Positions 1 to 64,000 of a stretch of DNA of 64,000 nucleotides are shown piece after piece. Position 1 is the first letter of the stretch, and each line of letters starts with the position of its first letter. Source of the stretch: Thalassotalea psychrophila. Lineage in GTDB: Bacteria; Pseudomonadota; Gammaproteobacteria; Enterobacterales; Alteromonadaceae. Location of the stretch: positions 496,001-560,000 of the forward strand of contig NZ_CP134145.1 in NCBI RefSeq assembly GCF_031583595.1, read 5' to 3'. The notes beneath the pieces are model-generated. The model did no database searches and was not told the DNA's origin. It worked only from the letters and a program-made list of their open reading frames with translations. The translations under genes were made by a program, and so were the position numbers.

Positions 1-119
1 TGGTATGTTTGTATTATTATCTATAAAGTTATAATTAGGGTGTTCGAGGAGAGCCTTAGTAAGTCTAAAAGTTAAACTAAGCTTTAGTGAATGGTATTAG
101 TAGTAGGAAGACAGTGACT

Positions 120-1535
120 ATGATTAAAAAATTAGTACTACATCCCGACAGATTATTTTCTAGCGATGAAAAAACTCGAGAAGTTGCTCGGGCTTTATAC
201 CACAAGGTCAAAGAGCTACCTATTATCAGTCCTCATGGCCATACCGACCCGTCGTGGTTTTCTAAAAACCTGCCTTTTAAGAATGCAACCGAGTTGCTGA
301 TAAAGCCTGACCACTATGTATTTCGTATGTTATATAGTCATGGTGTCACATTAGAAGATTTAGGCCTTTCGAGCCGGGAAGGTAACGATGTTGAAACTGA
401 TGACCGAAAAATTTGGCATATCTTAGCTGAAAAATATTATTTATTTCGTGGTACGCCATCGAGAATGTGGCTTGATACGGTATTTTCTGAAGTTTTTGGC
501 TTTGATGTTGAGTTGTGTGCTGCTACGGCAGATCACTATTACGATACCATTAATGCAGCGTTAGCTACCGATGCCTATCGACCTAGAGCATTGTTTGAAC
601 GTTTTAATATAGAGTGCCTATCTACGACAGAATCACCTTTAAACGATCTGACTGAGCACAAAACGATTAATAACAGCAACTGGAATGGCCGTGTTATTTC
701 AGCTTATCGACCTGATCCGGTCGTAGACCCTGAATTTGAAGGTTTTGTTAGTGCAATTAAAACTTTTGGTGAGCTCACCAGTGAAGACACCTCGACATTT
801 TCAGGCTATTTAGCAGCCCATAGAAAGCGTCGTGCTTATTTTAAAGCAACCGGAGTCACGTCAACAGATCACGGTCACCCAAGCGCTAAAACCGCCTACC
901 TTGAACAAAATGATATAGAAGCGTTATATGCCTTGGTTATTTCAGGTGAGGCTTCCCCTGAGCAGGCAGAGTTATTCCGTGCCCATATGTTGACCGAAAT
1001 GGCCTGCATGAGTATAGAAGATGGTTTAGTGATGCAACTACACCCAGGCGTTTCTCGTAATCATAATCAAAGCGTTTTCAAGCGTTTTGGCCGAGATAAG
1101 GGCGCTGATATCCCCCTGCAAACGAGTTATGTTGAACAATTAAAGCCCTTACTTGATAAATATGGCACTGACCCTCAATTGACGTTAATTTTATTCACCT
1201 TAGATGAAACATCTTATAGCCGAGAATTGGCACCTTTAGCCGGGCATTACCCTTGTTTACGTTTAGGCCCACCGTGGTGGTTTCATGATAGCCCTGAAGG
1301 AATGCGTCGATTTCGCCAGCAAACAACTGAAACAGCAGGGTTTTATAATACCGTTGGTTTTAATGATGATACCCGAGGCTTTTTATCTATTCCTGCCCGT
1401 CATGACGTAGCCCGAAGAATGGATTGCAACTGGTTGGCTGAACTCGTTTGTGATCATCGTCTAACATTAGACGAAGCAGAAGAACTTGCGGTTGAGTTAG
1501 CGTATACGCTAGCAAAAAAAGCATATAAATTGTAA
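120..1535 (+). CDS. uxaC: glucuronate/galacturonate isomerase UxaC
   Basis: Uronate isomerase of the amidohydrolase-like UxaC family. It interconverts D-glucuronate and D-fructuronate (or galacturonate and tagaturonate) in the cytoplasm. The protein is 471 residues, close to the usual ~470. It carries the early metal-binding motif ISPHGHTDP and the family's late PPWWFHDSPEGMRRFR and NDDTRGF segments. The frame is open from a GTG at 87, but the ATG at 120 is preferred because AGGAAG lies about 10 bases upstream and family homology begins there. The mannonate dehydratase gene follows after 30 bp, so the pair is probably co-transcribed as part of the Ashwell pathway. Fructuronate reductase (UxuB), which would link the two steps, is not in the window and may lie upstream of the left edge. 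The neighbourhood implies that uronic acid is released from the polysaccharide attacked by the downstream enzymes. Confidence 0.95.
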   Translation: MIKKLVLHPDRLFSSDEKTREVARALYHKVKELPIISPHGHTDPSWFSKNLPFKNATELLIKPDHYVFRMLYSHGVTLEDLGLSSREGNDVETDDRKIWHILAEKYYLFRGTPSRMWLDTVFSEVFGFDVELCAATADHYYDTINAALATDAYRPRALFERFNIECLSTTESPLNDLTEHKTINNSNWNGRVISAYRPDPVVDPEFEGFVSAIKTFGELTSEDTSTFSGYLAAHRKRRAYFKATGVTSTDHGHPSAKTAYLEQNDIEALYALVISGEASPEQAELFRAHMLTEMACMSIEDGLVMQLHPGVSRNHNQSVFKRFGRDKGADIPLQTSYVEQLKPLLDKYGTDPQLTLILFTLDETSYSRELAPLAGHYPCLRLGPPWWFHDSPEGMRRFRQQTTETAGFYNTVGFNDDTRGFLSIPARHDVARRMDCNWLAELVCDHRLTLDEAEELAVELAYTLAKKAYKL

Positions 1536-1565
1536 TGGAAAAATTAGAAAAATGGAGGATTTATA

Positions 1566-2765
1566 ATGCGTGAATCTTGGCGTTGGTTTGGTCCCAATGA
1601 TCCCGTAACAATTGCGGATATCAGACAAACGGGTGCAACTGATATTGTCAGCGCTTTACACGCTATAGCTACGGGTGAAGTTTGGCCTGAGCAGGACATT
1701 GTTGCGCATCAGCAGTTGATTGAACAGCATAATGAGCCGAAATCATCTTTAGTATGGTCGGTCGTTGAAAGTATCCCCGTTCATGAAGATATTAAGCTCG
1801 GGCGTGACAATCATCAACGCTACGTTGATAGTTGGATAGCATCGATGGAAAATCTGGCAAAGTGTGGTATTAAAACCATTTGTTATAACTTTATGCCAGT
1901 GATTGATTGGACTCGCACTGATTTAAAATTTCAACTGCCTAATGGTGCTTATGCCCTTAGGTTTGATCAACAAAAATTTGCCGCTTTTGATTTGTTTATT
2001 TTAAAGCGTGAAAATGCCGAAGCAGATTATAGTGATGAGGAGTTGGCACAAGCAAAATCAATTTTTTCTTTAATGTCAGCAGATGATATAGCCTTATTAA
2101 CTAAGAATATTATTGCGGGTTTGCCCGGAAAGATGACCGATGCTTATACCATAGATAACTTTCGCAACATGTTGGCGATGTATAAAGATATCAGCAAGGA
2201 TATTTTACGTAAAAATCTATTTTCGTTTTTATCACAAGTACTACCTGTCGCTGAAAAATTAGGGGTTAAGTTAGCTATTCACCCTGATGATCCACCAAGA
2301 GATATGCTCGGTTTACCACGTATTATTTGTACCTCTGCGGATCTGGAACTTCTCTTTTCAGCACTACCGAGCCCTGCCAATGGTATTACCTTATGTGTAG
2401 GTACTTACGGTAGCCGACCTGATAATGATTTGCCGGCAATGGCTAAACAATATGGCTCACGTATTCATTTTGCCCATCTAAGGGGGGTGAGTAGGGATGA
2501 AGATGAACAACGTTCATTTTATGAAGCTGAGCACTTAGACAGCGGTGTTGATATGGTCGGGATAATATCAGCGTTATTAAAGGAAGAAAAATCGCGCGAC
2601 ATTAGCCAAAGTGGTGATGAAATATTCATACGGCCCGATCACGGTCATCAAATGTTGGACGATATTAATAAGTCAGCAAATCCCGGATATTCTTGCCTAG
2701 GTCGCTTAAAAGGCTTAGCAGAAATTCGTGGTGTGATTAAAGCATTGAGTGTCAATTTTTTCTAA
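1566..2765 (+). CDS. uxuA: mannonate dehydratase UxuA
   Basis: Mannonate dehydratase (TIM-barrel UxuA family) converts D-mannonate to 2-keto-3-deoxygluconate in the cytoplasm. The protein is 399 residues, in the normal 390-400 range. Family hallmarks seen include the N-terminal WRWFGPNDPVTIADIRQTGA, the CYNFMPVIDWTRTDL segment, the metal-site LAIHPDDPP and the C-terminal RPDHGHQM. A strong GGAGG sits seven bases before the ATG. The gene is 30 bp downstream of uxaC on the same strand and completes most of the glucuronate-to-KDG route. KDG kinase and aldolase are not in the window. No terminator is obvious immediately after the stop codon. Confidence 0.95.
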   Translation: MRESWRWFGPNDPVTIADIRQTGATDIVSALHAIATGEVWPEQDIVAHQQLIEQHNEPKSSLVWSVVESIPVHEDIKLGRDNHQRYVDSWIASMENLAKCGIKTICYNFMPVIDWTRTDLKFQLPNGAYALRFDQQKFAAFDLFILKRENAEADYSDEELAQAKSIFSLMSADDIALLTKNIIAGLPGKMTDAYTIDNFRNMLAMYKDISKDILRKNLFSFLSQVLPVAEKLGVKLAIHPDDPPRDMLGLPRIICTSADLELLFSALPSPANGITLCVGTYGSRPDNDLPAMAKQYGSRIHFAHLRGVSRDEDEQRSFYEAEHLDSGVDMVGIISALLKEEKSRDISQSGDEIFIRPDHGHQMLDDINKSANPGYSCLGRLKGLAEIRGVIKALSVNFF

Positions 2766-3284
2766 TATTTCGTGTATTTTATATGTAAATGTCTAGTTGG
2801 TGTGTTTGTCTAACATTAATGTCTTGACCAGTTTAATGGTTGTGTAAATAAACTTTAGCCATTAAACAAAATATTAAGCTTGCTATGCATTGTAGTGCGA
2901 CAGGAATGAAAAAAGGCGTTGCCGATAATTCATCGCACTGTTGAATCCCTTCGACTTACTTTAAAAGATTACAGACAATAACTTTTATTGGTTGCTTGCT
3001 AATGTTTCAATAACTAAAGCCCGTGGCACTCCTTATACGCTTGGCTGTAGTAGTGAAGTGGTTAGCTAACTCCTAATAAGTCTGTCCAATCTGTAGCAAT
3101 AATCACTTTAAAAAATAAACGATAAAATTAACTTAATAAAGCAGAGACTAAAATGAAAAATCAACATACCTTAGAAGCTTTGGCAATTATTTTCACTTCA
3201 ACAGATCTTTTAGTGGACAAAAAACAAACATAGGGATATGTTATATGTAATAATACAGTGAAGGGCGTGTAAAAATACTGTAAA
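2766..3284 (+). other. intergenic stretch, no supported gene
   Basis: About 520 bases with stops in all frames at short intervals. A 26-codon open frame begins with ATG at 3153, but no credible ribosome-binding site or homology is visible. Some codon-like stretches (around 2930-3060) could be remnants of a decayed gene, but I cannot name one. The region probably holds the promoter of the following secreted-protein gene. Confidence 0.5.
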
Positions 3285-3340
3285 GCTATAAAGCTATAAA
3301 GCTATAAAGCTATAAAGCTATAAAAATATAAAAATATAAA
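3285..3340 (+). repeat. 8-bp tandem repeat (GCTATAAA) upstream of a surface-protein gene
   Basis: Five exact head-to-tail copies of GCTATAAA span 3285-3324, followed by two AATATAAA variants to 3340. The array ends about 33 bases before the preferred start codon at 3373. The unit resembles a -10 box (TATAAA), so copy-number change by slippage could move or multiply promoter elements. The repeat is seen directly; the regulatory effect is inferred. Confidence 0.9.
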
Positions 3341-3372
3341 GTTCTAGATGAACATCATCAATGGGGAATACA

Positions 3373-6300
3373 ATGTCGAATAAATTTAAATATAATAAAA
3401 ACCATAAGGCTAGTAAGCTTGCGGGGGCGATAACGCTGGCTTTACCACTTTCCCTGTTGTCTGTTGGCTCGGCAAATGCGGCTTTTCCGACATTTGAGGA
3501 CGAAGAGAAATATTACAACCATGTTGCTTCAAGCGTGCCAGGTAAAAATTTAATTGTTAACCCGTCTCTTAGTATTGCGAATTGTGACGAATATGAAGAT
3601 GCGGTTAAAGCTGCCGTTTCTGTTGCTTGTACAGGTACAGACGGAAAATTGTGGAGCTGGACGGAAGACTTAACCTCTGCATCAGGAGGAAAAGATAATG
3701 GTGAGCATTATGCTCCTCCAGGAGCAACTGTTGATATTGCTAAATTGGGTAAACTGGGTAAAAATAAAACAGCCAAACTAAGCGAAGCTATCGCTGTACA
3801 AGGTGTTAGCGAAATTTATGTTGAATTTTACTTACTTCATAATGACTTAAACGGCGACGAGGGGGCAAAGTCTGAAGTTAACTTGGTACTCGATGGTGCC
3901 GTTATTCCTATAACAGAGTATACAGTTCATAATACAAAGGACTTTACAGCATGGGCTTATACTGTTGATGCTAATGATGGACTCACATTAGTTGATGGCA
4001 AGTATACCGGTTCAGTTAACGTCGAATTTATTAATTCTAACACTAATAAAACACTTTTCGATAATGTCTTTTTAAGTACCGATGTAGTTATTCCTCCTGC
4101 ATTTATTAATACTCCTCCTGTGATAAGTGGTGCAGCTAATGTTACGGTGCCTTCTTCAAGCCTTGACAGTGCTTTAATTACTGATACGAGCATCGTTGAC
4201 TTTTTAGCCGCGGTGAGTGCGAGCGATGTTGATGACGGTACGCTTACCGTTACCAACGATGCCCCTGATGTTTTCCCCTTGAGTGATACAGTAGTTACCT
4301 TCACTGTTACCGATAATAATGGTAGTACGGTTACCGAGCAAGCAACCGTTACTGTTGTAGACACGGCGCCAGTAATGACCCTAAATGGTAATGCTTCTGT
4401 ATTTACCCAACAAAATATCACTTATGAAGACCAAGGCGCTACCGCTGTAGATAATGTTGATGGAGATATCACCGAAAATATTGTTACTACTGGTACGGTT
4501 GATACAGCAACGCTGGGTACTTACACCATTACCTATACCGTCTCTGATGGGGTCAATCCTGATGTGGTGAAAACCCGTACAGTTAACGTTGGAGGGCTGG
4601 ATACCGATGGCGATGGTGTTTCCGATGATGACGATGACTTCAAACTCGATGCCGCAGCCAGTGTAGACACGGATGGTGATGGCTTTCCAGATGCGTGGAA
4701 TGAGAATAAAAGTGCCGATGATTCAACTACAGGCCTTAGCTTAGATACCGATATCGATGGTGACGGCGTATTAAATGAAAATGATGCCGATCCCTTTGTC
4801 GCTGTTGCTCAGGCAGACGATCTCGATAGAGACGGTGTCCATGATGATGTTGATACCGATGGGGTGAATATTACAGATGCTGCCACAGCGTTAGAAGCGG
4901 CTATTTTAGCCAATGGCGCGATAAGTCTTGATGCCACAGACATTGACACAGATATTATTCCAGTTGTTACCGCCTTTGTTAGCCAGGTATTAGCTGATGC
5001 GAATGTAACTGACGTCGCCATTGATGCTATTAGCGGTGATGCGATAAGACGATCAGGATCTCATGAGCTAATGGTAGACCTTATTAACACCGTCGGCTCT
5101 TTGACGTCTTTTGACCTAGTATTGAACATCACGCCGAATGTGACTATTCCGCAAACTGTATGGGTAAAAGCCGATGAAGAGATTGCCATTAACCTGACTT
5201 TATCTGGTGATGCAATATCATACCCAGTAACCTTTGATTACCGATTCGAAAGAATCGTCGATGAAACTGTTGTAGAAGCTGATGAAAATGCAGAAGCTGA
5301 TTTGGATGCAAATTTGATTGAAGCAGGTGCTTTATCAATTGAATCAGGTCAGGCGCATATGTTGAAGCTACCAGGACAAATGGATGGCGGTTATCAAGTG
5401 GTATTCTCTGAAGGTATTGATAGGAACGCGGCCATTGTTGGCAATGCAGTTACTGTAATTAATGCGGTAGAAAATATTGCTCCGGCATTAGATTTTGCTC
5501 TAAGAAATGATGATTCAGTGGTTACTGTACTCGACCAAACTGCAACTGATGCAGAAATTGCTATCACTATCACCGATGTTGATATGTTCACTGAGCATAA
5601 CGTGGTAGTTACCCTAAATGGCGAAGAAGTGTTTACAGCCATCAATGATATTAATAACCCAGTGATCCTTGTTCCCCTTGATATAGCAACATTAGGTGCA
5701 GGTGAACACGAGTTGCAAGTTGTAATAACTGAAATTGCAACCGATGAGTTATATAGTACTCCACTAACCATTCCATTGACTATTTTAGCTGCCTTACCTG
5801 TGCTAGAAGACACCATCCAAGTTGAGCTAGAGGATGGTAGCTTTGAAGACGTAATTGTTGATACAGATGGTGATGGTATCTCGGATGCAGAAGAAGGTTT
5901 TGGTGATAGCGATAGTGACGGCATTGCCGACTACCTAGATGGCACAAATGGTGTTAATGAGCAAACTCTTTCTGTCGCTGTTGTTACTACCGATGATAAT
6001 GGAGAAGAGGTAGTAACAATAGAGGAAACTAGCATCACGGTTGAAGATGGCTTAACCATTGCGATTGGTGATACCTTAAAAGCGTTGGAGTCAGGTTTAT
6101 CTGCTGATATTGGTGCTGAAGTAAGCGTTGAAAACTATGCTGAAGTGTTGCAAGTAACTAATGATGCTAAAGCAGTTGTTGAAGCTTCGTTAGAGGATGT
6201 TAGAGGGTTCTTGATTCCTTTAGTTGACTTTAAAATAAAAGGTGTTGATGCGGGCGCTACGGTGAACATGAACATCAAACTACCTACTGCGCTACCGAAA

Positions 6301-6915
6301 AAATCTGCTTACCGTAAAGTTCAAGACGACGGAACGTTAGTCGACTTTGATACCACTAATGGTGACTCTATCATGTCGGCAATGAGTGATAATCAGGGGG
6401 ACTGTCCTGCAGCTGATTCAGCTGATTGGCAAGCAGGATTAGTTAAAGGTAACGATTGCGTGAAAGTTGCCATTGCTGATGGTGGCCCTAATGATGCGGA
6501 TGGTAGAGTCAACGGTGTTATTGTTGACCCGGCAGTTTTAGTTGAGGTGAAGACTGCGCCAGCAACGACAGTAAGTGCTGATTTGTCTACTATTAAATCT
6601 GGTGATTTAGTTACATTAACGGCAAGCTCAGCCAATCCCGAAGGCGACGAACTAACTTACACTTGGGTCGAAACTTCCGGTGCAGATATAACGCTTACTG
6701 GCGCTGATAGCAAAGTAGCAACCTTTACCGCCCCTAATGCTAATGCTACGTTAACGTTCGAACTTACCGTGAGTGGTCCATTTGAACCAACTACGACAAG
6801 CTTGTCAGTAGATGTTACCAAGGCTAATAACGACAGTGGTGGTAGCTTAGGTACCAGCGCGTTATTGCTCTTAGCTGGTTTGATTGGTTTGCGTAGAAGA
6901 GTAAAGCGTAGCTAA
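3373..6915 (+). CDS. large secreted GlyGly-CTERM surface protein with Ig-like, Ca-binding and PKD-like domains
   Basis: A secreted protein of 1180 residues counted from the ATG at 3373. That start has GGGGA just upstream, unlike the in-frame ATG at 3361. A signal peptide ends near SANAAFP (about residue 37). Domains in order are: an N-terminal beta-rich domain (about 38-245) containing NLIVNPS and KTLFDNVF motifs; a HYR/cadherin-like domain (about 250-335); a DUF5011-type Ig-like domain (about 336-410); Asp-rich thrombospondin-3 calcium repeats (about 412-500 and again near 845-870); an unassigned middle; a PKD-like domain (about 1060-1150); and a C-terminal SGGSLGTSALLLLAGLIGL then RRR tail. 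That tail fits the GlyGly-CTERM signal processed by rhombosortase and exported by type II secretion. The N-terminal domain is clearly homologous to that of the protein at 25852. Its role is unknown; glycan binding at the cell surface is inferred from the locus. Confidence 0.85.
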   Translation: MSNKFKYNKNHKASKLAGAITLALPLSLLSVGSANAAFPTFEDEEKYYNHVASSVPGKNLIVNPSLSIANCDEYEDAVKAAVSVACTGTDGKLWSWTEDLTSASGGKDNGEHYAPPGATVDIAKLGKLGKNKTAKLSEAIAVQGVSEIYVEFYLLHNDLNGDEGAKSEVNLVLDGAVIPITEYTVHNTKDFTAWAYTVDANDGLTLVDGKYTGSVNVEFINSNTNKTLFDNVFLSTDVVIPPAFINTPPVISGAANVTVPSSSLDSALITDTSIVDFLAAVSASDVDDGTLTVTNDAPDVFPLSDTVVTFTVTDNNGSTVTEQATVTVVDTAPVMTLNGNASVFTQQNITYEDQGATAVDNVDGDITENIVTTGTVDTATLGTYTITYTVSDGVNPDVVKTRTVNVGGLDTDGDGVSDDDDDFKLDAAASVDTDGDGFPDAWNENKSADDSTTGLSLDTDIDGDGVLNENDADPFVAVAQADDLDRDGVHDDVDTDGVNITDAATALEAAILANGAISLDATDIDTDIIPVVTAFVSQVLADANVTDVAIDAISGDAIRRSGSHELMVDLINTVGSLTSFDLVLNITPNVTIPQTVWVKADEEIAINLTLSGDAISYPVTFDYRFERIVDETVVEADENAEADLDANLIEAGALSIESGQAHMLKLPGQMDGGYQVVFSEGIDRNAAIVGNAVTVINAVENIAPALDFALRNDDSVVTVLDQTATDAEIAITITDVDMFTEHNVVVTLNGEEVFTAINDINNPVILVPLDIATLGAGEHELQVVITEIATDELYSTPLTIPLTILAALPVLEDTIQVELEDGSFEDVIVDTDGDGISDAEEGFGDSDSDGIADYLDGTNGVNEQTLSVAVVTTDDNGEEVVTIEETSITVEDGLTIAIGDTLKALESGLSADIGAEVSVENYAEVLQVTNDAKAVVEASLEDVRGFLIPLVDFKIKGVDAGATVNMNIKLPTALPKKSAYRKVQDDGTLVDFDTTNGDSIMSAMSDNQGDCPAADSADWQAGLVKGNDCVKVAIADGGPNDADGRVNGVIVDPAVLVEVKTAPATTVSADLSTIKSGDLVTLTASSANPEGDELTYTWVETSGADITLTGADSKVATFTAPNANATLTFELTVSGPFEPTTTSLSVDVTKANNDSGGSLGTSALLLLAGLIGLRRRVKRS

Positions 6916-6971
6916 AACAAGTCAAGTTTAAGCGATTAAAAAGGAGCCTTAGGGTGGCCTGATAACAAATT

Positions 6972-6995
6972 AGGGACCTACAAGGTCCCTTTTTT
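6972..6995 (+). terminator. rho-independent terminator
   Basis: A perfect 7-bp stem AGGGACC/GGTCCCT with loop TACAA is followed by a run of T. It lies 57 bases after the stop of the GlyGly-CTERM gene and should end its transcript. Confidence 0.9.
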
Positions 6996-7129
6996 ATATT
7001 CAAATAGAAATAAACTATATGTTTCAATCAGTTAAAAACACCGAAGCACATTGCCACGTAGTGTTAGTTAACATTCTATATTTAAAACAATTAGTTAGAC
7101 ATATTTGACAACTATTTGAATATCATTAG

Positions 7130-7183
7130 GATATAGATATAGATATAGATATAGATATAGATATAGATATAGATATAGATATA
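7130..7183 (+). repeat. 6-bp tandem repeat (GATATA) x9 upstream of a PspC-like gene
   Basis: Nine exact copies of GATATA lie between the terminator of the preceding gene and the PspC-like gene. A consensus -35 hexamer TTGACA occurs at 7105-7110, so the array begins 19 bases downstream, about where a -10 box would be expected, and its units resemble -10 sequences. The array is direct observation; promoter variation is inference. Confidence 0.92.
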
Positions 7184-7314
7184 GACGCGTGGTTCTACTT
7201 CAGCTTTGAGCGATTAAGCGACATACGCTGTTGAATATACACCTGCATTTTACGCAGCGAAGTAGGCGTTTCCTATTAATGAAATTGTTAGATGCTAGGG
7301 CATATGGAGAGCCA

Positions 7315-7557
7315 ATGGAACACTCAGGTAAGTTAACACTAGGAACAAGTCCATTTATCGCAGGGGTTTGCGATGGATTAGCAAATCAATTAACGGTCGG
7401 CGTATTTTCTGTTCGATTAGTGTTTATATTATTTTCATTCTTTTTAGGAGGAGGTTTACTTGCCTACCTCTTGCTTTACATACTTATGCCGCGACATGAA
7501 AGTGTTGGTGATATTCGTAGAAAAGAGTTGAAAAAAACAACTAACAGCCTGTTGTGA
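7315..7557 (+). CDS. small PspC-domain membrane protein
   Basis: An 80-residue protein with the PspC domain architecture. A basic N-terminal segment contains FIAGVCDGLANQL, one hydrophobic membrane segment (VRLVFILFSFFLGGGLLAYLLLY) follows, then LMPRHES and a charged tail. PspC family proteins act at the inner membrane in envelope stress or toxin-antitoxin-like control. The open frame extends upstream to 7231, but the ATG at 7315 is preferred because GGAGA lies five bases ahead and PspC homology starts there. The gene stands alone between a hexanucleotide array and an inverted-repeat element. No other psp genes are nearby. Confidence 0.8.
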   Translation: MEHSGKLTLGTSPFIAGVCDGLANQLTVGVFSVRLVFILFSFFLGGGLLAYLLLYILMPRHESVGDIRRKELKKTTNSLL

Positions 7558-7595
7558 GCGATTGAGAGACGTACACAATTTAAGAAAATATTCAC

Positions 7596-7747
7596 CGTCA
7601 TTGCGGCGTAGGCCGCAACCTCCAAACGCATGCTGTGGATCTAAAAAATAAATTATAAATATTGAAACCTTACACAAGCTCCTGAAACATAATTCTTTCA
7701 AGGCACGCTATATCCGAAAGGGGGTTGCGGCCTTCGCCGCAATGACG
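7596..7747. repeat. inverted-repeat element (MITE/REP-like), 25-bp arms
   Basis: Arms at 7596-7620 and 7723-7747 are reverse complements with one mismatch in 25 bases. They enclose about 100 AT-rich bases without a gene. Each arm is itself a hairpin (TTGCGGC...GCCGCAA). The arrangement resembles a non-autonomous repeat element or a REP doublet. No target-site duplication was established. Confidence 0.8.
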
Positions 7748-7870
7748 TGGTTAATTGTTTCTGAGTATGCCCTGATGCTTGAAGGTTAAACGTCTCTGAT
7801 TGGCACTTTTGAGACGTTCAATAGATTCTGAAACAAGTTCAGGAAGCTGCATTTTTTAATCAACTTGGTA

Positions 7871-8563
7871 TTACTCCAAGTTACCTTTGATAAGAAAAAT
7901 ACCAATCAATATAGACCAGATGGGGCCAAGAAGAATATTAGCAGTAAGGCCAAGCAGGCTTAAGGCTTCAATATTGAAAACGTTCCCAACGGTATTGAGA
8001 ACCAAAAACACACCGATTGCAAAAGCGAAGTTCCCGACGCCCATGTGTTTTGAACGGAGCAGGTACCCAATACCAAGGAACCAGATTGCACCAGCTAGGT
8101 TTTGAAGGACGCCATGAAGGCCCTTTTCCGCAATAGCGTTAACCACTTGAAATTCAATTACAAGAAATTCCCTGGCTGCTGTTGAAGCGACTTCAAATTG
8201 GTCAATTAGAAAAGGCCATGTGGCTGCTAAGATCGCTGATCCGGTAGCGCCCAGGATAAGATAAATCAATCCACTGAGAGTATACAATTCTGCAAAGGAA
8301 GAATTGACCGATTTAAGCCACTGGAAAAGTAATAGAGCGAGCGGAATAAGTAGGAGATAATTGCCTAGCATATTAAACCAGTAACTCCAGCGAATAGCAT
8401 TCCCTGCCGTCGAACCAGCCGCAATCAGGGAAGACGTATCTGAAAAAACCTCAAAATCATAGTTAACACCGGACAAACCAACGACCAGGCTGAGAAGGGC
8501 AAGTACACCAGCCGTAATGGCAAAAATGGCGGTTAACTTTCGAAACGAGTTATCAATATTCAT
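7871..8563 (-). CDS. multi-pass membrane protein, DUF4386-like
   Basis: A 230-residue protein with about six hydrophobic segments, for example residues 10-30, 60-85, 93-115 and the final 40 residues. The spacing resembles the DUF4386 family of uncharacterised integral membrane proteins, and no catalytic motif is visible. The start is supported by an AGGAT site six to seven bases upstream. The gene lies 96 bp downstream of the TonB receptor on the same strand, so they may be co-transcribed. The link to the receptor's substrate is unknown. Family assignment is by overall pattern only. Confidence 0.65.
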   Translation of the reverse strand: MNIDNSFRKLTAIFAITAGVLALLSLVVGLSGVNYDFEVFSDTSSLIAAGSTAGNAIRWSYWFNMLGNYLLLIPLALLLFQWLKSVNSSFAELYTLSGLIYLILGATGSAILAATWPFLIDQFEVASTAAREFLVIEFQVVNAIAEKGLHGVLQNLAGAIWFLGIGYLLRSKHMGVGNFAFAIGVFLVLNTVGNVFNIEALSLLGLTANILLGPIWSILIGIFLIKGNLE

Positions 8564-8659
8564 TTAAGATCCTTTAAAGAGCAATTTATGCGGGACTTAC
8601 GCAAATTACTGTCATCTATTCCTTTAACCATGCCTTTTGTTTAACGTTAAGTCAGTACT

Positions 8660-10582
8660 TTAGAATTCCTTACTTAAGCTTAAAGTCAGACTACGACCGG
8701 TGTTATTAAAGCCAACGGCTTGTTCTTTGTCATTATCCAGAATGTTTTTTGCATGTAAGCGAAACATCAAGCTGTCAGTTGGCGTCCAGGCTGCAGATAA
8801 ATCAAGGTGGTTGTATCCTGGTAATTCAATCATTCCTGTTGGAACTGAACTGTCGTAATAATCATCATTTGCCACCAGACGACCAGTAAATGAAAGTTGC
8901 TCGGTAGCTTGGTAGTTAGCTGTCACACTGGCTTTTAATTCTGGTCGTCTCCTTAATACCACTCCGACTTCATCGATATCGACCTTATTATACGTAAATT
9001 GTCCAGAGAGGCTTAATTGCTCATTCGCTTGATAAGCTAAGTAGGCTTCAACACCTTCAGCGGTGACTTTAGAGCGATTGACATTGGTAAATGCAATCGG
9101 ATCAAAATCGACTAGGTCGGTGAAAGTGTTTTTGTAGATGCTGAACCGAGTAGTCAAATTACCAGTGAAGAAATTACTGTCAATGCTGAGGTCATAATTT
9201 TCACTTTGTTCAGGTTTCAACTCCGGATTGCCAACAAAAGGGTGCGCTACAGCGAAAAAACTAGGAAGTTTAAATCCTTCACTATATTGTGCAGATATTG
9301 TGCTCGTTGAGCTTAGTTGATAACGACTGATCAAACGAGCGGTAGTCACATCGTTTTGCTTCGTGTTGTCATGACGAATACCTAAAGTGAAATGAAGTGA
9401 TTCAAGTGGGTCAAGTCGGGCCTCAACAAAAACAGACTCGGTTTCTCTTTCCAGGGTATAGTCAGCAGGCATAGGGAAACCAAAGTCGATGATACTCTTC
9501 ATATCGCCATCCTCTTTTGCATAGGCTGCTCCTAAGGCGATAACTGCGCTTTCTGATATCCCATAGCTAGCCGTTGCACTGAGATCCAAGCGTTCATAAT
9601 TACTTATACTGTCTATTGCCGGAACACCGTCAAGTACGCCTGGTGCTATTCCTGGATTTGAAATATCTTCCTCACGCTTGGACCAGGCACTATTGAAATC
9701 CAACTTAATAGATTCACTGAGGCTATGTTGCACCTTAGCATTTACATTGGTTTGACTAAAATCACGTATTTCAGGATCACGGATCACGGCAAGACGATCA
9801 CCGCCACTATCTTCAGGGAAAGTGGCAGCTTCGCCATCTGCATAGAAAAAGCCCAAATTCCATTGGCTATCACTGTCAGCCATTGAAGCAAGGGAGGCGA
9901 TGACTTCCTGGCGCTCAAAGGCATCGCCAAAGGTGCTGTCGTCACCGTCTTGAACTGAACCAATCACGCTTAATTGGGCAATTTCAGCAAGCGCTACACC
10001 AAAGTGAACGGAGCCGCCATACATGCCATTTGAGCCAACTTTAATACTGGCTGTTCCGTTGCGCTGTTCAGAAAACTTTTTGGTTTCGATACTAATCACA
10101 CCTGCTAAGGCATCACTACCATAAACGGTTGATAAACTGCCATAAAAAACATCAACCTTGTCGATTACCGTAGGATCTATGGTACCCAGATCAAAAGCGC
10201 CCCCTCGGCTGTTCGTCGGATCGTTTACCTTGACGCCATCTATCAATATCACCACAAAGTTTGGATCGCCACCACGTACAGACAAAAAAGTTAGTCCGCC
10301 CACGCCGCCTTGTTCAAAGATATCAATTCCGGGGACGCCGGCGAGTACATCGGCAAAGCTGTTGGGTGCTAATGCTGCAATTTCTTCGGCAGAGATGGTA
10401 AATTTTGGCAGACTGGCGGTATCACTAGTATCGGGAATATGGGTGCCGGTTACGGTAAATACTTCTATGCTGCTATTGTCTGTATTAATGCTTCCTGTGT
10501 TATTAGCTGTGGCACTTAGTGCGATAGGGGAGCAAGTCAATAGGAGAGTGCCGGTTAAACGGGTAAATGATAGATATTTCAT
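8660..10582 (-). CDS. TonB-dependent outer-membrane receptor (BtuB/CirA-like size)
   Basis: A 640-residue outer-membrane receptor with a signal peptide (first ~25 residues). A TonB-box-like segment EVFTVTGT is followed by a plug domain (about 50-170) containing ADVLAGVPGIDI, LSVRGGDPNFVVILIDG and VYGSDALAGVISIET. A 22-strand-type barrel ends in the terminal Phe typical of outer-membrane proteins (SLSKEF). The size matches vitamin or siderophore-type receptors rather than the ~1000-residue carbohydrate receptors such as the one at 22804. The substrate cannot be read from sequence. No cobalamin riboswitch is apparent upstream. It lies between the GntR regulator and the DUF4386-like gene on the same strand. 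Confidence 0.92.
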   Translation of the reverse strand: MKYLSFTRLTGTLLLTCSPIALSATANNTGSINTDNSSIEVFTVTGTHIPDTSDTASLPKFTISAEEIAALAPNSFADVLAGVPGIDIFEQGGVGGLTFLSVRGGDPNFVVILIDGVKVNDPTNSRGGAFDLGTIDPTVIDKVDVFYGSLSTVYGSDALAGVISIETKKFSEQRNGTASIKVGSNGMYGGSVHFGVALAEIAQLSVIGSVQDGDDSTFGDAFERQEVIASLASMADSDSQWNLGFFYADGEAATFPEDSGGDRLAVIRDPEIRDFSQTNVNAKVQHSLSESIKLDFNSAWSKREEDISNPGIAPGVLDGVPAIDSISNYERLDLSATASYGISESAVIALGAAYAKEDGDMKSIIDFGFPMPADYTLERETESVFVEARLDPLESLHFTLGIRHDNTKQNDVTTARLISRYQLSSTSTISAQYSEGFKLPSFFAVAHPFVGNPELKPEQSENYDLSIDSNFFTGNLTTRFSIYKNTFTDLVDFDPIAFTNVNRSKVTAEGVEAYLAYQANEQLSLSGQFTYNKVDIDEVGVVLRRRPELKASVTANYQATEQLSFTGRLVANDDYYDSSVPTGMIELPGYNHLDLSAAWTPTDSLMFRLHAKNILDNDKEQAVGFNNTGRSLTLSLSKEF

Positions 10583-10714
10583 GTTCTCAAAAAGATTCCT
10601 GGAAAGTTATTTAGATTTATTTATTATTGTTATTTAGATTTATTATTATTATTTAGCAGCAGTCAAAGGCTTGAAAAACTTCGCCTTAGTCTATGCGTTT
10701 ATTTAATTAAACAT

Positions 10715-11650
10715 CTAGCTTTCTAAGCCATGAACACAACGAAGTAAGGTCGTTTCAGCAGATTGTAAATGCCTTTCCATACTCATAATTGCACCTGCGG
10801 TATTGTGGGTGACGAGGTTATTTAATATTTCTATATGCTCATTGATCGCAACAGTAAATCGTTCAAGTTCACCGGTTTTATCCCATTGATAATGATAATG
10901 ACAAACGAAAGAAACTATATCGTAAAATTGATTAGTGAAGCGATTTTTGGAATTCTGTTTGATTTTATAATGTAACGCTTTGTCTAAATCGGGGAATTCA
11001 TGATAGCGGTTTTCAATATCATCTCTAACTTCTTCATGAGCAGTAAGTAAATCTCTCAACTCCTGCCAAACCAGATCATGTTTAGGTAATTTTAATAATT
11101 CAGTAATAGCTCGCATTTCAACCATTTGTCGAAATGAAACTAGTTCACGAGCAAAATCTTCATCAAATTTCACCATTTTCCAACGACCACGTGGTATTTT
11201 TTCAATTAAACCATTGTTCGAAAATTTGATCAGAAACTCTCGAACCGTAATCGTGGTACAGTTAGAATTTTTAGCTAGACTTAACTCAGAAAATCTATCA
11301 CCAGGTAATAATTTTCCAGTATTAATAAGGCTTAGAAAATACTTTTCTATTTGAATATCTTTAGTGGAGTTTTTATCTTTAATATCAAAATAATCACCTT
11401 CAATAGGTTGGCGTAATACCACCTTATTTGCGCCATCTCTTTCTACAATGCCCTGTTCACATAAGTGTTCAACACAGGCTCTAACAGTTGTTCTACTAAT
11501 ACTTAACAACTTCGTTAGCTCAATATCATTTGCCATGATGTTTTGGTTCGCTGGCAAAGCAGATATATGCTGAAGCATCTGATTTATTGATTGCTTAAAT
11601 AGATAGGTTTTACCACTCACACTTGCTTCCTTGTTTCTTTTTAATTTCAC
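10715..11650 (-). CDS. GntR-family (FadR/FCD) transcriptional regulator with two N-terminal winged-helix segments
   Basis: A 311-residue DNA-binding regulator. Residues about 35-85 form a first GntR-like helix-turn-helix (LLSISRTTVRACVEHLCEQG). Residues about 100-160 form a second (NTGKLLPGDRFSELSLAKN then TITVREFLIKFSNNGLIEK). The C-terminal part (about 165-305) matches an FCD ligand-binding domain with the expected acidic and His positions (DLDKALHYKI, INEHIEIL, MERHLQSAE). FadR-subfamily GntR proteins commonly sense uronates or related sugar acids, as UxuR and ExuR do. The start codon appears to be GTG with a weak ribosome-binding site, so the N terminus is uncertain. It is divergent from the sulfatase operon and is the likely local regulator of this locus (inference). 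Confidence 0.85.
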   Translation of the reverse strand: MKLKRNKEASVSGKTYLFKQSINQMLQHISALPANQNIMANDIELTKLLSISRTTVRACVEHLCEQGIVERDGANKVVLRQPIEGDYFDIKDKNSTKDIQIEKYFLSLINTGKLLPGDRFSELSLAKNSNCTTITVREFLIKFSNNGLIEKIPRGRWKMVKFDEDFARELVSFRQMVEMRAITELLKLPKHDLVWQELRDLLTAHEEVRDDIENRYHEFPDLDKALHYKIKQNSKNRFTNQFYDIVSFVCHYHYQWDKTGELERFTVAINEHIEILNNLVTHNTAGAIMSMERHLQSAETTLLRCVHGLES

Positions 11651-11857
11651 TTGTTTGATATACTAAAACACTTCAGATTTGAATTTGTATGATTATATAT
11701 CAAAGTGTATTTTATATTAAATTCTACAGTGATTTTTCGATTAAAGCATAGGATTGTTGCAAATGCACTATATTTTTAATAAAAAAATACAGTTCAAATG
11801 TCTTGAAATTGACATAGCTTTACACTGTTAACGGTTGACTTGTTGAAATAGCTACGG

Positions 11858-11891
11858 TAGTGTTTATTTTTCTATATATAAATAAACACTA
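11858..11891. promoter_or_regulatory. 11-bp perfect inverted repeat between regulator and sulfatase operon
   Basis: TAGTGTTTATT (11858-11868) and AATAAACACTA (11881-11891) form perfect arms separated by 12 AT-rich bases. It lies 30 bases before the Tat-leader ORF and between the divergent GntR gene and the sulfatase run. A TTGACT at 11835-11840 would place a -10 element at the left arm. It is a good operator or hairpin candidate; binding by the GntR protein is inferred. Confidence 0.55.
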
Positions 11892-11921
11892 TGCAGTTGG
11901 CTGTTAGTCATTAGAGGGTAC

Positions 11922-12023
11922 ATGAAGAATTTTAGTCGTAGAGATTTTATCCAATTAAGTGGTGCAGGCATAGCTGCAACGGCATTTCGTGAAATTGGTC
12001 GTCGTCGCGCTCAAAAAGCCTAA
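11922..12023 (+). CDS. 33-residue orphan twin-arginine (Tat) leader peptide
   Basis: A short complete frame beginning MKNFSRRDFIQLSGAGIAAT and ending RRRAQKA then TAA. It has the Tat consensus SRRDFI and a short hydrophobic region, then stops, so no mature domain exists. A strong AGAGGG ribosome-binding site lies five bases ahead of the ATG. The GTG start of the first sulfatase follows 13 bases after its stop. It could be the remnant of a Tat-exported enzyme whose body was deleted, or a short leader that couples translation to the sulfatase. The ORF is clear; its function is unknown. Confidence 0.55.
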   Translation: MKNFSRRDFIQLSGAGIAATAFREIGRRRAQKA

Positions 12024-12036
12024 AGGAAGTGTGTAG

Positions 12037-13512
12037 GTGAATAGTTATATTAAGCTTTTTGTTCAGTGCGCTTTTCTTACCATAATAAGTTGGCCAGCAT
12101 TTGCAGTTGGTACTAGCAATAATAAGCCTAATATCATCCTTATTATGGCTGATGATCTAGGTTATGGTGATACCGGTTTTACCGGTAACAACATCATTAA
12201 AACGCCAAACCTAGATCAAATGGCGAAAGAAGGCGCCATCATGACTAATTTCCATGCTGGTGCTCCAGTATGCTCTCCAACACGTGGCACTTTTCTCACC
12301 GGCCGACATCACCATAGATACGGTATTTTTTATGCCAACGTTGGTCACCTGCCAAAAGAAGAAATTACTCTTAGCGAAATTCTTAAAGAAAATGGCTATA
12401 CCACCGGCCATTTTGGTAAGTGGCATTTAGGTACCCTCAGTAAAGAATTCTCACCTAAGGGCAAGAAACGAAAACCATTAGAAAATTTCTCTCCGCCAGC
12501 CTGGCATGGCTATGATACTTCCTTTGTTACAGAGTCAGCGATTGCACTATGGAACCCAGGACAAGGGCGCCGAGCTGTCAACAATCCGTTTTGGCAAGAT
12601 GGTGTAGCACTTGAACCGTCCGATCCCAGTTTAAAAGGGGGCGCTAGTAAAGTAGTGATGGATAGGGTTATGCCTTTTATTAAGCAAGCAGTAACAAATG
12701 AACAACCATTTTTTACTGTTATTTGGTTTCATGCGCCGCATATGGATGTGGTTGCTGGACCTAAATATTTGGCACAATATAAAGGCTATGGTGAAGCGGC
12801 ACATTATTATGGCGTGGTCACTGAAATGGATGAACAAATAGGACGTTTACGTGAAGAATTAAAGCGTTTAGGCGTTGATAAAAATACCTTAATAACTTTT
12901 ACCAGTGACAATGGCCCGGAAGGTAAAAAAGCAAAAGGCAGAACCGCCGGTGTTACCGATGGTTTAAGAGGTCGAAAACGAGATTTATATGAGGGTGGTG
13001 TTCGTGTTCCAACCCTTGCTCTATGGCCTGACAATATTGCAGCGGGCAGTGTTATTACTACTGCCGCCTCTACTTTAGATTATTTGCCTACTATTAATGA
13101 AATTATCGGCTACCAAATGCCTGATGAACGGCCGATAGATGGTGAAAGTATTTTGTCATTATTGGTCGGTGATAAAGCTAACCTTGTAGGTTCATCGCCA
13201 GTACAGCAAGTGTCTAAGCGTTCTAAAGCCATTCCTTTTTATGCCAAAGGTAAATTATCACTCCTTGATGGCGACTTTAAGTTAGTCACTAGTGTTAACA
13301 ATATCGATAAATCAGAGCTGTATAACTTAGCGACGGATCGCCGCGAAATCAACGAAATATCCGCTAAACACCCACAACAAGTTAGCATCATGACTCAATA
13401 CCTAAAAGACTTTATCGCTTCGGTAAAAGCGAGTCATCGAGGGGAAGATTACCCTAAACAAAATTTCATACCGGTTGATAGTTGGCCAAAATATAAGAAG
13501 AGTAAAATATGA
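12037..13512 (+). CDS. secreted sulfatase (formylglycine-type, S1 family)
   Basis: A 491-residue arylsulfatase-type enzyme of the alkaline phosphatase superfamily. A signal peptide ends near WPAFAVG (residue ~24). Metal-binding Asp residues are in IILIMADDLGYGD (about 33-45). The catalytic Cys79 sits in CSPTRGTFLTGR, the C-x-P-S/T-R site converted to formylglycine. Later metal and sulfate-site segments are GKWHLG and TSDNGPEG. GTG is the start, with AGGAAG seven bases ahead. It overlaps the next sulfatase gene by four bases (ATGA), so translation is coupled. It probably removes sulfate esters from oligosaccharides in the periplasm. The regiospecificity cannot be read from sequence. Confidence 0.93.
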   Translation: MNSYIKLFVQCAFLTIISWPAFAVGTSNNKPNIILIMADDLGYGDTGFTGNNIIKTPNLDQMAKEGAIMTNFHAGAPVCSPTRGTFLTGRHHHRYGIFYANVGHLPKEEITLSEILKENGYTTGHFGKWHLGTLSKEFSPKGKKRKPLENFSPPAWHGYDTSFVTESAIALWNPGQGRRAVNNPFWQDGVALEPSDPSLKGGASKVVMDRVMPFIKQAVTNEQPFFTVIWFHAPHMDVVAGPKYLAQYKGYGEAAHYYGVVTEMDEQIGRLREELKRLGVDKNTLITFTSDNGPEGKKAKGRTAGVTDGLRGRKRDLYEGGVRVPTLALWPDNIAAGSVITTAASTLDYLPTINEIIGYQMPDERPIDGESILSLLVGDKANLVGSSPVQQVSKRSKAIPFYAKGKLSLLDGDFKLVTSVNNIDKSELYNLATDRREINEISAKHPQQVSIMTQYLKDFIASVKASHRGEDYPKQNFIPVDSWPKYKKSKI

Positions 13513-15032
13513 AGATGGTTCAGCTGGTTATGGTATTTATTCTGTTTGTCAGTCATTTGGCAAATGCTATTGATGGTAAAAGTGATAAGCCACTCAATGT
13601 CTTATTTATCTTAACCGATGACCAAGCAATAGATACCATTGGCGCCCATGGCAATAATCGTATTTCAACGCCTAATATAAACAGTTTAGCTAAAAAAGGA
13701 ATGAGTTTTACCCATGTATTTAATCAAGGTTCATGGTCACCAGCCGTGTGTGCACCTTCTCGTCGGATGATAAATTCAGGTCGCCATATCTTTCATACCG
13801 GTATGGGGCCGAATAACCATAAGCAAGGTAATGATGCTAAAGACTTTAAAATGTTTGGCGAAACTTTTAAAGAAGCAGGCTATACCACCTTTATGTCGGG
13901 TAAATGGCATTTACCCATGCCGATTTTTGAACGAAGTTTTACCGAAGGAAAAGCAGTATTTAAAGGTGGCATGGCTCATTTAAAAAATGGTGGTCAATGG
14001 CAAGCTGACTATGTTGATTATAATGATAAAGCCAAAGGTGATGAAAAATATCATGCTTACAAAGGCGATAAACACAGTAGTGAAATGATTGCAGAAGCGG
14101 CGATGGACTTCTTATATCAGCAACAAGCAGCAAACAAAAAAGCCAATCCGTTTATGATGTATGTAGCTTTCTTAGCGCCTCATGATCCGCGTCAGTCACC
14201 TGATAGTTATGTTGCTCGTTACCCTGGCAATTCAATTAATTTACCGATCAGTTTTTTACCCGAACATCCCTTTGATCAAGGCGATCATTATATTCGTGAT
14301 GAAAACTTAGCGGATTTTCCCCGCACACCGGCAGTGGTAAAAGAATTTATTGGTGAGTATTATGCGATGATAGAGCACATGGACAGCCAGATTGGTCGCG
14401 TGCTTGAAGCACTTGAAGCCTCTGGTCAGGCTGATAATACCTTAATTGTTTTTACCTCTGATCATGGTTTAGCAGTGGGTAAACATGGTTTGTTAGGTAA
14501 ACAAAATCAATATGATCATAGTGTCAGAGCGCCATTTATTGTCAAAGGTCCGAATGTGCCACAAGGTAAAACGGCCAAAGGCATGTTTTATATCAGTAGT
14601 GCGTTTCCAACGGCGGTTGACATGGCAGGGCTTAAAATCCCTGAATCGGTACAAATGCCAAGTGTCGCTGCCTTAATCAGAGGCGAAAAGGTACGTGGTG
14701 ACAAAGACACTATGTTCGACAGCATCTATAGTAGTTACCGTCATTTTCAGCGTATGCTCAGAACAGATGATTATAAATTGATTTATTATCCTCATCTTAA
14801 GAAAACTCAATTATTTAATATGCAAACTGATCCTAATGAATTGGTTAATTTAGCAGACAATCCTGAACATACAAAACGCATATCAGCAATGATGGTTAAG
14901 CTTGAATCATGGAAACAAATCGTTGCAGATCCCCTAGATAATAATGATATTGAGAACAGTTTTAAAGTAATGGGTGGTGTTAAAGACAAAGACCATCGTT
15001 CGAGAGATAGGAAAAATAAAGCAAATCATTAA
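13509..15032 (+). CDS. secreted sulfatase (formylglycine-type, S1 family)
   Basis: A 507-residue sulfatase with a signal peptide ending near SHLANAIDG. Metal-site motif VLFILTDDQA is at about 31-40. Catalytic Cys81 is in CAPSRRMINSGR. A GKWHLPMP segment and FTSDHGLAVGKHG later provide the remaining active-site ligands. The body resembles iduronate/choline-sulfatase-like S1 members more than the arylsulfatase-A-like neighbour at 12037. The ATG overlaps the previous stop by four bases. The C-terminal end is basic (KDHRSRDRKNKANH). It is part of the five-gene sulfatase tandem. Substrate position is not assignable. Confidence 0.92.
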   Translation: MKMVQLVMVFILFVSHLANAIDGKSDKPLNVLFILTDDQAIDTIGAHGNNRISTPNINSLAKKGMSFTHVFNQGSWSPAVCAPSRRMINSGRHIFHTGMGPNNHKQGNDAKDFKMFGETFKEAGYTTFMSGKWHLPMPIFERSFTEGKAVFKGGMAHLKNGGQWQADYVDYNDKAKGDEKYHAYKGDKHSSEMIAEAAMDFLYQQQAANKKANPFMMYVAFLAPHDPRQSPDSYVARYPGNSINLPISFLPEHPFDQGDHYIRDENLADFPRTPAVVKEFIGEYYAMIEHMDSQIGRVLEALEASGQADNTLIVFTSDHGLAVGKHGLLGKQNQYDHSVRAPFIVKGPNVPQGKTAKGMFYISSAFPTAVDMAGLKIPESVQMPSVAALIRGEKVRGDKDTMFDSIYSSYRHFQRMLRTDDYKLIYYPHLKKTQLFNMQTDPNELVNLADNPEHTKRISAMMVKLESWKQIVADPLDNNDIENSFKVMGGVKDKDHRSRDRKNKANH

Positions 15033-15102
15033 ATCGCTAAAACAGACACTTAGATGTTAAAACCGCAATACGAACTTATAAAAATAAAAACGGAAAGTAT
15101 TT

Positions 15103-16779
15103 ATGAAAATAGATAGAGCAAAATTATTAACGGTAGCAGTTTCTTTAGGACTTACTTTAGGGTTAAGTGCGTGTAGTGAATCAGCAAACTCTACTAAAGT
15201 AGCTGCGTTAGATAGTCCTACAGCAAATACGTCAGCAAAAGAGACAATTCGCCCTAATGTTATAGTAATTCTTGCTGATGATATGCAACGCGGGGTAACA
15301 GGCTTTGAAGGCCATCCCATTATCAAAACCCCGAATATAGATAAGCTGGCTAAAAACGGCACTATCTTTAATAAAGGCTTTGCCACCAGTGCTGTTTGTA
15401 CCCCAAGTAGAACAACGCTGCTGACCGGGTTATATGAACGCCGTCATGGTATCAATTTTAACTCTAACTCTAGTATGACCGAAGATGCTTGGTCACAAAC
15501 TTATCCAATGCTTTTGAAAGAAGATGATTACTTTGTCGGTTGGGTGGGGAAAAATCATACCCCTATTGGTAAAAATGAAGCAAAGGGCTTTGGCTATAAA
15601 AGTGGCGTAATGGATACCAGTTTTGATTATTGGTATGCCAGCCATAAACATTTAAGTTTTTATCCAAAAGATAAAAAAGCACATCGTATTTTCAAAAATG
15701 CTAAAGCGGATACCCAGATAGAAATTATCGAAGAAGGCTTAGAAAACTTCATGGAGCCTAATGAAGCGTTTCAAGCAGGTTATAACTTCCTTGATAGCCG
15801 CCCTAAAGATCAACCGTTTGCCTTAATGATCAATTTCAATGTTCCTCATGCCAATAGTACCGGTTCTATGCAAATGCGCGAGAGTGATTTAGATCTTTAC
15901 AAAATCACTTACCGAGACAAGTTGAGCGAGATAACAATCCCTAAAACCTATGTTGCCGCTAAAGATATTACTACGCCGAAATTACCGTTAGCCGTGTATA
16001 ACGGTGAATATATTCGTACCTATAACTATGTTAAAACACCTGATACGTTAAAAGAACGTAAAATCAGAGAGATGCAAACAATATCTGGTATCGATAAATT
16101 ATTGGGTAAGTTAGTTCACAATTTAGAAAAACAGGGCATTGCTGATAATACTATTATTGTCTTTACCTCAGATCACGGTTTAATGCACGGAGAGTTTGGC
16201 CTTGGTGGCAAAGTACATCTTTACGATCCATCAGTGCGCATCCCGATGGTGGTTTATGATCCCAGAATGAAAAATAAAGCCGATCAAAGTAATGAACTGG
16301 TTGCTTTAGTTGATATTGCGCCAACCTTACTTGAGTTAACTAACACGCCTGTTCCTGTAGAAATGCAAGGCAAAAGCTTAAAACCGCTGATGCAAGAAAC
16401 GCAAGCTAAAGATGTTGAATGGCGTCAAGAAATTTTCTTAGAAAATATGATGACCATTCAAAATTACCCTCGTATGGAAGGCGTTAGAACCCATCAATGG
16501 AAATACGTCCGTTATTTTGATAAGCAAAAAGATGGTCTTTATGAGCCGATGAGTGTTGCCTCTATAAATGGCGAGCAGCCAATTTACGAAGAGTTGTTCG
16601 ACCTAGTCAATGATCCAGATGAAATCAATAACCTTATTAATGAACCGGCCAATCAAAAAATTGTTAAACAACTTAGAGCAAAAAATGCTGAGCTTGTAAA
16701 AGAATATCGAGGTGATAAGCCACTCAATACTCACCTTAGTGAAAAGAAAATGAAACCTATTGATATTTTGAAAGGATAA
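15103..16779 (+). CDS. lipoprotein sulfatase (formylglycine-type, S1 family)
   Basis: A 558-residue sulfatase with a lipoprotein signal (LGLSACSES, lipid-modified Cys24), so it is membrane-anchored, probably in the outer membrane. Metal-binding NVIVILADDMQRG is at about 52-64. Catalytic Cys99 is in CTPSRTTLLTGLYERRHG. FTSDHGLMHGEFGLGGK completes the active site. Only 70 bp separate it from the preceding sulfatase, and the next gene begins 13 bases after its stop (ATG at 16793), indicating one operon. The C-terminal QEIFLENM and RTHQWKYVRY segments are typical of S1 enzymes that act on carbohydrate sulfates. Confidence 0.92.
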   Translation: MKIDRAKLLTVAVSLGLTLGLSACSESANSTKVAALDSPTANTSAKETIRPNVIVILADDMQRGVTGFEGHPIIKTPNIDKLAKNGTIFNKGFATSAVCTPSRTTLLTGLYERRHGINFNSNSSMTEDAWSQTYPMLLKEDDYFVGWVGKNHTPIGKNEAKGFGYKSGVMDTSFDYWYASHKHLSFYPKDKKAHRIFKNAKADTQIEIIEEGLENFMEPNEAFQAGYNFLDSRPKDQPFALMINFNVPHANSTGSMQMRESDLDLYKITYRDKLSEITIPKTYVAAKDITTPKLPLAVYNGEYIRTYNYVKTPDTLKERKIREMQTISGIDKLLGKLVHNLEKQGIADNTIIVFTSDHGLMHGEFGLGGKVHLYDPSVRIPMVVYDPRMKNKADQSNELVALVDIAPTLLELTNTPVPVEMQGKSLKPLMQETQAKDVEWRQEIFLENMMTIQNYPRMEGVRTHQWKYVRYFDKQKDGLYEPMSVASINGEQPIYEELFDLVNDPDEINNLINEPANQKIVKQLRAKNAELVKEYRGDKPLNTHLSEKKMKPIDILKG

Positions 16780-16792
16780 TTTGGGAACAATT

Positions 16793-18709
16793 ATGAAGTT
16801 AAGAATTTTTTCAAACAAGGTTAAACCTTTAAGTATTTTATTGGTCGGTTTGTTAGCTATTGCTGGCTGTAGTCAGCAAGAAAGTGCTAGCGAAGCCAAA
16901 GATACCAGTGCTAAGCATTCAGCCGAAAAACAGCCGCGTCCAAATATCATTTTAGTGATGACAGACGATCAAGGTTATGGCGATTTTGGTATGCATAATA
17001 ATCCAATAGTGCAAACACCAATTTTAGAAGAGTTAGCTAACGAAAGTCAGCGTTTTACCAATTTCCATGTTGACCCAACGTGTTCACCAACCCGTGCAGC
17101 ATTGATGAGCGGAAAATACTCATTACGCGCTGGCGTTTGGCATACAGTGATGGGCCGTCATATGCTCAACGACCAACATCATACTTTACCTGAAATATTA
17201 TCTGATGCTGGCTATAACACTGCAATGATTGGTAAATGGCATTTAGGTGATAATTATCCGTTTCGTCCACAAGACCAAGGCTTTGACCATGTTTTAAATC
17301 ATGGTGGTGGCGGTGTCGGTCAAGCGCCTGATTATTGGGAAAATGACCAATTTGACGATACTTATTTCCTTAATGGCAAAGAGAAAAAATATAATGGTTT
17401 TGCTACCGATGTTTGGTTTGATGAAGCGATAGACTTTATTCACCAGCAAGCCAATAAAGAAGCGCCATTTTTCTTGTATTTATCTACTAATGCACCTCAT
17501 GTTCCTTGGCGCGCACCAGAGCAATATATTGAACCTTATAAAGCCTTAGGCTTGAACGATGACATGGCGAAATTTTATGGCATGATCACCAATATCGACG
17601 ATAATATCGGTCGATTACGTAACGCGATGCGCAGTGATAACATTGAAGATAATACCATTTTTATTTTTATGACTGATAATGGCTCATCAATGGCACACAA
17701 AAGTAATGGCGAGCCATTAACCTGGCTTGATGACGATGTCATCGCAGCCATTGAAGCGAAAACCGGCAAAAAACTAGACAGCTTAAACAACTATATGCGC
17801 GCAGGTAAATCATCTACCTATGAAGGTGGTCATCGCGTGCCATTTTTTATTCGGTGGCCAAACGGAAGTCTGGGTCAACCGGGCGAATTTAATGACTTAA
17901 CCGCGCATGTTGACGTACTTCCTACCTTACTTGATTTAGCCGGAATTGATGGCCAAAACATCGAAACCGATGGCATCTCACTGGTACCAGCGCTTAAAGA
18001 AGGCAGTGCCTTACCAGATAGAACTTTGATAGTGACTAACCAAAGGGTATTAAATCCAGATCCAGAGCGCCCATATTCTGTTATGCAAAGCAATTGGCGC
18101 TATGTTCATGCCGAGCAAACTGGCGGTGTAGAACTCTTTGATTTAACTAATGATCCCGGGCAAACCAATGATATTAGTGCTCAACATCCTGAAAAGGTAA
18201 TTGAGTTAGCCCAAGCTTATGAGCAATGGTGGCTCCATGTAATAGGCAAAGGCACACCAACAACACGGCCAGTTATTGGCAGTGAACATGAAAATCCTTC
18301 AAGATTAACCGGTATGGACTGGTTATCACCTAATACTGACCAAGTACCTTGGTGGCCTGGTTTTGGCGATGACAAATGGGGTAAAGGTCATGGTTGGATT
18401 GGTAATGAAGACAAATTTATGGTGTCTCCTTGGGCGTTAAAAGTTGCCGAAAATGGCAATTACACCCTGACCCTGTATTTACACGATATTCCAGCGAAAA
18501 AAGTCATTGGTAAAAGTTTTGCTCATTTACAACTTAATGGCGAAACCATAACACAGCCTATTGCAGCAGGTGCTACATCTGTTGAGTTTAAAGTGCCATT
18601 GGTACAAGGCGATATAGATATTCGCGCTTGGTTTGATGAACAAACTGACGACAGCGCTTTAAGTACTGGCTTACCTGCCTTCTATATGTATGTAGAAAAA
18701 CAAAACTAA
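16793..18709 (+). CDS. lipoprotein sulfatase with C-terminal beta domain (twin copy 1)
   Basis: A 638-residue S1 sulfatase. The frame opens at a TTG at 16781, but the ATG at 16793 gives a clean lipoprotein signal (LLAIAGCSQ, Cys26). Metal-binding NIILVMTDDQGYGDFG is at about 51-66. Catalytic Cys97 is in DPTCSPTRAALMSGKYS. After the core (ends near residue 485) there is an extra domain of about 130 residues with NYTLTLYLHDIP and HLQLNGE, which looks like a beta-sandwich accessory domain. The next gene encodes a close paralogue with the same architecture, so a tandem duplication is likely. The intergenic gap between the copies contains a short inverted-repeat element. Confidence 0.92.
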   Translation: MKLRIFSNKVKPLSILLVGLLAIAGCSQQESASEAKDTSAKHSAEKQPRPNIILVMTDDQGYGDFGMHNNPIVQTPILEELANESQRFTNFHVDPTCSPTRAALMSGKYSLRAGVWHTVMGRHMLNDQHHTLPEILSDAGYNTAMIGKWHLGDNYPFRPQDQGFDHVLNHGGGGVGQAPDYWENDQFDDTYFLNGKEKKYNGFATDVWFDEAIDFIHQQANKEAPFFLYLSTNAPHVPWRAPEQYIEPYKALGLNDDMAKFYGMITNIDDNIGRLRNAMRSDNIEDNTIFIFMTDNGSSMAHKSNGEPLTWLDDDVIAAIEAKTGKKLDSLNNYMRAGKSSTYEGGHRVPFFIRWPNGSLGQPGEFNDLTAHVDVLPTLLDLAGIDGQNIETDGISLVPALKEGSALPDRTLIVTNQRVLNPDPERPYSVMQSNWRYVHAEQTGGVELFDLTNDPGQTNDISAQHPEKVIELAQAYEQWWLHVIGKGTPTTRPVIGSEHENPSRLTGMDWLSPNTDQVPWWPGFGDDKWGKGHGWIGNEDKFMVSPWALKVAENGNYTLTLYLHDIPAKKVIGKSFAHLQLNGETITQPIAAGATSVEFKVPLVQGDIDIRAWFDEQTDDSALSTGLPAFYMYVEKQN

Positions 18710-18733
18710 CCGAAACTTTCTGTTAGTAATTTA

Positions 18734-18812
18734 ACCACAGAGGCTTCGCGACACAGAGAAAAGATAATGATTACATGCGTTTTCTCGGTGTAGTGCGTAG
18801 CACCTCGGTGGT
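18734..18812. repeat. short imperfect inverted repeat between twin sulfatase genes
   Basis: ACCACAGAGG...CACAGAGAAAA at the left is mirrored by TTTTCTCGGTG...CACCTCGGTGGT at the right, over about 79 bases. It resembles the dispersed ACCACAGAGG-type intergenic repeats found in many bacterial genomes. It lies inside the presumed operon and could form an RNA stem that trims or attenuates the transcript (inference). Confidence 0.65.
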
Positions 18813-18844
18813 AAATTTTTAAGTTTAATCAATAAAATTAATGA

Positions 18845-20749
18845 ATGAGAATAATGATGTTAGAGAAGTTTAGAAAATCACCAATAGGTAAACAAATTAT
18901 CAAGCCTTTTGTGATCAGTATTTTTGCTATGAGTACATTTTCCATATTTTTATATGCTAATGCAAACCAACATGAGAAAGATACCGTACAGTCTAGTCTT
19001 CCTAATATCATTTTAGTGATGACCGACGATCAAGGCTATGGCGATTTTGGCCATAATAACAATCCGATTGTTCAAACACCGGTTATTGATCAACTTGCTA
19101 ATAAAAGTATTCGCTTTACAGATTTTCATGTCGACCCTACGTGTTCACCAACGCGAGCGGCATTAATGAGTGGTCAATATTCTTTACGCGCAGGCGTTTG
19201 GCATACCGTGATGGGTCGTCATATCTTATCTGATAAAATTAACACCTTACCTGAAGTGTTAAAAGATGCTGGCTATAAAACTGGTATGGTAGGCAAATGG
19301 CACTTAGGTGATAACTATCCTTTTCGTCCGCAAGATCAAGGTTTCGATCATGTACTGATGCATGGTGCTGGAGGCGTAGGTCAAACACCAGATTATTGGG
19401 GCAATACTCAATTTAATGATACCTATTTTCTAAACGGCACACCAAAAAAGTATAACGGCTATGCTACCGATATTTGGTTTGATGAAGCCATCGATTTTAT
19501 TGATAAAAATGCCAATAAAGCGGATCCCTTTTTCTTATACCTAGTCACAAATGCGCCTCATGCGCCATTTCGTGCGCCTGAAAAATATATTCAGCCCTAT
19601 CGTGATTTGGGCGTGCCGGAAACTCTGGCACTTTTTTACGGCATGATCACCAGCATAGATGACAACATGGGAAAACTACGCAAAGCGATGCAAGATAATA
19701 ATATCGTTGATAATACCATCTTTATTTTTATGACAGATAATGGTTCAGTGATGGGCGTACAGTCTAAGAAGTTAGTTTCTGATGAAACTCGCTCGATCAT
19801 TGAGAAAAAATTAGGCCAAAAAATACCTAGCCTTAATTATGATATGCGCGGCGCTAAGAATTCTAGCTACGAGGGTGGCCATCGAGTACCATTTTACATC
19901 TCTTGGCCAAATGGCGGCTTAATTGAACCTGGCAGCATTGATGGTTTGTCAGCACATTTTGATGTCATGCCAACCTTGTTAGATTTAATCGGCGTTGATA
20001 CCAGTACACTTGATACCGACGGTATCAGTTTCAAGTCGGCGTTGAAGCAGGGGACAGAGCTTCCTGACAGAGTGCTGACGGTCACTACTCAACGGGTGTT
20101 GAACCCAGATCCTAATCGTCCTTATGCGGTAATGCAGGGTAAATGGCGTTATGTTAAGGCGAGTGGTAATAAAGATGCCCTCGAGTTATTTGACTTAAGT
20201 AAGGATCCTAGCCAAACAGAAAACGTGAAGGATAAATACCCTGAAGTTGCTAACAACATGGCCAAGCAATATCAACAGTGGTGGCAGTATACTACCGCTA
20301 AAGGTTTAGATACTACTCGAGCAATTATTGGCTCAACTCATGAAAACCCATCACGTTTAACCAGTCACGATTGGTTAGCTCCTAACACTAAACAAGTAGG
20401 GCATACTACCGGTTTTGGTGACGATAAATGGGCCAAAAAAGGCTGGTTAGGAAAAGAAGAAAATTTTCAAATATCTCCTTGGAAAGTTAAAACGGCAGCA
20501 AAAGGTTTATACCAGTTTACGGTGTTATTTCACGATAAACCTGCCAATAAAGTGATCCCAAGACAATACGCCCATTTAACCATCAATGGTCAACCATATG
20601 TTAAAAAACTAGCCAAAGGCGCAACCCGTGTTAGTTTTGAATTGCCATTAGAGAAACAAAACCTAGATATTAAAGCTTGGTTCTCGGACAGTAAAAATAA
20701 TTCAGATAAATCGTTAGCCGCATTCTTTATTTATGCTAAGCGAATTTAA
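18845..20749 (+). CDS. secreted sulfatase with C-terminal beta domain (twin copy 2)
   Basis: A 634-residue S1 sulfatase, a close paralogue of the gene at 16793 along its whole length. The two share DPTCSPTRAALMSG, LRAGVWHTVMGRH, GKWHLGDNYPFRPQDQGFDHVL and the accessory C-terminal domain. Catalytic Cys100 is in the CSPTR core. The N-terminal signal here is a long hydrophobic segment ending near LYANANQ and lacks a lipobox Cys, so this copy may be soluble in the periplasm while its twin is lipid-anchored. Alternative ATG codons at 18854 and 18857 are possible. The different anchoring of otherwise similar enzymes may reflect use at different cell sites. The specificity is not known. Confidence 0.92.
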   Translation: MRIMMLEKFRKSPIGKQIIKPFVISIFAMSTFSIFLYANANQHEKDTVQSSLPNIILVMTDDQGYGDFGHNNNPIVQTPVIDQLANKSIRFTDFHVDPTCSPTRAALMSGQYSLRAGVWHTVMGRHILSDKINTLPEVLKDAGYKTGMVGKWHLGDNYPFRPQDQGFDHVLMHGAGGVGQTPDYWGNTQFNDTYFLNGTPKKYNGYATDIWFDEAIDFIDKNANKADPFFLYLVTNAPHAPFRAPEKYIQPYRDLGVPETLALFYGMITSIDDNMGKLRKAMQDNNIVDNTIFIFMTDNGSVMGVQSKKLVSDETRSIIEKKLGQKIPSLNYDMRGAKNSSYEGGHRVPFYISWPNGGLIEPGSIDGLSAHFDVMPTLLDLIGVDTSTLDTDGISFKSALKQGTELPDRVLTVTTQRVLNPDPNRPYAVMQGKWRYVKASGNKDALELFDLSKDPSQTENVKDKYPEVANNMAKQYQQWWQYTTAKGLDTTRAIIGSTHENPSRLTSHDWLAPNTKQVGHTTGFGDDKWAKKGWLGKEENFQISPWKVKTAAKGLYQFTVLFHDKPANKVIPRQYAHLTINGQPYVKKLAKGATRVSFELPLEKQNLDIKAWFSDSKNNSDKSLAAFFIYAKRI

Positions 20750-20877
20750 AAGCAAAACTAATTTTAGGTCAGGTTGTAACCTGATAAAAAGAACAATATT
20801 GAAAGATATCAGGATAACCCCCTGAGCCATATTTAAAATATTTTCATGAAACATTAAAAATAATAAACGAGAAAATT

Positions 20878-22443
20878 ATGAATAAAAAAAATATCAGTAA
20901 AGCTATTTATGCTGCATTATTTAGCCTGCCTTTAATATCGATGTCGGCACAGGCGTCACAGGCGGAAATTGGCTGTACTAGTGAAGAACTAGCTGTACAT
21001 AATGCGATGTCTGAAGGCGAAAAACAAAAGTTCTACGGCTTTGAAGGCTCAGGTATTCCTTGCTCAACCGAAATGAAAACGCTGACTAATGAATGGCAGG
21101 AGCTCAATAGCTCGGCAGCGAAACAACGAGGCCGTGATCGTTTTAGAGAAAACAAGTACGGCATGTTTATTCACTGGGGACTGTATTCAACGTTGGGCGG
21201 AGTTTACCAAGGTGAAAAAATGGAAGATGGCGGCACAGGGCCATCGGTTGCAGAATGGATAATGCGCCGTAAAGAGATCCCACGCTCAGAATACGCTAAA
21301 CTTGCTAACAACTTCAATCCAGTCAAATTTGATGCTGAACAGTGGGTGGACATTGCTAAGGCAGCAGGCATGAAATATATAGTGATCACTTCAAAGCATC
21401 ACGATGGGTTTGCCCTGTTTGACTCTAAAGTCAATGATTTTAACGTGGTTAAAGCCACTCCTTTTAAGCGTGATATTATCAAAGAGTTGGAGCAGGCCTG
21501 TAAAAAAGCCGGACTGGCTTTTGGCGTATATTATTCGAATGCATTGGACTGGCGTGATGGTGGCGATAGTGGCCTAAAAGATTATGGTCCGGGCCCTGGA
21601 ATAAAACCAAGACGCGGCGCTTTTGTCAACAAGTTTGATCCATCTCCAGTCACTTTTGATGAGTATATTGAAAATAAATCACTGCCTCAGGTTAAAGAGT
21701 TATTGGCTAATTATGATTTAAGCCAAATTTGGTTTGATACTCCAATTTATATTCCGCCTAAGCATAGTATTGATTTTTACCGCACTGTGTATGACGCCAA
21801 TCCTGAAATTTTAATTAACGCACGCATTGGTAACGGCTTTGCCGATATTGGCACTCCGGGTGATAACGTAATACCTGATAAAGCAAGTGCCAACACTTGG
21901 GAAGGCATAGCCACCACCAATCATTCATGGGGGTATAAATCGTATGATAACGACTGGAAGTCGCCTTTGGAGACCCTTTACTGGTTAATTGCTAACGTTA
22001 GTAGAGGCGGAAACTTCTTGTTGAATGTCGGCCCCATGGGCTCCGGTGAGATCCCTGCCCAGTCGGTGAGCAACTTAGTTGCTGTGGGTGATTGGTTAAA
22101 AGTTAACGGTGAGGCTATTTATGGCACTGTGCCCTGGACCTTAGATCATGAAGGTCCAACTCAGATCATCAGGAAAGGTAAAAATAAAACCGGTAATTTT
22201 GATTTCACTAACAAAGATTTTTGGTTTACCCAAAAGGGTGACAAAGTTTATGTTATATCGTTATCGCGTCCTGCGGCAAACAACATAACCGTAGCATCTC
22301 TTAAAGGTTTAGGTATCAGTTCAATACGGTTGTTAGGTCAACCGGATGTGATCACTTGGCAAGAAGGGGTTGAGGGGATTGACATTAAATTACCAACCTT
22401 AACCAATAAAGGGATCGGTTACGCACTAGAGGTTTCATTTTAA
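20878..22443 (+). CDS. secreted alpha-L-fucosidase, GH29
   Basis: A 521-residue GH29 alpha-L-fucosidase with a signal peptide ending near AQASQAE. The GH29 signatures are all visible: YGMFIHWGLYS (about 94-104), ITSKHHDGFALF (about 170-181), GLAFGVYYSNALDWRD (about 212-227), and the nucleophile region LSQIWFDTP with candidate nucleophile Asp287. GGNFLLNVGPMGSGEIP is the conserved late motif. It releases terminal alpha-L-fucose, with retention of configuration. It follows the sulfatase twins by 128 bp on the same strand and is probably the last gene of that operon, since a terminator lies downstream. It supports a fucose-containing substrate for the locus. Confidence 0.95.
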   Translation: MNKKNISKAIYAALFSLPLISMSAQASQAEIGCTSEELAVHNAMSEGEKQKFYGFEGSGIPCSTEMKTLTNEWQELNSSAAKQRGRDRFRENKYGMFIHWGLYSTLGGVYQGEKMEDGGTGPSVAEWIMRRKEIPRSEYAKLANNFNPVKFDAEQWVDIAKAAGMKYIVITSKHHDGFALFDSKVNDFNVVKATPFKRDIIKELEQACKKAGLAFGVYYSNALDWRDGGDSGLKDYGPGPGIKPRRGAFVNKFDPSPVTFDEYIENKSLPQVKELLANYDLSQIWFDTPIYIPPKHSIDFYRTVYDANPEILINARIGNGFADIGTPGDNVIPDKASANTWEGIATTNHSWGYKSYDNDWKSPLETLYWLIANVSRGGNFLLNVGPMGSGEIPAQSVSNLVAVGDWLKVNGEAIYGTVPWTLDHEGPTQIIRKGKNKTGNFDFTNKDFWFTQKGDKVYVISLSRPAANNITVASLKGLGISSIRLLGQPDVITWQEGVEGIDIKLPTLTNKGIGYALEVSF

Positions 22444-22514
22444 TTCTCTTTCCATATAGCCCCTATTGCAGATCTTTAGGGGTATTTATAATTTTCAGTT
22501 TTTATTAGATTATT

Positions 22515-22548
22515 AATGCCTGTAACGATTGTTGGCAGGCATTTTTTT
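22515..22548 (+). terminator. rho-independent terminator
   Basis: The 8-bp stem AATGCCTG (22515-22522) / CAGGCATT (22536-22543) with a 13-base loop runs into a T tract. It lies 72 bases after the fucosidase stop and ends the sulfatase-fucosidase transcript. Confidence 0.88.
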
Positions 22549-22756
22549 ATTAAAATTTTATATAAAACTACATGAGAATCGTTCTTGTTACTGTATTTAA
22601 ATAGGAAAGTAACACATACTGACAATATCATTTAAATATATATTTGTTGAATAATTCTATATTTATCAATCTGTTGTGTTTATTTTTGAACTATTGAAAA
22701 GTTTTCAAATGATTTGCTGGACAAAAACTGAACGGTGTTGTTATTATATGTAAAGA

Positions 22757-22774
22757 TACACCGTATAAGGTGTA
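22757..22774. promoter_or_regulatory. palindrome upstream of the large TonB receptor
   Basis: TACACC and GGTGTA flank six bases (GTATAA). A further ACGGTGT about 30 bases upstream pairs with the ACACCGT inside it, so alternative stems are possible. It lies 30 bases before the receptor start codon in the 5' leader. Candidate operator or leader structure, with no known consensus matched. Confidence 0.4.
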
Positions 22775-22803
22775 CTTATTATAATAAATTCAGTGAGGAT
22801 TAC

Positions 22804-25737
22804 ATGTCTATAGTTACAGGTCATAAAAGCATAGCATTCGCGAAAAATAAAATTTCAGTTGCCATATCCATCGCTCTTCTTCCGTTCATGTTCGGTACGA
22901 GTATGGCTGCAAACGCTGCAGAACCTGTAGCTCATAAAGAAGTAACAGAAGCGAGCAAAGAAACTAAAAAGGTTGAGGCTGAAAAGGTTGAGGCTGAAAA
23001 GGTTGAGGCTGAAAAGGCTCAATCTACGCTGGAAGACGAAACTGAAGTGATAGTGGTCACTGGTTTTCGTAGCAGTGCTAGTCAGCAGCGTTTCAACAAA
23101 AGAAACTCAGATAATATTTCCGATTCTATTTTCGCAGAAGACATGGGTAAAATGCCTGATGAAAATATCGCCGAAGCCATGCAACGCATTACCGGTGTCG
23201 GAATCGACCGTGTTGATGGTGAAGGTTCTACTGTTACCATTCGTGGTATTGACCCAAGTCTTAACGTGATCACCTTGAATGGTCAAGTAATGACCAATGG
23301 TGGTGATGATAATGCTATTGATTTATCCACTATGTCGGCGGATATGTTAAAGTCGATTGAAGTTATAAAAAGTCCCAGTGCCGACCATGACGAAGGCAGT
23401 TTAGGTGGTTCAATTCTCTTAAAAACTTCTCGCCCTTTACAAGCGAAAAAAAGAAAAATTAGTGCCTCAGTGCAATTACAAAGTGATGAGTTAGCCGACG
23501 AACAAGATGTCTTGGCAAAACTTGGCTTTATAGATAATTTTGATAATACCTTTGGTGTTGCCTTTTCATTATTTTATGATGAAAAATCAACTCGCCAAGA
23601 TTACTTTAACAGTACCCAGTGGAATGTTTTTGATCTTACCTCAGCGCAAAGCGCCCAAACAGGTAAAGACTTAGGTAGCATTAAAAGTTATGAGCCAAAA
23701 CAGTTTGATTTAGGGATCAAGTTTAAAGAGCGAGTACGCGTAGGTGGCGGCGTAACGTTTGAATATCTACCTGACGATGTTAGTTCGCTGGTGTTAGATA
23801 TGTCTTTTACTAGAAAAACTGATGATTCCATTAGCCATCAAACACGTGTTCAAGGTGTACGTACTGATGCTATTTATGACGAAGTTAGCGGTTCTGCAGT
23901 GGTCGCTAGTGCTAATGCTAACGGCAATGAATTGTCTAGACAAAAAGAAGTTGAAACGGATACTACAACGATATCTTTGGCTTATGATCGCGAATTTGGT
24001 GATTGGCTATTCACCACTAAGCTAGGTTACAGTTTAACTGAAGCAACAGATGTACTAAATCGTCGAATTACCTGGAAACCCGCCAAAACAGATGTCACCA
24101 CTGATTGGCTCGGTGAAAATGGCGGTTTTCATGACATTCCAACCATTCAATGGCATACCGAGTCGGGTTGGTTTGACCCCGCTCAATTGGAACTAAATTC
24201 TTTTTTTGACGATGACAGAGATGTTAAAGATGAACTCGTTTCTATCAGTTTTGATCTCGAGCATGATTTGGACTTTGGCCCGCTAACGGCGATAAAATTT
24301 GGCGCTAAATATTTTGAACGTTCCAAAGATACTGCCGATACTCAAGGCAAAATTAAATATAGTGATATTAGTGACGGCGAAAAGGTTTACTTGGCAGATC
24401 ATAGCCTTGATTTCCCCGTGGATGACTATTTTGACGGTATCGTTGATAATGTGATTCCTGGCTTTGACGTGCCAAATATGGACGAAATATATGATACTTA
24501 TCTTCCTGAGGGGCATGAACCGATAGTTGATCCTAATAACACCCATTTAATAGATACTGAGGCCGCCGCTGCATATGTAAAACTAAACTATGCTTGGTTT
24601 GATGATCGACTGTTAGGTGATTTCGGTGTTCGTGCGGTTAATACCAAAATTTCCGCGGAAGGGCATGGCGGTATCAACTATCCAGATGAGATCTTAAGCG
24701 CGCCTATTTACGAAGAAAACGACTATACCAATATTTTACCCAGCTTTAACGGACGCTTTATCATTAATGAAGAGATGGTGTTACGCTTTAGTGCTGCGCA
24801 AGTAATGGCGCGCCCAACTTTTACTGAAGTTAGACCGGGTTTTGTCTTTCAAGCCACCAGTAATGTTTTGCGGGGAAATCGAGGTAACCCTAAGTTAGAT
24901 GCATACGAAGCCAATCAGTTTGATATTTCTTGGGAGTGGTATTATGGAGAAACAGGCATGGTTTCGGTAGCCGCTTTCTATAAAGATATTACCAGTTTTA
25001 TTTATAAAACCACCACAGAGTTATCTCAAAAAGAGGTTTTTGGTGACCAATTTGGTCCCGGACCTTGCCCAGAATATCTTGATACCATACCTGAAGGTGC
25101 AGATCCTGACGCCGCTGAACTTTGTCGAAGGGTTACTGATGTACCAGTGCGGGGATCTTCTAATGGTTCTAACGGTACCGTTGAAGGTATAGAGTTAAGT
25201 TACCAACAAGACTTTACTTTTTTACCGGGCTTTTTAAGCGATTTTGGTATTGTTACCAATTATACCTATACCGACAGTGAAGCGCCTTACTCAACGGAAG
25301 AAGAAGGCAGTGATGTCTATTTTGACGGCTTTCCGTTCTTAAATACCTCAAAAGATACCTTTAATAGCACCTTGTACTGGGAGAAAAATGGCCACTCGTT
25401 ACGTCTTGCCTATAACTATCGCTCACCACGTTTAACCAATGCCGTGCAGTTAGAATCTTCACAGTGGACAGATTCACGTGAATCGTTAGATTTTTCCGGT
25501 AATATCGCGCTTACTAAGCAAATTAAGTTAACTTTTGCCGCTACTAACCTAACGAATGAAAGCAATCGTATGTTCGTCACCCGCACCATTGGCAAACAAG
25601 GGGAATATAGTGATGGTACTGCTTGGAACTTGCCAGGAGAAGGTAATGCCTTAACTAGTGATGCACCAGATTGGCGTACCGCGAGTTATCAGCATAATGG
25701 TAGAACTTACCGCATAGGTATTTCGGCAAAATTCTAG
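22804..25737 (+). CDS. large TonB-dependent receptor, carbohydrate-type
   Basis: A 977-residue TonB receptor counted from the ATG at 22804, which has AGGA six bases upstream; the frame itself extends to 22735. A signal peptide ends near AANAAEP. A TonB box is in TEVIVVTGFRSS, and the plug has EAMQRITGVGIDR and VTIRGIDPSLNVITLNGQ, the pattern of the ~1000-residue Caulobacter/Xanthomonas-type receptors linked to polysaccharide use. Between signal and plug is a Lys/Glu/Val-rich linker with three perfect 15-base repeats (22969-23013, KVEAE x3), which could vary in length. The C terminus ends in Phe (GISAKF). The gene for a GlyGly-CTERM surface protein follows after 114 bp. It is the best candidate for oligosaccharide import in this locus. 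Confidence 0.94.
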   Translation: MSIVTGHKSIAFAKNKISVAISIALLPFMFGTSMAANAAEPVAHKEVTEASKETKKVEAEKVEAEKVEAEKAQSTLEDETEVIVVTGFRSSASQQRFNKRNSDNISDSIFAEDMGKMPDENIAEAMQRITGVGIDRVDGEGSTVTIRGIDPSLNVITLNGQVMTNGGDDNAIDLSTMSADMLKSIEVIKSPSADHDEGSLGGSILLKTSRPLQAKKRKISASVQLQSDELADEQDVLAKLGFIDNFDNTFGVAFSLFYDEKSTRQDYFNSTQWNVFDLTSAQSAQTGKDLGSIKSYEPKQFDLGIKFKERVRVGGGVTFEYLPDDVSSLVLDMSFTRKTDDSISHQTRVQGVRTDAIYDEVSGSAVVASANANGNELSRQKEVETDTTTISLAYDREFGDWLFTTKLGYSLTEATDVLNRRITWKPAKTDVTTDWLGENGGFHDIPTIQWHTESGWFDPAQLELNSFFDDDRDVKDELVSISFDLEHDLDFGPLTAIKFGAKYFERSKDTADTQGKIKYSDISDGEKVYLADHSLDFPVDDYFDGIVDNVIPGFDVPNMDEIYDTYLPEGHEPIVDPNNTHLIDTEAAAAYVKLNYAWFDDRLLGDFGVRAVNTKISAEGHGGINYPDEILSAPIYEENDYTNILPSFNGRFIINEEMVLRFSAAQVMARPTFTEVRPGFVFQATSNVLRGNRGNPKLDAYEANQFDISWEWYYGETGMVSVAAFYKDITSFIYKTTTELSQKEVFGDQFGPGPCPEYLDTIPEGADPDAAELCRRVTDVPVRGSSNGSNGTVEGIELSYQQDFTFLPGFLSDFGIVTNYTYTDSEAPYSTEEEGSDVYFDGFPFLNTSKDTFNSTLYWEKNGHSLRLAYNYRSPRLTNAVQLESSQWTDSRESLDFSGNIALTKQIKLTFAATNLTNESNRMFVTRTIGKQGEYSDGTAWNLPGEGNALTSDAPDWRTASYQHNGRTYRIGISAKF

Positions 25738-25851
25738 AAGAGATAAGTGAGTAGTTTCATATTACCGCGTTGATATGAAACGAACCATGTGCTTAAAATA
25801 ATAGTAAGCACCATAAAAGTATTTCAATGAAATATAGATTGGAGAACGAAC

Positions 25852-28362
25852 ATGACAATTAATAATAAAAACAAGAAAAAATTGAGCAAACTAGCCTTAC
25901 TTGCTCTGCCTTTTACCTTAACTGCGCTAAATAGCGCACAAGCCGCAGAGTTTCCGATATTTGGCGAAGATGAATTATATTATAACCATATTTCTTCCAG
26001 TGTTCGGGGTAGTAATTTAATCGTAAACCCCTCGTTTGATATCTTATCTTGCGCTGACTATGAAGCCGCGGTGTTAGCGGCAAGTGTTGAAGAGTGTACC
26101 GACGGACAAACATGGGGCTGGACAAACGCAACTCAACAAGGACAAGGTCAAGATAATGCTAACTATGCCCCTGTGAATGATGCTGGCGAGCAAGTGAATG
26201 TGAGTGGCGGCAAAATCGGTAAAGCAAGTATAAACAAAACTGTCACCCTGAGTCAGGCTGTTACTGTCGTTGAGGCTACAGAAATTTATGTTAAATATTA
26301 CCTCTTGCATAATGATGCTGATGGTGGCACTGAACCTAAATCTTCAGTTTATTTAGTGGTAGATGGTGCCGAAGGGGCAGTAGTAAAACACTTTATCGAA
26401 GAGTTAACCGAGCATAATACCAATAATGACAGTACACCATCTTTTGCTTTTGATGTCAGTGATATTGTTGGCATTGAGTTAGTTGATGGCCTGTATACCG
26501 GTTCAATTAATTTGGAATTTGTTAATACTAACACTAAGAAAACACTCTTTGATAATGTGTTTTTAGGCAGTAATGCTGTACCAGCTGACGAAGATGAGGA
26601 TGGTGTTCTTGATGACAAGGATGCCTTTCCTCGAGATGCAGCAGCCAGTATTGATACAGATGAAGATGGTATGCCAGATGATTGGAATGACGATAAAACC
26701 GCAGAAGATTCAACTTCAGAACCTGCTTTGGTTATAGATCTCGACGATGATAACGATGGTGACAGCGATGTTGATGAATTAGCTGCCGGTGCCGATCCAC
26801 TGAGTGTAGATAGCCACTTAGCCGATATTGATGGCGATGGCTGGTTTAATGCCAATGATAATGAAACTGAGTTTCCAAACACAGATGCTTACCCTAGATT
26901 ATCTTATGTGCATCAGTCAGGCTTAACCAATGTATTAGCCCCTAATGGCATAACTGATTATTCTCCCGATGCTGAAATTGCAATACTGGTAGAAAACAAG
27001 TTGAGTGCAGCGAACAACGAATGGGAATGGTTTACTGCAAAGGACACTACGGCAGTGGTTACTCATGAAGTTGCCAATGGCATCACTGGTCATGACGGCG
27101 AACTAACCAATGCCTATAGATTATCGATAGATGCTGGCACTACCGAAGGTAAAACAATCCAATTCGCTAGCCCGATCCTCACCACAGAAAATATTAATGT
27201 CAATATAGTCCGCGTTGCTGGTTGGATGAAAGTAACCGGCCCAGAAGTTAATGACACTGTCGATGCTGTTACTGTTCAAGTAAGATCAAATAACTCTACT
27301 GATAAAGAGGTAAGTGCTAATACTTGGACCTTTAGTGCTGAATCAGCAGATACGGCAATATACAACAAAGATCTTGCTGACAACAATGGCTGGCATTACT
27401 TTGAAAATCAATATTTGCTTGCTAATGACATTGAAGACATTAGAATTCAATTGAAAATAAAAGCGGATGTTGAAGGCGTTGTCGCGTTATTTGATAATTT
27501 AGAAATTAACTTTATCAATAACGGTGATTTAGACGAAGACGGTATTTTAGATGCTATCGATCGTGATGATGACAATGATGGTATTCTAGATGGACTTGAT
27601 GATATGCCATTAGGAGAGTACGCAGGAAATAGTGATGATGATTTACTATTAAATGGCTATGATGATGACTTTGATGGTGATGGTATTGCCGATGCTTTTG
27701 ACGACACTTTGCCAGCAGTTACCAGTGTAGATGCACCTTATGTTTATGATAATGATGTAGTAAGCATTGAGGTAATTGCATCAGCCCTTAATATTGATGA
27801 CGCAGTTCTTACCTATAGATGGACCCTTAATGGTATTCTTTTACCAGAAGAAACATCATCAACCTTGAATTATAATGTAGTTGATATTTCAGGTGAGGAT
27901 ATTGCCTTTGAATTAACGGCAACTGCAGGTGGTGTATCGAGTAGTCAGTCATGGAGTCTGACAACCAACACTTGGCCGACAGTGGGTATCACCTCTGATA
28001 ATAGCAGCGGCGAAGGGGTAACATTTACCGCAACGCCAAACGATATAGACGGTGATACGGTAAATATCGAATGGTTTGTTGATGGACTAAATGTTCAAGT
28101 AAGTCCGGGGGCTGAAAGTTTCACCTTGTACTATGCCGATTTTAATGACGAAGTATTACCTAGCATTGATGTCTATGCGATAGTAACTGATGTAAATCGC
28201 CCCGTTCATAGTGGAACATCTGATACAGTAACCGTTTTCATTCCGCTTAAAGAACCACTTGATCAACAACCTAATAGTGGTGGCAGTACCCAACTAGGGA
28301 TGTTAGCGATGTTAGTTCTTGGCTTAACCAGAAGGTTTTCAGCGCGAACTAAACTGAAATAG
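25852..28362 (+). CDS. secreted GlyGly-CTERM protein, paralogue of the protein at 3373
   Basis: An 836-residue secreted protein with GGAGA seven bases before the ATG. The signal peptide ends near NSAQAAEFP. The N-terminal domain (about 32-240) aligns with the protein at 3373: YYNHISSSVRGSNLIVNPS and KTLFDNVF occur in the same order. It is followed by Asp-rich calcium repeats (about 243-300), a beta-sandwich domain that looks carbohydrate-binding-like (about 340-560), another Asp-rich block (about 560-620), two Ig-like segments, and a C-terminal SGGSTQLGMLAMLVLG then basic tail fitting GlyGly-CTERM. It directly follows the TonB receptor gene, so the two may work together at the surface. Glycan binding is inferred; no catalytic motif was found. 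Confidence 0.85.
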   Translation: MTINNKNKKKLSKLALLALPFTLTALNSAQAAEFPIFGEDELYYNHISSSVRGSNLIVNPSFDILSCADYEAAVLAASVEECTDGQTWGWTNATQQGQGQDNANYAPVNDAGEQVNVSGGKIGKASINKTVTLSQAVTVVEATEIYVKYYLLHNDADGGTEPKSSVYLVVDGAEGAVVKHFIEELTEHNTNNDSTPSFAFDVSDIVGIELVDGLYTGSINLEFVNTNTKKTLFDNVFLGSNAVPADEDEDGVLDDKDAFPRDAAASIDTDEDGMPDDWNDDKTAEDSTSEPALVIDLDDDNDGDSDVDELAAGADPLSVDSHLADIDGDGWFNANDNETEFPNTDAYPRLSYVHQSGLTNVLAPNGITDYSPDAEIAILVENKLSAANNEWEWFTAKDTTAVVTHEVANGITGHDGELTNAYRLSIDAGTTEGKTIQFASPILTTENINVNIVRVAGWMKVTGPEVNDTVDAVTVQVRSNNSTDKEVSANTWTFSAESADTAIYNKDLADNNGWHYFENQYLLANDIEDIRIQLKIKADVEGVVALFDNLEINFINNGDLDEDGILDAIDRDDDNDGILDGLDDMPLGEYAGNSDDDLLLNGYDDDFDGDGIADAFDDTLPAVTSVDAPYVYDNDVVSIEVIASALNIDDAVLTYRWTLNGILLPEETSSTLNYNVVDISGEDIAFELTATAGGVSSSQSWSLTTNTWPTVGITSDNSSGEGVTFTATPNDIDGDTVNIEWFVDGLNVQVSPGAESFTLYYADFNDEVLPSIDVYAIVTDVNRPVHSGTSDTVTVFIPLKEPLDQQPNSGGSTQLGMLAMLVLGLTRRFSARTKLK

Positions 28363-28402
28363 AAATATAGGTTTCACCATATAAAGGTGATATCTAGTTC
28401 TT

Positions 28403-28441
28403 AAAAGAGCCACATGTTTTAAATACAGTGGCTCTTTTTTT
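28403..28441 (+). terminator. rho-independent terminator
   Basis: An 11-bp stem, AAAAGAGCCAC paired with GTGGCTCTTTT, with a 14-base loop and continuing T tract. It lies 41 bases after the GlyGly-CTERM stop. Confidence 0.9.
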
Positions 28442-28449
28442 ATGTTCAC

Positions 28450-28760
28450 GACTGCATGACCGCTCCTAGGCATCCATGCCTTCATGCCTTCATGCCTTCA
28501 TGCCTTCATGGCATTAGTGCATCCATTCACGTCGATGCAGGAGGTAGAGCACTGTCGGGAACAAGTGCCGTGAATAACGCAGGAGCAGTTATCGAGGACG
28601 CCCTAGCCGAGGATGAACGGTTATGACCGTTCTTAGGCATCCTGCCTTCACGGCATTAGTGCCTCCATGCACGACATTTTAGTTCCAGACAAATCATAAG
28701 TACCTACGTCCATGTAGGCAATATCGCGGTGCCATAAAGTCACATAGATGTGACTTATTA
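28450..28760. repeat. intergenic REP-like repeat cluster with 8-bp tandem array
   Basis: This stretch has no gene. It holds four copies of CATGCCTT (28475-28506), several AGTGCNTCCATGCACG-like units, and small hairpins such as CCTACGTCCATGTAGG and AAGTCACATAGATGTGACTT near 28701-28760. A 19-base word at 28578-28596 recurs inverted at 60954-60972 with one mismatch, so it belongs to a dispersed family. It is GC-richer than its surroundings. Confidence 0.75.
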
Positions 28761-28868
28761 GGAGCACATTATTCTGAGCATATTGTCAGAAAGGAGAATG
28801 ATAAAGGCAACCAACCATAACAATACCAAGCAGCGGTAATATAATTAGTATAAATGTAGATTTAACTA

Positions 28869-30302
28869 CTACTTAGCTGACATTTCTGAAGGTTCAACTT
28901 GAGCTAAACGTCTTATTTTTATTGTGCGAAAATGCACAAGATCGCCATGATCTTGTAACAAAATAGGACCTTTTTCCCATTCGCCAAAATTTGGCTTTTT
29001 AGCATATTTACTCTTAGCAACTAACTCGCGAAACTTTTGGCTATGACGGTCAAACTCAAGGGTTTGCAAACCATTTAACCAATGCTGAACTTTACCTTTG
29101 CGAACAACAATACGCGCACGATTCCACTTACCGATACCGTTAAAACGCTTTGTAGCTCCGTTACCCTCGGTTAAGTTAGCGGCAGTGATCAGGTCGTAAA
29201 GAGAACCAAGAGTACGGTTACCAGCTGTGCCTCTTTTAGCATCTTTATGATTTTTATCGTCTAAAATTTGAAACTCTAATCCTACTGCTGAGCCTTTGCC
29301 TTTAAGTGAGCTTGGGTCAACAAAATACTTGATACCAGAATTTGCACCTTTGGTAATATTGAAATCAATTTCTAATTCAAAGTCACTAAACTCTTCTAAG
29401 GTAACAATATCACCGCCATACTTGCCAGCCCCTGCGCCACCTGAAGGTAACACGCTGAACACGCCATCTTTAATCTGCCAACCCTTGTCAGGGAAATCAT
29501 TGAGCTTTGCACCACGCCAGCCTTTAGTTGTTTTACCATCCCAAAGTAATTTCCAGCCTTCGGCCTTTTGGCTCGGTGATAACTGATTCGGGATATAATT
29601 TATCTCTGCGATACGATTACTCATTGACCAAAGTTCATTAGCCAAATCATCTGTTTTGACACGAAGATTACGCCAGCGAACTTGCTTGCCTACTTTTGAT
29701 TGGTTTCGTCCAATGGAGTGCACTTGTAGTGCAATGAAGCCTTTAGCCGTTTCGTCGTCAACCAGATTTGCCGTGGCAATGCCGTTAACATAAGTTCGCA
29801 AACGTGTGCCAACGGCTTCGATACGAAACTTATTCCATTGCTCTGGCAGATAAGCTTGTCGCCCTTGTTCGTTACTACCCAGGGTGTATAACCATTTTCT
29901 GCGCGCCTCATCGTAAATCCCACCGGTCCAGGCACGAGCACTGGTATCCATTTCCATTTGGTAACCATGAACACGTCCGTTCATGTAGGTCTGATTGCTT
30001 AAACTTCTAAATTGCACACCAGAATTAAGTGTATTGTCTACTTTAGCTTCAAATTCCAAAATGAAATCGCCATAGTTGATATGAGTGGCAAGGAAGCTGT
30101 TTTTAGGCGTTAACACCGAAGTTCCAACAATGACGCCATCCTCAACTTGGAAAGTAGCCTTGCCGCCAATTTGATGCCAGCCATCAAGGTTTTTGCCGTT
30201 AAATATATCCTGCCAGCCTGCTTCAGGGCTTGACTCGACAGCAAAACAGGCAGAAATACCGCCGATAATATAAAAAGCAGTAACCACAATGAATTTTTTC
30301 AT
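28869..30302 (-). CDS. secreted protein with two DUF1080 (3-keto-disaccharide hydrolase-like) domains
   Basis: A 477-residue exported protein. The frame can be read from a TTG at 30317, but the ATG at 30302 begins a normal signal sequence (MKKFIVVTAF). ISAC within the signal could be a lipobox, so lipoprotein status is possible. Two homologous concanavalin-like DUF1080 domains follow. The first (about 25-215) begins GWQDIFNGKNLDGWH and the second (about 245-465) begins GWKLLWDGKTTKGWRG. Both have the family's NSGVQFRS/NSGIKYF strand. DUF1080 members include 3-keto-glycoside hydrolases and lyases acting on C3-oxidised sugars. The gene is convergent with the GlyGly-CTERM gene and stands alone on the minus strand. 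Its natural substrate is unknown. Confidence 0.85.
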   Translation of the reverse strand: MKKFIVVTAFYIIGGISACFAVESSPEAGWQDIFNGKNLDGWHQIGGKATFQVEDGVIVGTSVLTPKNSFLATHINYGDFILEFEAKVDNTLNSGVQFRSLSNQTYMNGRVHGYQMEMDTSARAWTGGIYDEARRKWLYTLGSNEQGRQAYLPEQWNKFRIEAVGTRLRTYVNGIATANLVDDETAKGFIALQVHSIGRNQSKVGKQVRWRNLRVKTDDLANELWSMSNRIAEINYIPNQLSPSQKAEGWKLLWDGKTTKGWRGAKLNDFPDKGWQIKDGVFSVLPSGGAGAGKYGGDIVTLEEFSDFELEIDFNITKGANSGIKYFVDPSSLKGKGSAVGLEFQILDDKNHKDAKRGTAGNRTLGSLYDLITAANLTEGNGATKRFNGIGKWNRARIVVRKGKVQHWLNGLQTLEFDRHSQKFRELVAKSKYAKKPNFGEWEKGPILLQDHGDLVHFRTIKIRRLAQVEPSEMSAK

Positions 30303-30900
30303 TATTCTAATTTCCAATTTATTTGCCAGTAACGAGTGTATGTTTATATTTATTAAAGCATTTTAGGGTTTTTGTTTCAAGAACAGCTGAAAAATTCACG
30401 TCAATGATAGGAAATAACCCCGTAAACTATTATAAAGGTTATGAAAAATCGCCGTTATCTTGCTTAGCTATATACAATTACTTTGATAAGTATAAAAGAA
30501 TTCCATCTATTGAATTAAACTAGGCCAATTTAATTGTTCAATAGAAATATATAACCAGAGTTAACGTAGTCGATGTATATTGGACTTTGCATCTTGGTCT
30601 GCTTGTGTTCCCATGTTTTAGAGGGATTTAAGCTTGGCGGTTAGAGAGTCATAAGGTATTTAACTGCCTGCCTATTACAGTTAAAAAACATTTTCCGTGG
30701 ATGGTTTTCCTTGCGGTAAATTCAGTTGTTTTACTGTACTTTGGTGGTATTTTAAATATAATGGAACAGTACCTGAGGTTTAAATAAATAATAAAAAGAG
30801 AAACTCCGTATGTTAAGAGTTTTCCTGCAACTGATAAAATTTACCGAAGTGAAAAGTTGTTAATGCAAAAACATTAATCTGTTCTATAAAGGAAAAGTAA
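30303..30900. other. intergenic region between divergent genes, no gene seen
   Basis: About 600 AT-rich bases between the divergent DUF1080 gene and the beta-helix lipoprotein. A 23-codon frame from ATG near 30571 has no supporting ribosome-binding site. The region must carry promoters for both flanking genes, but no clear operator was found. AAAGGAAAAG just before 30901 is the ribosome-binding site of the next gene. Confidence 0.5.
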
Positions 30901-33093
30901 ATGAAGCACTTTAAAATAATAATCCTCTTAATAACGAGTAGCTTGGTTTTATCCGCTTGTGGATTTTCTGGAAATAGCGCTGAAAACGCTGATATGTCAA
31001 GCCGAGCTATTAAAGCAATAACTTACTATGTCTCGCCCATGGGGAATAACACCAACCTTGGAACTTCACCTGAAAAGCCATTTAAAGCGGTGCAGCATGC
31101 GGTCAACCAAATGTCGTCCGGTGATACCTTGATCGTTTTAGACGGTTTATATACCGGTACCTTAACCCTTAAGTCGGGTATTACGGTTCGTGCACAAAGC
31201 CCAAGAAAAGCTATTTTTAGTGGTGTAGAGCAATTAAATGTTACTTTTGAGCACCATGCTTCAGGCGTGTATAAAGCCAAAATTGAACAAAAAGTCAGTC
31301 AACTTTTCTTTGATAACCAGCCAATGAGTTGGGCGCAGTGGCCAAATACCCAATGGTCAGAAAACTGGATTGAAGATAAAAAGTGGGCGAGTGCAACCGA
31401 TGGCACCGGACCTGGAGTGCTGACCTCTGAGGAATTTGAAAGTATTAAAAGCTTAAACTTAACTGGTAGCTATGCGTTTATTCGTTACGGTAAAGGCAAT
31501 AGTAACTATAGCCGTCGTATTGAATCGTTCGATGGTAAGGTTTTACATTGGAATGATGATAACTTTTACAATAAAAAATACACGGGTGAAGACGGTCGAC
31601 GTGGCTCAGTACAAGCGTTAAAAACAATGTCGAAAGACCACATCTGGCACCCGAATAAATCTAAGTTTTTTCTAGCAGGTAGTTTAGACTTGCTCGATGC
31701 TCCCGGTGAGTGGGTCGTTGACGGCGATCTCTTGTATCTCTATCCACTCGACGGCAAAGATCCAAACAAGGCAAAGTTACTGAGTAAAACCCAAGACTAT
31801 TGCATTAACCAAAGCAATACATTAATGGATGTGACTATTTCTGGTATTGATTTTTTTGCCTGTTCATTAAAGCTCGACAATGAAGATAATACTAATATCG
31901 CATTACGTAATACTCACTTTAGCTATATTGGTGGTGAGTTACTATTTCCTGACCGAGTGAGTTCCGCGCGTTTAAATAAACCGATTGAACTTGTTGGCAA
32001 AGATATTTTAATAGAAAAAAGCTTATTTGCAGGTGCACAAAATACCGCACTTACAATAGCTGGCGAAAACCTTACTGTACGTAATTCTGTATTTATGGAG
32101 AATAATCGTCATGCGAACTTTGAAAGTAGATCAGTGATTGTTTTGCCTACAGGCAGGTACGACATAATTAATAACACTTTTTTCAATAACCATTCTGATG
32201 CTATTTCGATAAAATCAAAAGTAAAAGGCACTCCATCAGTTAGTCCGCAAGTCTCTTATAACAATATCTTTAATAGTGGTAAATACAACAGTGATGTTTC
32301 AGGTATTTACATGCCTTTGGGATCGCAAGCTTTTGCTGATGTGCACCATAACTGGATTCATAATATTAATGGCAATGCCTTTCGCCTAGATCTTGCTGGC
32401 AGTCAACTCAATTTGCATCACAATGTGTTTTGGGCCTCTAAACGCGGTATTAATGTTGAAGGGTATGGCGAATTTAACATTTATAATAATACTGATGTAC
32501 TTAATCATACTGCAAGCCTTCTCACTCGAAATGTGTTGAATCATGGCCGACAAACCAAAGCTAGCCTAGATAAAACCTTTCCCCCCATTGATGATTGGAA
32601 TGTTATTAATAACCTGAGCGAAGGGCTTGACGACAGAGTAGGACCGCGAGAAAAGGCGTTATACAGGGCTCAGTTCAAAAAAGGCAAAGTCTATGCGGAA
32701 AGAACGAAGAATAGTAATATGGCAATTGTCGATAGAGGTTCAATTCAAGGTAACTTGACTGGCAAACGTCGAGAGTTATTTATTAATAGCGAGTTATCTG
32801 CTTTAGACTTAATGCCAATTGATTCCCGCGTTCAAGGTGGTGTCGTTCAAACTGATGAATTAGTTGCACAAGGTGTTACCTCTCTCGGCAGCTACCGCGG
32901 CGCTTATGATTATAAAGAGGCAGGCTGGACTGCCGGAAGCGATTGGATGCCTTACGGTTTAGATGTCATTAAAACAGTGGCAGCGTCAGAGCAGTTTGCT
33001 AAAAAATATAACATGGTTTCCATTGTGCCGGAAATAAATACAGTGGCTCTGGAGCAAGGGGAATTGAGTAAAAGTGTAACACCAAATAATTAA
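30901..33093 (+). CDS. lipoprotein with right-handed parallel beta-helix, candidate polysaccharide-degrading enzyme
   Basis: A 730-residue lipoprotein (LVLSACGFS, Cys20). An N-terminal DUF1565-like segment (YYVSPMGNNTNLGTSPEKPF then AVNQMSSGDTLIVLDG) leads into many short Asn-rich turns of a parallel beta-helix between about 330 and 530 (for example NTFFNNHSDAISI and NLHHNVFW). This fold is used by PL6-type lyases and by GH120/GH141-type hydrolases. The second beta-helix gene at 36512 shares the general layout but not close identity. It is probably attached to the outer membrane facing the periplasm or surface. An enzyme of this locus is likely; family and catalytic residues cannot be fixed from sequence alone. 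Confidence 0.75.
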   Translation: MKHFKIIILLITSSLVLSACGFSGNSAENADMSSRAIKAITYYVSPMGNNTNLGTSPEKPFKAVQHAVNQMSSGDTLIVLDGLYTGTLTLKSGITVRAQSPRKAIFSGVEQLNVTFEHHASGVYKAKIEQKVSQLFFDNQPMSWAQWPNTQWSENWIEDKKWASATDGTGPGVLTSEEFESIKSLNLTGSYAFIRYGKGNSNYSRRIESFDGKVLHWNDDNFYNKKYTGEDGRRGSVQALKTMSKDHIWHPNKSKFFLAGSLDLLDAPGEWVVDGDLLYLYPLDGKDPNKAKLLSKTQDYCINQSNTLMDVTISGIDFFACSLKLDNEDNTNIALRNTHFSYIGGELLFPDRVSSARLNKPIELVGKDILIEKSLFAGAQNTALTIAGENLTVRNSVFMENNRHANFESRSVIVLPTGRYDIINNTFFNNHSDAISIKSKVKGTPSVSPQVSYNNIFNSGKYNSDVSGIYMPLGSQAFADVHHNWIHNINGNAFRLDLAGSQLNLHHNVFWASKRGINVEGYGEFNIYNNTDVLNHTASLLTRNVLNHGRQTKASLDKTFPPIDDWNVINNLSEGLDDRVGPREKALYRAQFKKGKVYAERTKNSNMAIVDRGSIQGNLTGKRRELFINSELSALDLMPIDSRVQGGVVQTDELVAQGVTSLGSYRGAYDYKEAGWTAGSDWMPYGLDVIKTVAASEQFAKKYNMVSIVPEINTVALEQGELSKSVTPNN

Positions 33094-33127
33094 TAACTAT
33101 TGCATTGAACCATCCATTGGATGTGAA

Positions 33128-33150
33128 CAGCAGAGCTAATTGCTCTGCTG
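33128..33150. terminator. hairpin between convergent genes, likely terminator
   Basis: A perfect 9-bp stem CAGCAGAGC/GCTCTGCTG with loop TAATT, in the 63-bp gap between two convergent genes. The plus-strand side is followed by AATTTATTA, so the T tract is weak. Confidence 0.6.
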
Positions 33151-33156
33151 AATTTA

Positions 33157-34692
33157 TTAATCAATATCGGTGATAGTTACAGATGTTCGAGTCCAATTGG
33201 CTAAATCTTTTTTCCAACCACTCACATCCCAACCATAGTCATTCCCTAATGCTATTGCTTGGCGTATATTCTTAACGGCTAAGTCGAGTCGTCTATCTGT
33301 AGGGGAATCCTTATGGGCTACCGCACGTAAATAAAGATAATCAGGTTGTAATTCTTCACCTTCTATTTGAGCTAATAACTTCATTGCTTGTTCAAAATTA
33401 TGCAGTTCTTTATTTTCTGCTAATAACCTTAACTCGGCTGCTTTCTTAATTGCAGCAATATGGTTTTGTTGAGCGGACTTTTCAAGCCATAATAGTGCTT
33501 TATTTTCATCTTTTTCTATCCAAGGGCTGCTCAGTAATAACTGGCCTAATCTATATTCGGCTTGCATTAAACCTCTACTTGCAGCTTTGCTCAGCCAATA
33601 AGTAGCTTGTCGAATATCTGTTTGTTCACGATAGAGTTTTAAACCTAATTCGTATTGTGCATTTACTTGACCACCTTTAGCCGCAAGAGTTAACAGCTTG
33701 TTGATTTGCTCGTCTTCAGCTTCTAACCATGGAAAATACATGTAAAGCAGCGCTAATTTATATTGATGGCCCGCTTGATCACTGTTTTTTAATCTACGTA
33801 CTTGTAATCTAGCCATTTGATAAATGTAAGGAAATTCTTGGCGAACCCTTTTGCGATCGTATGTTGAAATGCCTTGGTAAGCTCGGTGAATAAAGTGACT
33901 AGGCTGTTGATTAAATTCGGGTGATGGCATTGGGTTGGTATGCAAATTATACATCGCGAATCTTTCATCGCCAATGGCTCTTTTGACTTCACCATGGCGA
34001 AGTGAACCGTCTTGAGCGATATCAAAGTCAGCGACTAAAGAAGAGATACTTGCTTCTTGTAATTTATTGCCAAGACTTGCAATAGCGGGATCATCACCGA
34101 AGTCATCATCACCGAATTCATCATCACCGAAATCATCGTTGTAGCCTAATTCAGCATCTGTATCGGTGGAAATATCACTAAAGGAATATGTAATATCACT
34201 TAATGATGATTGCGGGTAAATTAACTGCTGCTCACCATAACGAATGACTTCATTGACGTGATCGGTGATCAGTTTTGGGAAATGTTTTTCTTTAATTGAA
34301 GCTAAGCCAAAGCGTTGTTGAAACTGGCTAATGCTACTAAGTACCAGCGCTTTATCCTTGGCAGAAATATCGTTTAATAACTGATCGTATATTTGTTGTG
34401 CATTTTTGTGCTTATGTTCAGCAGCTAAAGAAAACCAGATAATGGCTTTAAAGTTATTTATTGATTGTCCTAAGCCTTTTAAATGAATAACGCCCAATTG
34501 ATATTGTGCTTCTGCATCACCTATCTTTGCAGCTTCCATATATATATCAAACGCGGCTTGATACTTTTTATGATAAAGCAGTCCATCAGCCTGTAATGAA
34601 GTCGCGGCATTAGCAGGTAAGCAATACATTACGCCTGCTAAGCTGATTATTGTTGATAAGACAACATTTCTAATTGATATTATTTTTTTCAT
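33157..34692 (-). CDS. exported Sel1-like repeat protein
   Basis: A 511-residue protein with a signal peptide ending near LPANAATS. Sel1-like tetratricopeptide repeats are visible at the N terminus (AQYQLGVIHLKGLGQSIN, about 62-80) and in the second half (AQYELGLKLY, AEYRLGQLLLS, about 345-420). Between them is an acidic low-complexity stretch with repeated DDFGDDEFGDD units (about 178-200, DNA near 34095-34140), probably a flexible linker and a site of length variation. Sel1 proteins are scaffolds for protein interaction. The gene is divergent from the sulfatase at 35000 and has no known enzymatic role. The link to polysaccharide use is only by position. Confidence 0.8.
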   Translation of the reverse strand: MKKIISIRNVVLSTIISLAGVMYCLPANAATSLQADGLLYHKKYQAAFDIYMEAAKIGDAEAQYQLGVIHLKGLGQSINNFKAIIWFSLAAEHKHKNAQQIYDQLLNDISAKDKALVLSSISQFQQRFGLASIKEKHFPKLITDHVNEVIRYGEQQLIYPQSSLSDITYSFSDISTDTDAELGYNDDFGDDEFGDDDFGDDPAIASLGNKLQEASISSLVADFDIAQDGSLRHGEVKRAIGDERFAMYNLHTNPMPSPEFNQQPSHFIHRAYQGISTYDRKRVRQEFPYIYQMARLQVRRLKNSDQAGHQYKLALLYMYFPWLEAEDEQINKLLTLAAKGGQVNAQYELGLKLYREQTDIRQATYWLSKAASRGLMQAEYRLGQLLLSSPWIEKDENKALLWLEKSAQQNHIAAIKKAAELRLLAENKELHNFEQAMKLLAQIEGEELQPDYLYLRAVAHKDSPTDRRLDLAVKNIRQAIALGNDYGWDVSGWKKDLANWTRTSVTITDID

Positions 34693-34999
34693 AAGCTTCT
34701 TTAAAAATTATTTCACACCATAAGTAAATAAATAGGCTAATCATATTGGCTGTTTATATATAGTAAGCTATAAGGTTGGTCTTTAAAAGAGCCCCGTAAT
34801 ACTAAAGGTATTATTCAAGATTTATTTACTGATTTGTTTTTACATTCTCTTTGTTTATGTGGTGTTAAGGTTGGTTTGTTGTGATTGTAAAGTTGAGTAA
34901 AGATAGTCTTATAAAAACCTGTTGGTTGTTATGTTATATTTAGAAATACATCGGTAGTGGTAGTGTGTTATGGTCAAAATAATAAGTTAGGAAAATAAC
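34693..34999. promoter_or_regulatory. divergent promoter region, no gene
   Basis: About 305 AT-rich bases between the divergent Sel1-repeat and sulfatase genes. TTAGGAAAATAAC immediately before 35000 is the sulfatase ribosome-binding site. No convincing operator palindrome was seen. Confidence 0.45.
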
Positions 35000-36466
35000 A
35001 TGAAGCTTAATATAAAATATTTGTGCGCAGTTATAACTGGAGCAATACTTGCGGTGTCTTCTGTAAACAACTTCGCCTTTGCAAGCAAACAAAATAATGT
35101 TACTAGGGACAAACCCAATATTATCTTTATTTTTGCAGATGATTGGGGCTGGGGGGATATATCTAAACACGGTCATCCTGACATTCGCACACCAAACATT
35201 GACCGTTTAGCCGAAGAAGGCTCAGAGTTTTATCAGTTTTCGGTATCAAATCCGGTATGCTCTCCAAGTCGTGCGGGAGTATTAACAGGACAATATCCCG
35301 CAAGAAATAACGTTCATCGTCACTTTTCCAGTTTTGCTCATCACGATAATATGGGCATGGCCGATTGGTTAGATCCTAATGTTGTTAATATGCCAAAGGT
35401 GATGAAATCTGCCGGTTATAAAACTGCTCACTTTGGTAAATGGCATTTAGGTAATAACGGTGGTGCACCACAAGCTGTTGAATATGGTTACGATGAGGCG
35501 AAAGTGTTTAACGGTACAGGGCCGCAGACCACCTTTGTAGGGCTATTTGATGATGCTGTCGACTTTATGGCCCGTCATAAAGACCAACCATTTTTTATTA
35601 ATCTATGGATCCATGAAACCCATTTACCTCACGACCCAACTAAAGAATCTTTAGAAAAATACCAGCATTTAAGTGAGCAAGATCGCGTGTATGCCGCCGT
35701 TGTTGATGGTGCAGACCAGCGCATTGGTAAAGTATTAAAAGCATTAGATGATTTAAATCTTGCTGAAAATACCTTGGTTGTATTTTCAACCGACAATGGC
35801 CCCGAGCATACCGGTAATGATAAACAATTAAACCATGGCAATGGAAAAAGTGACTATATGCAAGGTGATTATGCCTATGGAAAATATTACAGCACAGGTT
35901 CATCAGGAGGTCTTCGTGGTGGCAAGCGAGACACTTATGAAGGGGGCTTACGCGTGCCATTTTTGGTACGTTGGCCTGCTCAAGTGCCGGCGGGTATTAC
36001 CAATACACAAACCATTGTTACCGCGGTTGACTTATTACCGACTTTTGCTGAGGCCGCGGGTGCAACTTTGCCTAAAGGTTATCAATCAGATGGGCAAAGT
36101 GTATTGGAACTATTAAAAGGTGGCACCATTGAGCGTGAAAAACCTTTATTTTGGGAATGGCGTTACGGCAAAAAAAATGGCCAAGAACCGATGCTCGCGG
36201 TGCGAGAAGGCGCATGGAAACTATTTGTACACCAAGATACTAATAGCGTAGAACTTTATAACGTGATGCGCGACCGTGCAGAAACCATGGATGTCTCCAA
36301 GCAACACCCGGAAATGATTAAGCGTATGAAAAAATTGGCGTTAGAGTGGAAAGCCACACTACCAACAGCACCAGCGGCTCACACACTTTCGCCTAATCGC
36401 GAGAACAAAGCGGCAAAGACGAAAAAACCTAAAAAAAACAAGAACAAGAAAAATATTAAAGCATAA
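35000..36466 (+). CDS. secreted sulfatase (formylglycine-type, S1 family) with lysine-rich tail
   Basis: A 488-residue arylsulfatase-like protein with a signal peptide ending near NFAFASK. Metal-binding IIFIFADDWGWGD is at about 41-53. Catalytic Cys87 is in CSPSRAGVLTGQYPARN. Later active-site segments are GKWHLGNNGG, FSTDNGPEHTGN and GGLRGGKRDTYEGG. The last 25 residues are strongly basic (AKTKKPKKNKNKKN), unlike the other sulfatases here, and might bind the anionic polysaccharide or the cell surface. The GH141-like gene follows after 45 bp, suggesting an operon with the SGNH hydrolase and second fucosidase. Its sulfate position is unknown. Confidence 0.92.
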   Translation: MKLNIKYLCAVITGAILAVSSVNNFAFASKQNNVTRDKPNIIFIFADDWGWGDISKHGHPDIRTPNIDRLAEEGSEFYQFSVSNPVCSPSRAGVLTGQYPARNNVHRHFSSFAHHDNMGMADWLDPNVVNMPKVMKSAGYKTAHFGKWHLGNNGGAPQAVEYGYDEAKVFNGTGPQTTFVGLFDDAVDFMARHKDQPFFINLWIHETHLPHDPTKESLEKYQHLSEQDRVYAAVVDGADQRIGKVLKALDDLNLAENTLVVFSTDNGPEHTGNDKQLNHGNGKSDYMQGDYAYGKYYSTGSSGGLRGGKRDTYEGGLRVPFLVRWPAQVPAGITNTQTIVTAVDLLPTFAEAAGATLPKGYQSDGQSVLELLKGGTIEREKPLFWEWRYGKKNGQEPMLAVREGAWKLFVHQDTNSVELYNVMRDRAETMDVSKQHPEMIKRMKKLALEWKATLPTAPAAHTLSPNRENKAAKTKKPKKNKNKKNIKA

Positions 36467-36511
36467 ACTGCTTTTATTTATCGTCAATAACAAAAAAATA
36501 GGTTTTCGCTA

Positions 36512-38800
36512 GTGTTTGATAAATCATTGCAACGAAGAAGATTTTTAAAATTTGCCGGTGGCAGCATTGCTTCTGCGGCCACTTTGCCATTAGTTAGTCA
36601 CGCTAATAGCAGGCAAAATTCATTGTTAATATCAACAAATCAAGCTGACTATTATGTTGCTACCAATGGTAACGATGCTTGGTCTGGTACAACAGCTGCG
36701 CCAGATAATAAGCAATCTGATGGACCTTTTGCATCTTTGGCAAAGGCCCGTGATGCAGTTAGAACATTAAAGAAAAGCCGTATAAATCAAAGGCAACCGA
36801 GTAAAAATATAACCGTATTGATCCGTGGTGGTTTGTATCAATTAGATGAAACTGTTGTTTTTGGGGTAGAAGATTCAGGTATGGCTAAAGCGACTGTTAC
36901 TTATGCCGCTTATCCTAATGAAAAACCAGTGTTTAGTTCAGGCAAAAAAATAACAAACTGGCAACCGCTAAGTGACGAGCTACCCTTGTTACCACAAGCC
37001 GCAAAAGGGAAAGTTTGGCAAGCTGATATTAGTGCTGAATTTTCACAAGGATTTACCACGCTTTATGACAGCAAAGGCCGATTGCAACGGGCGCGCTCAA
37101 CAGGCTTTATTCCGCTAAAGGGTGGTACAAAGGATTCTATTAATGTGCCCGATGGCATAGTTAAAAATTGGTCTAATGTTGAAGACATCGAGTTAATTGT
37201 CAGGCCGCACCATGCCTGGATTGTAAATATTTTGCCTTTAAAGTCGGTAGATGCAAACAAGGGGAAAGCAACCACCAAGGTTGTCTCAACTTACGCGATG
37301 AACCATTTGCACTTTTTAAAAGAAACCGATAATGCTTGGTTTGAAAATATCCCTGAAGCGCTGAACTCACCGGGTAACTGGGTGGTAAATAGCCAAACAG
37401 GCAAAGTGTATTTATGGCCAAGAGGCGAAAAACCGAGTGACGATATTGTCACTCCTAAACTTATTGAGTTGCTCCGTATTGAAGGTCAAGTAGATACGCA
37501 CGGGCCTAAAGATAATCCGGTTAAAAATTTACATTTTGTTGGTTTAACTTTTATGCACGGCAAGCGTTATAATTTGGAAAATGATGATGCTGGTTTGCAA
37601 CACGATTGGGATTATCTTGATAAATCGAATGCTTTGGTTCGGCTGCGTGGCGCTGAGCATTGTCATATAGAACATTGTCATTTCAGCAACAGCGGCAGTG
37701 GTGCCGTGCGCGTTGATTTACACGGACAATATAATCAAATTAGTAATAACCATATAGAGTACCTAGGCGGTGCGGGTGTGTTGTTGGTGGGTTATGGTCC
37801 AGGCACAAAGGATGTGAACCATCATAACAAAGTGTACAACAATCATATTCATCATATTGGTGAAATTTATTCTCACTCAGCCGGAATTTTTGTGTGGCAA
37901 AGTGGCCAAAATAAAGTGGCCAATAACCTGATACACCATACCCATTATTGCGGCATGATCATATCAGGTTGTATGAGTCATTTTTTTGACAAAACAGATC
38001 TTCGAGAATTAACACGGACAATACGCTGGCATGAAGTGCCCGGCAATGCGCCAAGTGGAAAAGTTAAAGGGAAAAGCAAACGCCGTTTCAATCGTAGCAA
38101 AGCGTTGCCGTATTTGCACAGTGTCGACAATATGATCGAAAATAACGAAATCCATCATGCGATGATGTCGATGGGTGATGGTAATGGTATTTATATTCGA
38201 GGTGCTGGCGAGGGCAATGTTATTCGTCGTAATTATGTGCATCATTTAATACAGCCCATGCAAATGCAAGCAGCTATTCGCACCGATGGCGGACAAACCA
38301 GCACATTAATCACTGAAAACATCATTTATAAATGTACCTCGCAAGGGATCATCTTAAAAGTGAATAATAAGGCGGTAAACAATATTATTGCCGATATTAT
38401 CGCACCACCGCGTGGCTATTATTTATCATTGCGTGAAGGTCCATCAAATGAGGCCGCGATAAAACATAATATTTTCTATTCAAGCTCTGCTAAATGTCAG
38501 TTTATTAACGAATTGCCGCCGGATAAAGCGGGTAAGTCTGAAGACAGACGCGGCCGAAAACTGGCACGTTCAAAAGATGCAGATACCGATAAGAATATTT
38601 ATTTCTGTCAAAGCACACCATCAATAGGCGAGCAGTTTTTGGCAAAACAACAAGCGAATGGTGTCGACAAAGAAAGTTTAGCAGCTGACCCTGTATTTAT
38701 GGATATTGCTAATGCTGACTTTCGCCTTCATCCACTATCTCCGGCACTTAGTCTTGGATTTACGCCGATTGATATGTCAAAAATCGGTTTGCAAAAATGA
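36512..38800 (+). CDS. Tat-exported GH141-like right-handed beta-helix protein
   Basis: A 762-residue protein with a twin-arginine signal (RRRFLKFAGGS) and cleavage near LVSHANS; GTG start with only a weak ribosome-binding site. After the signal come YYVATNGNDAWSGTTAAPDN, DGPFASLAKARDAVRTLK and GGLYQLDETVVFG then TYAAYPNEKPVFSSGKKI. This arrangement is characteristic of GH141-type beta-helix proteins (the family of an alpha-L-fucosidase and xylanases). Beta-helix turns with many Asn and His residues fill about 340-620. Tat export suggests folding, possibly with metal, before transport. It lies between a sulfatase and an SGNH hydrolase. GH141 membership is by pattern and should be treated as probable; a fucosidase role would fit the neighbours. 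Confidence 0.78.
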   Translation: MFDKSLQRRRFLKFAGGSIASAATLPLVSHANSRQNSLLISTNQADYYVATNGNDAWSGTTAAPDNKQSDGPFASLAKARDAVRTLKKSRINQRQPSKNITVLIRGGLYQLDETVVFGVEDSGMAKATVTYAAYPNEKPVFSSGKKITNWQPLSDELPLLPQAAKGKVWQADISAEFSQGFTTLYDSKGRLQRARSTGFIPLKGGTKDSINVPDGIVKNWSNVEDIELIVRPHHAWIVNILPLKSVDANKGKATTKVVSTYAMNHLHFLKETDNAWFENIPEALNSPGNWVVNSQTGKVYLWPRGEKPSDDIVTPKLIELLRIEGQVDTHGPKDNPVKNLHFVGLTFMHGKRYNLENDDAGLQHDWDYLDKSNALVRLRGAEHCHIEHCHFSNSGSGAVRVDLHGQYNQISNNHIEYLGGAGVLLVGYGPGTKDVNHHNKVYNNHIHHIGEIYSHSAGIFVWQSGQNKVANNLIHHTHYCGMIISGCMSHFFDKTDLRELTRTIRWHEVPGNAPSGKVKGKSKRRFNRSKALPYLHSVDNMIENNEIHHAMMSMGDGNGIYIRGAGEGNVIRRNYVHHLIQPMQMQAAIRTDGGQTSTLITENIIYKCTSQGIILKVNNKAVNNIIADIIAPPRGYYLSLREGPSNEAAIKHNIFYSSSAKCQFINELPPDKAGKSEDRRGRKLARSKDADTDKNIYFCQSTPSIGEQFLAKQQANGVDKESLAADPVFMDIANADFRLHPLSPALSLGFTPIDMSKIGLQK

Positions 38801-38941
38801 TAAAAACAAATAACGCTAAAGTCCGCGTTAACGATAAGTATTAAAGCAACAGTAGAGAAAGGGAATAATGTTCCTGATAAAAAGCTCTAACAAATGCTCC
38901 AGAATATGAATTAAAACAATAAACAGAAAAGAGAATAATAA

Positions 38942-39718
38942 ATGAAAATATACATGTTAATTTTTGTAATGTTAAGCATGTTTAGCTCGGTTACTTATGC
39001 TGATTCTGTAAAGGATGCTTGGCTTGAACTTGTCGGTGATAAATTCAATACACGAGCAGAGTTTGCTTTTGTTGAAAATAATCCAGAGCTTCCTAATGTG
39101 CTTATTTACGGTGATTCTATTTCTATTCACTACACACAAGCAGTTCGCGCAGAAATTGAAAACAAAGCCAATATTTATCTCTTGTATTTAAATGGTGGCG
39201 ACTCTTCTTCATTTATTACTAAGATGACTAAGATGCATACTACTATGCAAAATTCAGCTTTATCAGATCCTTGGACATTTGAATGGGATGTTATCCACTT
39301 TAACGTGGGTTTGCATGATCTTAAATACACCAAAGATAGAAAGCTTGATAAAGCCAATGGAAAGCAAGTTAGTTCGATTGCAGAATATGAAAGCAACCTT
39401 AGAAATATCGTAAAATATCTTAAAACAATAGCGCTTTCAGCCAAATTAATATTTGCAACAACAACACCAATACCATCAGGAGAACCTGGACGCATTGTAG
39501 GGGATGCAGCTAAATACAATGCAGTCGCATTAAATGTACTCAAAGATCACCCTGAGGTGATCATTAACGATTTATATCACTTTATCAAACCTAATCACCA
39601 AAAGTGGTGGGCAGGTGTTGGTAATGTCCATTACAACCAATTAGGTAGAAAGGCTCAGGGTGGCAAAGTCGCAAGTGTGATCCTTTCTCAACTACCGCTA
39701 CAAATAAATACGGATTAG
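38942..39718 (+). CDS. secreted SGNH/GDSL-type hydrolase, candidate carbohydrate esterase
   Basis: A 258-residue exported protein with a signal peptide ending near VTYADSV. NVLIYGDSISIHY (about 51-63) carries the block-I GDS with catalytic Ser. HFNVGLHDLKY supplies a block-III-like segment with Asn. The C-terminal NVHYNQLGRKAQG provides the His of block V, although the usual Asp is replaced by Asn in the D-x-x-H position. Such enzymes remove acetyl or other acyl groups from polysaccharides. The stop is seven bases before the GH29 start, so the two are translationally linked, which suggests de-acylation ahead of fucose removal. The altered catalytic dyad lowers certainty of activity. Confidence 0.78.
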   Translation: MKIYMLIFVMLSMFSSVTYADSVKDAWLELVGDKFNTRAEFAFVENNPELPNVLIYGDSISIHYTQAVRAEIENKANIYLLYLNGGDSSSFITKMTKMHTTMQNSALSDPWTFEWDVIHFNVGLHDLKYTKDRKLDKANGKQVSSIAEYESNLRNIVKYLKTIALSAKLIFATTTPIPSGEPGRIVGDAAKYNAVALNVLKDHPEVIINDLYHFIKPNHQKWWAGVGNVHYNQLGRKAQGGKVASVILSQLPLQINTD

Positions 39719-39725
39719 GGCAATA

Positions 39726-41594
39726 ATGAAAGTATCTAGAAATAGAATCACCACCGTACTTACTAGTTTATTATTATCATCTGCAGCGCTCTCATTACCG
39801 ACTGTTGCTGAAGAAACAGCGAAAGATAAACAACAAACCATGGATGAGCTATGGGGCGACAGTAGCTTAGATAAAATAAAGCATGCTAGTGCAGTGCGTG
39901 GTGCCTGGTTTTCTCAAGACAAATATTCAATGTTTATTCATTGGGGCCTATATTCAATGCCTGCAGGTGAATGGAAAGGCAAAACCTACTACGGTATTTC
40001 AGAGTGGTTAATGTCAAATCGCGTTGCTGATATTGCTGTTGATGAATACAAAAAATTAGCTGAACAATTCAACCCAACGGACTTTGATGCAAAAGCTATT
40101 GTTAAAATGGCCGTTGATGCCGGTATGAAAAATATTGTGATAACCGCAAAGCACCATGAAGGCTTTGCTATGTATCATTCTAAAAGCAGTGCATATGATA
40201 TTGAAGATGCTACACCATTTAAGCGTGACCCACTTAAAGAGTTAGCTGGCGCTTGTGCTGATGCTGGAATTGGTTTGGGATTTTACTACTCGCAGATGCA
40301 AGATTGGTATGAACAAGGTGGGGCACATTTACCTTGGAATAGCTCCAAACAAACTCGCAGTTTTGATAAGTATTTTGATGAAAAAGTGGTTCCGCAAGTA
40401 ACTGAGTTATTAACTGAATATGGTGATATTCGCACCGTTTGGTTTGATACTCCAGGCTCTATGACAAAGGTGCAGTCGCAAAAACTCGTTGATTTAACCA
40501 GAAGCTTGCAGCCTAAAGCCATGATCAACAGCCGTATTGGTAACGGTGTGGGTGACTTTAAAACGTTAGGCGATCATAGTCTGTCACAAGTAAATCACCC
40601 TGGCCTTTGGGAAACAATTGATACTACCAACAATAGTTGGGGTTATGCTTGGTATGATAAAAACTGGAAGTCGGGTACTGAAATACTACATCGATTAATC
40701 TCAACCGTTGGCCGCGGTGGCAACTATATGATTAACATCGGCCCGACAGGTACAGGTGAAGTTCCAAAAATGGCTGAAAAGGGGCTGCTAAGTGCTGGTA
40801 ATTGGCTAAAGCAGTACGGTGACACCATATATGGTGCAAAAGGCTCACCTTGGGGCCGTGCACAGGCTTGGGGCGACATTACCACAAAAGCAAACAAGCT
40901 GTACTTACATGTATTTGATTGGCCTGCCAATGGAGAAATCCAATTATCAAATTTAAGCAACAAGATTGTTTCTGCTGAACTTTTAAATGATACAAAGCAA
41001 AAAATAGTGAGTGAAAAGCAAAGCAATGGCTGGACAAGCATTAGCGTTCCTATTAAAAAGCCAAATGGTTTAATCCCTGTAATCGCGTTAACACTTGAAG
41101 GTGAACCAAAAGTTGATGGTACCCCAGGTATCGATCCTAGTATCAAAACAACACTAAATTCAGCATTTGCTAACTGTAATATCGGTTGTACAAATAAAGA
41201 AATTCGCTGGATGCAAAAATTTGGTGATTGGAACTATGCCAATAACTTGTTGAATTGGGAAGATAACGGCAAAGGAGAATGGAAAGTAGATGTGGCACAA
41301 GCTGGCGATTACTACTTTGAAGTGTCTTATTCAGCCGATGAGGTAGTTGATTTCAGTGAGTGGATTTTCTCATTTAATGGTGAAGAAATGATGTTACAAG
41401 CGCTTGATACTGGTGAGCGTAAAAACTCAAAGCGTCAGGGTAAAGGTCGTACTTTATATCGTTATAGAACGGATGCTGTGGGTGTTGTAAACCTGAAAGC
41501 GGGTAAGCAATCAATCACTGTTATTCCTAAAGGTAAAGTTGTTGGTGGTGGCATTAATTTAAATGCGATTCATTTAACACCTGCACAACTTTAA
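39726..41594 (+). CDS. secreted alpha-L-fucosidase, GH29, with C-terminal beta domain
   Basis: A 622-residue GH29 enzyme with a signal peptide ending near LPTVAEE. Hallmarks are YSMFIHWGLYSMPAGEW (about 67-83), ITAKHHEGFAMYHSK (about 139-153) and the nucleophile region VWFDTPGSM with candidate Asp241, then GGNYMINIGPTGTGEVP. Beyond the usual catalytic and beta-domain length (about residue 475) is an extra region of about 140 residues (from NCNIGCTNKEIRWMQKFGDW) that looks like a galactose-binding-type module. It differs from the GH29 at 20878 in having this module. AGGG six bases ahead of the ATG supports the start. It may target a different linkage or a polymer-bound fucose. Confidence 0.94.
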   Translation: MKVSRNRITTVLTSLLLSSAALSLPTVAEETAKDKQQTMDELWGDSSLDKIKHASAVRGAWFSQDKYSMFIHWGLYSMPAGEWKGKTYYGISEWLMSNRVADIAVDEYKKLAEQFNPTDFDAKAIVKMAVDAGMKNIVITAKHHEGFAMYHSKSSAYDIEDATPFKRDPLKELAGACADAGIGLGFYYSQMQDWYEQGGAHLPWNSSKQTRSFDKYFDEKVVPQVTELLTEYGDIRTVWFDTPGSMTKVQSQKLVDLTRSLQPKAMINSRIGNGVGDFKTLGDHSLSQVNHPGLWETIDTTNNSWGYAWYDKNWKSGTEILHRLISTVGRGGNYMINIGPTGTGEVPKMAEKGLLSAGNWLKQYGDTIYGAKGSPWGRAQAWGDITTKANKLYLHVFDWPANGEIQLSNLSNKIVSAELLNDTKQKIVSEKQSNGWTSISVPIKKPNGLIPVIALTLEGEPKVDGTPGIDPSIKTTLNSAFANCNIGCTNKEIRWMQKFGDWNYANNLLNWEDNGKGEWKVDVAQAGDYYFEVSYSADEVVDFSEWIFSFNGEEMMLQALDTGERKNSKRQGKGRTLYRYRTDAVGVVNLKAGKQSITVIPKGKVVGGGINLNAIHLTPAQL

Positions 41595-41732
41595 TCAGTT
41601 CAACGTAGAGCAGCATGGCAAGGTAAATTATAAGATGTTTTATTCGACCGTTATCAAATTAGTTTTAGTATCCTTGGTATTCTTATGGTCAACTGCTCCA
41701 CGGCTGCAAAATAATTAACAATAGTATCTCTA

Positions 41733-41763
41733 AAGTGCAACCTACATAGGTCGCACTTTTTTG
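41733..41763 (+). terminator. rho-independent terminator
   Basis: AAGTGC/GCACTT and ACCT/AGGT form a stem with one internal mismatch and loop ACAT, followed by a T tract. It ends the sulfatase-GH141-SGNH-GH29 transcript. Confidence 0.85.
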
Positions 41764-41879
41764 TTTCAGGGAATAAATAACGTAGAACTGCCAAGGCTGA
41801 CTTAAGTTCTGTTATTGCTGTTATATTCTTATTTTCGCTATAAACTGTATTGATAAAACTCTAAAAAACTTAGCAAAAA

Positions 41880-42875
41880 ATGAAATCAATTACAGGCAGA
41901 AACATTCGTTGGGGTATTATCGGGCTTGGTGGTATTGCCCATAAATTTGCAACTGATCTAATCAACGTTGATGGTGCCGAGCTATATGCCGTGGCTTCAA
42001 GAACTCAAACCAAAGCAGATGATTTTGCCGACAAATATCAAGCAAAAGTTTCTTACGATAGTTATCAAAAATTAGTCGAAGACGAACAAGTGGATGCAAT
42101 TTATATCGCCACCCCGCATGCCTTACACCAAGAAAACAGCCTGTTATGTTTAGAGCATGACAAAGCGGTTTTATGTGAAAAACCTTTTGCGATGGATAGT
42201 CAGCAAGTAAATACCATGATTGCTTGTGCACAAAAAAATAACACATTGCTAATGGAAGCGCTCTGGACATTTTTTCTTCCCCATTATCAATTTGTGTTAA
42301 AAGAGCTGGCCAATAAAACCTATGGCAATATTTTAAAACTGGAAGCAAACTTTGGTTTTGTTCGTGAATTTAATGACGAGTCTCGATTATTTAATAAATC
42401 ACTCGGCGGTGGCAGTCTTTTAGACATAGGTATTTACCCAATATTTGCAGCCCTTTCAACTCTTGGCAAACCGAAGTCCATAAATGCACGGGCGAGTTAT
42501 TTTGCCAATGGCGCAGACTCATCTTGTGCAATGGTATTTGAGTATGATCATGCAACAGCGCTTCTTGAAAGTAGCTTGTTAGAGCAAACGTCTAATCAAG
42601 CGATATTTTATTGTGAAACAGGCGTTATTAAACTTAACAGCCCCTTTCACGGACCTACAACGGTAACGGTTATTGCTAACAATGATGAAAAGGTGTTTGA
42701 TTTCGGTTATTGCACTAATGGTTACAACACTCACGGTTATAATTATGAAATTGAGCATTTTAATGAGTTATTACGACAAGGGAAAACTGAAAGCAATATT
42801 ATGAGCTTTAGTTTTAGCCAACTGTTAATTAATACTCTGGATGAAGTGCGGAGCATTATTGGCTTGAACTATTAA
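41880..42875 (+). CDS. Gfo/Idh/MocA-family NAD(P)-dependent oxidoreductase
   Basis: A 331-residue cytoplasmic oxidoreductase with an N-terminal Rossmann motif IIGLGGIAHKFATDL (about 13-27) and the family's EKPFAMDSQQV (about 101-111; Lys is the catalytic residue of the EKP motif). The C-terminal domain resembles the dihydrodiol/sugar dehydrogenase subgroup. It has no signal peptide. A terminator separates it from the upstream fucosidase, so it has its own promoter. It may oxidise or reduce a sugar released by the upstream enzymes. With a DUF1080 protein in the same locus, a 3-keto-sugar route is conceivable, but that protein is exported and this enzyme is not. Confidence 0.88.
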   Translation: MKSITGRNIRWGIIGLGGIAHKFATDLINVDGAELYAVASRTQTKADDFADKYQAKVSYDSYQKLVEDEQVDAIYIATPHALHQENSLLCLEHDKAVLCEKPFAMDSQQVNTMIACAQKNNTLLMEALWTFFLPHYQFVLKELANKTYGNILKLEANFGFVREFNDESRLFNKSLGGGSLLDIGIYPIFAALSTLGKPKSINARASYFANGADSSCAMVFEYDHATALLESSLLEQTSNQAIFYCETGVIKLNSPFHGPTTVTVIANNDEKVFDFGYCTNGYNTHGYNYEIEHFNELLRQGKTESNIMSFSFSQLLINTLDEVRSIIGLNY

Positions 42876-43046
42876 TTGCCATAAATCATCAACTAGCAAC
42901 GCACTGTTTTAGGGCGTCGGCACTCTTATCGTACAGACAATCTTAAGTCATTAAGTGTAACCTATTGTTTAATCGGGTTTTTATTTTTGGTTTGAATTTT
43001 GCAACTGCACTATTAATGCAAAGCTATTCATTCTCAGGATTCATCT

Positions 43047-45272
43047 ATGTTGTTTGGGCGTAAAAACAGAAAGCCTATTTCTATTCCTAGTAAAAAGGTT
43101 GAACAATGGAAATACACCACGTGTAACTATTGCTCTACCGGCTGTTCTATTGAGATTGGTTTAGACACCAATAAAAAAGTTGTTACGACTCGCGGCCACG
43201 CCGGCGCGGATGTAAATCGCGGTAAATTATGCATAAAGGGCATTTTAGAACATGAGCTTTTTGACAGCCCAGGTCGAGGCAGTGAACCACTTATTCGTGA
43301 CAAACATTATGAAGCCTTTGAAAAAACTTCATGGGATAACGCGTTAGACGTTACCAGCGACAAAATAAAATCTATTCAAGCGCAATACGGTAAAGATTCT
43401 TTCGCCATTGTTTCAAGTGGCCAGCTTATGACTGAAGAATTCTACACCCTTGGAAAATTAGCCCGAGGTTGTATTGGCACTAATAACTATGATGGTAATA
43501 CCACGCTTTGTATGGCGTCTGCGGTTAGTGGTTATAAGCGCTCATTTGGCTCTGATGGCCCACCAGGTTGTTATGATGATTTTGAGCACACTCATTGCTT
43601 TATGGCGTTTGGTTCAAACTTACCAGAGCAACATCCAATAATTTACTGGCGCTTAAAAGAGGCACTGGAAAAACGAAAGTTCCCACTCATAGTGGTTGAC
43701 CCACGAGTCACTATGTTGGCGCAATTTGCTGATATTCATTTACCCATTACACCTGGTACTGACTGTGTGTTAATTAATGCCATGATGTTTGTCATTATCA
43801 ATGAAGGCTTACAAGATCAAGCCTACATTGATGCTCATACCCAAGGCTTTGATGAAGTAAAAGCCTTAGTACAAGATTATGATCCTAAATCAGCTCAGCA
43901 CATTTGTGGAATTGATGAAGATACCATTCGTAATGTGGCGCGTATTTATGCCAAAGCACCTGCGGCAATGAGCATTTGGACGATGGGCATTAACCAGTCT
44001 ACACATGGCTCAGATGGTGTAGCGAACATCAATAATTTAAACCTGATCACTGGCAATATTGGTAAGCCGGGTGGTACAAGTTTATCGATCACTGGTCAGT
44101 GTAATGCCATGGGCACCCGTGAGTGGTCATCGTGCTCTGGTTTGCCGGGGTATCGCTACTTAGAAAATGCTGATGATAGACAAGAGATAGCAGATTTTTG
44201 GGGTATCGACCCAGAGTTCTTTCCAAAAAAGAGAGGTTTGGCAGAAACTGATATTTTCCCAGCCATTGAAACCGGCGAAATTAAAGGAATGTGGATAGTA
44301 GCAACGAATCCTATGACGTCAATGCCAAATACAGCTCGTATTCGTAAGGCACTGGAAAAGCTAGATTTTTTAGTTATTCAAGATGTTTATGAAGACGTAG
44401 AAACCAATCAGTATTCACATGTGTATTTTCCAGCGTCGGTGTGGGCTGAAAAAGAAGGCTGTCATACCAATACTGAGCGTCGGGTAAATCTAATTAGTAA
44501 TGTGTTACCTCCTTATGCAAATTCAAAACCTGACTTTTGGATCTTTAACGAAATGGCAAAGCGTTTTGATAACGGCAAGGTTATCAATTTTCCAGAAACA
44601 CCAGAAGGTGCGTTCAATGAAATGAAGCAATTGTCGAAAGGTAAGGGGAGAACGCTGGATATTTCTGGCATGACCTATGAAAAACTGGTTAAAGCTAAAG
44701 GGATCCAATGGCCCTACCGTGAAAGGAAGCGTGAAGAGAACTGTGAACAAGACAATGAAGCCCCGGAAAGCCTAAAAGGCGATCCGCGGTTATATACCGA
44801 TGGTAAATTTCAAACCAAGTCGGGTAAAGCGAACTTATTGCCTATTAAATTCTTTAATAACAACGAACAGCCGTGCCAAGACTTTCCATTTTGGTTAAAC
44901 AGTGGCCGTGTAGTTGAGCATTTTCATACCCGAACTCGTACAGGAAAAATAGGCAACTGTAATAAATTTAGCCCAACAGCCTATATGGAAATGAACCCGG
45001 ATGCGGCCAATGAACTTGGCATTACTCATCAAAGTTATGTACGCCTTACCAGTCGTCGCGGTGATGCGGTAGTTATGGTGCAGCTAACTCAGCGAGTACC
45101 GCGCAATATGGTATTTATTCCGTTCCACTTTTTTGATTGTGTAAATCGCTTAACGTTAGGTTTATTAGACCCGCATTCTCGCCAGCCTGCGTTTAAGCAG
45201 TGTGCTGTGCAAATTGAAACTGTCGATCAAGTAGAAGCCGCCCGTTTAAATGTTGAACGTCGTGCATTTTAA
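43047..45272 (+). CDS. nasA: NasA/NapA-type molybdopterin nitrate reductase, catalytic subunit
   Basis: A 741-residue molybdopterin oxidoreductase of the NasA/NapA clade. An N-terminal [4Fe-4S] site uses Cys26, Cys29, Cys33 and Cys62 (CNYCSTGC ... LCIKG). LCMASAVSGYKRSFGSD supplies the Mo-ligand Cys155, matching the CMASAV pattern of periplasmic and assimilatory nitrate reductases. HFHTRTRTGKI and the C-terminal dinucleotide-binding region complete it. No Tat signal is present, so it works in the cytoplasm. The DmsB-DmsC fusion gene starts 23 bases after its stop and probably delivers electrons from quinol. NirB, NirD and CobA 11-14 kb downstream would carry the nitrite product to ammonium. 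Nitrate specificity is a strong inference from motif and context. Confidence 0.85.
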   Translation: MLFGRKNRKPISIPSKKVEQWKYTTCNYCSTGCSIEIGLDTNKKVVTTRGHAGADVNRGKLCIKGILEHELFDSPGRGSEPLIRDKHYEAFEKTSWDNALDVTSDKIKSIQAQYGKDSFAIVSSGQLMTEEFYTLGKLARGCIGTNNYDGNTTLCMASAVSGYKRSFGSDGPPGCYDDFEHTHCFMAFGSNLPEQHPIIYWRLKEALEKRKFPLIVVDPRVTMLAQFADIHLPITPGTDCVLINAMMFVIINEGLQDQAYIDAHTQGFDEVKALVQDYDPKSAQHICGIDEDTIRNVARIYAKAPAAMSIWTMGINQSTHGSDGVANINNLNLITGNIGKPGGTSLSITGQCNAMGTREWSSCSGLPGYRYLENADDRQEIADFWGIDPEFFPKKRGLAETDIFPAIETGEIKGMWIVATNPMTSMPNTARIRKALEKLDFLVIQDVYEDVETNQYSHVYFPASVWAEKEGCHTNTERRVNLISNVLPPYANSKPDFWIFNEMAKRFDNGKVINFPETPEGAFNEMKQLSKGKGRTLDISGMTYEKLVKAKGIQWPYRERKREENCEQDNEAPESLKGDPRLYTDGKFQTKSGKANLLPIKFFNNNEQPCQDFPFWLNSGRVVEHFHTRTRTGKIGNCNKFSPTAYMEMNPDAANELGITHQSYVRLTSRRGDAVVMVQLTQRVPRNMVFIPFHFFDCVNRLTLGLLDPHSRQPAFKQCAVQIETVDQVEAARLNVERRAF

Positions 45273-45295
45273 TTATTGTAGAAAGGTAAAAGACT

Positions 45296-47350
45296 ATGAA
45301 TCAATCACTTAAAAACAGTCCTGAACTGCAATCAATAGAGCCTGAACTACAAGAAACAGTACAAAGCTTTGACCCGAAAACCATGAGTGTCGAAATTAAG
45401 ATCGCAGCTAGGGCAAAACCTGAAGCAGGAAAAGAGCAAGAAGGTCGTTCAAATCATTGGGAAGTTCGCACCGAAGAGCAAGACTATGCGTATTTGCCCG
45501 AGCAACCAATTAAAGATAAAAATCGCTACGGGCAATTAATTGATTGTGTCGATATTTCTGGTTTACCGAAAGATAGATCAATGTTTATCAACGAGAATCC
45601 AGAAGTTGGCAGCAACCCTAATCGTAATAAACAGCACGGTTTCTTCTTTACTGCCGACAACTGTATTGGTTGCCATGCATGTGAATCTGCGTGTTCTGAA
45701 AAAAATGATAACCCGGCGCATTTATCGTTTCGTTCGGTGGGTTATGTAGAAGGGGGTTCATACCCAGATTACAAGCGAATGAATATTTCAATGGCATGTA
45801 ACCATTGTGATGATCCGGTATGTTTAAAAGGCTGTCCAACTAAGGCATACACTAAACATGCTGAATACGGCGCAGTTCTTCAAGATCCTGAAACCTGTTT
45901 TGGTTGTGGTTACTGTACTTGGGTTTGCCCATACAATGCTCCGCAACTTGACCCAGTTAAAGGTCGAGTATCAAAATGTAATATGTGTGTTGATCGTTTA
46001 GAGGTTGGCTTAAAACCTGCGTGTGTTTCTGCCTGTGTCGGTAATGCACTAGATTTTGGTGTGATAGAAAATACCCCTGAAAATCGTGAGCAATGTAAAA
46101 CCAGTATTCCGGGTTTCCCTGACCCTGAGATAACTCATCCAAACATCCGTTTTCAACAAACTAAATCGATGCCGGATGAAATGAGTCGTACCGATTCAAT
46201 GCCAGTAAAATACCATAAAGACAAAAATGGTGACTACAAGCCAGTGGTCGATCAAAAACATGGCAAGGCAAAACATTGGAATTTTTCTCGTTTAAACAGT
46301 AGAGAAAATCCATTGGTATTATTTACCTTATTCGCACAAGCGGCATTCGGTACATTTGTTATTCCATTTTTAGCGGCATTGTTCGGTGTTGAAGCATTCA
46401 AAGGCTTTTTAAGCTCAGATATGTTTGTGCCACTTACCCTATTAGCATTGGCTTTTACCAGCTTCGGTTTGTTTATGAGTGTGACCCATTTAGGTAAACC
46501 TATGCGCTTTTATCGTGGTTTTAACAACTTACGTTATTCACCAATGAGTCGAGAAGGGCTAGGCTTGGCATTATTCAGTGCCGGTTGTGGTTTAACTGTG
46601 CTGTTTTCTATACCAAACAATGACTGGATAACGCAGCTAGTTAATACACTTTTAGGTGTAAACTTAGTTACCTTAACTGAACAATTACCGCTTGCCTCAT
46701 TACAAACCGGAGCAGGAATATTTGCTTTGTTAGCTGGCTTTACTGGCATTTATTACATGAATAAATGTTATCAAATTAAGGCGCGCCCATTTTGGAATCA
46801 CTGGCAAACAGTGACTTCGTTTAGTGGTAACAGCTTATCTTTGGGCGCTTTTGTTAGTGGTGTCGTGGTGATTTCTACCATGTTGGTACAATCGGTAGAC
46901 ACTACACTAGTTAAGCAAGCAATAGCGGTAATTGGCGGCGTATTTTTATTAGGTATGGTTATTGAAGCTCTCGGGTTAATTCGTCATAACTATGATTTAA
47001 ACCGTAATGAGAATGAAGGCGGCGCAGCGCACTATGTACAATGTACTACCTTTGGTAAAACCTACTTATTGCGCAATTATTTGCTAGGTATCAACATTGT
47101 GCTAACTAGTGCCTTATTGGCCTATTCATTATTTGCAGGCGTAACTACGCTGGTATTAGTTTTGTGGTCACTATTGGCCTTATTAAACTGTTTCACTGCG
47201 ATGGTTGGTCGGGCATTATTTTATATATTAGTGATCCCTACGACTATGCCTGGAGCGTTTTTCTGGAAAAACAAAGGCTTTGAAGAACATGCTCGTGAGA
47301 TAGGTTTAGCAGATAACCCAACTACTGGTGTAGCACCTTTGGCGCATTAA
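45296..47350 (+). CDS. DmsB-DmsC fusion, ferredoxin-like plus membrane anchor subunit
   Basis: A 684-residue fusion protein. The first ~90 residues are a polar extension. Residues about 115-260 contain four ferredoxin-type Cys clusters (CIGCHACESACSEKND, CNHCDDPVCLKGC, CFGCGYCTWVCPYNAP, CNMCVDR then ACVSACVGNALDFG), as in DmsB. From about residue 335 to the end are eight or nine hydrophobic segments of the DmsC-type quinol-oxidising anchor (starting ENPLVLFTLFAQAAFGTFVIP, and HLGKPMRFYRGFNNLRYSP). In most DMSO reductases these are separate proteins. It directly follows the nitrate reductase gene and should pass electrons from menaquinol or ubiquinol to it. Fusion and pairing are observed; the electron route is inferred. 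Confidence 0.88.
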   Translation: MNQSLKNSPELQSIEPELQETVQSFDPKTMSVEIKIAARAKPEAGKEQEGRSNHWEVRTEEQDYAYLPEQPIKDKNRYGQLIDCVDISGLPKDRSMFINENPEVGSNPNRNKQHGFFFTADNCIGCHACESACSEKNDNPAHLSFRSVGYVEGGSYPDYKRMNISMACNHCDDPVCLKGCPTKAYTKHAEYGAVLQDPETCFGCGYCTWVCPYNAPQLDPVKGRVSKCNMCVDRLEVGLKPACVSACVGNALDFGVIENTPENREQCKTSIPGFPDPEITHPNIRFQQTKSMPDEMSRTDSMPVKYHKDKNGDYKPVVDQKHGKAKHWNFSRLNSRENPLVLFTLFAQAAFGTFVIPFLAALFGVEAFKGFLSSDMFVPLTLLALAFTSFGLFMSVTHLGKPMRFYRGFNNLRYSPMSREGLGLALFSAGCGLTVLFSIPNNDWITQLVNTLLGVNLVTLTEQLPLASLQTGAGIFALLAGFTGIYYMNKCYQIKARPFWNHWQTVTSFSGNSLSLGAFVSGVVVISTMLVQSVDTTLVKQAIAVIGGVFLLGMVIEALGLIRHNYDLNRNENEGGAAHYVQCTTFGKTYLLRNYLLGINIVLTSALLAYSLFAGVTTLVLVLWSLLALLNCFTAMVGRALFYILVIPTTMPGAFFWKNKGFEEHAREIGLADNPTTGVAPLAH

Positions 47351-47352
47351 CT

Positions 47353-47775
47353 ATGAAAAAGATGGAATTAACTCTAGAACAAACGATAAACAAAACTTGC
47401 TTAATTGGCCTAAGCTATTTTGATGCTGCGCATAATTTACTTAAACAAAGTATGCTCGCCGGGACAGTTACTGCGATAGATAAAGAAATGGGTATTACCG
47501 TTTCTTTATTATCCACAGCTGATACTAAAGACACGCAAAAAGCAGCAAATTTTATCTTGCCGGTGAATTTAGCTTGTTGGTTTATAGCCCCTAAAGGTGA
47601 TTTTCATACTAGCCAGTCTGGCGTAAAAATTACTAACCCAGATTACTTGGTTACTTGGGATATTTATCAAACTAAAGCGCAAAAGCCAGAACAAGTAAAT
47701 GATGGTAAACCGGTTGATGGTGAGCAGCAATGGTGGAAATGGCTACCCAGAACAGAGCCGCCACAAATAGGTTGA
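47353..47775 (+). CDS. uncharacterised 140-residue protein of the nitrate reductase locus
   Basis: A 140-residue soluble protein starting two bases after the DmsBC stop. It has no signal peptide and no motif I recognise. It contains SYFDAAHNLLKQSMLAGTVT near the N terminus and a Trp-rich end (QQWWKWLPRTEPPQ). Tight spacing implies co-translation with the reductase. It may be an assembly chaperone or regulatory subunit, but no TorD-like pattern is visible. The function is unknown. Confidence 0.7.
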   Translation: MKKMELTLEQTINKTCLIGLSYFDAAHNLLKQSMLAGTVTAIDKEMGITVSLLSTADTKDTQKAANFILPVNLACWFIAPKGDFHTSQSGVKITNPDYLVTWDIYQTKAQKPEQVNDGKPVDGEQQWWKWLPRTEPPQIG

Positions 47776-47830
47776 TAAAGACTCATTAATGTATCCATAA
47801 TGAAGCTATTAGTGAACACATGGAACATAT

Positions 47831-48658
47831 ATGAAGAGTAAATCAATACTGATCACCGGCTGCTCGTCTGGTATTGGCCTAGATTCGGCAAAAACATTAT
47901 TAGCAAGAGGCTATCAAGTGTTTGCCACAGCCAGAAAGCAAGCCGATGTCGACAAATTAACTGCCCAAGGTTTGCAAGCAATACGCTTAGACCTTGGTGA
48001 GCTAAGTTCTATTGAACAAGCGCTGGCGCAGGTACTTGAAGTAACCGGTGGTACCCTTGATTATTTATTTAATAATGGCGCTTATGGGCAGCCGGGTGCT
48101 GTTGAAGATCTTACCACTGATGTATTACGCCAACAATTTGAAGCTAACGTGTTTGGTTGGCATGAATTAACCATCCAAGTGCTCAAAATTATGCGCGCCC
48201 AAGGGCATGGCCGTATAGTGCAAAATAGTTCAGTATTAGGTTTTGTTTGTATGCCATATAGAGGCGCCTATAACGCTTCAAAATTTGCTATCGAAGGCTT
48301 AACCGATACGCTCAGGTTAGAATTAAAAAATACTAATATTCAAATTAGCATTTTACAACCGGGTCCTATCGACACGCACTTTAGACAAAATGCACTGCAA
48401 GCGTTTAAGCAAAATATTGATTGGCAACATAGTATTCACAGCAATAATTATCAAAAACAGATTGATCGCTTAGCAAGTACAGAACCAGCCAGCGGCTTTA
48501 CTTTACAAGCAAGTGCGGTAACTCGTTGTTTAATTCATGCTTTGGAAAGTAAACGCCCAAAAATTCGATACCGCATAACGTTTCCAACTAAATTGTTCGC
48601 CATTCTCAAACGCCTATTACCCAATCGTTGGTTAGATGTATTGTTAAATAAAGGTTGA
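47831..48658 (+). CDS. short-chain dehydrogenase/reductase
   Basis: A 275-residue classical SDR. The nucleotide-binding ILITGCSSGIGLDSA is at about 6-20, the NNG stretch is near residue 78, and the catalytic YNASK is at about 146-150 with an upstream NSSVLG Ser. The C-terminal part has LQPGPIDTHF. A GGAAC site lies six bases ahead of the ATG. The substrate cannot be inferred. It lies between the nitrate reductase operon and small hypothetical genes. Confidence 0.92.
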   Translation: MKSKSILITGCSSGIGLDSAKTLLARGYQVFATARKQADVDKLTAQGLQAIRLDLGELSSIEQALAQVLEVTGGTLDYLFNNGAYGQPGAVEDLTTDVLRQQFEANVFGWHELTIQVLKIMRAQGHGRIVQNSSVLGFVCMPYRGAYNASKFAIEGLTDTLRLELKNTNIQISILQPGPIDTHFRQNALQAFKQNIDWQHSIHSNNYQKQIDRLASTEPASGFTLQASAVTRCLIHALESKRPKIRYRITFPTKLFAILKRLLPNRWLDVLLNKG

Positions 48659-48773
48659 GAGGTAGAAGGTCAAGGATTAAAGGATTAAAGGAGTCAAGGA
48701 GTCAAGGGGGGCAGGAAAAATTGACCGACCTAAACTATGCTTATTATAAGCCCAATTGCCTATGGTAAGCATT

Positions 48774-48992
48774 ATGAAAATGTCACATATACATACGGAA
48801 ATTCAAGCAGGTATTCTCAACTATTTATCAATTCATCCAAATGCCTCGGCACCTGCCGAAGATATTTGTTCAAACTGGTTAGCCAATGAAAATTTCGCCC
48901 ATAATATTGAGCAAGTTCAAACCGCTCTTGATAGATTGGTTGATCATGGTGAAATGCATAAAATGTCTGACAGCAATTTGTATTCATTATGA
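48774..48992 (+). CDS. small hypothetical protein (helical, wHTH-like)
   Basis: About 72 residues from the ATG at 48774; the same frame extends to a TTG at 48756, so the start is uncertain. HTEIQAGILNYLSIHPNASA followed by a helical pattern (QVQTALDRLVDHGEMHKM then LYSL) resembles a small winged-helix unit, but I do not recognise the family. A terminator lies downstream. The upstream region 48661-48712 has short degenerate repeats (AAGGATT, AAGGAGTC). Confidence 0.55.
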   Translation: MKMSHIHTEIQAGILNYLSIHPNASAPAEDICSNWLANENFAHNIEQVQTALDRLVDHGEMHKMSDSNLYSL

Positions 48993-49083
48993 GTATGCCA
49001 AGCCATATTTACGCGTAGTCAAAAAAATCAGTATTTGGTAAATATCACTAGTTTTAGTTTTATTGCTTTTTTACCTTCGCTAC

Positions 49084-49113
49084 AGCCCTTTGTTTATAAA
49101 GGGCTTTATTGTT
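49084..49113 (+). terminator. rho-independent terminator
   Basis: The 8-bp stem AGCCCTTT/AAAGGGCT with loop GTTTAT is followed by TTATTGTT. It lies 91 bases after the small hypothetical gene. Confidence 0.8.
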
Positions 49114-49169
49114 GGTATATATGTTGCTTTAAGTGAATGGAATTTACAATATATACACAAGGCATTTAC

Positions 49170-49727
49170 ATGAACGAGCAACAACTCAAACAATTTCGCT
49201 TATACTTTACTGGCGCTGTAACGATAATAATTTCGGCGTTATTAGTTTGGCAGTATTTTAATGGTGGCGTGCCAATCCATCACCCTTTACATCGTGCTGA
49301 TATGCCAGGAATCTCAAATTGGTGGGGCGCAGTGTTATTACCAGCTCTATCTTGGTTTCTTCTCGGGCGAATTCATCAACGTATTATTGACTCTCCTAAT
49401 AATAACAACGAACAAAAGTATCCAAGAGCAGTTATTATTGGATTTACTGCTGCGTTAATTTACGGTGCCGTATTTTCAACAAGTTATGCCTACGGCTTTT
49501 CAAGTGTAACTTCAATACTGTTTCCTTGGGTTTTGGTTTTATCGTTATTTTTTAAACTTTATAAAGAAGAGTGTGTACTAGCCGTTATTCTTAGTATGTC
49601 ATTTGTATTTGGCGCTGTGCTGCCTACAGTATTCGCCCTAGTTGTTGGCCTTGTATCTGCTTTGATATATCACCTTGTGAATTTTATTTACTCGCGTACT
49701 TCTATCTTAATTATGAAGACAAGATAA
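49170..49727 (+). CDS. hypothetical multi-pass membrane protein
   Basis: A 185-residue protein with about five hydrophobic segments. The frame opens upstream at 49137, but the ATG at 49170 has AAGG eight bases upstream and gives a sensible N terminus. The short soluble piece between segments one and two has HHPLHRADMPGISNWWGA. No catalytic motif or known family is visible. It stands alone on the plus strand. Confidence 0.65.
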   Translation: MNEQQLKQFRLYFTGAVTIIISALLVWQYFNGGVPIHHPLHRADMPGISNWWGAVLLPALSWFLLGRIHQRIIDSPNNNNEQKYPRAVIIGFTAALIYGAVFSTSYAYGFSSVTSILFPWVLVLSLFFKLYKEECVLAVILSMSFVFGAVLPTVFALVVGLVSALIYHLVNFIYSRTSILIMKTR

Positions 49728-49903
49728 TCATTTTATTTAAGTCTTTATTTTAACAAGCAACGGGAGTTCATAGAGAAATTAAAAAAGTTTAGTGTTTAAC
49801 CTTTACACTTTGAAATATAAGCTATTCTTTAAGGTTAGATACTAATACTTTGTAATTTATTTAGGTTACTTTTTAAGTATTAACGTTAAAGGCCTAATTA
49901 AGC

Positions 49904-50986
49904 ATGACATCTGAAGCTGTAAACCAACAAGATAAACCTGCGAAAAAGAAATTCCTCAATAGCATCAATCACTTTCGAGGTGTTGCCATTATTTTTATTG
50001 TAATGGCGCATTGTTATCGCCCGGCTGGTTGGCAAATAGAGACGCTTGCTGATAAGTTTTGGTTTAACCTGATGATGAATGGCACCGTTTTCTTCGTCTT
50101 TATTTCTGGTTTTTTATTTCATCATGTTTTTTATAATCGCTGGGATTATGAAAAATATATGAAGAGTAAAACCAAGTATGTATTTGTTCCTTATTTCTTA
50201 TTATCTTTGCCTTGGATTATTTGGCATTTACTTGCTGGGCCAGAGCCATCTTTGCATGTTCTACATGCCAATATTAGTGATACCTCTACCGCAGCAACCT
50301 GGTATGTATTAACCGGTAGGGCTTTGACCGCATATTGGTATATACCAATGGGGATGATGTTGTTTGCCCTATCCCCTTGGGTGATGGGCTTAATTCAACG
50401 CAAGTCGTTGCTACAGTTTGCTATTCCTTTGGCGATACTTGCCATGTTGATGCACCGACCAATTTCTAATTTAAATGCAATTCAATCTCTGATCTACTTT
50501 CTACCGGTATATTTAATTGGTGTTTGGACCTCAGTGGCTAGAGATAAAATATTTCCTGTTATCGATAAATACTGGTTGTTAATGTTGGTCGCCGCGGTTG
50601 GTTTAGCGATTGGACAAGCATTTTTTTATGGTGCAGGGGTGTTAAATAAACATGCCTTTGAGTTTACGGTTTTAGATCTGATGTTGCCGCAAAAACTACT
50701 TCTCACTTTTGTATTACTGGCTGTTCTGAATAAGTTTGAACATATTAGTATTACCTTTTTACAAAAATTAGCTGAAGTCAGTTTTGCTATTTATTTTATC
50801 CATCCATGGATAACAACACCTTGGTGGATGATTTATAACAGCCCAGATGTCTTTAATATGAAAGGGCAAGGGAATATCTTAACCACACTATTAGTGACTA
50901 TGGGGGTCATTGCCATTTCTTACGTTATTGCTAAAATTTTTAAGAAAGTTTTAAAGCAACGCAGTCGTTACATTATTGGTTGGTAA
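49904..50986 (+). CDS. acyltransferase-3 family membrane protein (OafA-like)
   Basis: A 360-residue inner-membrane protein with about ten transmembrane segments. The N-terminal FLNSINHFRGVAIIFIVMAHC motif contains the conserved Arg and the catalytic-type His36 of the acyltransferase-3 family. These enzymes transfer acetyl or other acyl groups to sugars or lipids. The BshA-like gene starts 31 bases after the stop and the symporter follows, forming a probable three-gene operon. The acceptor is unknown; a glycoconjugate made by the following glycosyltransferase is possible. Confidence 0.88.
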   Translation: MTSEAVNQQDKPAKKKFLNSINHFRGVAIIFIVMAHCYRPAGWQIETLADKFWFNLMMNGTVFFVFISGFLFHHVFYNRWDYEKYMKSKTKYVFVPYFLLSLPWIIWHLLAGPEPSLHVLHANISDTSTAATWYVLTGRALTAYWYIPMGMMLFALSPWVMGLIQRKSLLQFAIPLAILAMLMHRPISNLNAIQSLIYFLPVYLIGVWTSVARDKIFPVIDKYWLLMLVAAVGLAIGQAFFYGAGVLNKHAFEFTVLDLMLPQKLLLTFVLLAVLNKFEHISITFLQKLAEVSFAIYFIHPWITTPWWMIYNSPDVFNMKGQGNILTTLLVTMGVIAISYVIAKIFKKVLKQRSRYIIGW

Positions 50987-51017
50987 GTATGAATATTTTT
51001 AACGGAGGTTATCTGAT

Positions 51018-52178
51018 TTGCGTATAGGTATAGTTTGCCATCCAACTATTGGAGGCTCAGGTTTAATTGCTACTCAACTTGGTATTGGATTAGCGCGTAT
51101 AGGTTATGAAGTGCACTTTATATCTCATGCTCGACCTTTTAAATTAGTCGATGAAAAAGGCATTTTTTTCCATTGTGTCGAGGGCATAGATTACCCCTTA
51201 TTTGATGATCCACTTTATACGTTTGCCTTAACGGCAAAAATAGTTGAAATAGCGAATACTTACGATTTAGATTTAGTGCATGCGCATTATTCTATTCCAC
51301 ATTCGTTATGTGCATATCTCGCTTCAGAAATTACCCATAAGAAATTTCCAACTGTAACTACAATTCATGGCACAGATGTTACCGTTGTTGGGCAAGATAA
51401 ACCGCTCTATCCACTAAATAGATTCAGTATTAACAAAAGTACAGTGGTTACTACCGTTTCTAATTTCCAACGACGATATACAAAAGAGCAATTCGATATT
51501 AGAAAGTCAATTGAGGTGATTTATAACTTTATTGATCTTGATGTTTTTTCACCAAAACATGCGAGCTTAGAGCGCAGGCGTATGTTAGCCAGTGACGATG
51601 AAAAAATATTAATGCATATCTCAAACTTTCGGCCGGTAAAAAATACCGAAGCGGTAATTGAGACCTTTCATATGGTGCAAGCTAAGGTAAATGCACGTTT
51701 AGTGTTACTTGGTAATGGCCCTGATTTAAATAAAATTAAATTGCTGTGCCAGCAGCTAGGCATAGCTGAAAAGGTCACTTTTTTAGGCGATGTTATGCAT
51801 GTTGAAAACATTATTCCTAATGCTGACTGTGTCTTTCAACCTAGCTATCACGAATCATTTAGTATGGTGGCTTTAGAGGCCATGGCATGTGGAGTGCCTA
51901 CCGTTACCAGTAATGCGGATGGTATCCCGGAAGTAGTAGAGCAAGGCAAGAGTGGTTTTATGTCAGAGCCAAACGACATTCTTGCCATGGCTAAGGATAT
52001 TATCGATGTGCTAAGCGATACCCAATTACAACAGCGAATGGGCGCTTATGGCCGTAAACGAGCTGAGCAAAATTTTTGTTGGTCAGACAAAATTGCCGAA
52101 TATGTAAAGTGTTATGAAAATGCGATTTTAAAATATCAACCGAAATTAATTGAATTTCCTAAAACAAAACAACAATAG
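51018..52178 (+). CDS. bshA: BshA-like GT4 glycosyltransferase (N-acetylglucosaminyl-L-malate synthase family)
   Basis: A 386-residue GT4 glycosyltransferase whose sequence tracks bacillithiol enzyme BshA over its length. Matching segments are CHPTIGGSGLIATQLG, LVHAHYSIPHSLCAYLA, TTIHGTDVTVVGQD, VIYNFIDLDVF, MHISNFRPVKN and the E-x7-E motif in ESFSMVALEAMACGVP. BshA joins GlcNAc from UDP-GlcNAc to L-malate. The start is TTG, with a strong GGAGGT about eight bases upstream. BshB and BshC are not in the window, and bacillithiol is not expected in most gammaproteobacteria, so the product may be a different malyl or related glycoside. The next gene encodes a dicarboxylate-type symporter nine bases on. 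Confidence 0.8.
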   Translation: MRIGIVCHPTIGGSGLIATQLGIGLARIGYEVHFISHARPFKLVDEKGIFFHCVEGIDYPLFDDPLYTFALTAKIVEIANTYDLDLVHAHYSIPHSLCAYLASEITHKKFPTVTTIHGTDVTVVGQDKPLYPLNRFSINKSTVVTTVSNFQRRYTKEQFDIRKSIEVIYNFIDLDVFSPKHASLERRRMLASDDEKILMHISNFRPVKNTEAVIETFHMVQAKVNARLVLLGNGPDLNKIKLLCQQLGIAEKVTFLGDVMHVENIIPNADCVFQPSYHESFSMVALEAMACGVPTVTSNADGIPEVVEQGKSGFMSEPNDILAMAKDIIDVLSDTQLQQRMGAYGRKRAEQNFCWSDKIAEYVKCYENAILKYQPKLIEFPKTKQQ

Positions 52179-52186
52179 GAAAAAAT

Positions 52187-54367
52187 ATGTTTGATAAAAA
52201 AAATAAAATGAGCATGTCGACCATGGTGCTGCTTTCCTTTGCGTTAGGCATTATCTTTGGCTTGTTTTTTGGTGAAATGATAGGTTGGATGGGGATCATT
52301 GGTGATGCTTTTATTAAGTTATTACAAATGACCATTATTCCGTACATCATAGTTTCACTGATATCTAGCCTAGGTAACTTGTCCTATGATCAAGCTCGTT
52401 CGTTAGGCGTCAAAGTAGGTAAGTTGATGTTGGTGATATGGGTAATCGGTCTTCTAGTGATGTATTTAATTAAATTTACATTTCCAGAATGGCAATCGGG
52501 TTCGTTTTTCAGTTTAACCGCATTAACTGATCCTGAATCTATTGATTTACTTGATTTATACATACCGGCAAATCCATTCTATTCGTTATCAAACAGTTAT
52601 ATTCCTGCCATCGTTGTTTTCTGTGTTGCCACTGGTATTGCGCTTATTTCTGTAGATGAAAAAGAGTCGTTAATGAAACCTATGGAGTTATTAGGCGCCG
52701 CGTTTAATAAAGTGACTCAATATATTGTAAAAATGATGCCGATTGGTATTTTTGCGATGACAGCTGCGACTGCAGGAACGATGGACTTAGCTGAGTTTCA
52801 AAAGCTGCAGGTGTATTTTGTTGCACATATAGTAATGACCATCATCTTAACTTATTGGGTGTTGCCGGCAATTTTAGCGACGATAACCCCATTTTCCTAT
52901 CGTGATATAACTGGTATCGCCAAAGATGCGATGATTACTGCGTTTGCTGCCGGTAATATATTTATCATTTTGCCGTTATTAATTGAACGTACCAAAGAGC
53001 TGTTTCATAAATATAATTTGGGTGATGAAAATACCGACAACTATTCTAATATCATTATTCCTGTAGTGTTTAGTTTTCCGAATTTAGGCAAGTTATTAAC
53101 CATAGTATTCGTATTATTTGCCGCTTGGTTCTCAGGTAGAGAGCTTGATTTTTTAACCTACCTACCTATGTCTATCAATGGGCTTATTAGCTTATTTGGC
53201 AGTGTGTACTTAACCATACCAATGTTATTGGACTCATTAGAGCTGTCCTCTGATTTATTTCAATTGTTTATGGTATCCAGTTTATTTACCAGTCGTTTTA
53301 CATCGCTTTTAGCGGCAATGAATATTTTCATTCTTGCCGTGGGTGGTACCGCTATGTTGGCAGGTATTGCCAAGATAAGTATGAAACGTTTGGCGGTGTA
53401 CAGCGCATTAACGCCGGTGGTTTTTGTGGCTATCTTTTCACTGACAAATATGTTGTTAAGCAGTTTCGTCGACACTGAATATGTTATGGATGAAGTCGTA
53501 ACAAAAATGGAAACAGCAAACGAACTTCCTGAAGAAGTTAAAACTTACCTTTGGGATGATTTAGCGCCAACCATATCACCAAGATCGATTACAGATATAA
53601 AGAAAAATGGCTATTTAAATGTTGGCTATAACCCCAGACAAGTGCCTTTCTCATATTTCAATGCTAATAAAGAGTTGGTGGGCTTTGATATTGAAATGAT
53701 GAAAAAACTCGCTTCTGAATTGGATGTTAAATTGGTTTTCATACCTTACGATGACGTTAATGCTGTTAAAGCATTAAACAGAGGTCAATTTGATATTGCC
53801 ATTTCGGGGCTGCAAATGACTACAAAACGTATTCAAATGTTAAACTTCACCAACCCTGCCCTGACACTGCATTATTCTATCGTGGTGAAAGATCATCGTG
53901 CTGATGAGTTTTTAAATAGTGATTATTTAAAAACGGCTGAAAAAATCACCTTAGCATCGGTAGGAGAATATTCAATATCATCGCAGCTGATCAAAATGTA
54001 TCCAAACGTTGAAATACAACGAATAGAGTCAGATAAAGAATTTTTTGATGATAAAAGCGGTAAGTGGGATGGCTTAATTATTAGTTTAGAAGCGGGTCAA
54101 GCCTGGACTATTTTATACCCTGAATACGTTGCGATTTATAATCGCGATGACATTAAATCTTTCCCTATGTCTTATGCTGTTGCTCAAGACAATATTTCAT
54201 TACAAACCTTTTTGAACAGTTGGTTAACCATTCAAGAATCTTCTGGTCATATTGAAAAGTTATATGGCTATTGGATTTTAGGTGAAAATGCCGTGCCAAA
54301 ACAACCTCGTTGGTCAATCATAAAAGATGTTTTACATTGGGTAGATAGTGAAAAAGATGATAAATAA
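52187..54367 (+). CDS. dicarboxylate/amino-acid:cation symporter fused to a periplasmic solute-binding domain
   Basis: A 726-residue fusion. Residues about 10-430 are a sodium:dicarboxylate symporter (SDF/DAACS, SLC1-like) with eight or so membrane segments and the re-entrant core. From about residue 470 to the end is a type-3 extracellular solute-binding domain (LNVGYNPRQVPFSYFN then LVGFDIEMMKKLA and FDIAISGLQMTTKRIQMLNF). The domain would be exposed in the periplasm after the last membrane segment and could present substrate to the symporter. Ribosome-binding AGGA precedes the ATG. It is the last gene of the acyltransferase-BshA set. Substrate may be malate, another C4-dicarboxylate or an amino acid; the sequence does not decide. 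Confidence 0.88.
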   Translation: MFDKKNKMSMSTMVLLSFALGIIFGLFFGEMIGWMGIIGDAFIKLLQMTIIPYIIVSLISSLGNLSYDQARSLGVKVGKLMLVIWVIGLLVMYLIKFTFPEWQSGSFFSLTALTDPESIDLLDLYIPANPFYSLSNSYIPAIVVFCVATGIALISVDEKESLMKPMELLGAAFNKVTQYIVKMMPIGIFAMTAATAGTMDLAEFQKLQVYFVAHIVMTIILTYWVLPAILATITPFSYRDITGIAKDAMITAFAAGNIFIILPLLIERTKELFHKYNLGDENTDNYSNIIIPVVFSFPNLGKLLTIVFVLFAAWFSGRELDFLTYLPMSINGLISLFGSVYLTIPMLLDSLELSSDLFQLFMVSSLFTSRFTSLLAAMNIFILAVGGTAMLAGIAKISMKRLAVYSALTPVVFVAIFSLTNMLLSSFVDTEYVMDEVVTKMETANELPEEVKTYLWDDLAPTISPRSITDIKKNGYLNVGYNPRQVPFSYFNANKELVGFDIEMMKKLASELDVKLVFIPYDDVNAVKALNRGQFDIAISGLQMTTKRIQMLNFTNPALTLHYSIVVKDHRADEFLNSDYLKTAEKITLASVGEYSISSQLIKMYPNVEIQRIESDKEFFDDKSGKWDGLIISLEAGQAWTILYPEYVAIYNRDDIKSFPMSYAVAQDNISLQTFLNSWLTIQESSGHIEKLYGYWILGENAVPKQPRWSIIKDVLHWVDSEKDDK

Positions 54368-54391
54368 GTTGCCATAACTTCGGGTTATTTA

Positions 54392-54435
54392 CTTGTTAGC
54401 GTGGTGAAGTACAAATGCTTCACCACACTAACAGG
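54392..54435. terminator. long hairpin between convergent genes
   Basis: An 18-bp stem (CTTGTTAGCGTGGTGAAG with CTTCACCACACTAACAGG; one wobble and one mismatch) with an 8-base loop, in the gap between the plus-strand symporter and minus-strand BCCT gene. No strong T tract on either strand. Likely a bidirectional terminator. Confidence 0.6.
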
Positions 54436-54466
54436 TAAATATATTAGGTTTGTTAAGGTTGTAGAA

Positions 54467-56422
54467 CTAATCTCGTAACAAGTGTAAAAAGTGCATATGC
54501 TTCTGGTATTGATCAATAACATCGTTGATTATTGCTATTTCAGACCAACCCATAATATCGTAATCTTGTCCGCCTTCCATCAAATGTACTTCCGCCCGGT
54601 AATACATTTCATCAATGTCACTTTCGTCATCGGTAGCAAAGTCAGGTTGTGTATGCATTGTTTTGTGCACGCCATAAGCAAAGTCATGTTCAGTACCATG
54701 ATTTACTAAAATTTTAATGCCGTTTTGAGATTGTTCTATTTCAGCACTAATGCCATTATTCTCAAACTGCTCTTTCAATTTGGTGAAGGCCTTTAATACT
54801 TTTCCTTCGATGTATTTAGTCGCATTTTTTTTATCAGGGTGCGAGACCAAATTGTCTAATTTTTCGCGCCATTGATCCGCGTCTTGATAATAATTGGTCG
54901 GCATTGCATTGACCAATAAACTTTCTTTTTTTGCACTTTCTATTTGTAACGCTCGCAGTAAACCAAATATGGCAAGCAGTAACACAATAGAAAACGGCAA
55001 TGCGGCAGCGATGGTCATGGTTTGCAGAGCACCTAAACCTCCAGCAAGAGATAGCACTGCGGCAACTACACCAACAGTAATCGCCCAAAATAACCGTTGC
55101 CATAATGGCGTGTCATTTCGACCATTTGAACACAGCATATCGATAACCATCGCTCCAGAGTCACATGAAGTGACAAAGAAAATAACAATCATAACTACCG
55201 ATAAAACGGTAAGAGCGGTGGTAAATGGGAAACTTTCAAGAAAGACAAACAAAGCTACAGAGCTATTTTCGCCCACCATTTGTGCCAAATTGGCGTTAGT
55301 ACCATCGGTGACCATAGCAATAGCGGTATTGCCAAAGATAGTCATCCATAACAAAGTAAATAATGTGGGAACTAACATCACCCCTAAAATAAATTCTCTA
55401 ATGGTTCGGCCACGTGAAATACGCGCAATAAATAATCCTACGAATGGTGCCCATGCAAGCCACCATCCCCAGTAAAATATTGTCCAACCGCCAATCCAAT
55501 CTTTTTTATCATAAGCGAATAAGTTAAACGAGTTGTGGACTAAATCTGATAAATAAGCGCCAATATTTTGTACATATACCTTTAATAGGAAAACGCTTGG
55601 TCCAAGGATAAAGATTAACGCTAATAACGCTATAGCTAGAAGCATATTAGTTTGCGATAAAATTTTAATGCCTTTATCTAGTCCGGTAGCTACAGATATT
55701 GAAGCGAGTGCCGTAATGACGATCATAATAATAATTTGATTTTGCGTACTAACATCTATACCAAGCAAATAATTTAAACCTGAGTTAACTTGCGTCGCCC
55801 CTAGCCCTAAAGAGGTCGCGACGCCAAATACGGTACTAACAACGGCGAATATATCAACAATATGACCAGGCCAGCCATAAATTTTATTACCAATAATAGG
55901 ATGCAATGCTGAACGAAGGGTTAAAGGCAATTTATGTCGATAACAAAAATATGACAAAATTAAGGCGACAATGGCATAAATAGCCCAGGCGTGTAATCCC
56001 CAATGGAAAAAGGTTATTTTCATCGCTTCTTGTGCTGCTTCTAATGTATTTTTATCTGCTGTCGGAGGCGCTAAATAATGCATAACTGGCTCAGCAACAC
56101 CAAAAAACATCAATCCTATACCCATACCTGCTGCAAATAACATTGCAAGCCAGGTAGAGAAACTGTAATCAGGATTAGCGTGATCTGGTCCAAGCTTTAT
56201 TGCACTGATACTTGAGAGGCTCAAATATAGAGCAAATACGAGTATTATTGTTACCGTTAAAACATAAAACCAACTGCCGTTAGTCACAATAGCGCTTTGT
56301 AAATATGAAAAATTACTGGTTGCGGTAGTAGGATCTAGGACGGTGTAAATGATTAGTGCAAGAATAAAAAGTGAAGATGCTATGAACACCGGTTTGTTTA
56401 GCTTTTCTAAATTTAGGTTCAT
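54467..56422 (-). CDS. BCCT-family transporter (betaine/choline/carnitine type)
   Basis: A 651-residue inner-membrane transporter of the BCCT family with 12 membrane segments and the signature GWTIFYWGWWLAWAPFVGLF (the Trp-rich helix-8 motif). The frame can begin at a GTG at 56428; the ATG at 56422 is preferred. The soluble C-terminal tail of about 150 residues (from near residue 500) is longer than in minimal BCCT members and is similar in length to BetT, where it senses osmolarity. The exact substrate is not clear. Convergent with the symporter gene. Confidence 0.92.
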   Translation of the reverse strand: MNLNLEKLNKPVFIASSLFILALIIYTVLDPTTATSNFSYLQSAIVTNGSWFYVLTVTIILVFALYLSLSSISAIKLGPDHANPDYSFSTWLAMLFAAGMGIGLMFFGVAEPVMHYLAPPTADKNTLEAAQEAMKITFFHWGLHAWAIYAIVALILSYFCYRHKLPLTLRSALHPIIGNKIYGWPGHIVDIFAVVSTVFGVATSLGLGATQVNSGLNYLLGIDVSTQNQIIIMIVITALASISVATGLDKGIKILSQTNMLLAIALLALIFILGPSVFLLKVYVQNIGAYLSDLVHNSFNLFAYDKKDWIGGWTIFYWGWWLAWAPFVGLFIARISRGRTIREFILGVMLVPTLFTLLWMTIFGNTAIAMVTDGTNANLAQMVGENSSVALFVFLESFPFTTALTVLSVVMIVIFFVTSCDSGAMVIDMLCSNGRNDTPLWQRLFWAITVGVVAAVLSLAGGLGALQTMTIAAALPFSIVLLLAIFGLLRALQIESAKKESLLVNAMPTNYYQDADQWREKLDNLVSHPDKKNATKYIEGKVLKAFTKLKEQFENNGISAEIEQSQNGIKILVNHGTEHDFAYGVHKTMHTQPDFATDDESDIDEMYYRAEVHLMEGGQDYDIMGWSEIAIINDVIDQYQKHMHFLHLLRD

Positions 56423-56428
56423 AAACAC

Positions 56429-56829
56429 AACTGATAGTTGAATTATAAGGTACTTTTAGTCTAGCAGTTAAAAATAATTTATCTGTAAAACAATGTATTA
56501 ACTGTTGTTAAGTAGCTTTAATTGTTGAAACCTACACAGAGGTTGCATAGAGAAGAAACTATTAATAGGTTATAAAATCGTATTTAAAATATATCACCTG
56601 AAAGAGATTCTGGTTTCGAATGACGGTTTCCATAAGGGCGCACTTGTTTAGTGCGCTTAACTGTTCAAGCTAGGGCATTAATTAAATCAAATAAATGCTA
56701 CTTACTATAACCTATTGTAATTATTGGTTATTTAATTTGTGGCACTGTGCTTGCTCTATCTAGTTTATATCTCGGTTATTTAACCGAAATCGCTATTAGC
56801 GATATTTTAATGAACTAGGAAATCTCATT
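56429..56829 (+). promoter_or_regulatory. nirB upstream region with small hairpins
   Basis: No gene is seen in about 400 bases. GCGCACT TGTTT AGTGCGC (56638-56656) is a strong short stem followed by TTAACTGTTC. CGGTTATTTAACCG and CGCTATTAGCG form two further short stems close to the nirB start. Together they could be a nitrate- or NtrC-responsive leader, but no consensus was recognised. AACTAGGAAATCTC provides the nirB ribosome-binding site. Confidence 0.4.
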
Positions 56830-59397
56830 ATGAGCTCAGGTACTCAAAGTAAGCAAAACGTTGTTGTTGTCGGTAATGGCATGGTTGGTCATCATTTTGT
56901 TGAACAGCTTAGTCAAAATTCAAATTACAATATTACTGTACTGTGTGCTGAGTCTCGTTTGGCTTACGACCGAGTTCATTTGTCGGAATATTTTTCTGGT
57001 AAAACTGCAGACGACTTAGCCTTAACAACCCCTGAAAACTATCAACAACTTGGCGTTAACTTTCACCTCGATGCGAAAGTTATCACGATTGATAAAAGCC
57101 AAAAAGTAGTAACTACTGAGCAGGGTGAATCATATAGTTATGACAAGCTTGTTCTTGCAACCGGCTCATATCCATTTGTTCCGCCAATTCCAGGAAAAGA
57201 GCGTGAGCACTGTTTGGTGTATCGCACTATTGATGATTTAGATGCGATTCAATCATCAGCTAATACCGGTAAAACAGGCGTTGTTGTTGGCGGTGGTTTA
57301 CTTGGCTTAGAAGCAGCAAATGCGCTAAAAGAGTTAGGTTTAGATACACATGTAGTGGAATTTGCACCACAGTTAATGGGTGTTCAACTAGATCAGGCTG
57401 GCGGTCAACAACTGCGTAAAATGATCGAAGAGCTTGGTGTTACCGTGCATACCGAAAAGGCCACTAATGTAATTGTTGACGGTGAATCAAGTGTTCATAA
57501 AATGGAATTTGCCGACGGCAGCCATCTTGAAACTGATTTGATTTTATTCTCAGCGGGCATTCGCCCATATGACAACTTAGCCCGTGAATTTGATTTAACT
57601 ATTGGTGATCGCGGCGGCATAGTAGTTAACAATCAGTGTCAAACGTCAGATGAAGATATCTACGCAATCGGTGAATGTGCCTTATGGAATAACTTCATCT
57701 TCGGTTTAGTTGCCCCGGGTTATAGCATGGCAAAAGCTGCTGCAAGCCATATAACTGGTGGTGAAGAATCATTCACTGGCGCAGACATGAGTACTAAGTT
57801 AAAACTTATGGGTGTTGAAGTTGGCTCTATTGGTGATGCTCATGCTCGCACACCGGGTGCACTATCATATACATACCAAAATGAACGCGATAATGTTTAT
57901 AAAAAAATGGTAGTAAGCCAAGACGGTAAAACCTTGCTAGGTGCTGTGCTTGTCGGTGATACCAGTGAATATGATTCGTTATTGCAATACGCATTAAATG
58001 GCATTGAATTACCTGAAAATCCTGATGCTTTAATTTTACCTAGCAATGGCGGTGAAAAACCTACTCTAGGTGTAGATTCATTACCTGATACTGCAACTAT
58101 CTGTTCATGTTTGAATGTAACCAAAGGCGATATTGTCGCAGCTGTTGAAGCTGGCGCTACCGATGTTGGTGCAATCAAAAGCGTGACTAAAGCTAGCACC
58201 GGTTGTGGAGGATGTTCGGCGCTTCTTAAAAACGTTGCTGAAAACGAGTTTGCTAAACGCGGACTAGAAGTGAAAAAAGATATCTGTAGTCACTTTGTCT
58301 ATAGCCGAACTGAATTGTTTCATATCATTAAAGCTGAAAAAATTAAAAACTTTGATACCTTAATTGCTAAACACGGTAAAGGTATGGGCTGTGAAATTTG
58401 TAAGCCGGCTGTAGGGTCAATTCTCGCCTCAGTTTATAACGATTACATCCTGCAAGATGATCACTTACACCTGCAAGATACCAACGATACTTATCTGGGC
58501 AATATGCAAAAAGATGGTACTTATTCAGTGGTACCGCGCATGCCCGGTGGTGAAGTAACACCTGAAAAACTTATTGTTATTGGTGAAGTCGCTAAAGAAT
58601 ATAATTTATATACCAAAGTTACCGGTGGGCAAAGAATTGATTTGTTTGGTGCTCGCGTTGATCAATTGCCCGCTATTTGGAAACGCTTAATTGATGCAGG
58701 AATGGAAACAGGGCATGCCTATGGTAAGTCACTACGTACCGTGAAGTCGTGTGTGGGAAGTACTTGGTGTCGCTACGGTGTGCAAGACAGCATGTCGATG
58801 GCTATCTTCTTAGAAGAACGTTACAAGGGGTTACGCTCTCCACATAAAATTAAATTTGCTGTATCCGGTTGTACTCGTGAGTGTGCTGAAGCACAAAGCA
58901 AAGATATTGGCGTGATTGCTACTGAAAATGGTTGGAACTTATACGTGAGTGGTAATGGCGGCATGAAACCTCGCCATGGAGATTTATTTGCTACCGATTT
59001 AGACGATGCCACATTGATTAAATACATCGACCGTTACTTAATGTTTTATGTCCGTATGGCTGACAGATTACAACGTACTTCAGTATGGTTAGAAAGCTTA
59101 GAAGGCGGGTTAGAGTACATGCAAAAGGTGGTTAAGGAGGATCATTTAGGCATTAATGAAGAACTTGAACGACAAATGGATGCTGTTGTCGCCACCTATC
59201 AATGTGAATGGAAAACAACCGTAGAAAGTCCTGAAAAATTAAAACGTTTCCGTCAGTTTGTTAACTCAGACAAGCAAGATGTAAATATTCAATTTGTCAC
59301 TGAACGCGAGCAAATTCGCCCGGCAACACTTACCGAAAAAGCGGCCAAAGGTCTGCTTATTGAAACGGTTGATGTTACCGCTGTAGAGCCGGCTTAA
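56830..59397 (+). CDS. nirB: NADH-dependent nitrite reductase large subunit NirB
   Basis: An 855-residue cytoplasmic enzyme close to the E. coli length (847). It starts with an FAD/NADH domain (VVVGNGMVGHHFVEQL and VVVGGGLLGLEAANAL). BFD-like [2Fe-2S] Cys residues follow (CSCLNVTKGDI and TGCGGC, about 420-460). The siroheme-[4Fe-4S] motifs VKSCVGSTWCRYG and VSGCTRECAEAQ are near 640-690. It reduces nitrite to ammonium with NADH. NirD and CobA follow within 46 and 37 bases as an operon. Together with the upstream NasA-type reductase it gives a complete assimilation route from nitrate to ammonium, siroheme supply being aided by CobA. Confidence 0.96.
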   Translation: MSSGTQSKQNVVVVGNGMVGHHFVEQLSQNSNYNITVLCAESRLAYDRVHLSEYFSGKTADDLALTTPENYQQLGVNFHLDAKVITIDKSQKVVTTEQGESYSYDKLVLATGSYPFVPPIPGKEREHCLVYRTIDDLDAIQSSANTGKTGVVVGGGLLGLEAANALKELGLDTHVVEFAPQLMGVQLDQAGGQQLRKMIEELGVTVHTEKATNVIVDGESSVHKMEFADGSHLETDLILFSAGIRPYDNLAREFDLTIGDRGGIVVNNQCQTSDEDIYAIGECALWNNFIFGLVAPGYSMAKAAASHITGGEESFTGADMSTKLKLMGVEVGSIGDAHARTPGALSYTYQNERDNVYKKMVVSQDGKTLLGAVLVGDTSEYDSLLQYALNGIELPENPDALILPSNGGEKPTLGVDSLPDTATICSCLNVTKGDIVAAVEAGATDVGAIKSVTKASTGCGGCSALLKNVAENEFAKRGLEVKKDICSHFVYSRTELFHIIKAEKIKNFDTLIAKHGKGMGCEICKPAVGSILASVYNDYILQDDHLHLQDTNDTYLGNMQKDGTYSVVPRMPGGEVTPEKLIVIGEVAKEYNLYTKVTGGQRIDLFGARVDQLPAIWKRLIDAGMETGHAYGKSLRTVKSCVGSTWCRYGVQDSMSMAIFLEERYKGLRSPHKIKFAVSGCTRECAEAQSKDIGVIATENGWNLYVSGNGGMKPRHGDLFATDLDDATLIKYIDRYLMFYVRMADRLQRTSVWLESLEGGLEYMQKVVKEDHLGINEELERQMDAVVATYQCEWKTTVESPEKLKRFRQFVNSDKQDVNIQFVTEREQIRPATLTEKAAKGLLIETVDVTAVEPA

Positions 59398-59442
59398 TCA
59401 GCCGCACAGTTTTTAAGAAATGGGTTTATTAGGAATAAAATA

Positions 59443-59790
59443 ATGACTGCAATTAATAGCACCAATACGAACTGGCACACGCTGTGTCAAAAAGACGATT
59501 TAGTAAAACATTCTGGCGTTTGTGCACTGTTAGATAACGAACAGCAAGTAGCAATTTTTTTAATTGATAATGACAAAGCTTTTACCATTAGTAACTGGGA
59601 TCCAGCTGGTAATGCCAATGTACTTTATCGTGGTTTAATTGGTGATGAAGAGGGTGAAATTTTTGTGGCGTCACCGTTATACAAGGAGCGCTTTGTTTTA
59701 AGTGATGGCCGTTGTTTAGACGATGAATCTCTGTCTGTGACCAGTTATGCCACGCGCATTGAACAAGGCCAAGTACAAGTATTGGTTTAA
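59443..59790 (+). CDS. nirD: nitrite reductase small subunit NirD
   Basis: A 115-residue Rieske-fold protein of the NirD group. As in E. coli NirD, the Cys-His pairs that bind the [2Fe-2S] cluster in true Rieske proteins are absent. The core strands (NEQQVAIFLIDNDKAFTIS, then GEIFVASPLYKERFVL, GRCLDD) fit the family. It acts with NirB. AGGA eight bases upstream supports the ATG. Confidence 0.92.
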   Translation: MTAINSTNTNWHTLCQKDDLVKHSGVCALLDNEQQVAIFLIDNDKAFTISNWDPAGNANVLYRGLIGDEEGEIFVASPLYKERFVLSDGRCLDDESLSVTSYATRIEQGQVQVLV

Positions 59791-59827
59791 AGATTAATGC
59801 ACAAGTAAAAAATTTAGGAGAGTAGTT

Positions 59828-60721
59828 ATGAGTAGTTCAAGTTTATTTAGCCCATTTTACAGCTTTACTCGTTTTGTAAAAATGAGCCTAGGCAACTTAA
59901 ACAATAGCGGTGCTGAATATAACGCTCTATCAAATAAATCTAACCGCCAAGGGCAAGTTTATTTAATTGGTGGTGGCTGTGGCGATCCTGAATTACTTAC
60001 TATGAAAGCGCACCGTATTTTGCAATCAGCCGATGTGATTATGGTTGATTGGCTCGTGAATCCAGACATGTATCAATATTTTCCAAAGCAAGCAAAGGTT
60101 GAATTTGTTGGTAAAAAATGTGGCAAGCACAGTATGCATCAGGATGAAATATGTCAAACAATGTTAGCGCATGCACAAGCAGGAAACACCGTTATTCGGT
60201 TAAAAGGCGGCGACCCAAGCATTTTTGGTCGTTTAGCCGAAGAAACCGAGATTCTGACCAAGCACCAAATCCCGTTTGCGATAATTCCAGGGATAACGGC
60301 GGCTAGTGGCTGTGCTGCCTACTCAGGCATCCCGTTAACCCATCGTGATTGCGCACAATCAGTAAGGTTTGTTACCGCTTCTTTAAAAGATACTGAAGCG
60401 GAAGCTAACTGGCGTAATATTGCCAATGAAAAAGATACCTTAGTATTTTATATGGGGTTAAATAAAGTGAGCCAAATTAGCCAACGCTTAATTAAATATG
60501 GCATGAAAGAGACAATGCCAATTGCCATTATCGACCAAGGCACACTTAAAGATCAGCAAGTATGCTGCAGCGATTTAACTAATATAGCGAACGAGATGAA
60601 ATTTTATGATTTCAAAGGCCCCGCGCTAATTATTGTTGGTGAAGTAGTCAATAAGCGCCAAGCAATTGCAACACCAATGTTAAGCGCCAAACAGAGTGTT
60701 GAGCTACACACACAAAGTTAG
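59828..60721 (+). CDS. cobA: uroporphyrinogen-III C-methyltransferase CobA
   Basis: A 297-residue SAM-dependent methyltransferase that makes precorrin-2 from uroporphyrinogen III, the first step of siroheme synthesis. The SAM-loop motif VYLIGGGCGDPELLTMKAHR is at about 39-58, and RLKGGDPSIFGR is the conserved middle motif. An N-terminal extension of about 35 residues is unusual relative to the short form (~250-260). GGAGAG lies seven bases ahead of the ATG. As last gene of nirB-nirD-cobA, it supplies the cofactor of NirB. Confidence 0.94.
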   Translation: MSSSSLFSPFYSFTRFVKMSLGNLNNSGAEYNALSNKSNRQGQVYLIGGGCGDPELLTMKAHRILQSADVIMVDWLVNPDMYQYFPKQAKVEFVGKKCGKHSMHQDEICQTMLAHAQAGNTVIRLKGGDPSIFGRLAEETEILTKHQIPFAIIPGITAASGCAAYSGIPLTHRDCAQSVRFVTASLKDTEAEANWRNIANEKDTLVFYMGLNKVSQISQRLIKYGMKETMPIAIIDQGTLKDQQVCCSDLTNIANEMKFYDFKGPALIIVGEVVNKRQAIATPMLSAKQSVELHTQS

Positions 60722-61075
60722 AAAAAACACACCGTTCATATTCACTATATTTAGAAAAGTGCGCCGTCACCGCTCATTGCCATCCATGGCACCGCGGCAT
60801 CAGTGCTTCCATGCACGTCATCCCGCAGTGCTTTTGTGCGGGACCTCCTAAATTGACAATGTGTGTAAATTCGGGCAATTTCTTTGCTGGCATAGCCATG
60901 CGTATCCAATAAATGCACGCCACTGCCTGATGAGGTCCCCGACCTCGCTTGAGCTCGACAACTGCTCCTGCGTAGTTCTACCTAAGTGCATCCATGCACA
61001 AGTCCTCGAGGATGACGGTGTACTTTCTCTAATTATCCTTATATAAATAGATCTCATTCAGCGTATTTTTATCTT
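60722..61075. repeat. intergenic REP-like repeat cluster
   Basis: A stretch without a gene, GC-richer than its flanks. It has AGTGCNTCCATGCACG-type units (two copies), a hairpin CCCGCA...TGCGGG near 60822-60841, and a 19-base word at 60954-60972 that matches 28578-28596 in inverted orientation with one mismatch. It belongs to the same dispersed family as 28450-28760. Confidence 0.7.
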
Positions 61076-62785
<1,710 letters not shown>

Positions 62786-62852
62786 TTATTACATGATATA
62801 AAGTTACGAGTAAAAAAATAATATAAAGCAGTTTGGAATTACAATAATTAAG

Positions 62853-64000
62853 ATGAATAAGGTAAACGGAGTAATTAAATGCATAGGATTATTATCCCTA
62901 ATATTGCTAACTAGCTCCTGTAGTATTCAAACTAAAGAGCTGGATGTAATCCCGGATATTGAAAACTCTTTCATTGATGAAGGTAAAGTTGAACTTGCAA
63001 CAAACTGGTGGCAGTCATTTGAAGACGCTAAATTAAATGAACTTATTGCCATTGGTTTAGAAAATAATCAATCATTAGCATCAAGCTTAGCCAAAGTAAA
63101 AAGTGCAACCGCAGGTTTAACTGTAAGCCAGTCCAATAAATATCCCGATTTAAATTTAACCGCCAGTAGTCGAAGTGATTTTGACAATATGGATAAAGCA
63201 AATAGTGCATCTGTTGGTTTAACTTCTTCATGGGAACTAGATTTATGGGGGCGAATAGCCTCTCTTGAGCAAAGAGCTGTTTGGGATGTTGTGGCACGGC
63301 AAGCGCTTTACAAGGCAAGAGCTAATGCCGTTGCTGGCTCTATTGCTAATGCTTGGTTTGGCTGGATAGCTGCAACTGACAAACAAAGACTTTTTGCCGA
63401 TCAATATAAACGGACCAACTCGGCCTTAAAGGTCATTAATCGCCGTTTTGCTCTGGGCAAAAATTCAATAACAGACATATGGCAACAGCAAAGGCTATTA
63501 GAATCAATTGTTACGCAACAAACTGTAAACGATGCCCGCTTAGCTATTTTTGCCAAGCAATTGGCATTGTGGCTCGGGGTGAAATCGTCACAGTTATCGC
63601 AATTAACACAAACCTCATTACCAAAGGTTCCACCATTGCCGAGTATCGGGCTGCCTTTAAGTGCTTTGCAATATCGTCCTGATATTCAACAAGCCTTTGC
63701 CGAATTGCAAGCATCCAATGCCTCAATGGCTGCTGCGGTTACCGACAGATTTCCAAGAATTACGCTAAGAGCCAGTTACTCAACTAATAAAAATAATGTC
63801 CAAGATTTATTTGATGATTGGAGTGGCTCGTTAATTTCATCATTGGTGTTACCGCTATTTGATGCAGGCGCGAAAAAAGCTGTAGTTAAACAAAAAGAAT
63901 ATGATCTACAAGCGAGCTTTGCCGATTATAAGCAAACCTGGTTAGAAGCAATTTATGCAGTCGAGACATCGTTAATTACTGAACAACAATTAACAAAAGT
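62853..64000 (+). CDS. NodT-type outer-membrane efflux lipoprotein (5' part)
   Basis: The first 382 or so codons of an outer-membrane factor of the TolC/NodT family, running off the window end. Lipoprotein signal LLTSSCSIQ, then WWQSFEDAKLNELIAIGLENN, the NodT-type start of the helical barrel. SSWELDLWGRI is the typical turn before the first beta strands, and LPSIGLPLSALQYRPDIQQA is the conserved middle motif with RPD. It forms the outer-membrane exit duct for an RND or ABC efflux pump, whose partner genes should follow to the right. The C-terminal half is missing only because of the window edge. Confidence 0.92.
   Translation, partial: MNKVNGVIKCIGLLSLILLTSSCSIQTKELDVIPDIENSFIDEGKVELATNWWQSFEDAKLNELIAIGLENNQSLASSLAKVKSATAGLTVSQSNKYPDLNLTASSRSDFDNMDKANSASVGLTSSWELDLWGRIASLEQRAVWDVVARQALYKARANAVAGSIANAWFGWIAATDKQRLFADQYKRTNSALKVINRRFALGKNSITDIWQQQRLLESIVTQQTVNDARLAIFAKQLALWLGVKSSQLSQLTQTSLPKVPPLPSIGLPLSALQYRPDIQQAFAELQASNASMAAAVTDRFPRITLRASYSTNKNNVQDLFDDWSGSLISSLVLPLFDAGAKKAVVKQKEYDLQASFADYKQTWLEAIYAVETSLITEQQLTK

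Follow-up and report, generated by a model that had tools for sequence, protein, structure and literature searches.

The SusD fold is helical (TPR-like), and the surface glycan-binding proteins (SGBPs) of Bacteroidota are built from modular beta domains and encoded within the locus. The capture of large sulfated polysaccharides by gammaproteobacterial receptors is, to our knowledge, less clear. An excerpt of PMC8319329 describes SusD-like proteins as known from Bacteroidetes only, and in one of PMC6952198 the analogues of SusC/SusD in Colwellia echini are said to be transporters and TonB receptors. For Vibrio cholerae VesB, the abstract of PMC6219818 reports that rhombosortase cleaves the GlyGly-CTERM tail, that the protein receives a tag containing glycerophosphoethanolamine, and that its surface display depends on the type II secretion system. 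Judged by titles and the opening of abstracts, the literature on GlyGly-CTERM or rhombosortase had nothing on polysaccharide loci, and publications combining GlyGly-CTERM with TonB-dependent were by title on other subjects. No literature combining rhombosortase with polysaccharide utilization was found, no title among the matches listed dealt with the surface-protein family described below, and the terms TonB and carbohydrate are absent from PMC3237569.

Here we examine two related surface proteins of the gammaproteobacterium Thalassotalea psychrophila. A sequence-only reading had suggested that they could be functional analogues of SusD-like capture proteins, paired with TonB receptors and built on a different fold. 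Of this analogy, a predicted fold like that of carbohydrate-binding modules (CBMs) and a setting in sugar loci have held up (8 of 8 family genes with context), and the fixed receptor pairing has not.

The locus and its two surface proteins

The window, by which we mean the whole stretch of 64,000 nucleotides that was analysed, contains a polysaccharide locus. The genes for glucuronate isomerase and mannonate dehydratase (87-2765) are followed by the open frame of surface protein 1 (1180 amino acids, 3373..6915, plus strand), a TonB receptor of 640 residues on the minus strand (8660-10582), a GntR regulator (10715-11650), and five sulfatases with a GH29-type alpha-L-fucosidase (12037..22443, plus strand). 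These last lie upstream of a TonB-dependent receptor matching TIGR01782 with 555 bits (22735..25737, plus strand); its frame opens at 22735, and by eye the ATG at 22804 is the likelier start. The open frame of surface protein 2 (836 amino acids, 25852..28362, plus strand) begins 114 bp past the receptor stop at 25737, just as had been read. Beyond it the window also has genes for a beta-helix protein (30901..33093, plus strand; weak match to a GH141 insertion domain, E 0.051), a sulfatase and a second fucosidase. Genes for a molybdopterin oxidoreductase and an Fe-S/DmsC-like membrane subunit lie at 43047-47350.

Surface protein 1 consists of a signal peptide, an N-terminal domain (NTD; 3484..4089, plus strand, placed by alignment at residues 42-243, counted in the frame that opens at 3361), beta domains, Asp-rich repeats, a choice-of-anchor U domain, a PKD domain and a GlyGly-CTERM tail (6835..6900, plus strand). 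In surface protein 2, also on the plus strand throughout, the NTD (25948..26571; alignment and model) is a predicted jelly-roll, followed by a first Asp-rich, TSP3-like stretch (26584..26856), a second predicted jelly-roll domain, JR2 (26866..27522), a second Asp-rich stretch (27523..27711) and a GlyGly-CTERM-like tail (28276..28335); the bounds of both Asp-rich stretches were drawn by eye on the sequence.

An 8-bp tandem repeat of 7.6 copies (3281-3341) ends about 30 bp ahead of the start of surface protein 1 and could tune or switch its expression. A long tract of this kind lies upstream of one of eight family genes; a shorter 11-bp repeat (2.6 copies) is found upstream of the family gene of genome G003, and more short tandem repeat tracts occur in the window at 7130-7185, 28475-28510, 48669-48707 and 62397-62497.

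Predicted folds, tails and likeness to described systems

The NTDs of the two proteins are 49% identical (E 3e-53) over 228 columns that include the end of the signal peptide. This likeness is far above chance and bears out the shared N-terminal domain of about 200 residues that had been read in the proteins at 3373 and 25852. The domain had been called unrecognised, and the Pfam search agreed, with no significant family matched; a Pfam search with the NTDs by themselves came back empty to an E value of 5, PDB profile searches gave no match under E 0.1, and neither surface protein matched a catalytic family. Calcium repeats had been read in both proteins. Asp-rich, TSP3-like stretches are indeed present in both, where they miss the Pfam cut-off (below it in surface protein 1, uncalled in surface protein 2); those of a third paralogue in the same genome are above it. 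The Asp-rich stalks are probably calcium-binding.

Structure prediction yielded modest models in which the NTD and JR2 of surface protein 2 are almost all beta and form jelly-rolls. These models and the lack of a SusD match in Pfam agree with the proposal of a fold other than SusD; the absence of SusD from the fold lists of the two domains carries no weight alone. CBMs appear in the top rows of these lists alongside other jelly-rolls, and jelly-rolls unrelated to sugar score equally high; as far as models of this quality go, both folds appear to resemble carbohydrate-binding modules. The predicted jelly-roll fold is shared with CBM4, CBM16, CBM22 and the porphyran-binding CBM 8xmz, from which the family differs in that identity in fold alignments is about 8-17%, the chain carries no recognised catalytic domain, and Pfam CBM models gave nothing significant for NTD or JR2 (best CBM_25, E 0.022, in one of eight JR2 members).

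The SGBPs are alike in having modular beta domains and in being locus-encoded. In a Foldseek comparison JR2 matched SGBP-B 7kwc at E 9.6e-6, yet superposed poorly (TM 0.35/0.32, rmsd 13.5). The family here differs from SGBPs in its anchor, its Asp-rich stalks and its phylum, and glycan binding is in its case what we infer. With SusD it shares an adjacent TonB receptor in a polysaccharide locus, for one window protein only, and the proposed role of holding glycans at the surface, which the family would fulfil by inference from fold and context. Unlike SusD, it shows all-beta jelly-rolls in both modelled domains (Pfam searches to E 1 returned no SusD model), has a rhombosortase-type tail where SusD has a lipoprotein signal, and has no obligate receptor partner.

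Rhombosortase-type tails had been read at the ends of both proteins. Against the TIGR03501 cut-off of 15.5 bits, that of surface protein 1 passes narrowly (15.6 bits with neighbours in the frame) and that of surface protein 2 falls just under (14.3 bits). With an E limit of 10, the GlyGly-CTERM search of the T. psychrophila genome gave 24 matches; 18 were over the cut-off, and the tail of the third paralogue was not among the 24. By eye, all nine family proteins inspected and protein P0014 close with Gly-Gly, then a hydrophobic segment, then basic residues; in the tail of P0013, Ser-Gly-Ser stands in place of Gly-Gly. A truncated GlyGly-tail protein (L042 1-756), which matches the C-terminus of surface protein 1 at 52% identity across 120 residues, shares a contig with P0013. 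A rhombosortase over its cut-off is encoded elsewhere in the T. psychrophila genome, which also has two GspD secretins over cut-off (GspD alone served to search for the type II system). The family resembles VesB and other GlyGly-CTERM substrates in its tripartite tail and in a genome with rhombosortase and a type II secretin; it differs in that its members are not proteases and the modification of their tails is predicted.

Distribution, genomic context and the receptor

The family is rare. An NTD profile was positive in 6 of 395 genomes of the taxonomic family, five of which had supplied profile rows, the exception being G202, from another genus. At order level the profile found 1 of 394 genomes, T. 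psychrophila itself, and at class level 2 of 369, the second by a weak match (E 0.004) that we rejected as false, its frame looking like a murein ligase; these genome samples and that of a single-sequence search overlap. Within the genus, 5 of 15 genomes have the family, and in a sixth the match of P0008 was confined to a 68-residue repeat stretch. Single-sequence search missed the homologues of G010 and G008. A profile lacking their rows recovered both at full length (E 9e-14 and 7e-9 among 100,000 sequences), P0008, P0009 and P0010 were each recovered at E 3e-42 or better when dropped from the profile one by one, and a reverse profile from G010 and G008 only found P0008, P0009 and P0010 and missed P0002 and P0003. 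At the level of sequence profiles, homology of these most divergent NTDs, those of G010 and G008, to the family is confirmed. A wide family was not borne out: among the 32 matches listed when a full-length profile was run against 5.8 billion proteins (at least 7988 candidates scored), five were judged members, two of them the window's own, and the other 27 covered at most 14% of the query, many carrying TSP3-type Pfam labels. Listed proteins outside the earlier set that were read out comprised one member, P0014, and two non-members, P0018 and P0028. P0005, P0007 and P0014 are database members without gene context.

Each of the eight family genes whose surroundings are known belongs to a polysaccharide or sugar-catabolism locus. 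The third paralogue, at G000:C1:840538-845322 (1595 amino acids, with JR2 twice), lies outside the window, beyond what the sequence-only reading could cover, and comes after a series of LacI, sulfatase, GDSL, sulfatase and GH3 genes. Four genomes of the same genus (G003, G013, G010 and G008) likewise have a homologue after GH3, with GDSL and sulfatase genes upstream; a LacI gene was identified in two of these five loci, which were the two covered at that position. In three of the five the family gene closes the run of genes on its strand, in G008 another frame of 308 codons comes after it in the same orientation, and the G003 contig stops 0.6 kb past the family gene. Wherever the GH3 gene is at least 75% identical to that of T. 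psychrophila, the family protein is encoded next downstream (5/5 loci). More distant GH3 loci had neither a family protein nor a GlyGly-like tail downstream in any of 38 fetched out of 41 (two of the 38 pieces were short, 1769 and 5498 bp, and at most the best three candidates per genome were scored). The member in G202 adjoins sugar-kinase, aldolase/dehydrogenase, sugar-isomerase-like and alpha-L-rhamnosidase genes.

Six of the eight genes have a TonB receptor within 5 kb. For the G202 gene the closest receptor in view is about 12 kb off, with the contig cut 4.6 kb away on the opposite side, and in G003 the contig leaves 0.6 kb in view beyond the gene. Surface protein 2 alone has a same-strand receptor directly ahead. 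At the GH3 loci receptor and family gene converge, with a leucine-rich-repeat gene in between (L006 2090-3706; L011 15431-17035; L028 13310-14926; L029 13510-15126, the last assigned by identity only). Two of the three T. psychrophila members are within 3 kb of a TIGR01782 receptor, with a probability by chance of about 0.001; for surface protein 1 the distance to the closest such receptor is 16 kb. We discarded the idea that GlyGly proteins in general go with TIGR01782 receptors, 1 of the 24 GlyGly matches lying within 5 kb of one.

Searching 295 genomes of the taxonomic family with the TIGR01782 receptor of the window (E up to 1e-200, at most the best two candidates per genome scored) returned one match outside T. 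psychrophila, in G009. Nine genes of that locus have window genes as best matches: identity is 79% for GntR, 66-74% for the five sulfatases, 71% for the fucosidase, 52-56% for the receptor and 69% for a counterpart of the beta-helix protein at 30901..33093, which is relocated ahead of the receptor. The receptor is followed, 99 bp on, by a 1054-residue beta-helix protein with CBM96 (L045 9360-12524, minus strand), in which no NTD, JR2 or GlyGly tail was found. Because this follower is unrelated, this receptor type does not require a surface-protein partner; the slot after it is again filled by a protein with a predicted binding module. Receptor pairing as a rule did not survive this comparison, one of the three T. 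psychrophila copies lying directly after a receptor and the G009 orthologue having an unrelated follower.

Divergence of the surface proteins and its interpretation

Comparison of the five GH3 loci gives identities of 76-92% for GH3 and 58-85% for GDSL and the sulfatases, as against 22-82% for the NTD, 26-60% for JR2 and 31-62% for the C-terminal 330 residues of the surface protein (domain bounds are approximate). In the four loci where they are present, identity is 45-83% for the receptor (partial in the T. psychrophila stretch) and 32-73% for the leucine-rich-repeat protein. The closest partner depends on the domain: G010 and G008 are 82% identical in the NTD but 36% in JR2, and G008 and G003 are 60% identical in JR2 but 24% in the NTD. 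In AU tests on 15 topologies, the NTD data reject the best GH3 tree (p 3e-25) and the GH3 data the best NTD tree (p 8e-4); the GH3 tree is also rejected for the sulfatases (p 1e-5), and the GH3 data do not reject the sulfatase tree (p 0.06). The JR2 tree is poorly resolved, with G008+G003 as best grouping, and since 7 of 14 other topologies are unrejected at 0.05, recombination of JR2 is suggestive only. The fair reading of these comparisons is that the whole operon evolves as a mosaic, most strongly at the surface protein.

We propose that the family serves gammaproteobacterial polysaccharide loci as modular glycan-binding (tethering) proteins of the cell surface, an explanation to which we give about an even chance. 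The proteins would leave by Sec, through the signal peptide seen in the sequence; rhombosortase would cleave and lipid-tag the tail, with type II passage, as VesB and the encoded rhombosortase and secretin suggest, and display on the outer surface would result. At least one jelly-roll module on the Asp-rich stalks would bind a sulfated or deoxy-sugar polysaccharide, to which fold and context point, and the substrate would be concentrated locally for the receptor and surface enzymes. The surface proteins would not be obligate receptor subunits, the post-receptor slot can hold another binding-module protein, and the surface-protein modules would diverge and recombine fast. Doubtful, and held only tentatively, is the broader idea of a rhombosortase-anchored, exchangeable glycan-capture class that does the SusD/SGBP job in some marine gammaproteobacteria as hypervariable, domain-swapping modules, replaceable in the slot by unrelated binding proteins beside an otherwise conserved locus. 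The surface proteins are testable candidates for sulfated-polysaccharide capture in gammaproteobacteria, and conserved enzymes with an adjoining variable surface protein offer a ready-made comparison between strains.

The proteins could instead be general adhesins, co-regulated with the locus and anchoring cells to algal surfaces or particles with no role in uptake. Repeats, beta domains and an anchored tail make an adhesin-like architecture, CBM-like folds suit attachment too, the receptor is not always directly adjacent, and MtsC, a cell-cohesion protein with TSP3 repeats, is weakly matched (E 0.042). We consider this rather unlikely in view of the eight genes out of eight in sugar loci, the family gene directly 3' of the same GH3 in all five genomes having that GH3, and the position of surface protein 2 directly after the receptor, although each of these placements is compatible with attachment.

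Rapid divergence and domain replacement would also be explained by a variable surface antigen or shield facing phages or predators. Four genomes with one operon combine 86-92% identity in GH3 with 22-82% in the NTD, 26-36% in JR2 and down to 45% in the receptor, NTD and GH3 data reject one another's best tree, and the 3373 gene is closely preceded by the 8-bp repeat tract. However, exposed proteins may diverge under such pressure without having such a role, the operon enzymes recombine too (for the sulfatases the GH3 tree is rejected at p 1e-5, though not the sulfatase tree for GH3, p 0.06), and a long tract accompanies one of eight family genes; we regard this explanation as quite improbable. 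An unrecognised polysaccharide-acting enzyme, lyase or hydrolase, is very improbable: the CBM96 beta-helix protein in the G009 slot may itself be an enzyme, but the family matches no catalytic family and both modelled domains are jelly-rolls, a kind common among binding modules.

The 640-residue TonB receptor of the window has a 90% identical counterpart in G202 (L047 2775-4697, minus strand), on a contig that also carries a family protein; recent transfer is a possible origin of this sharing.
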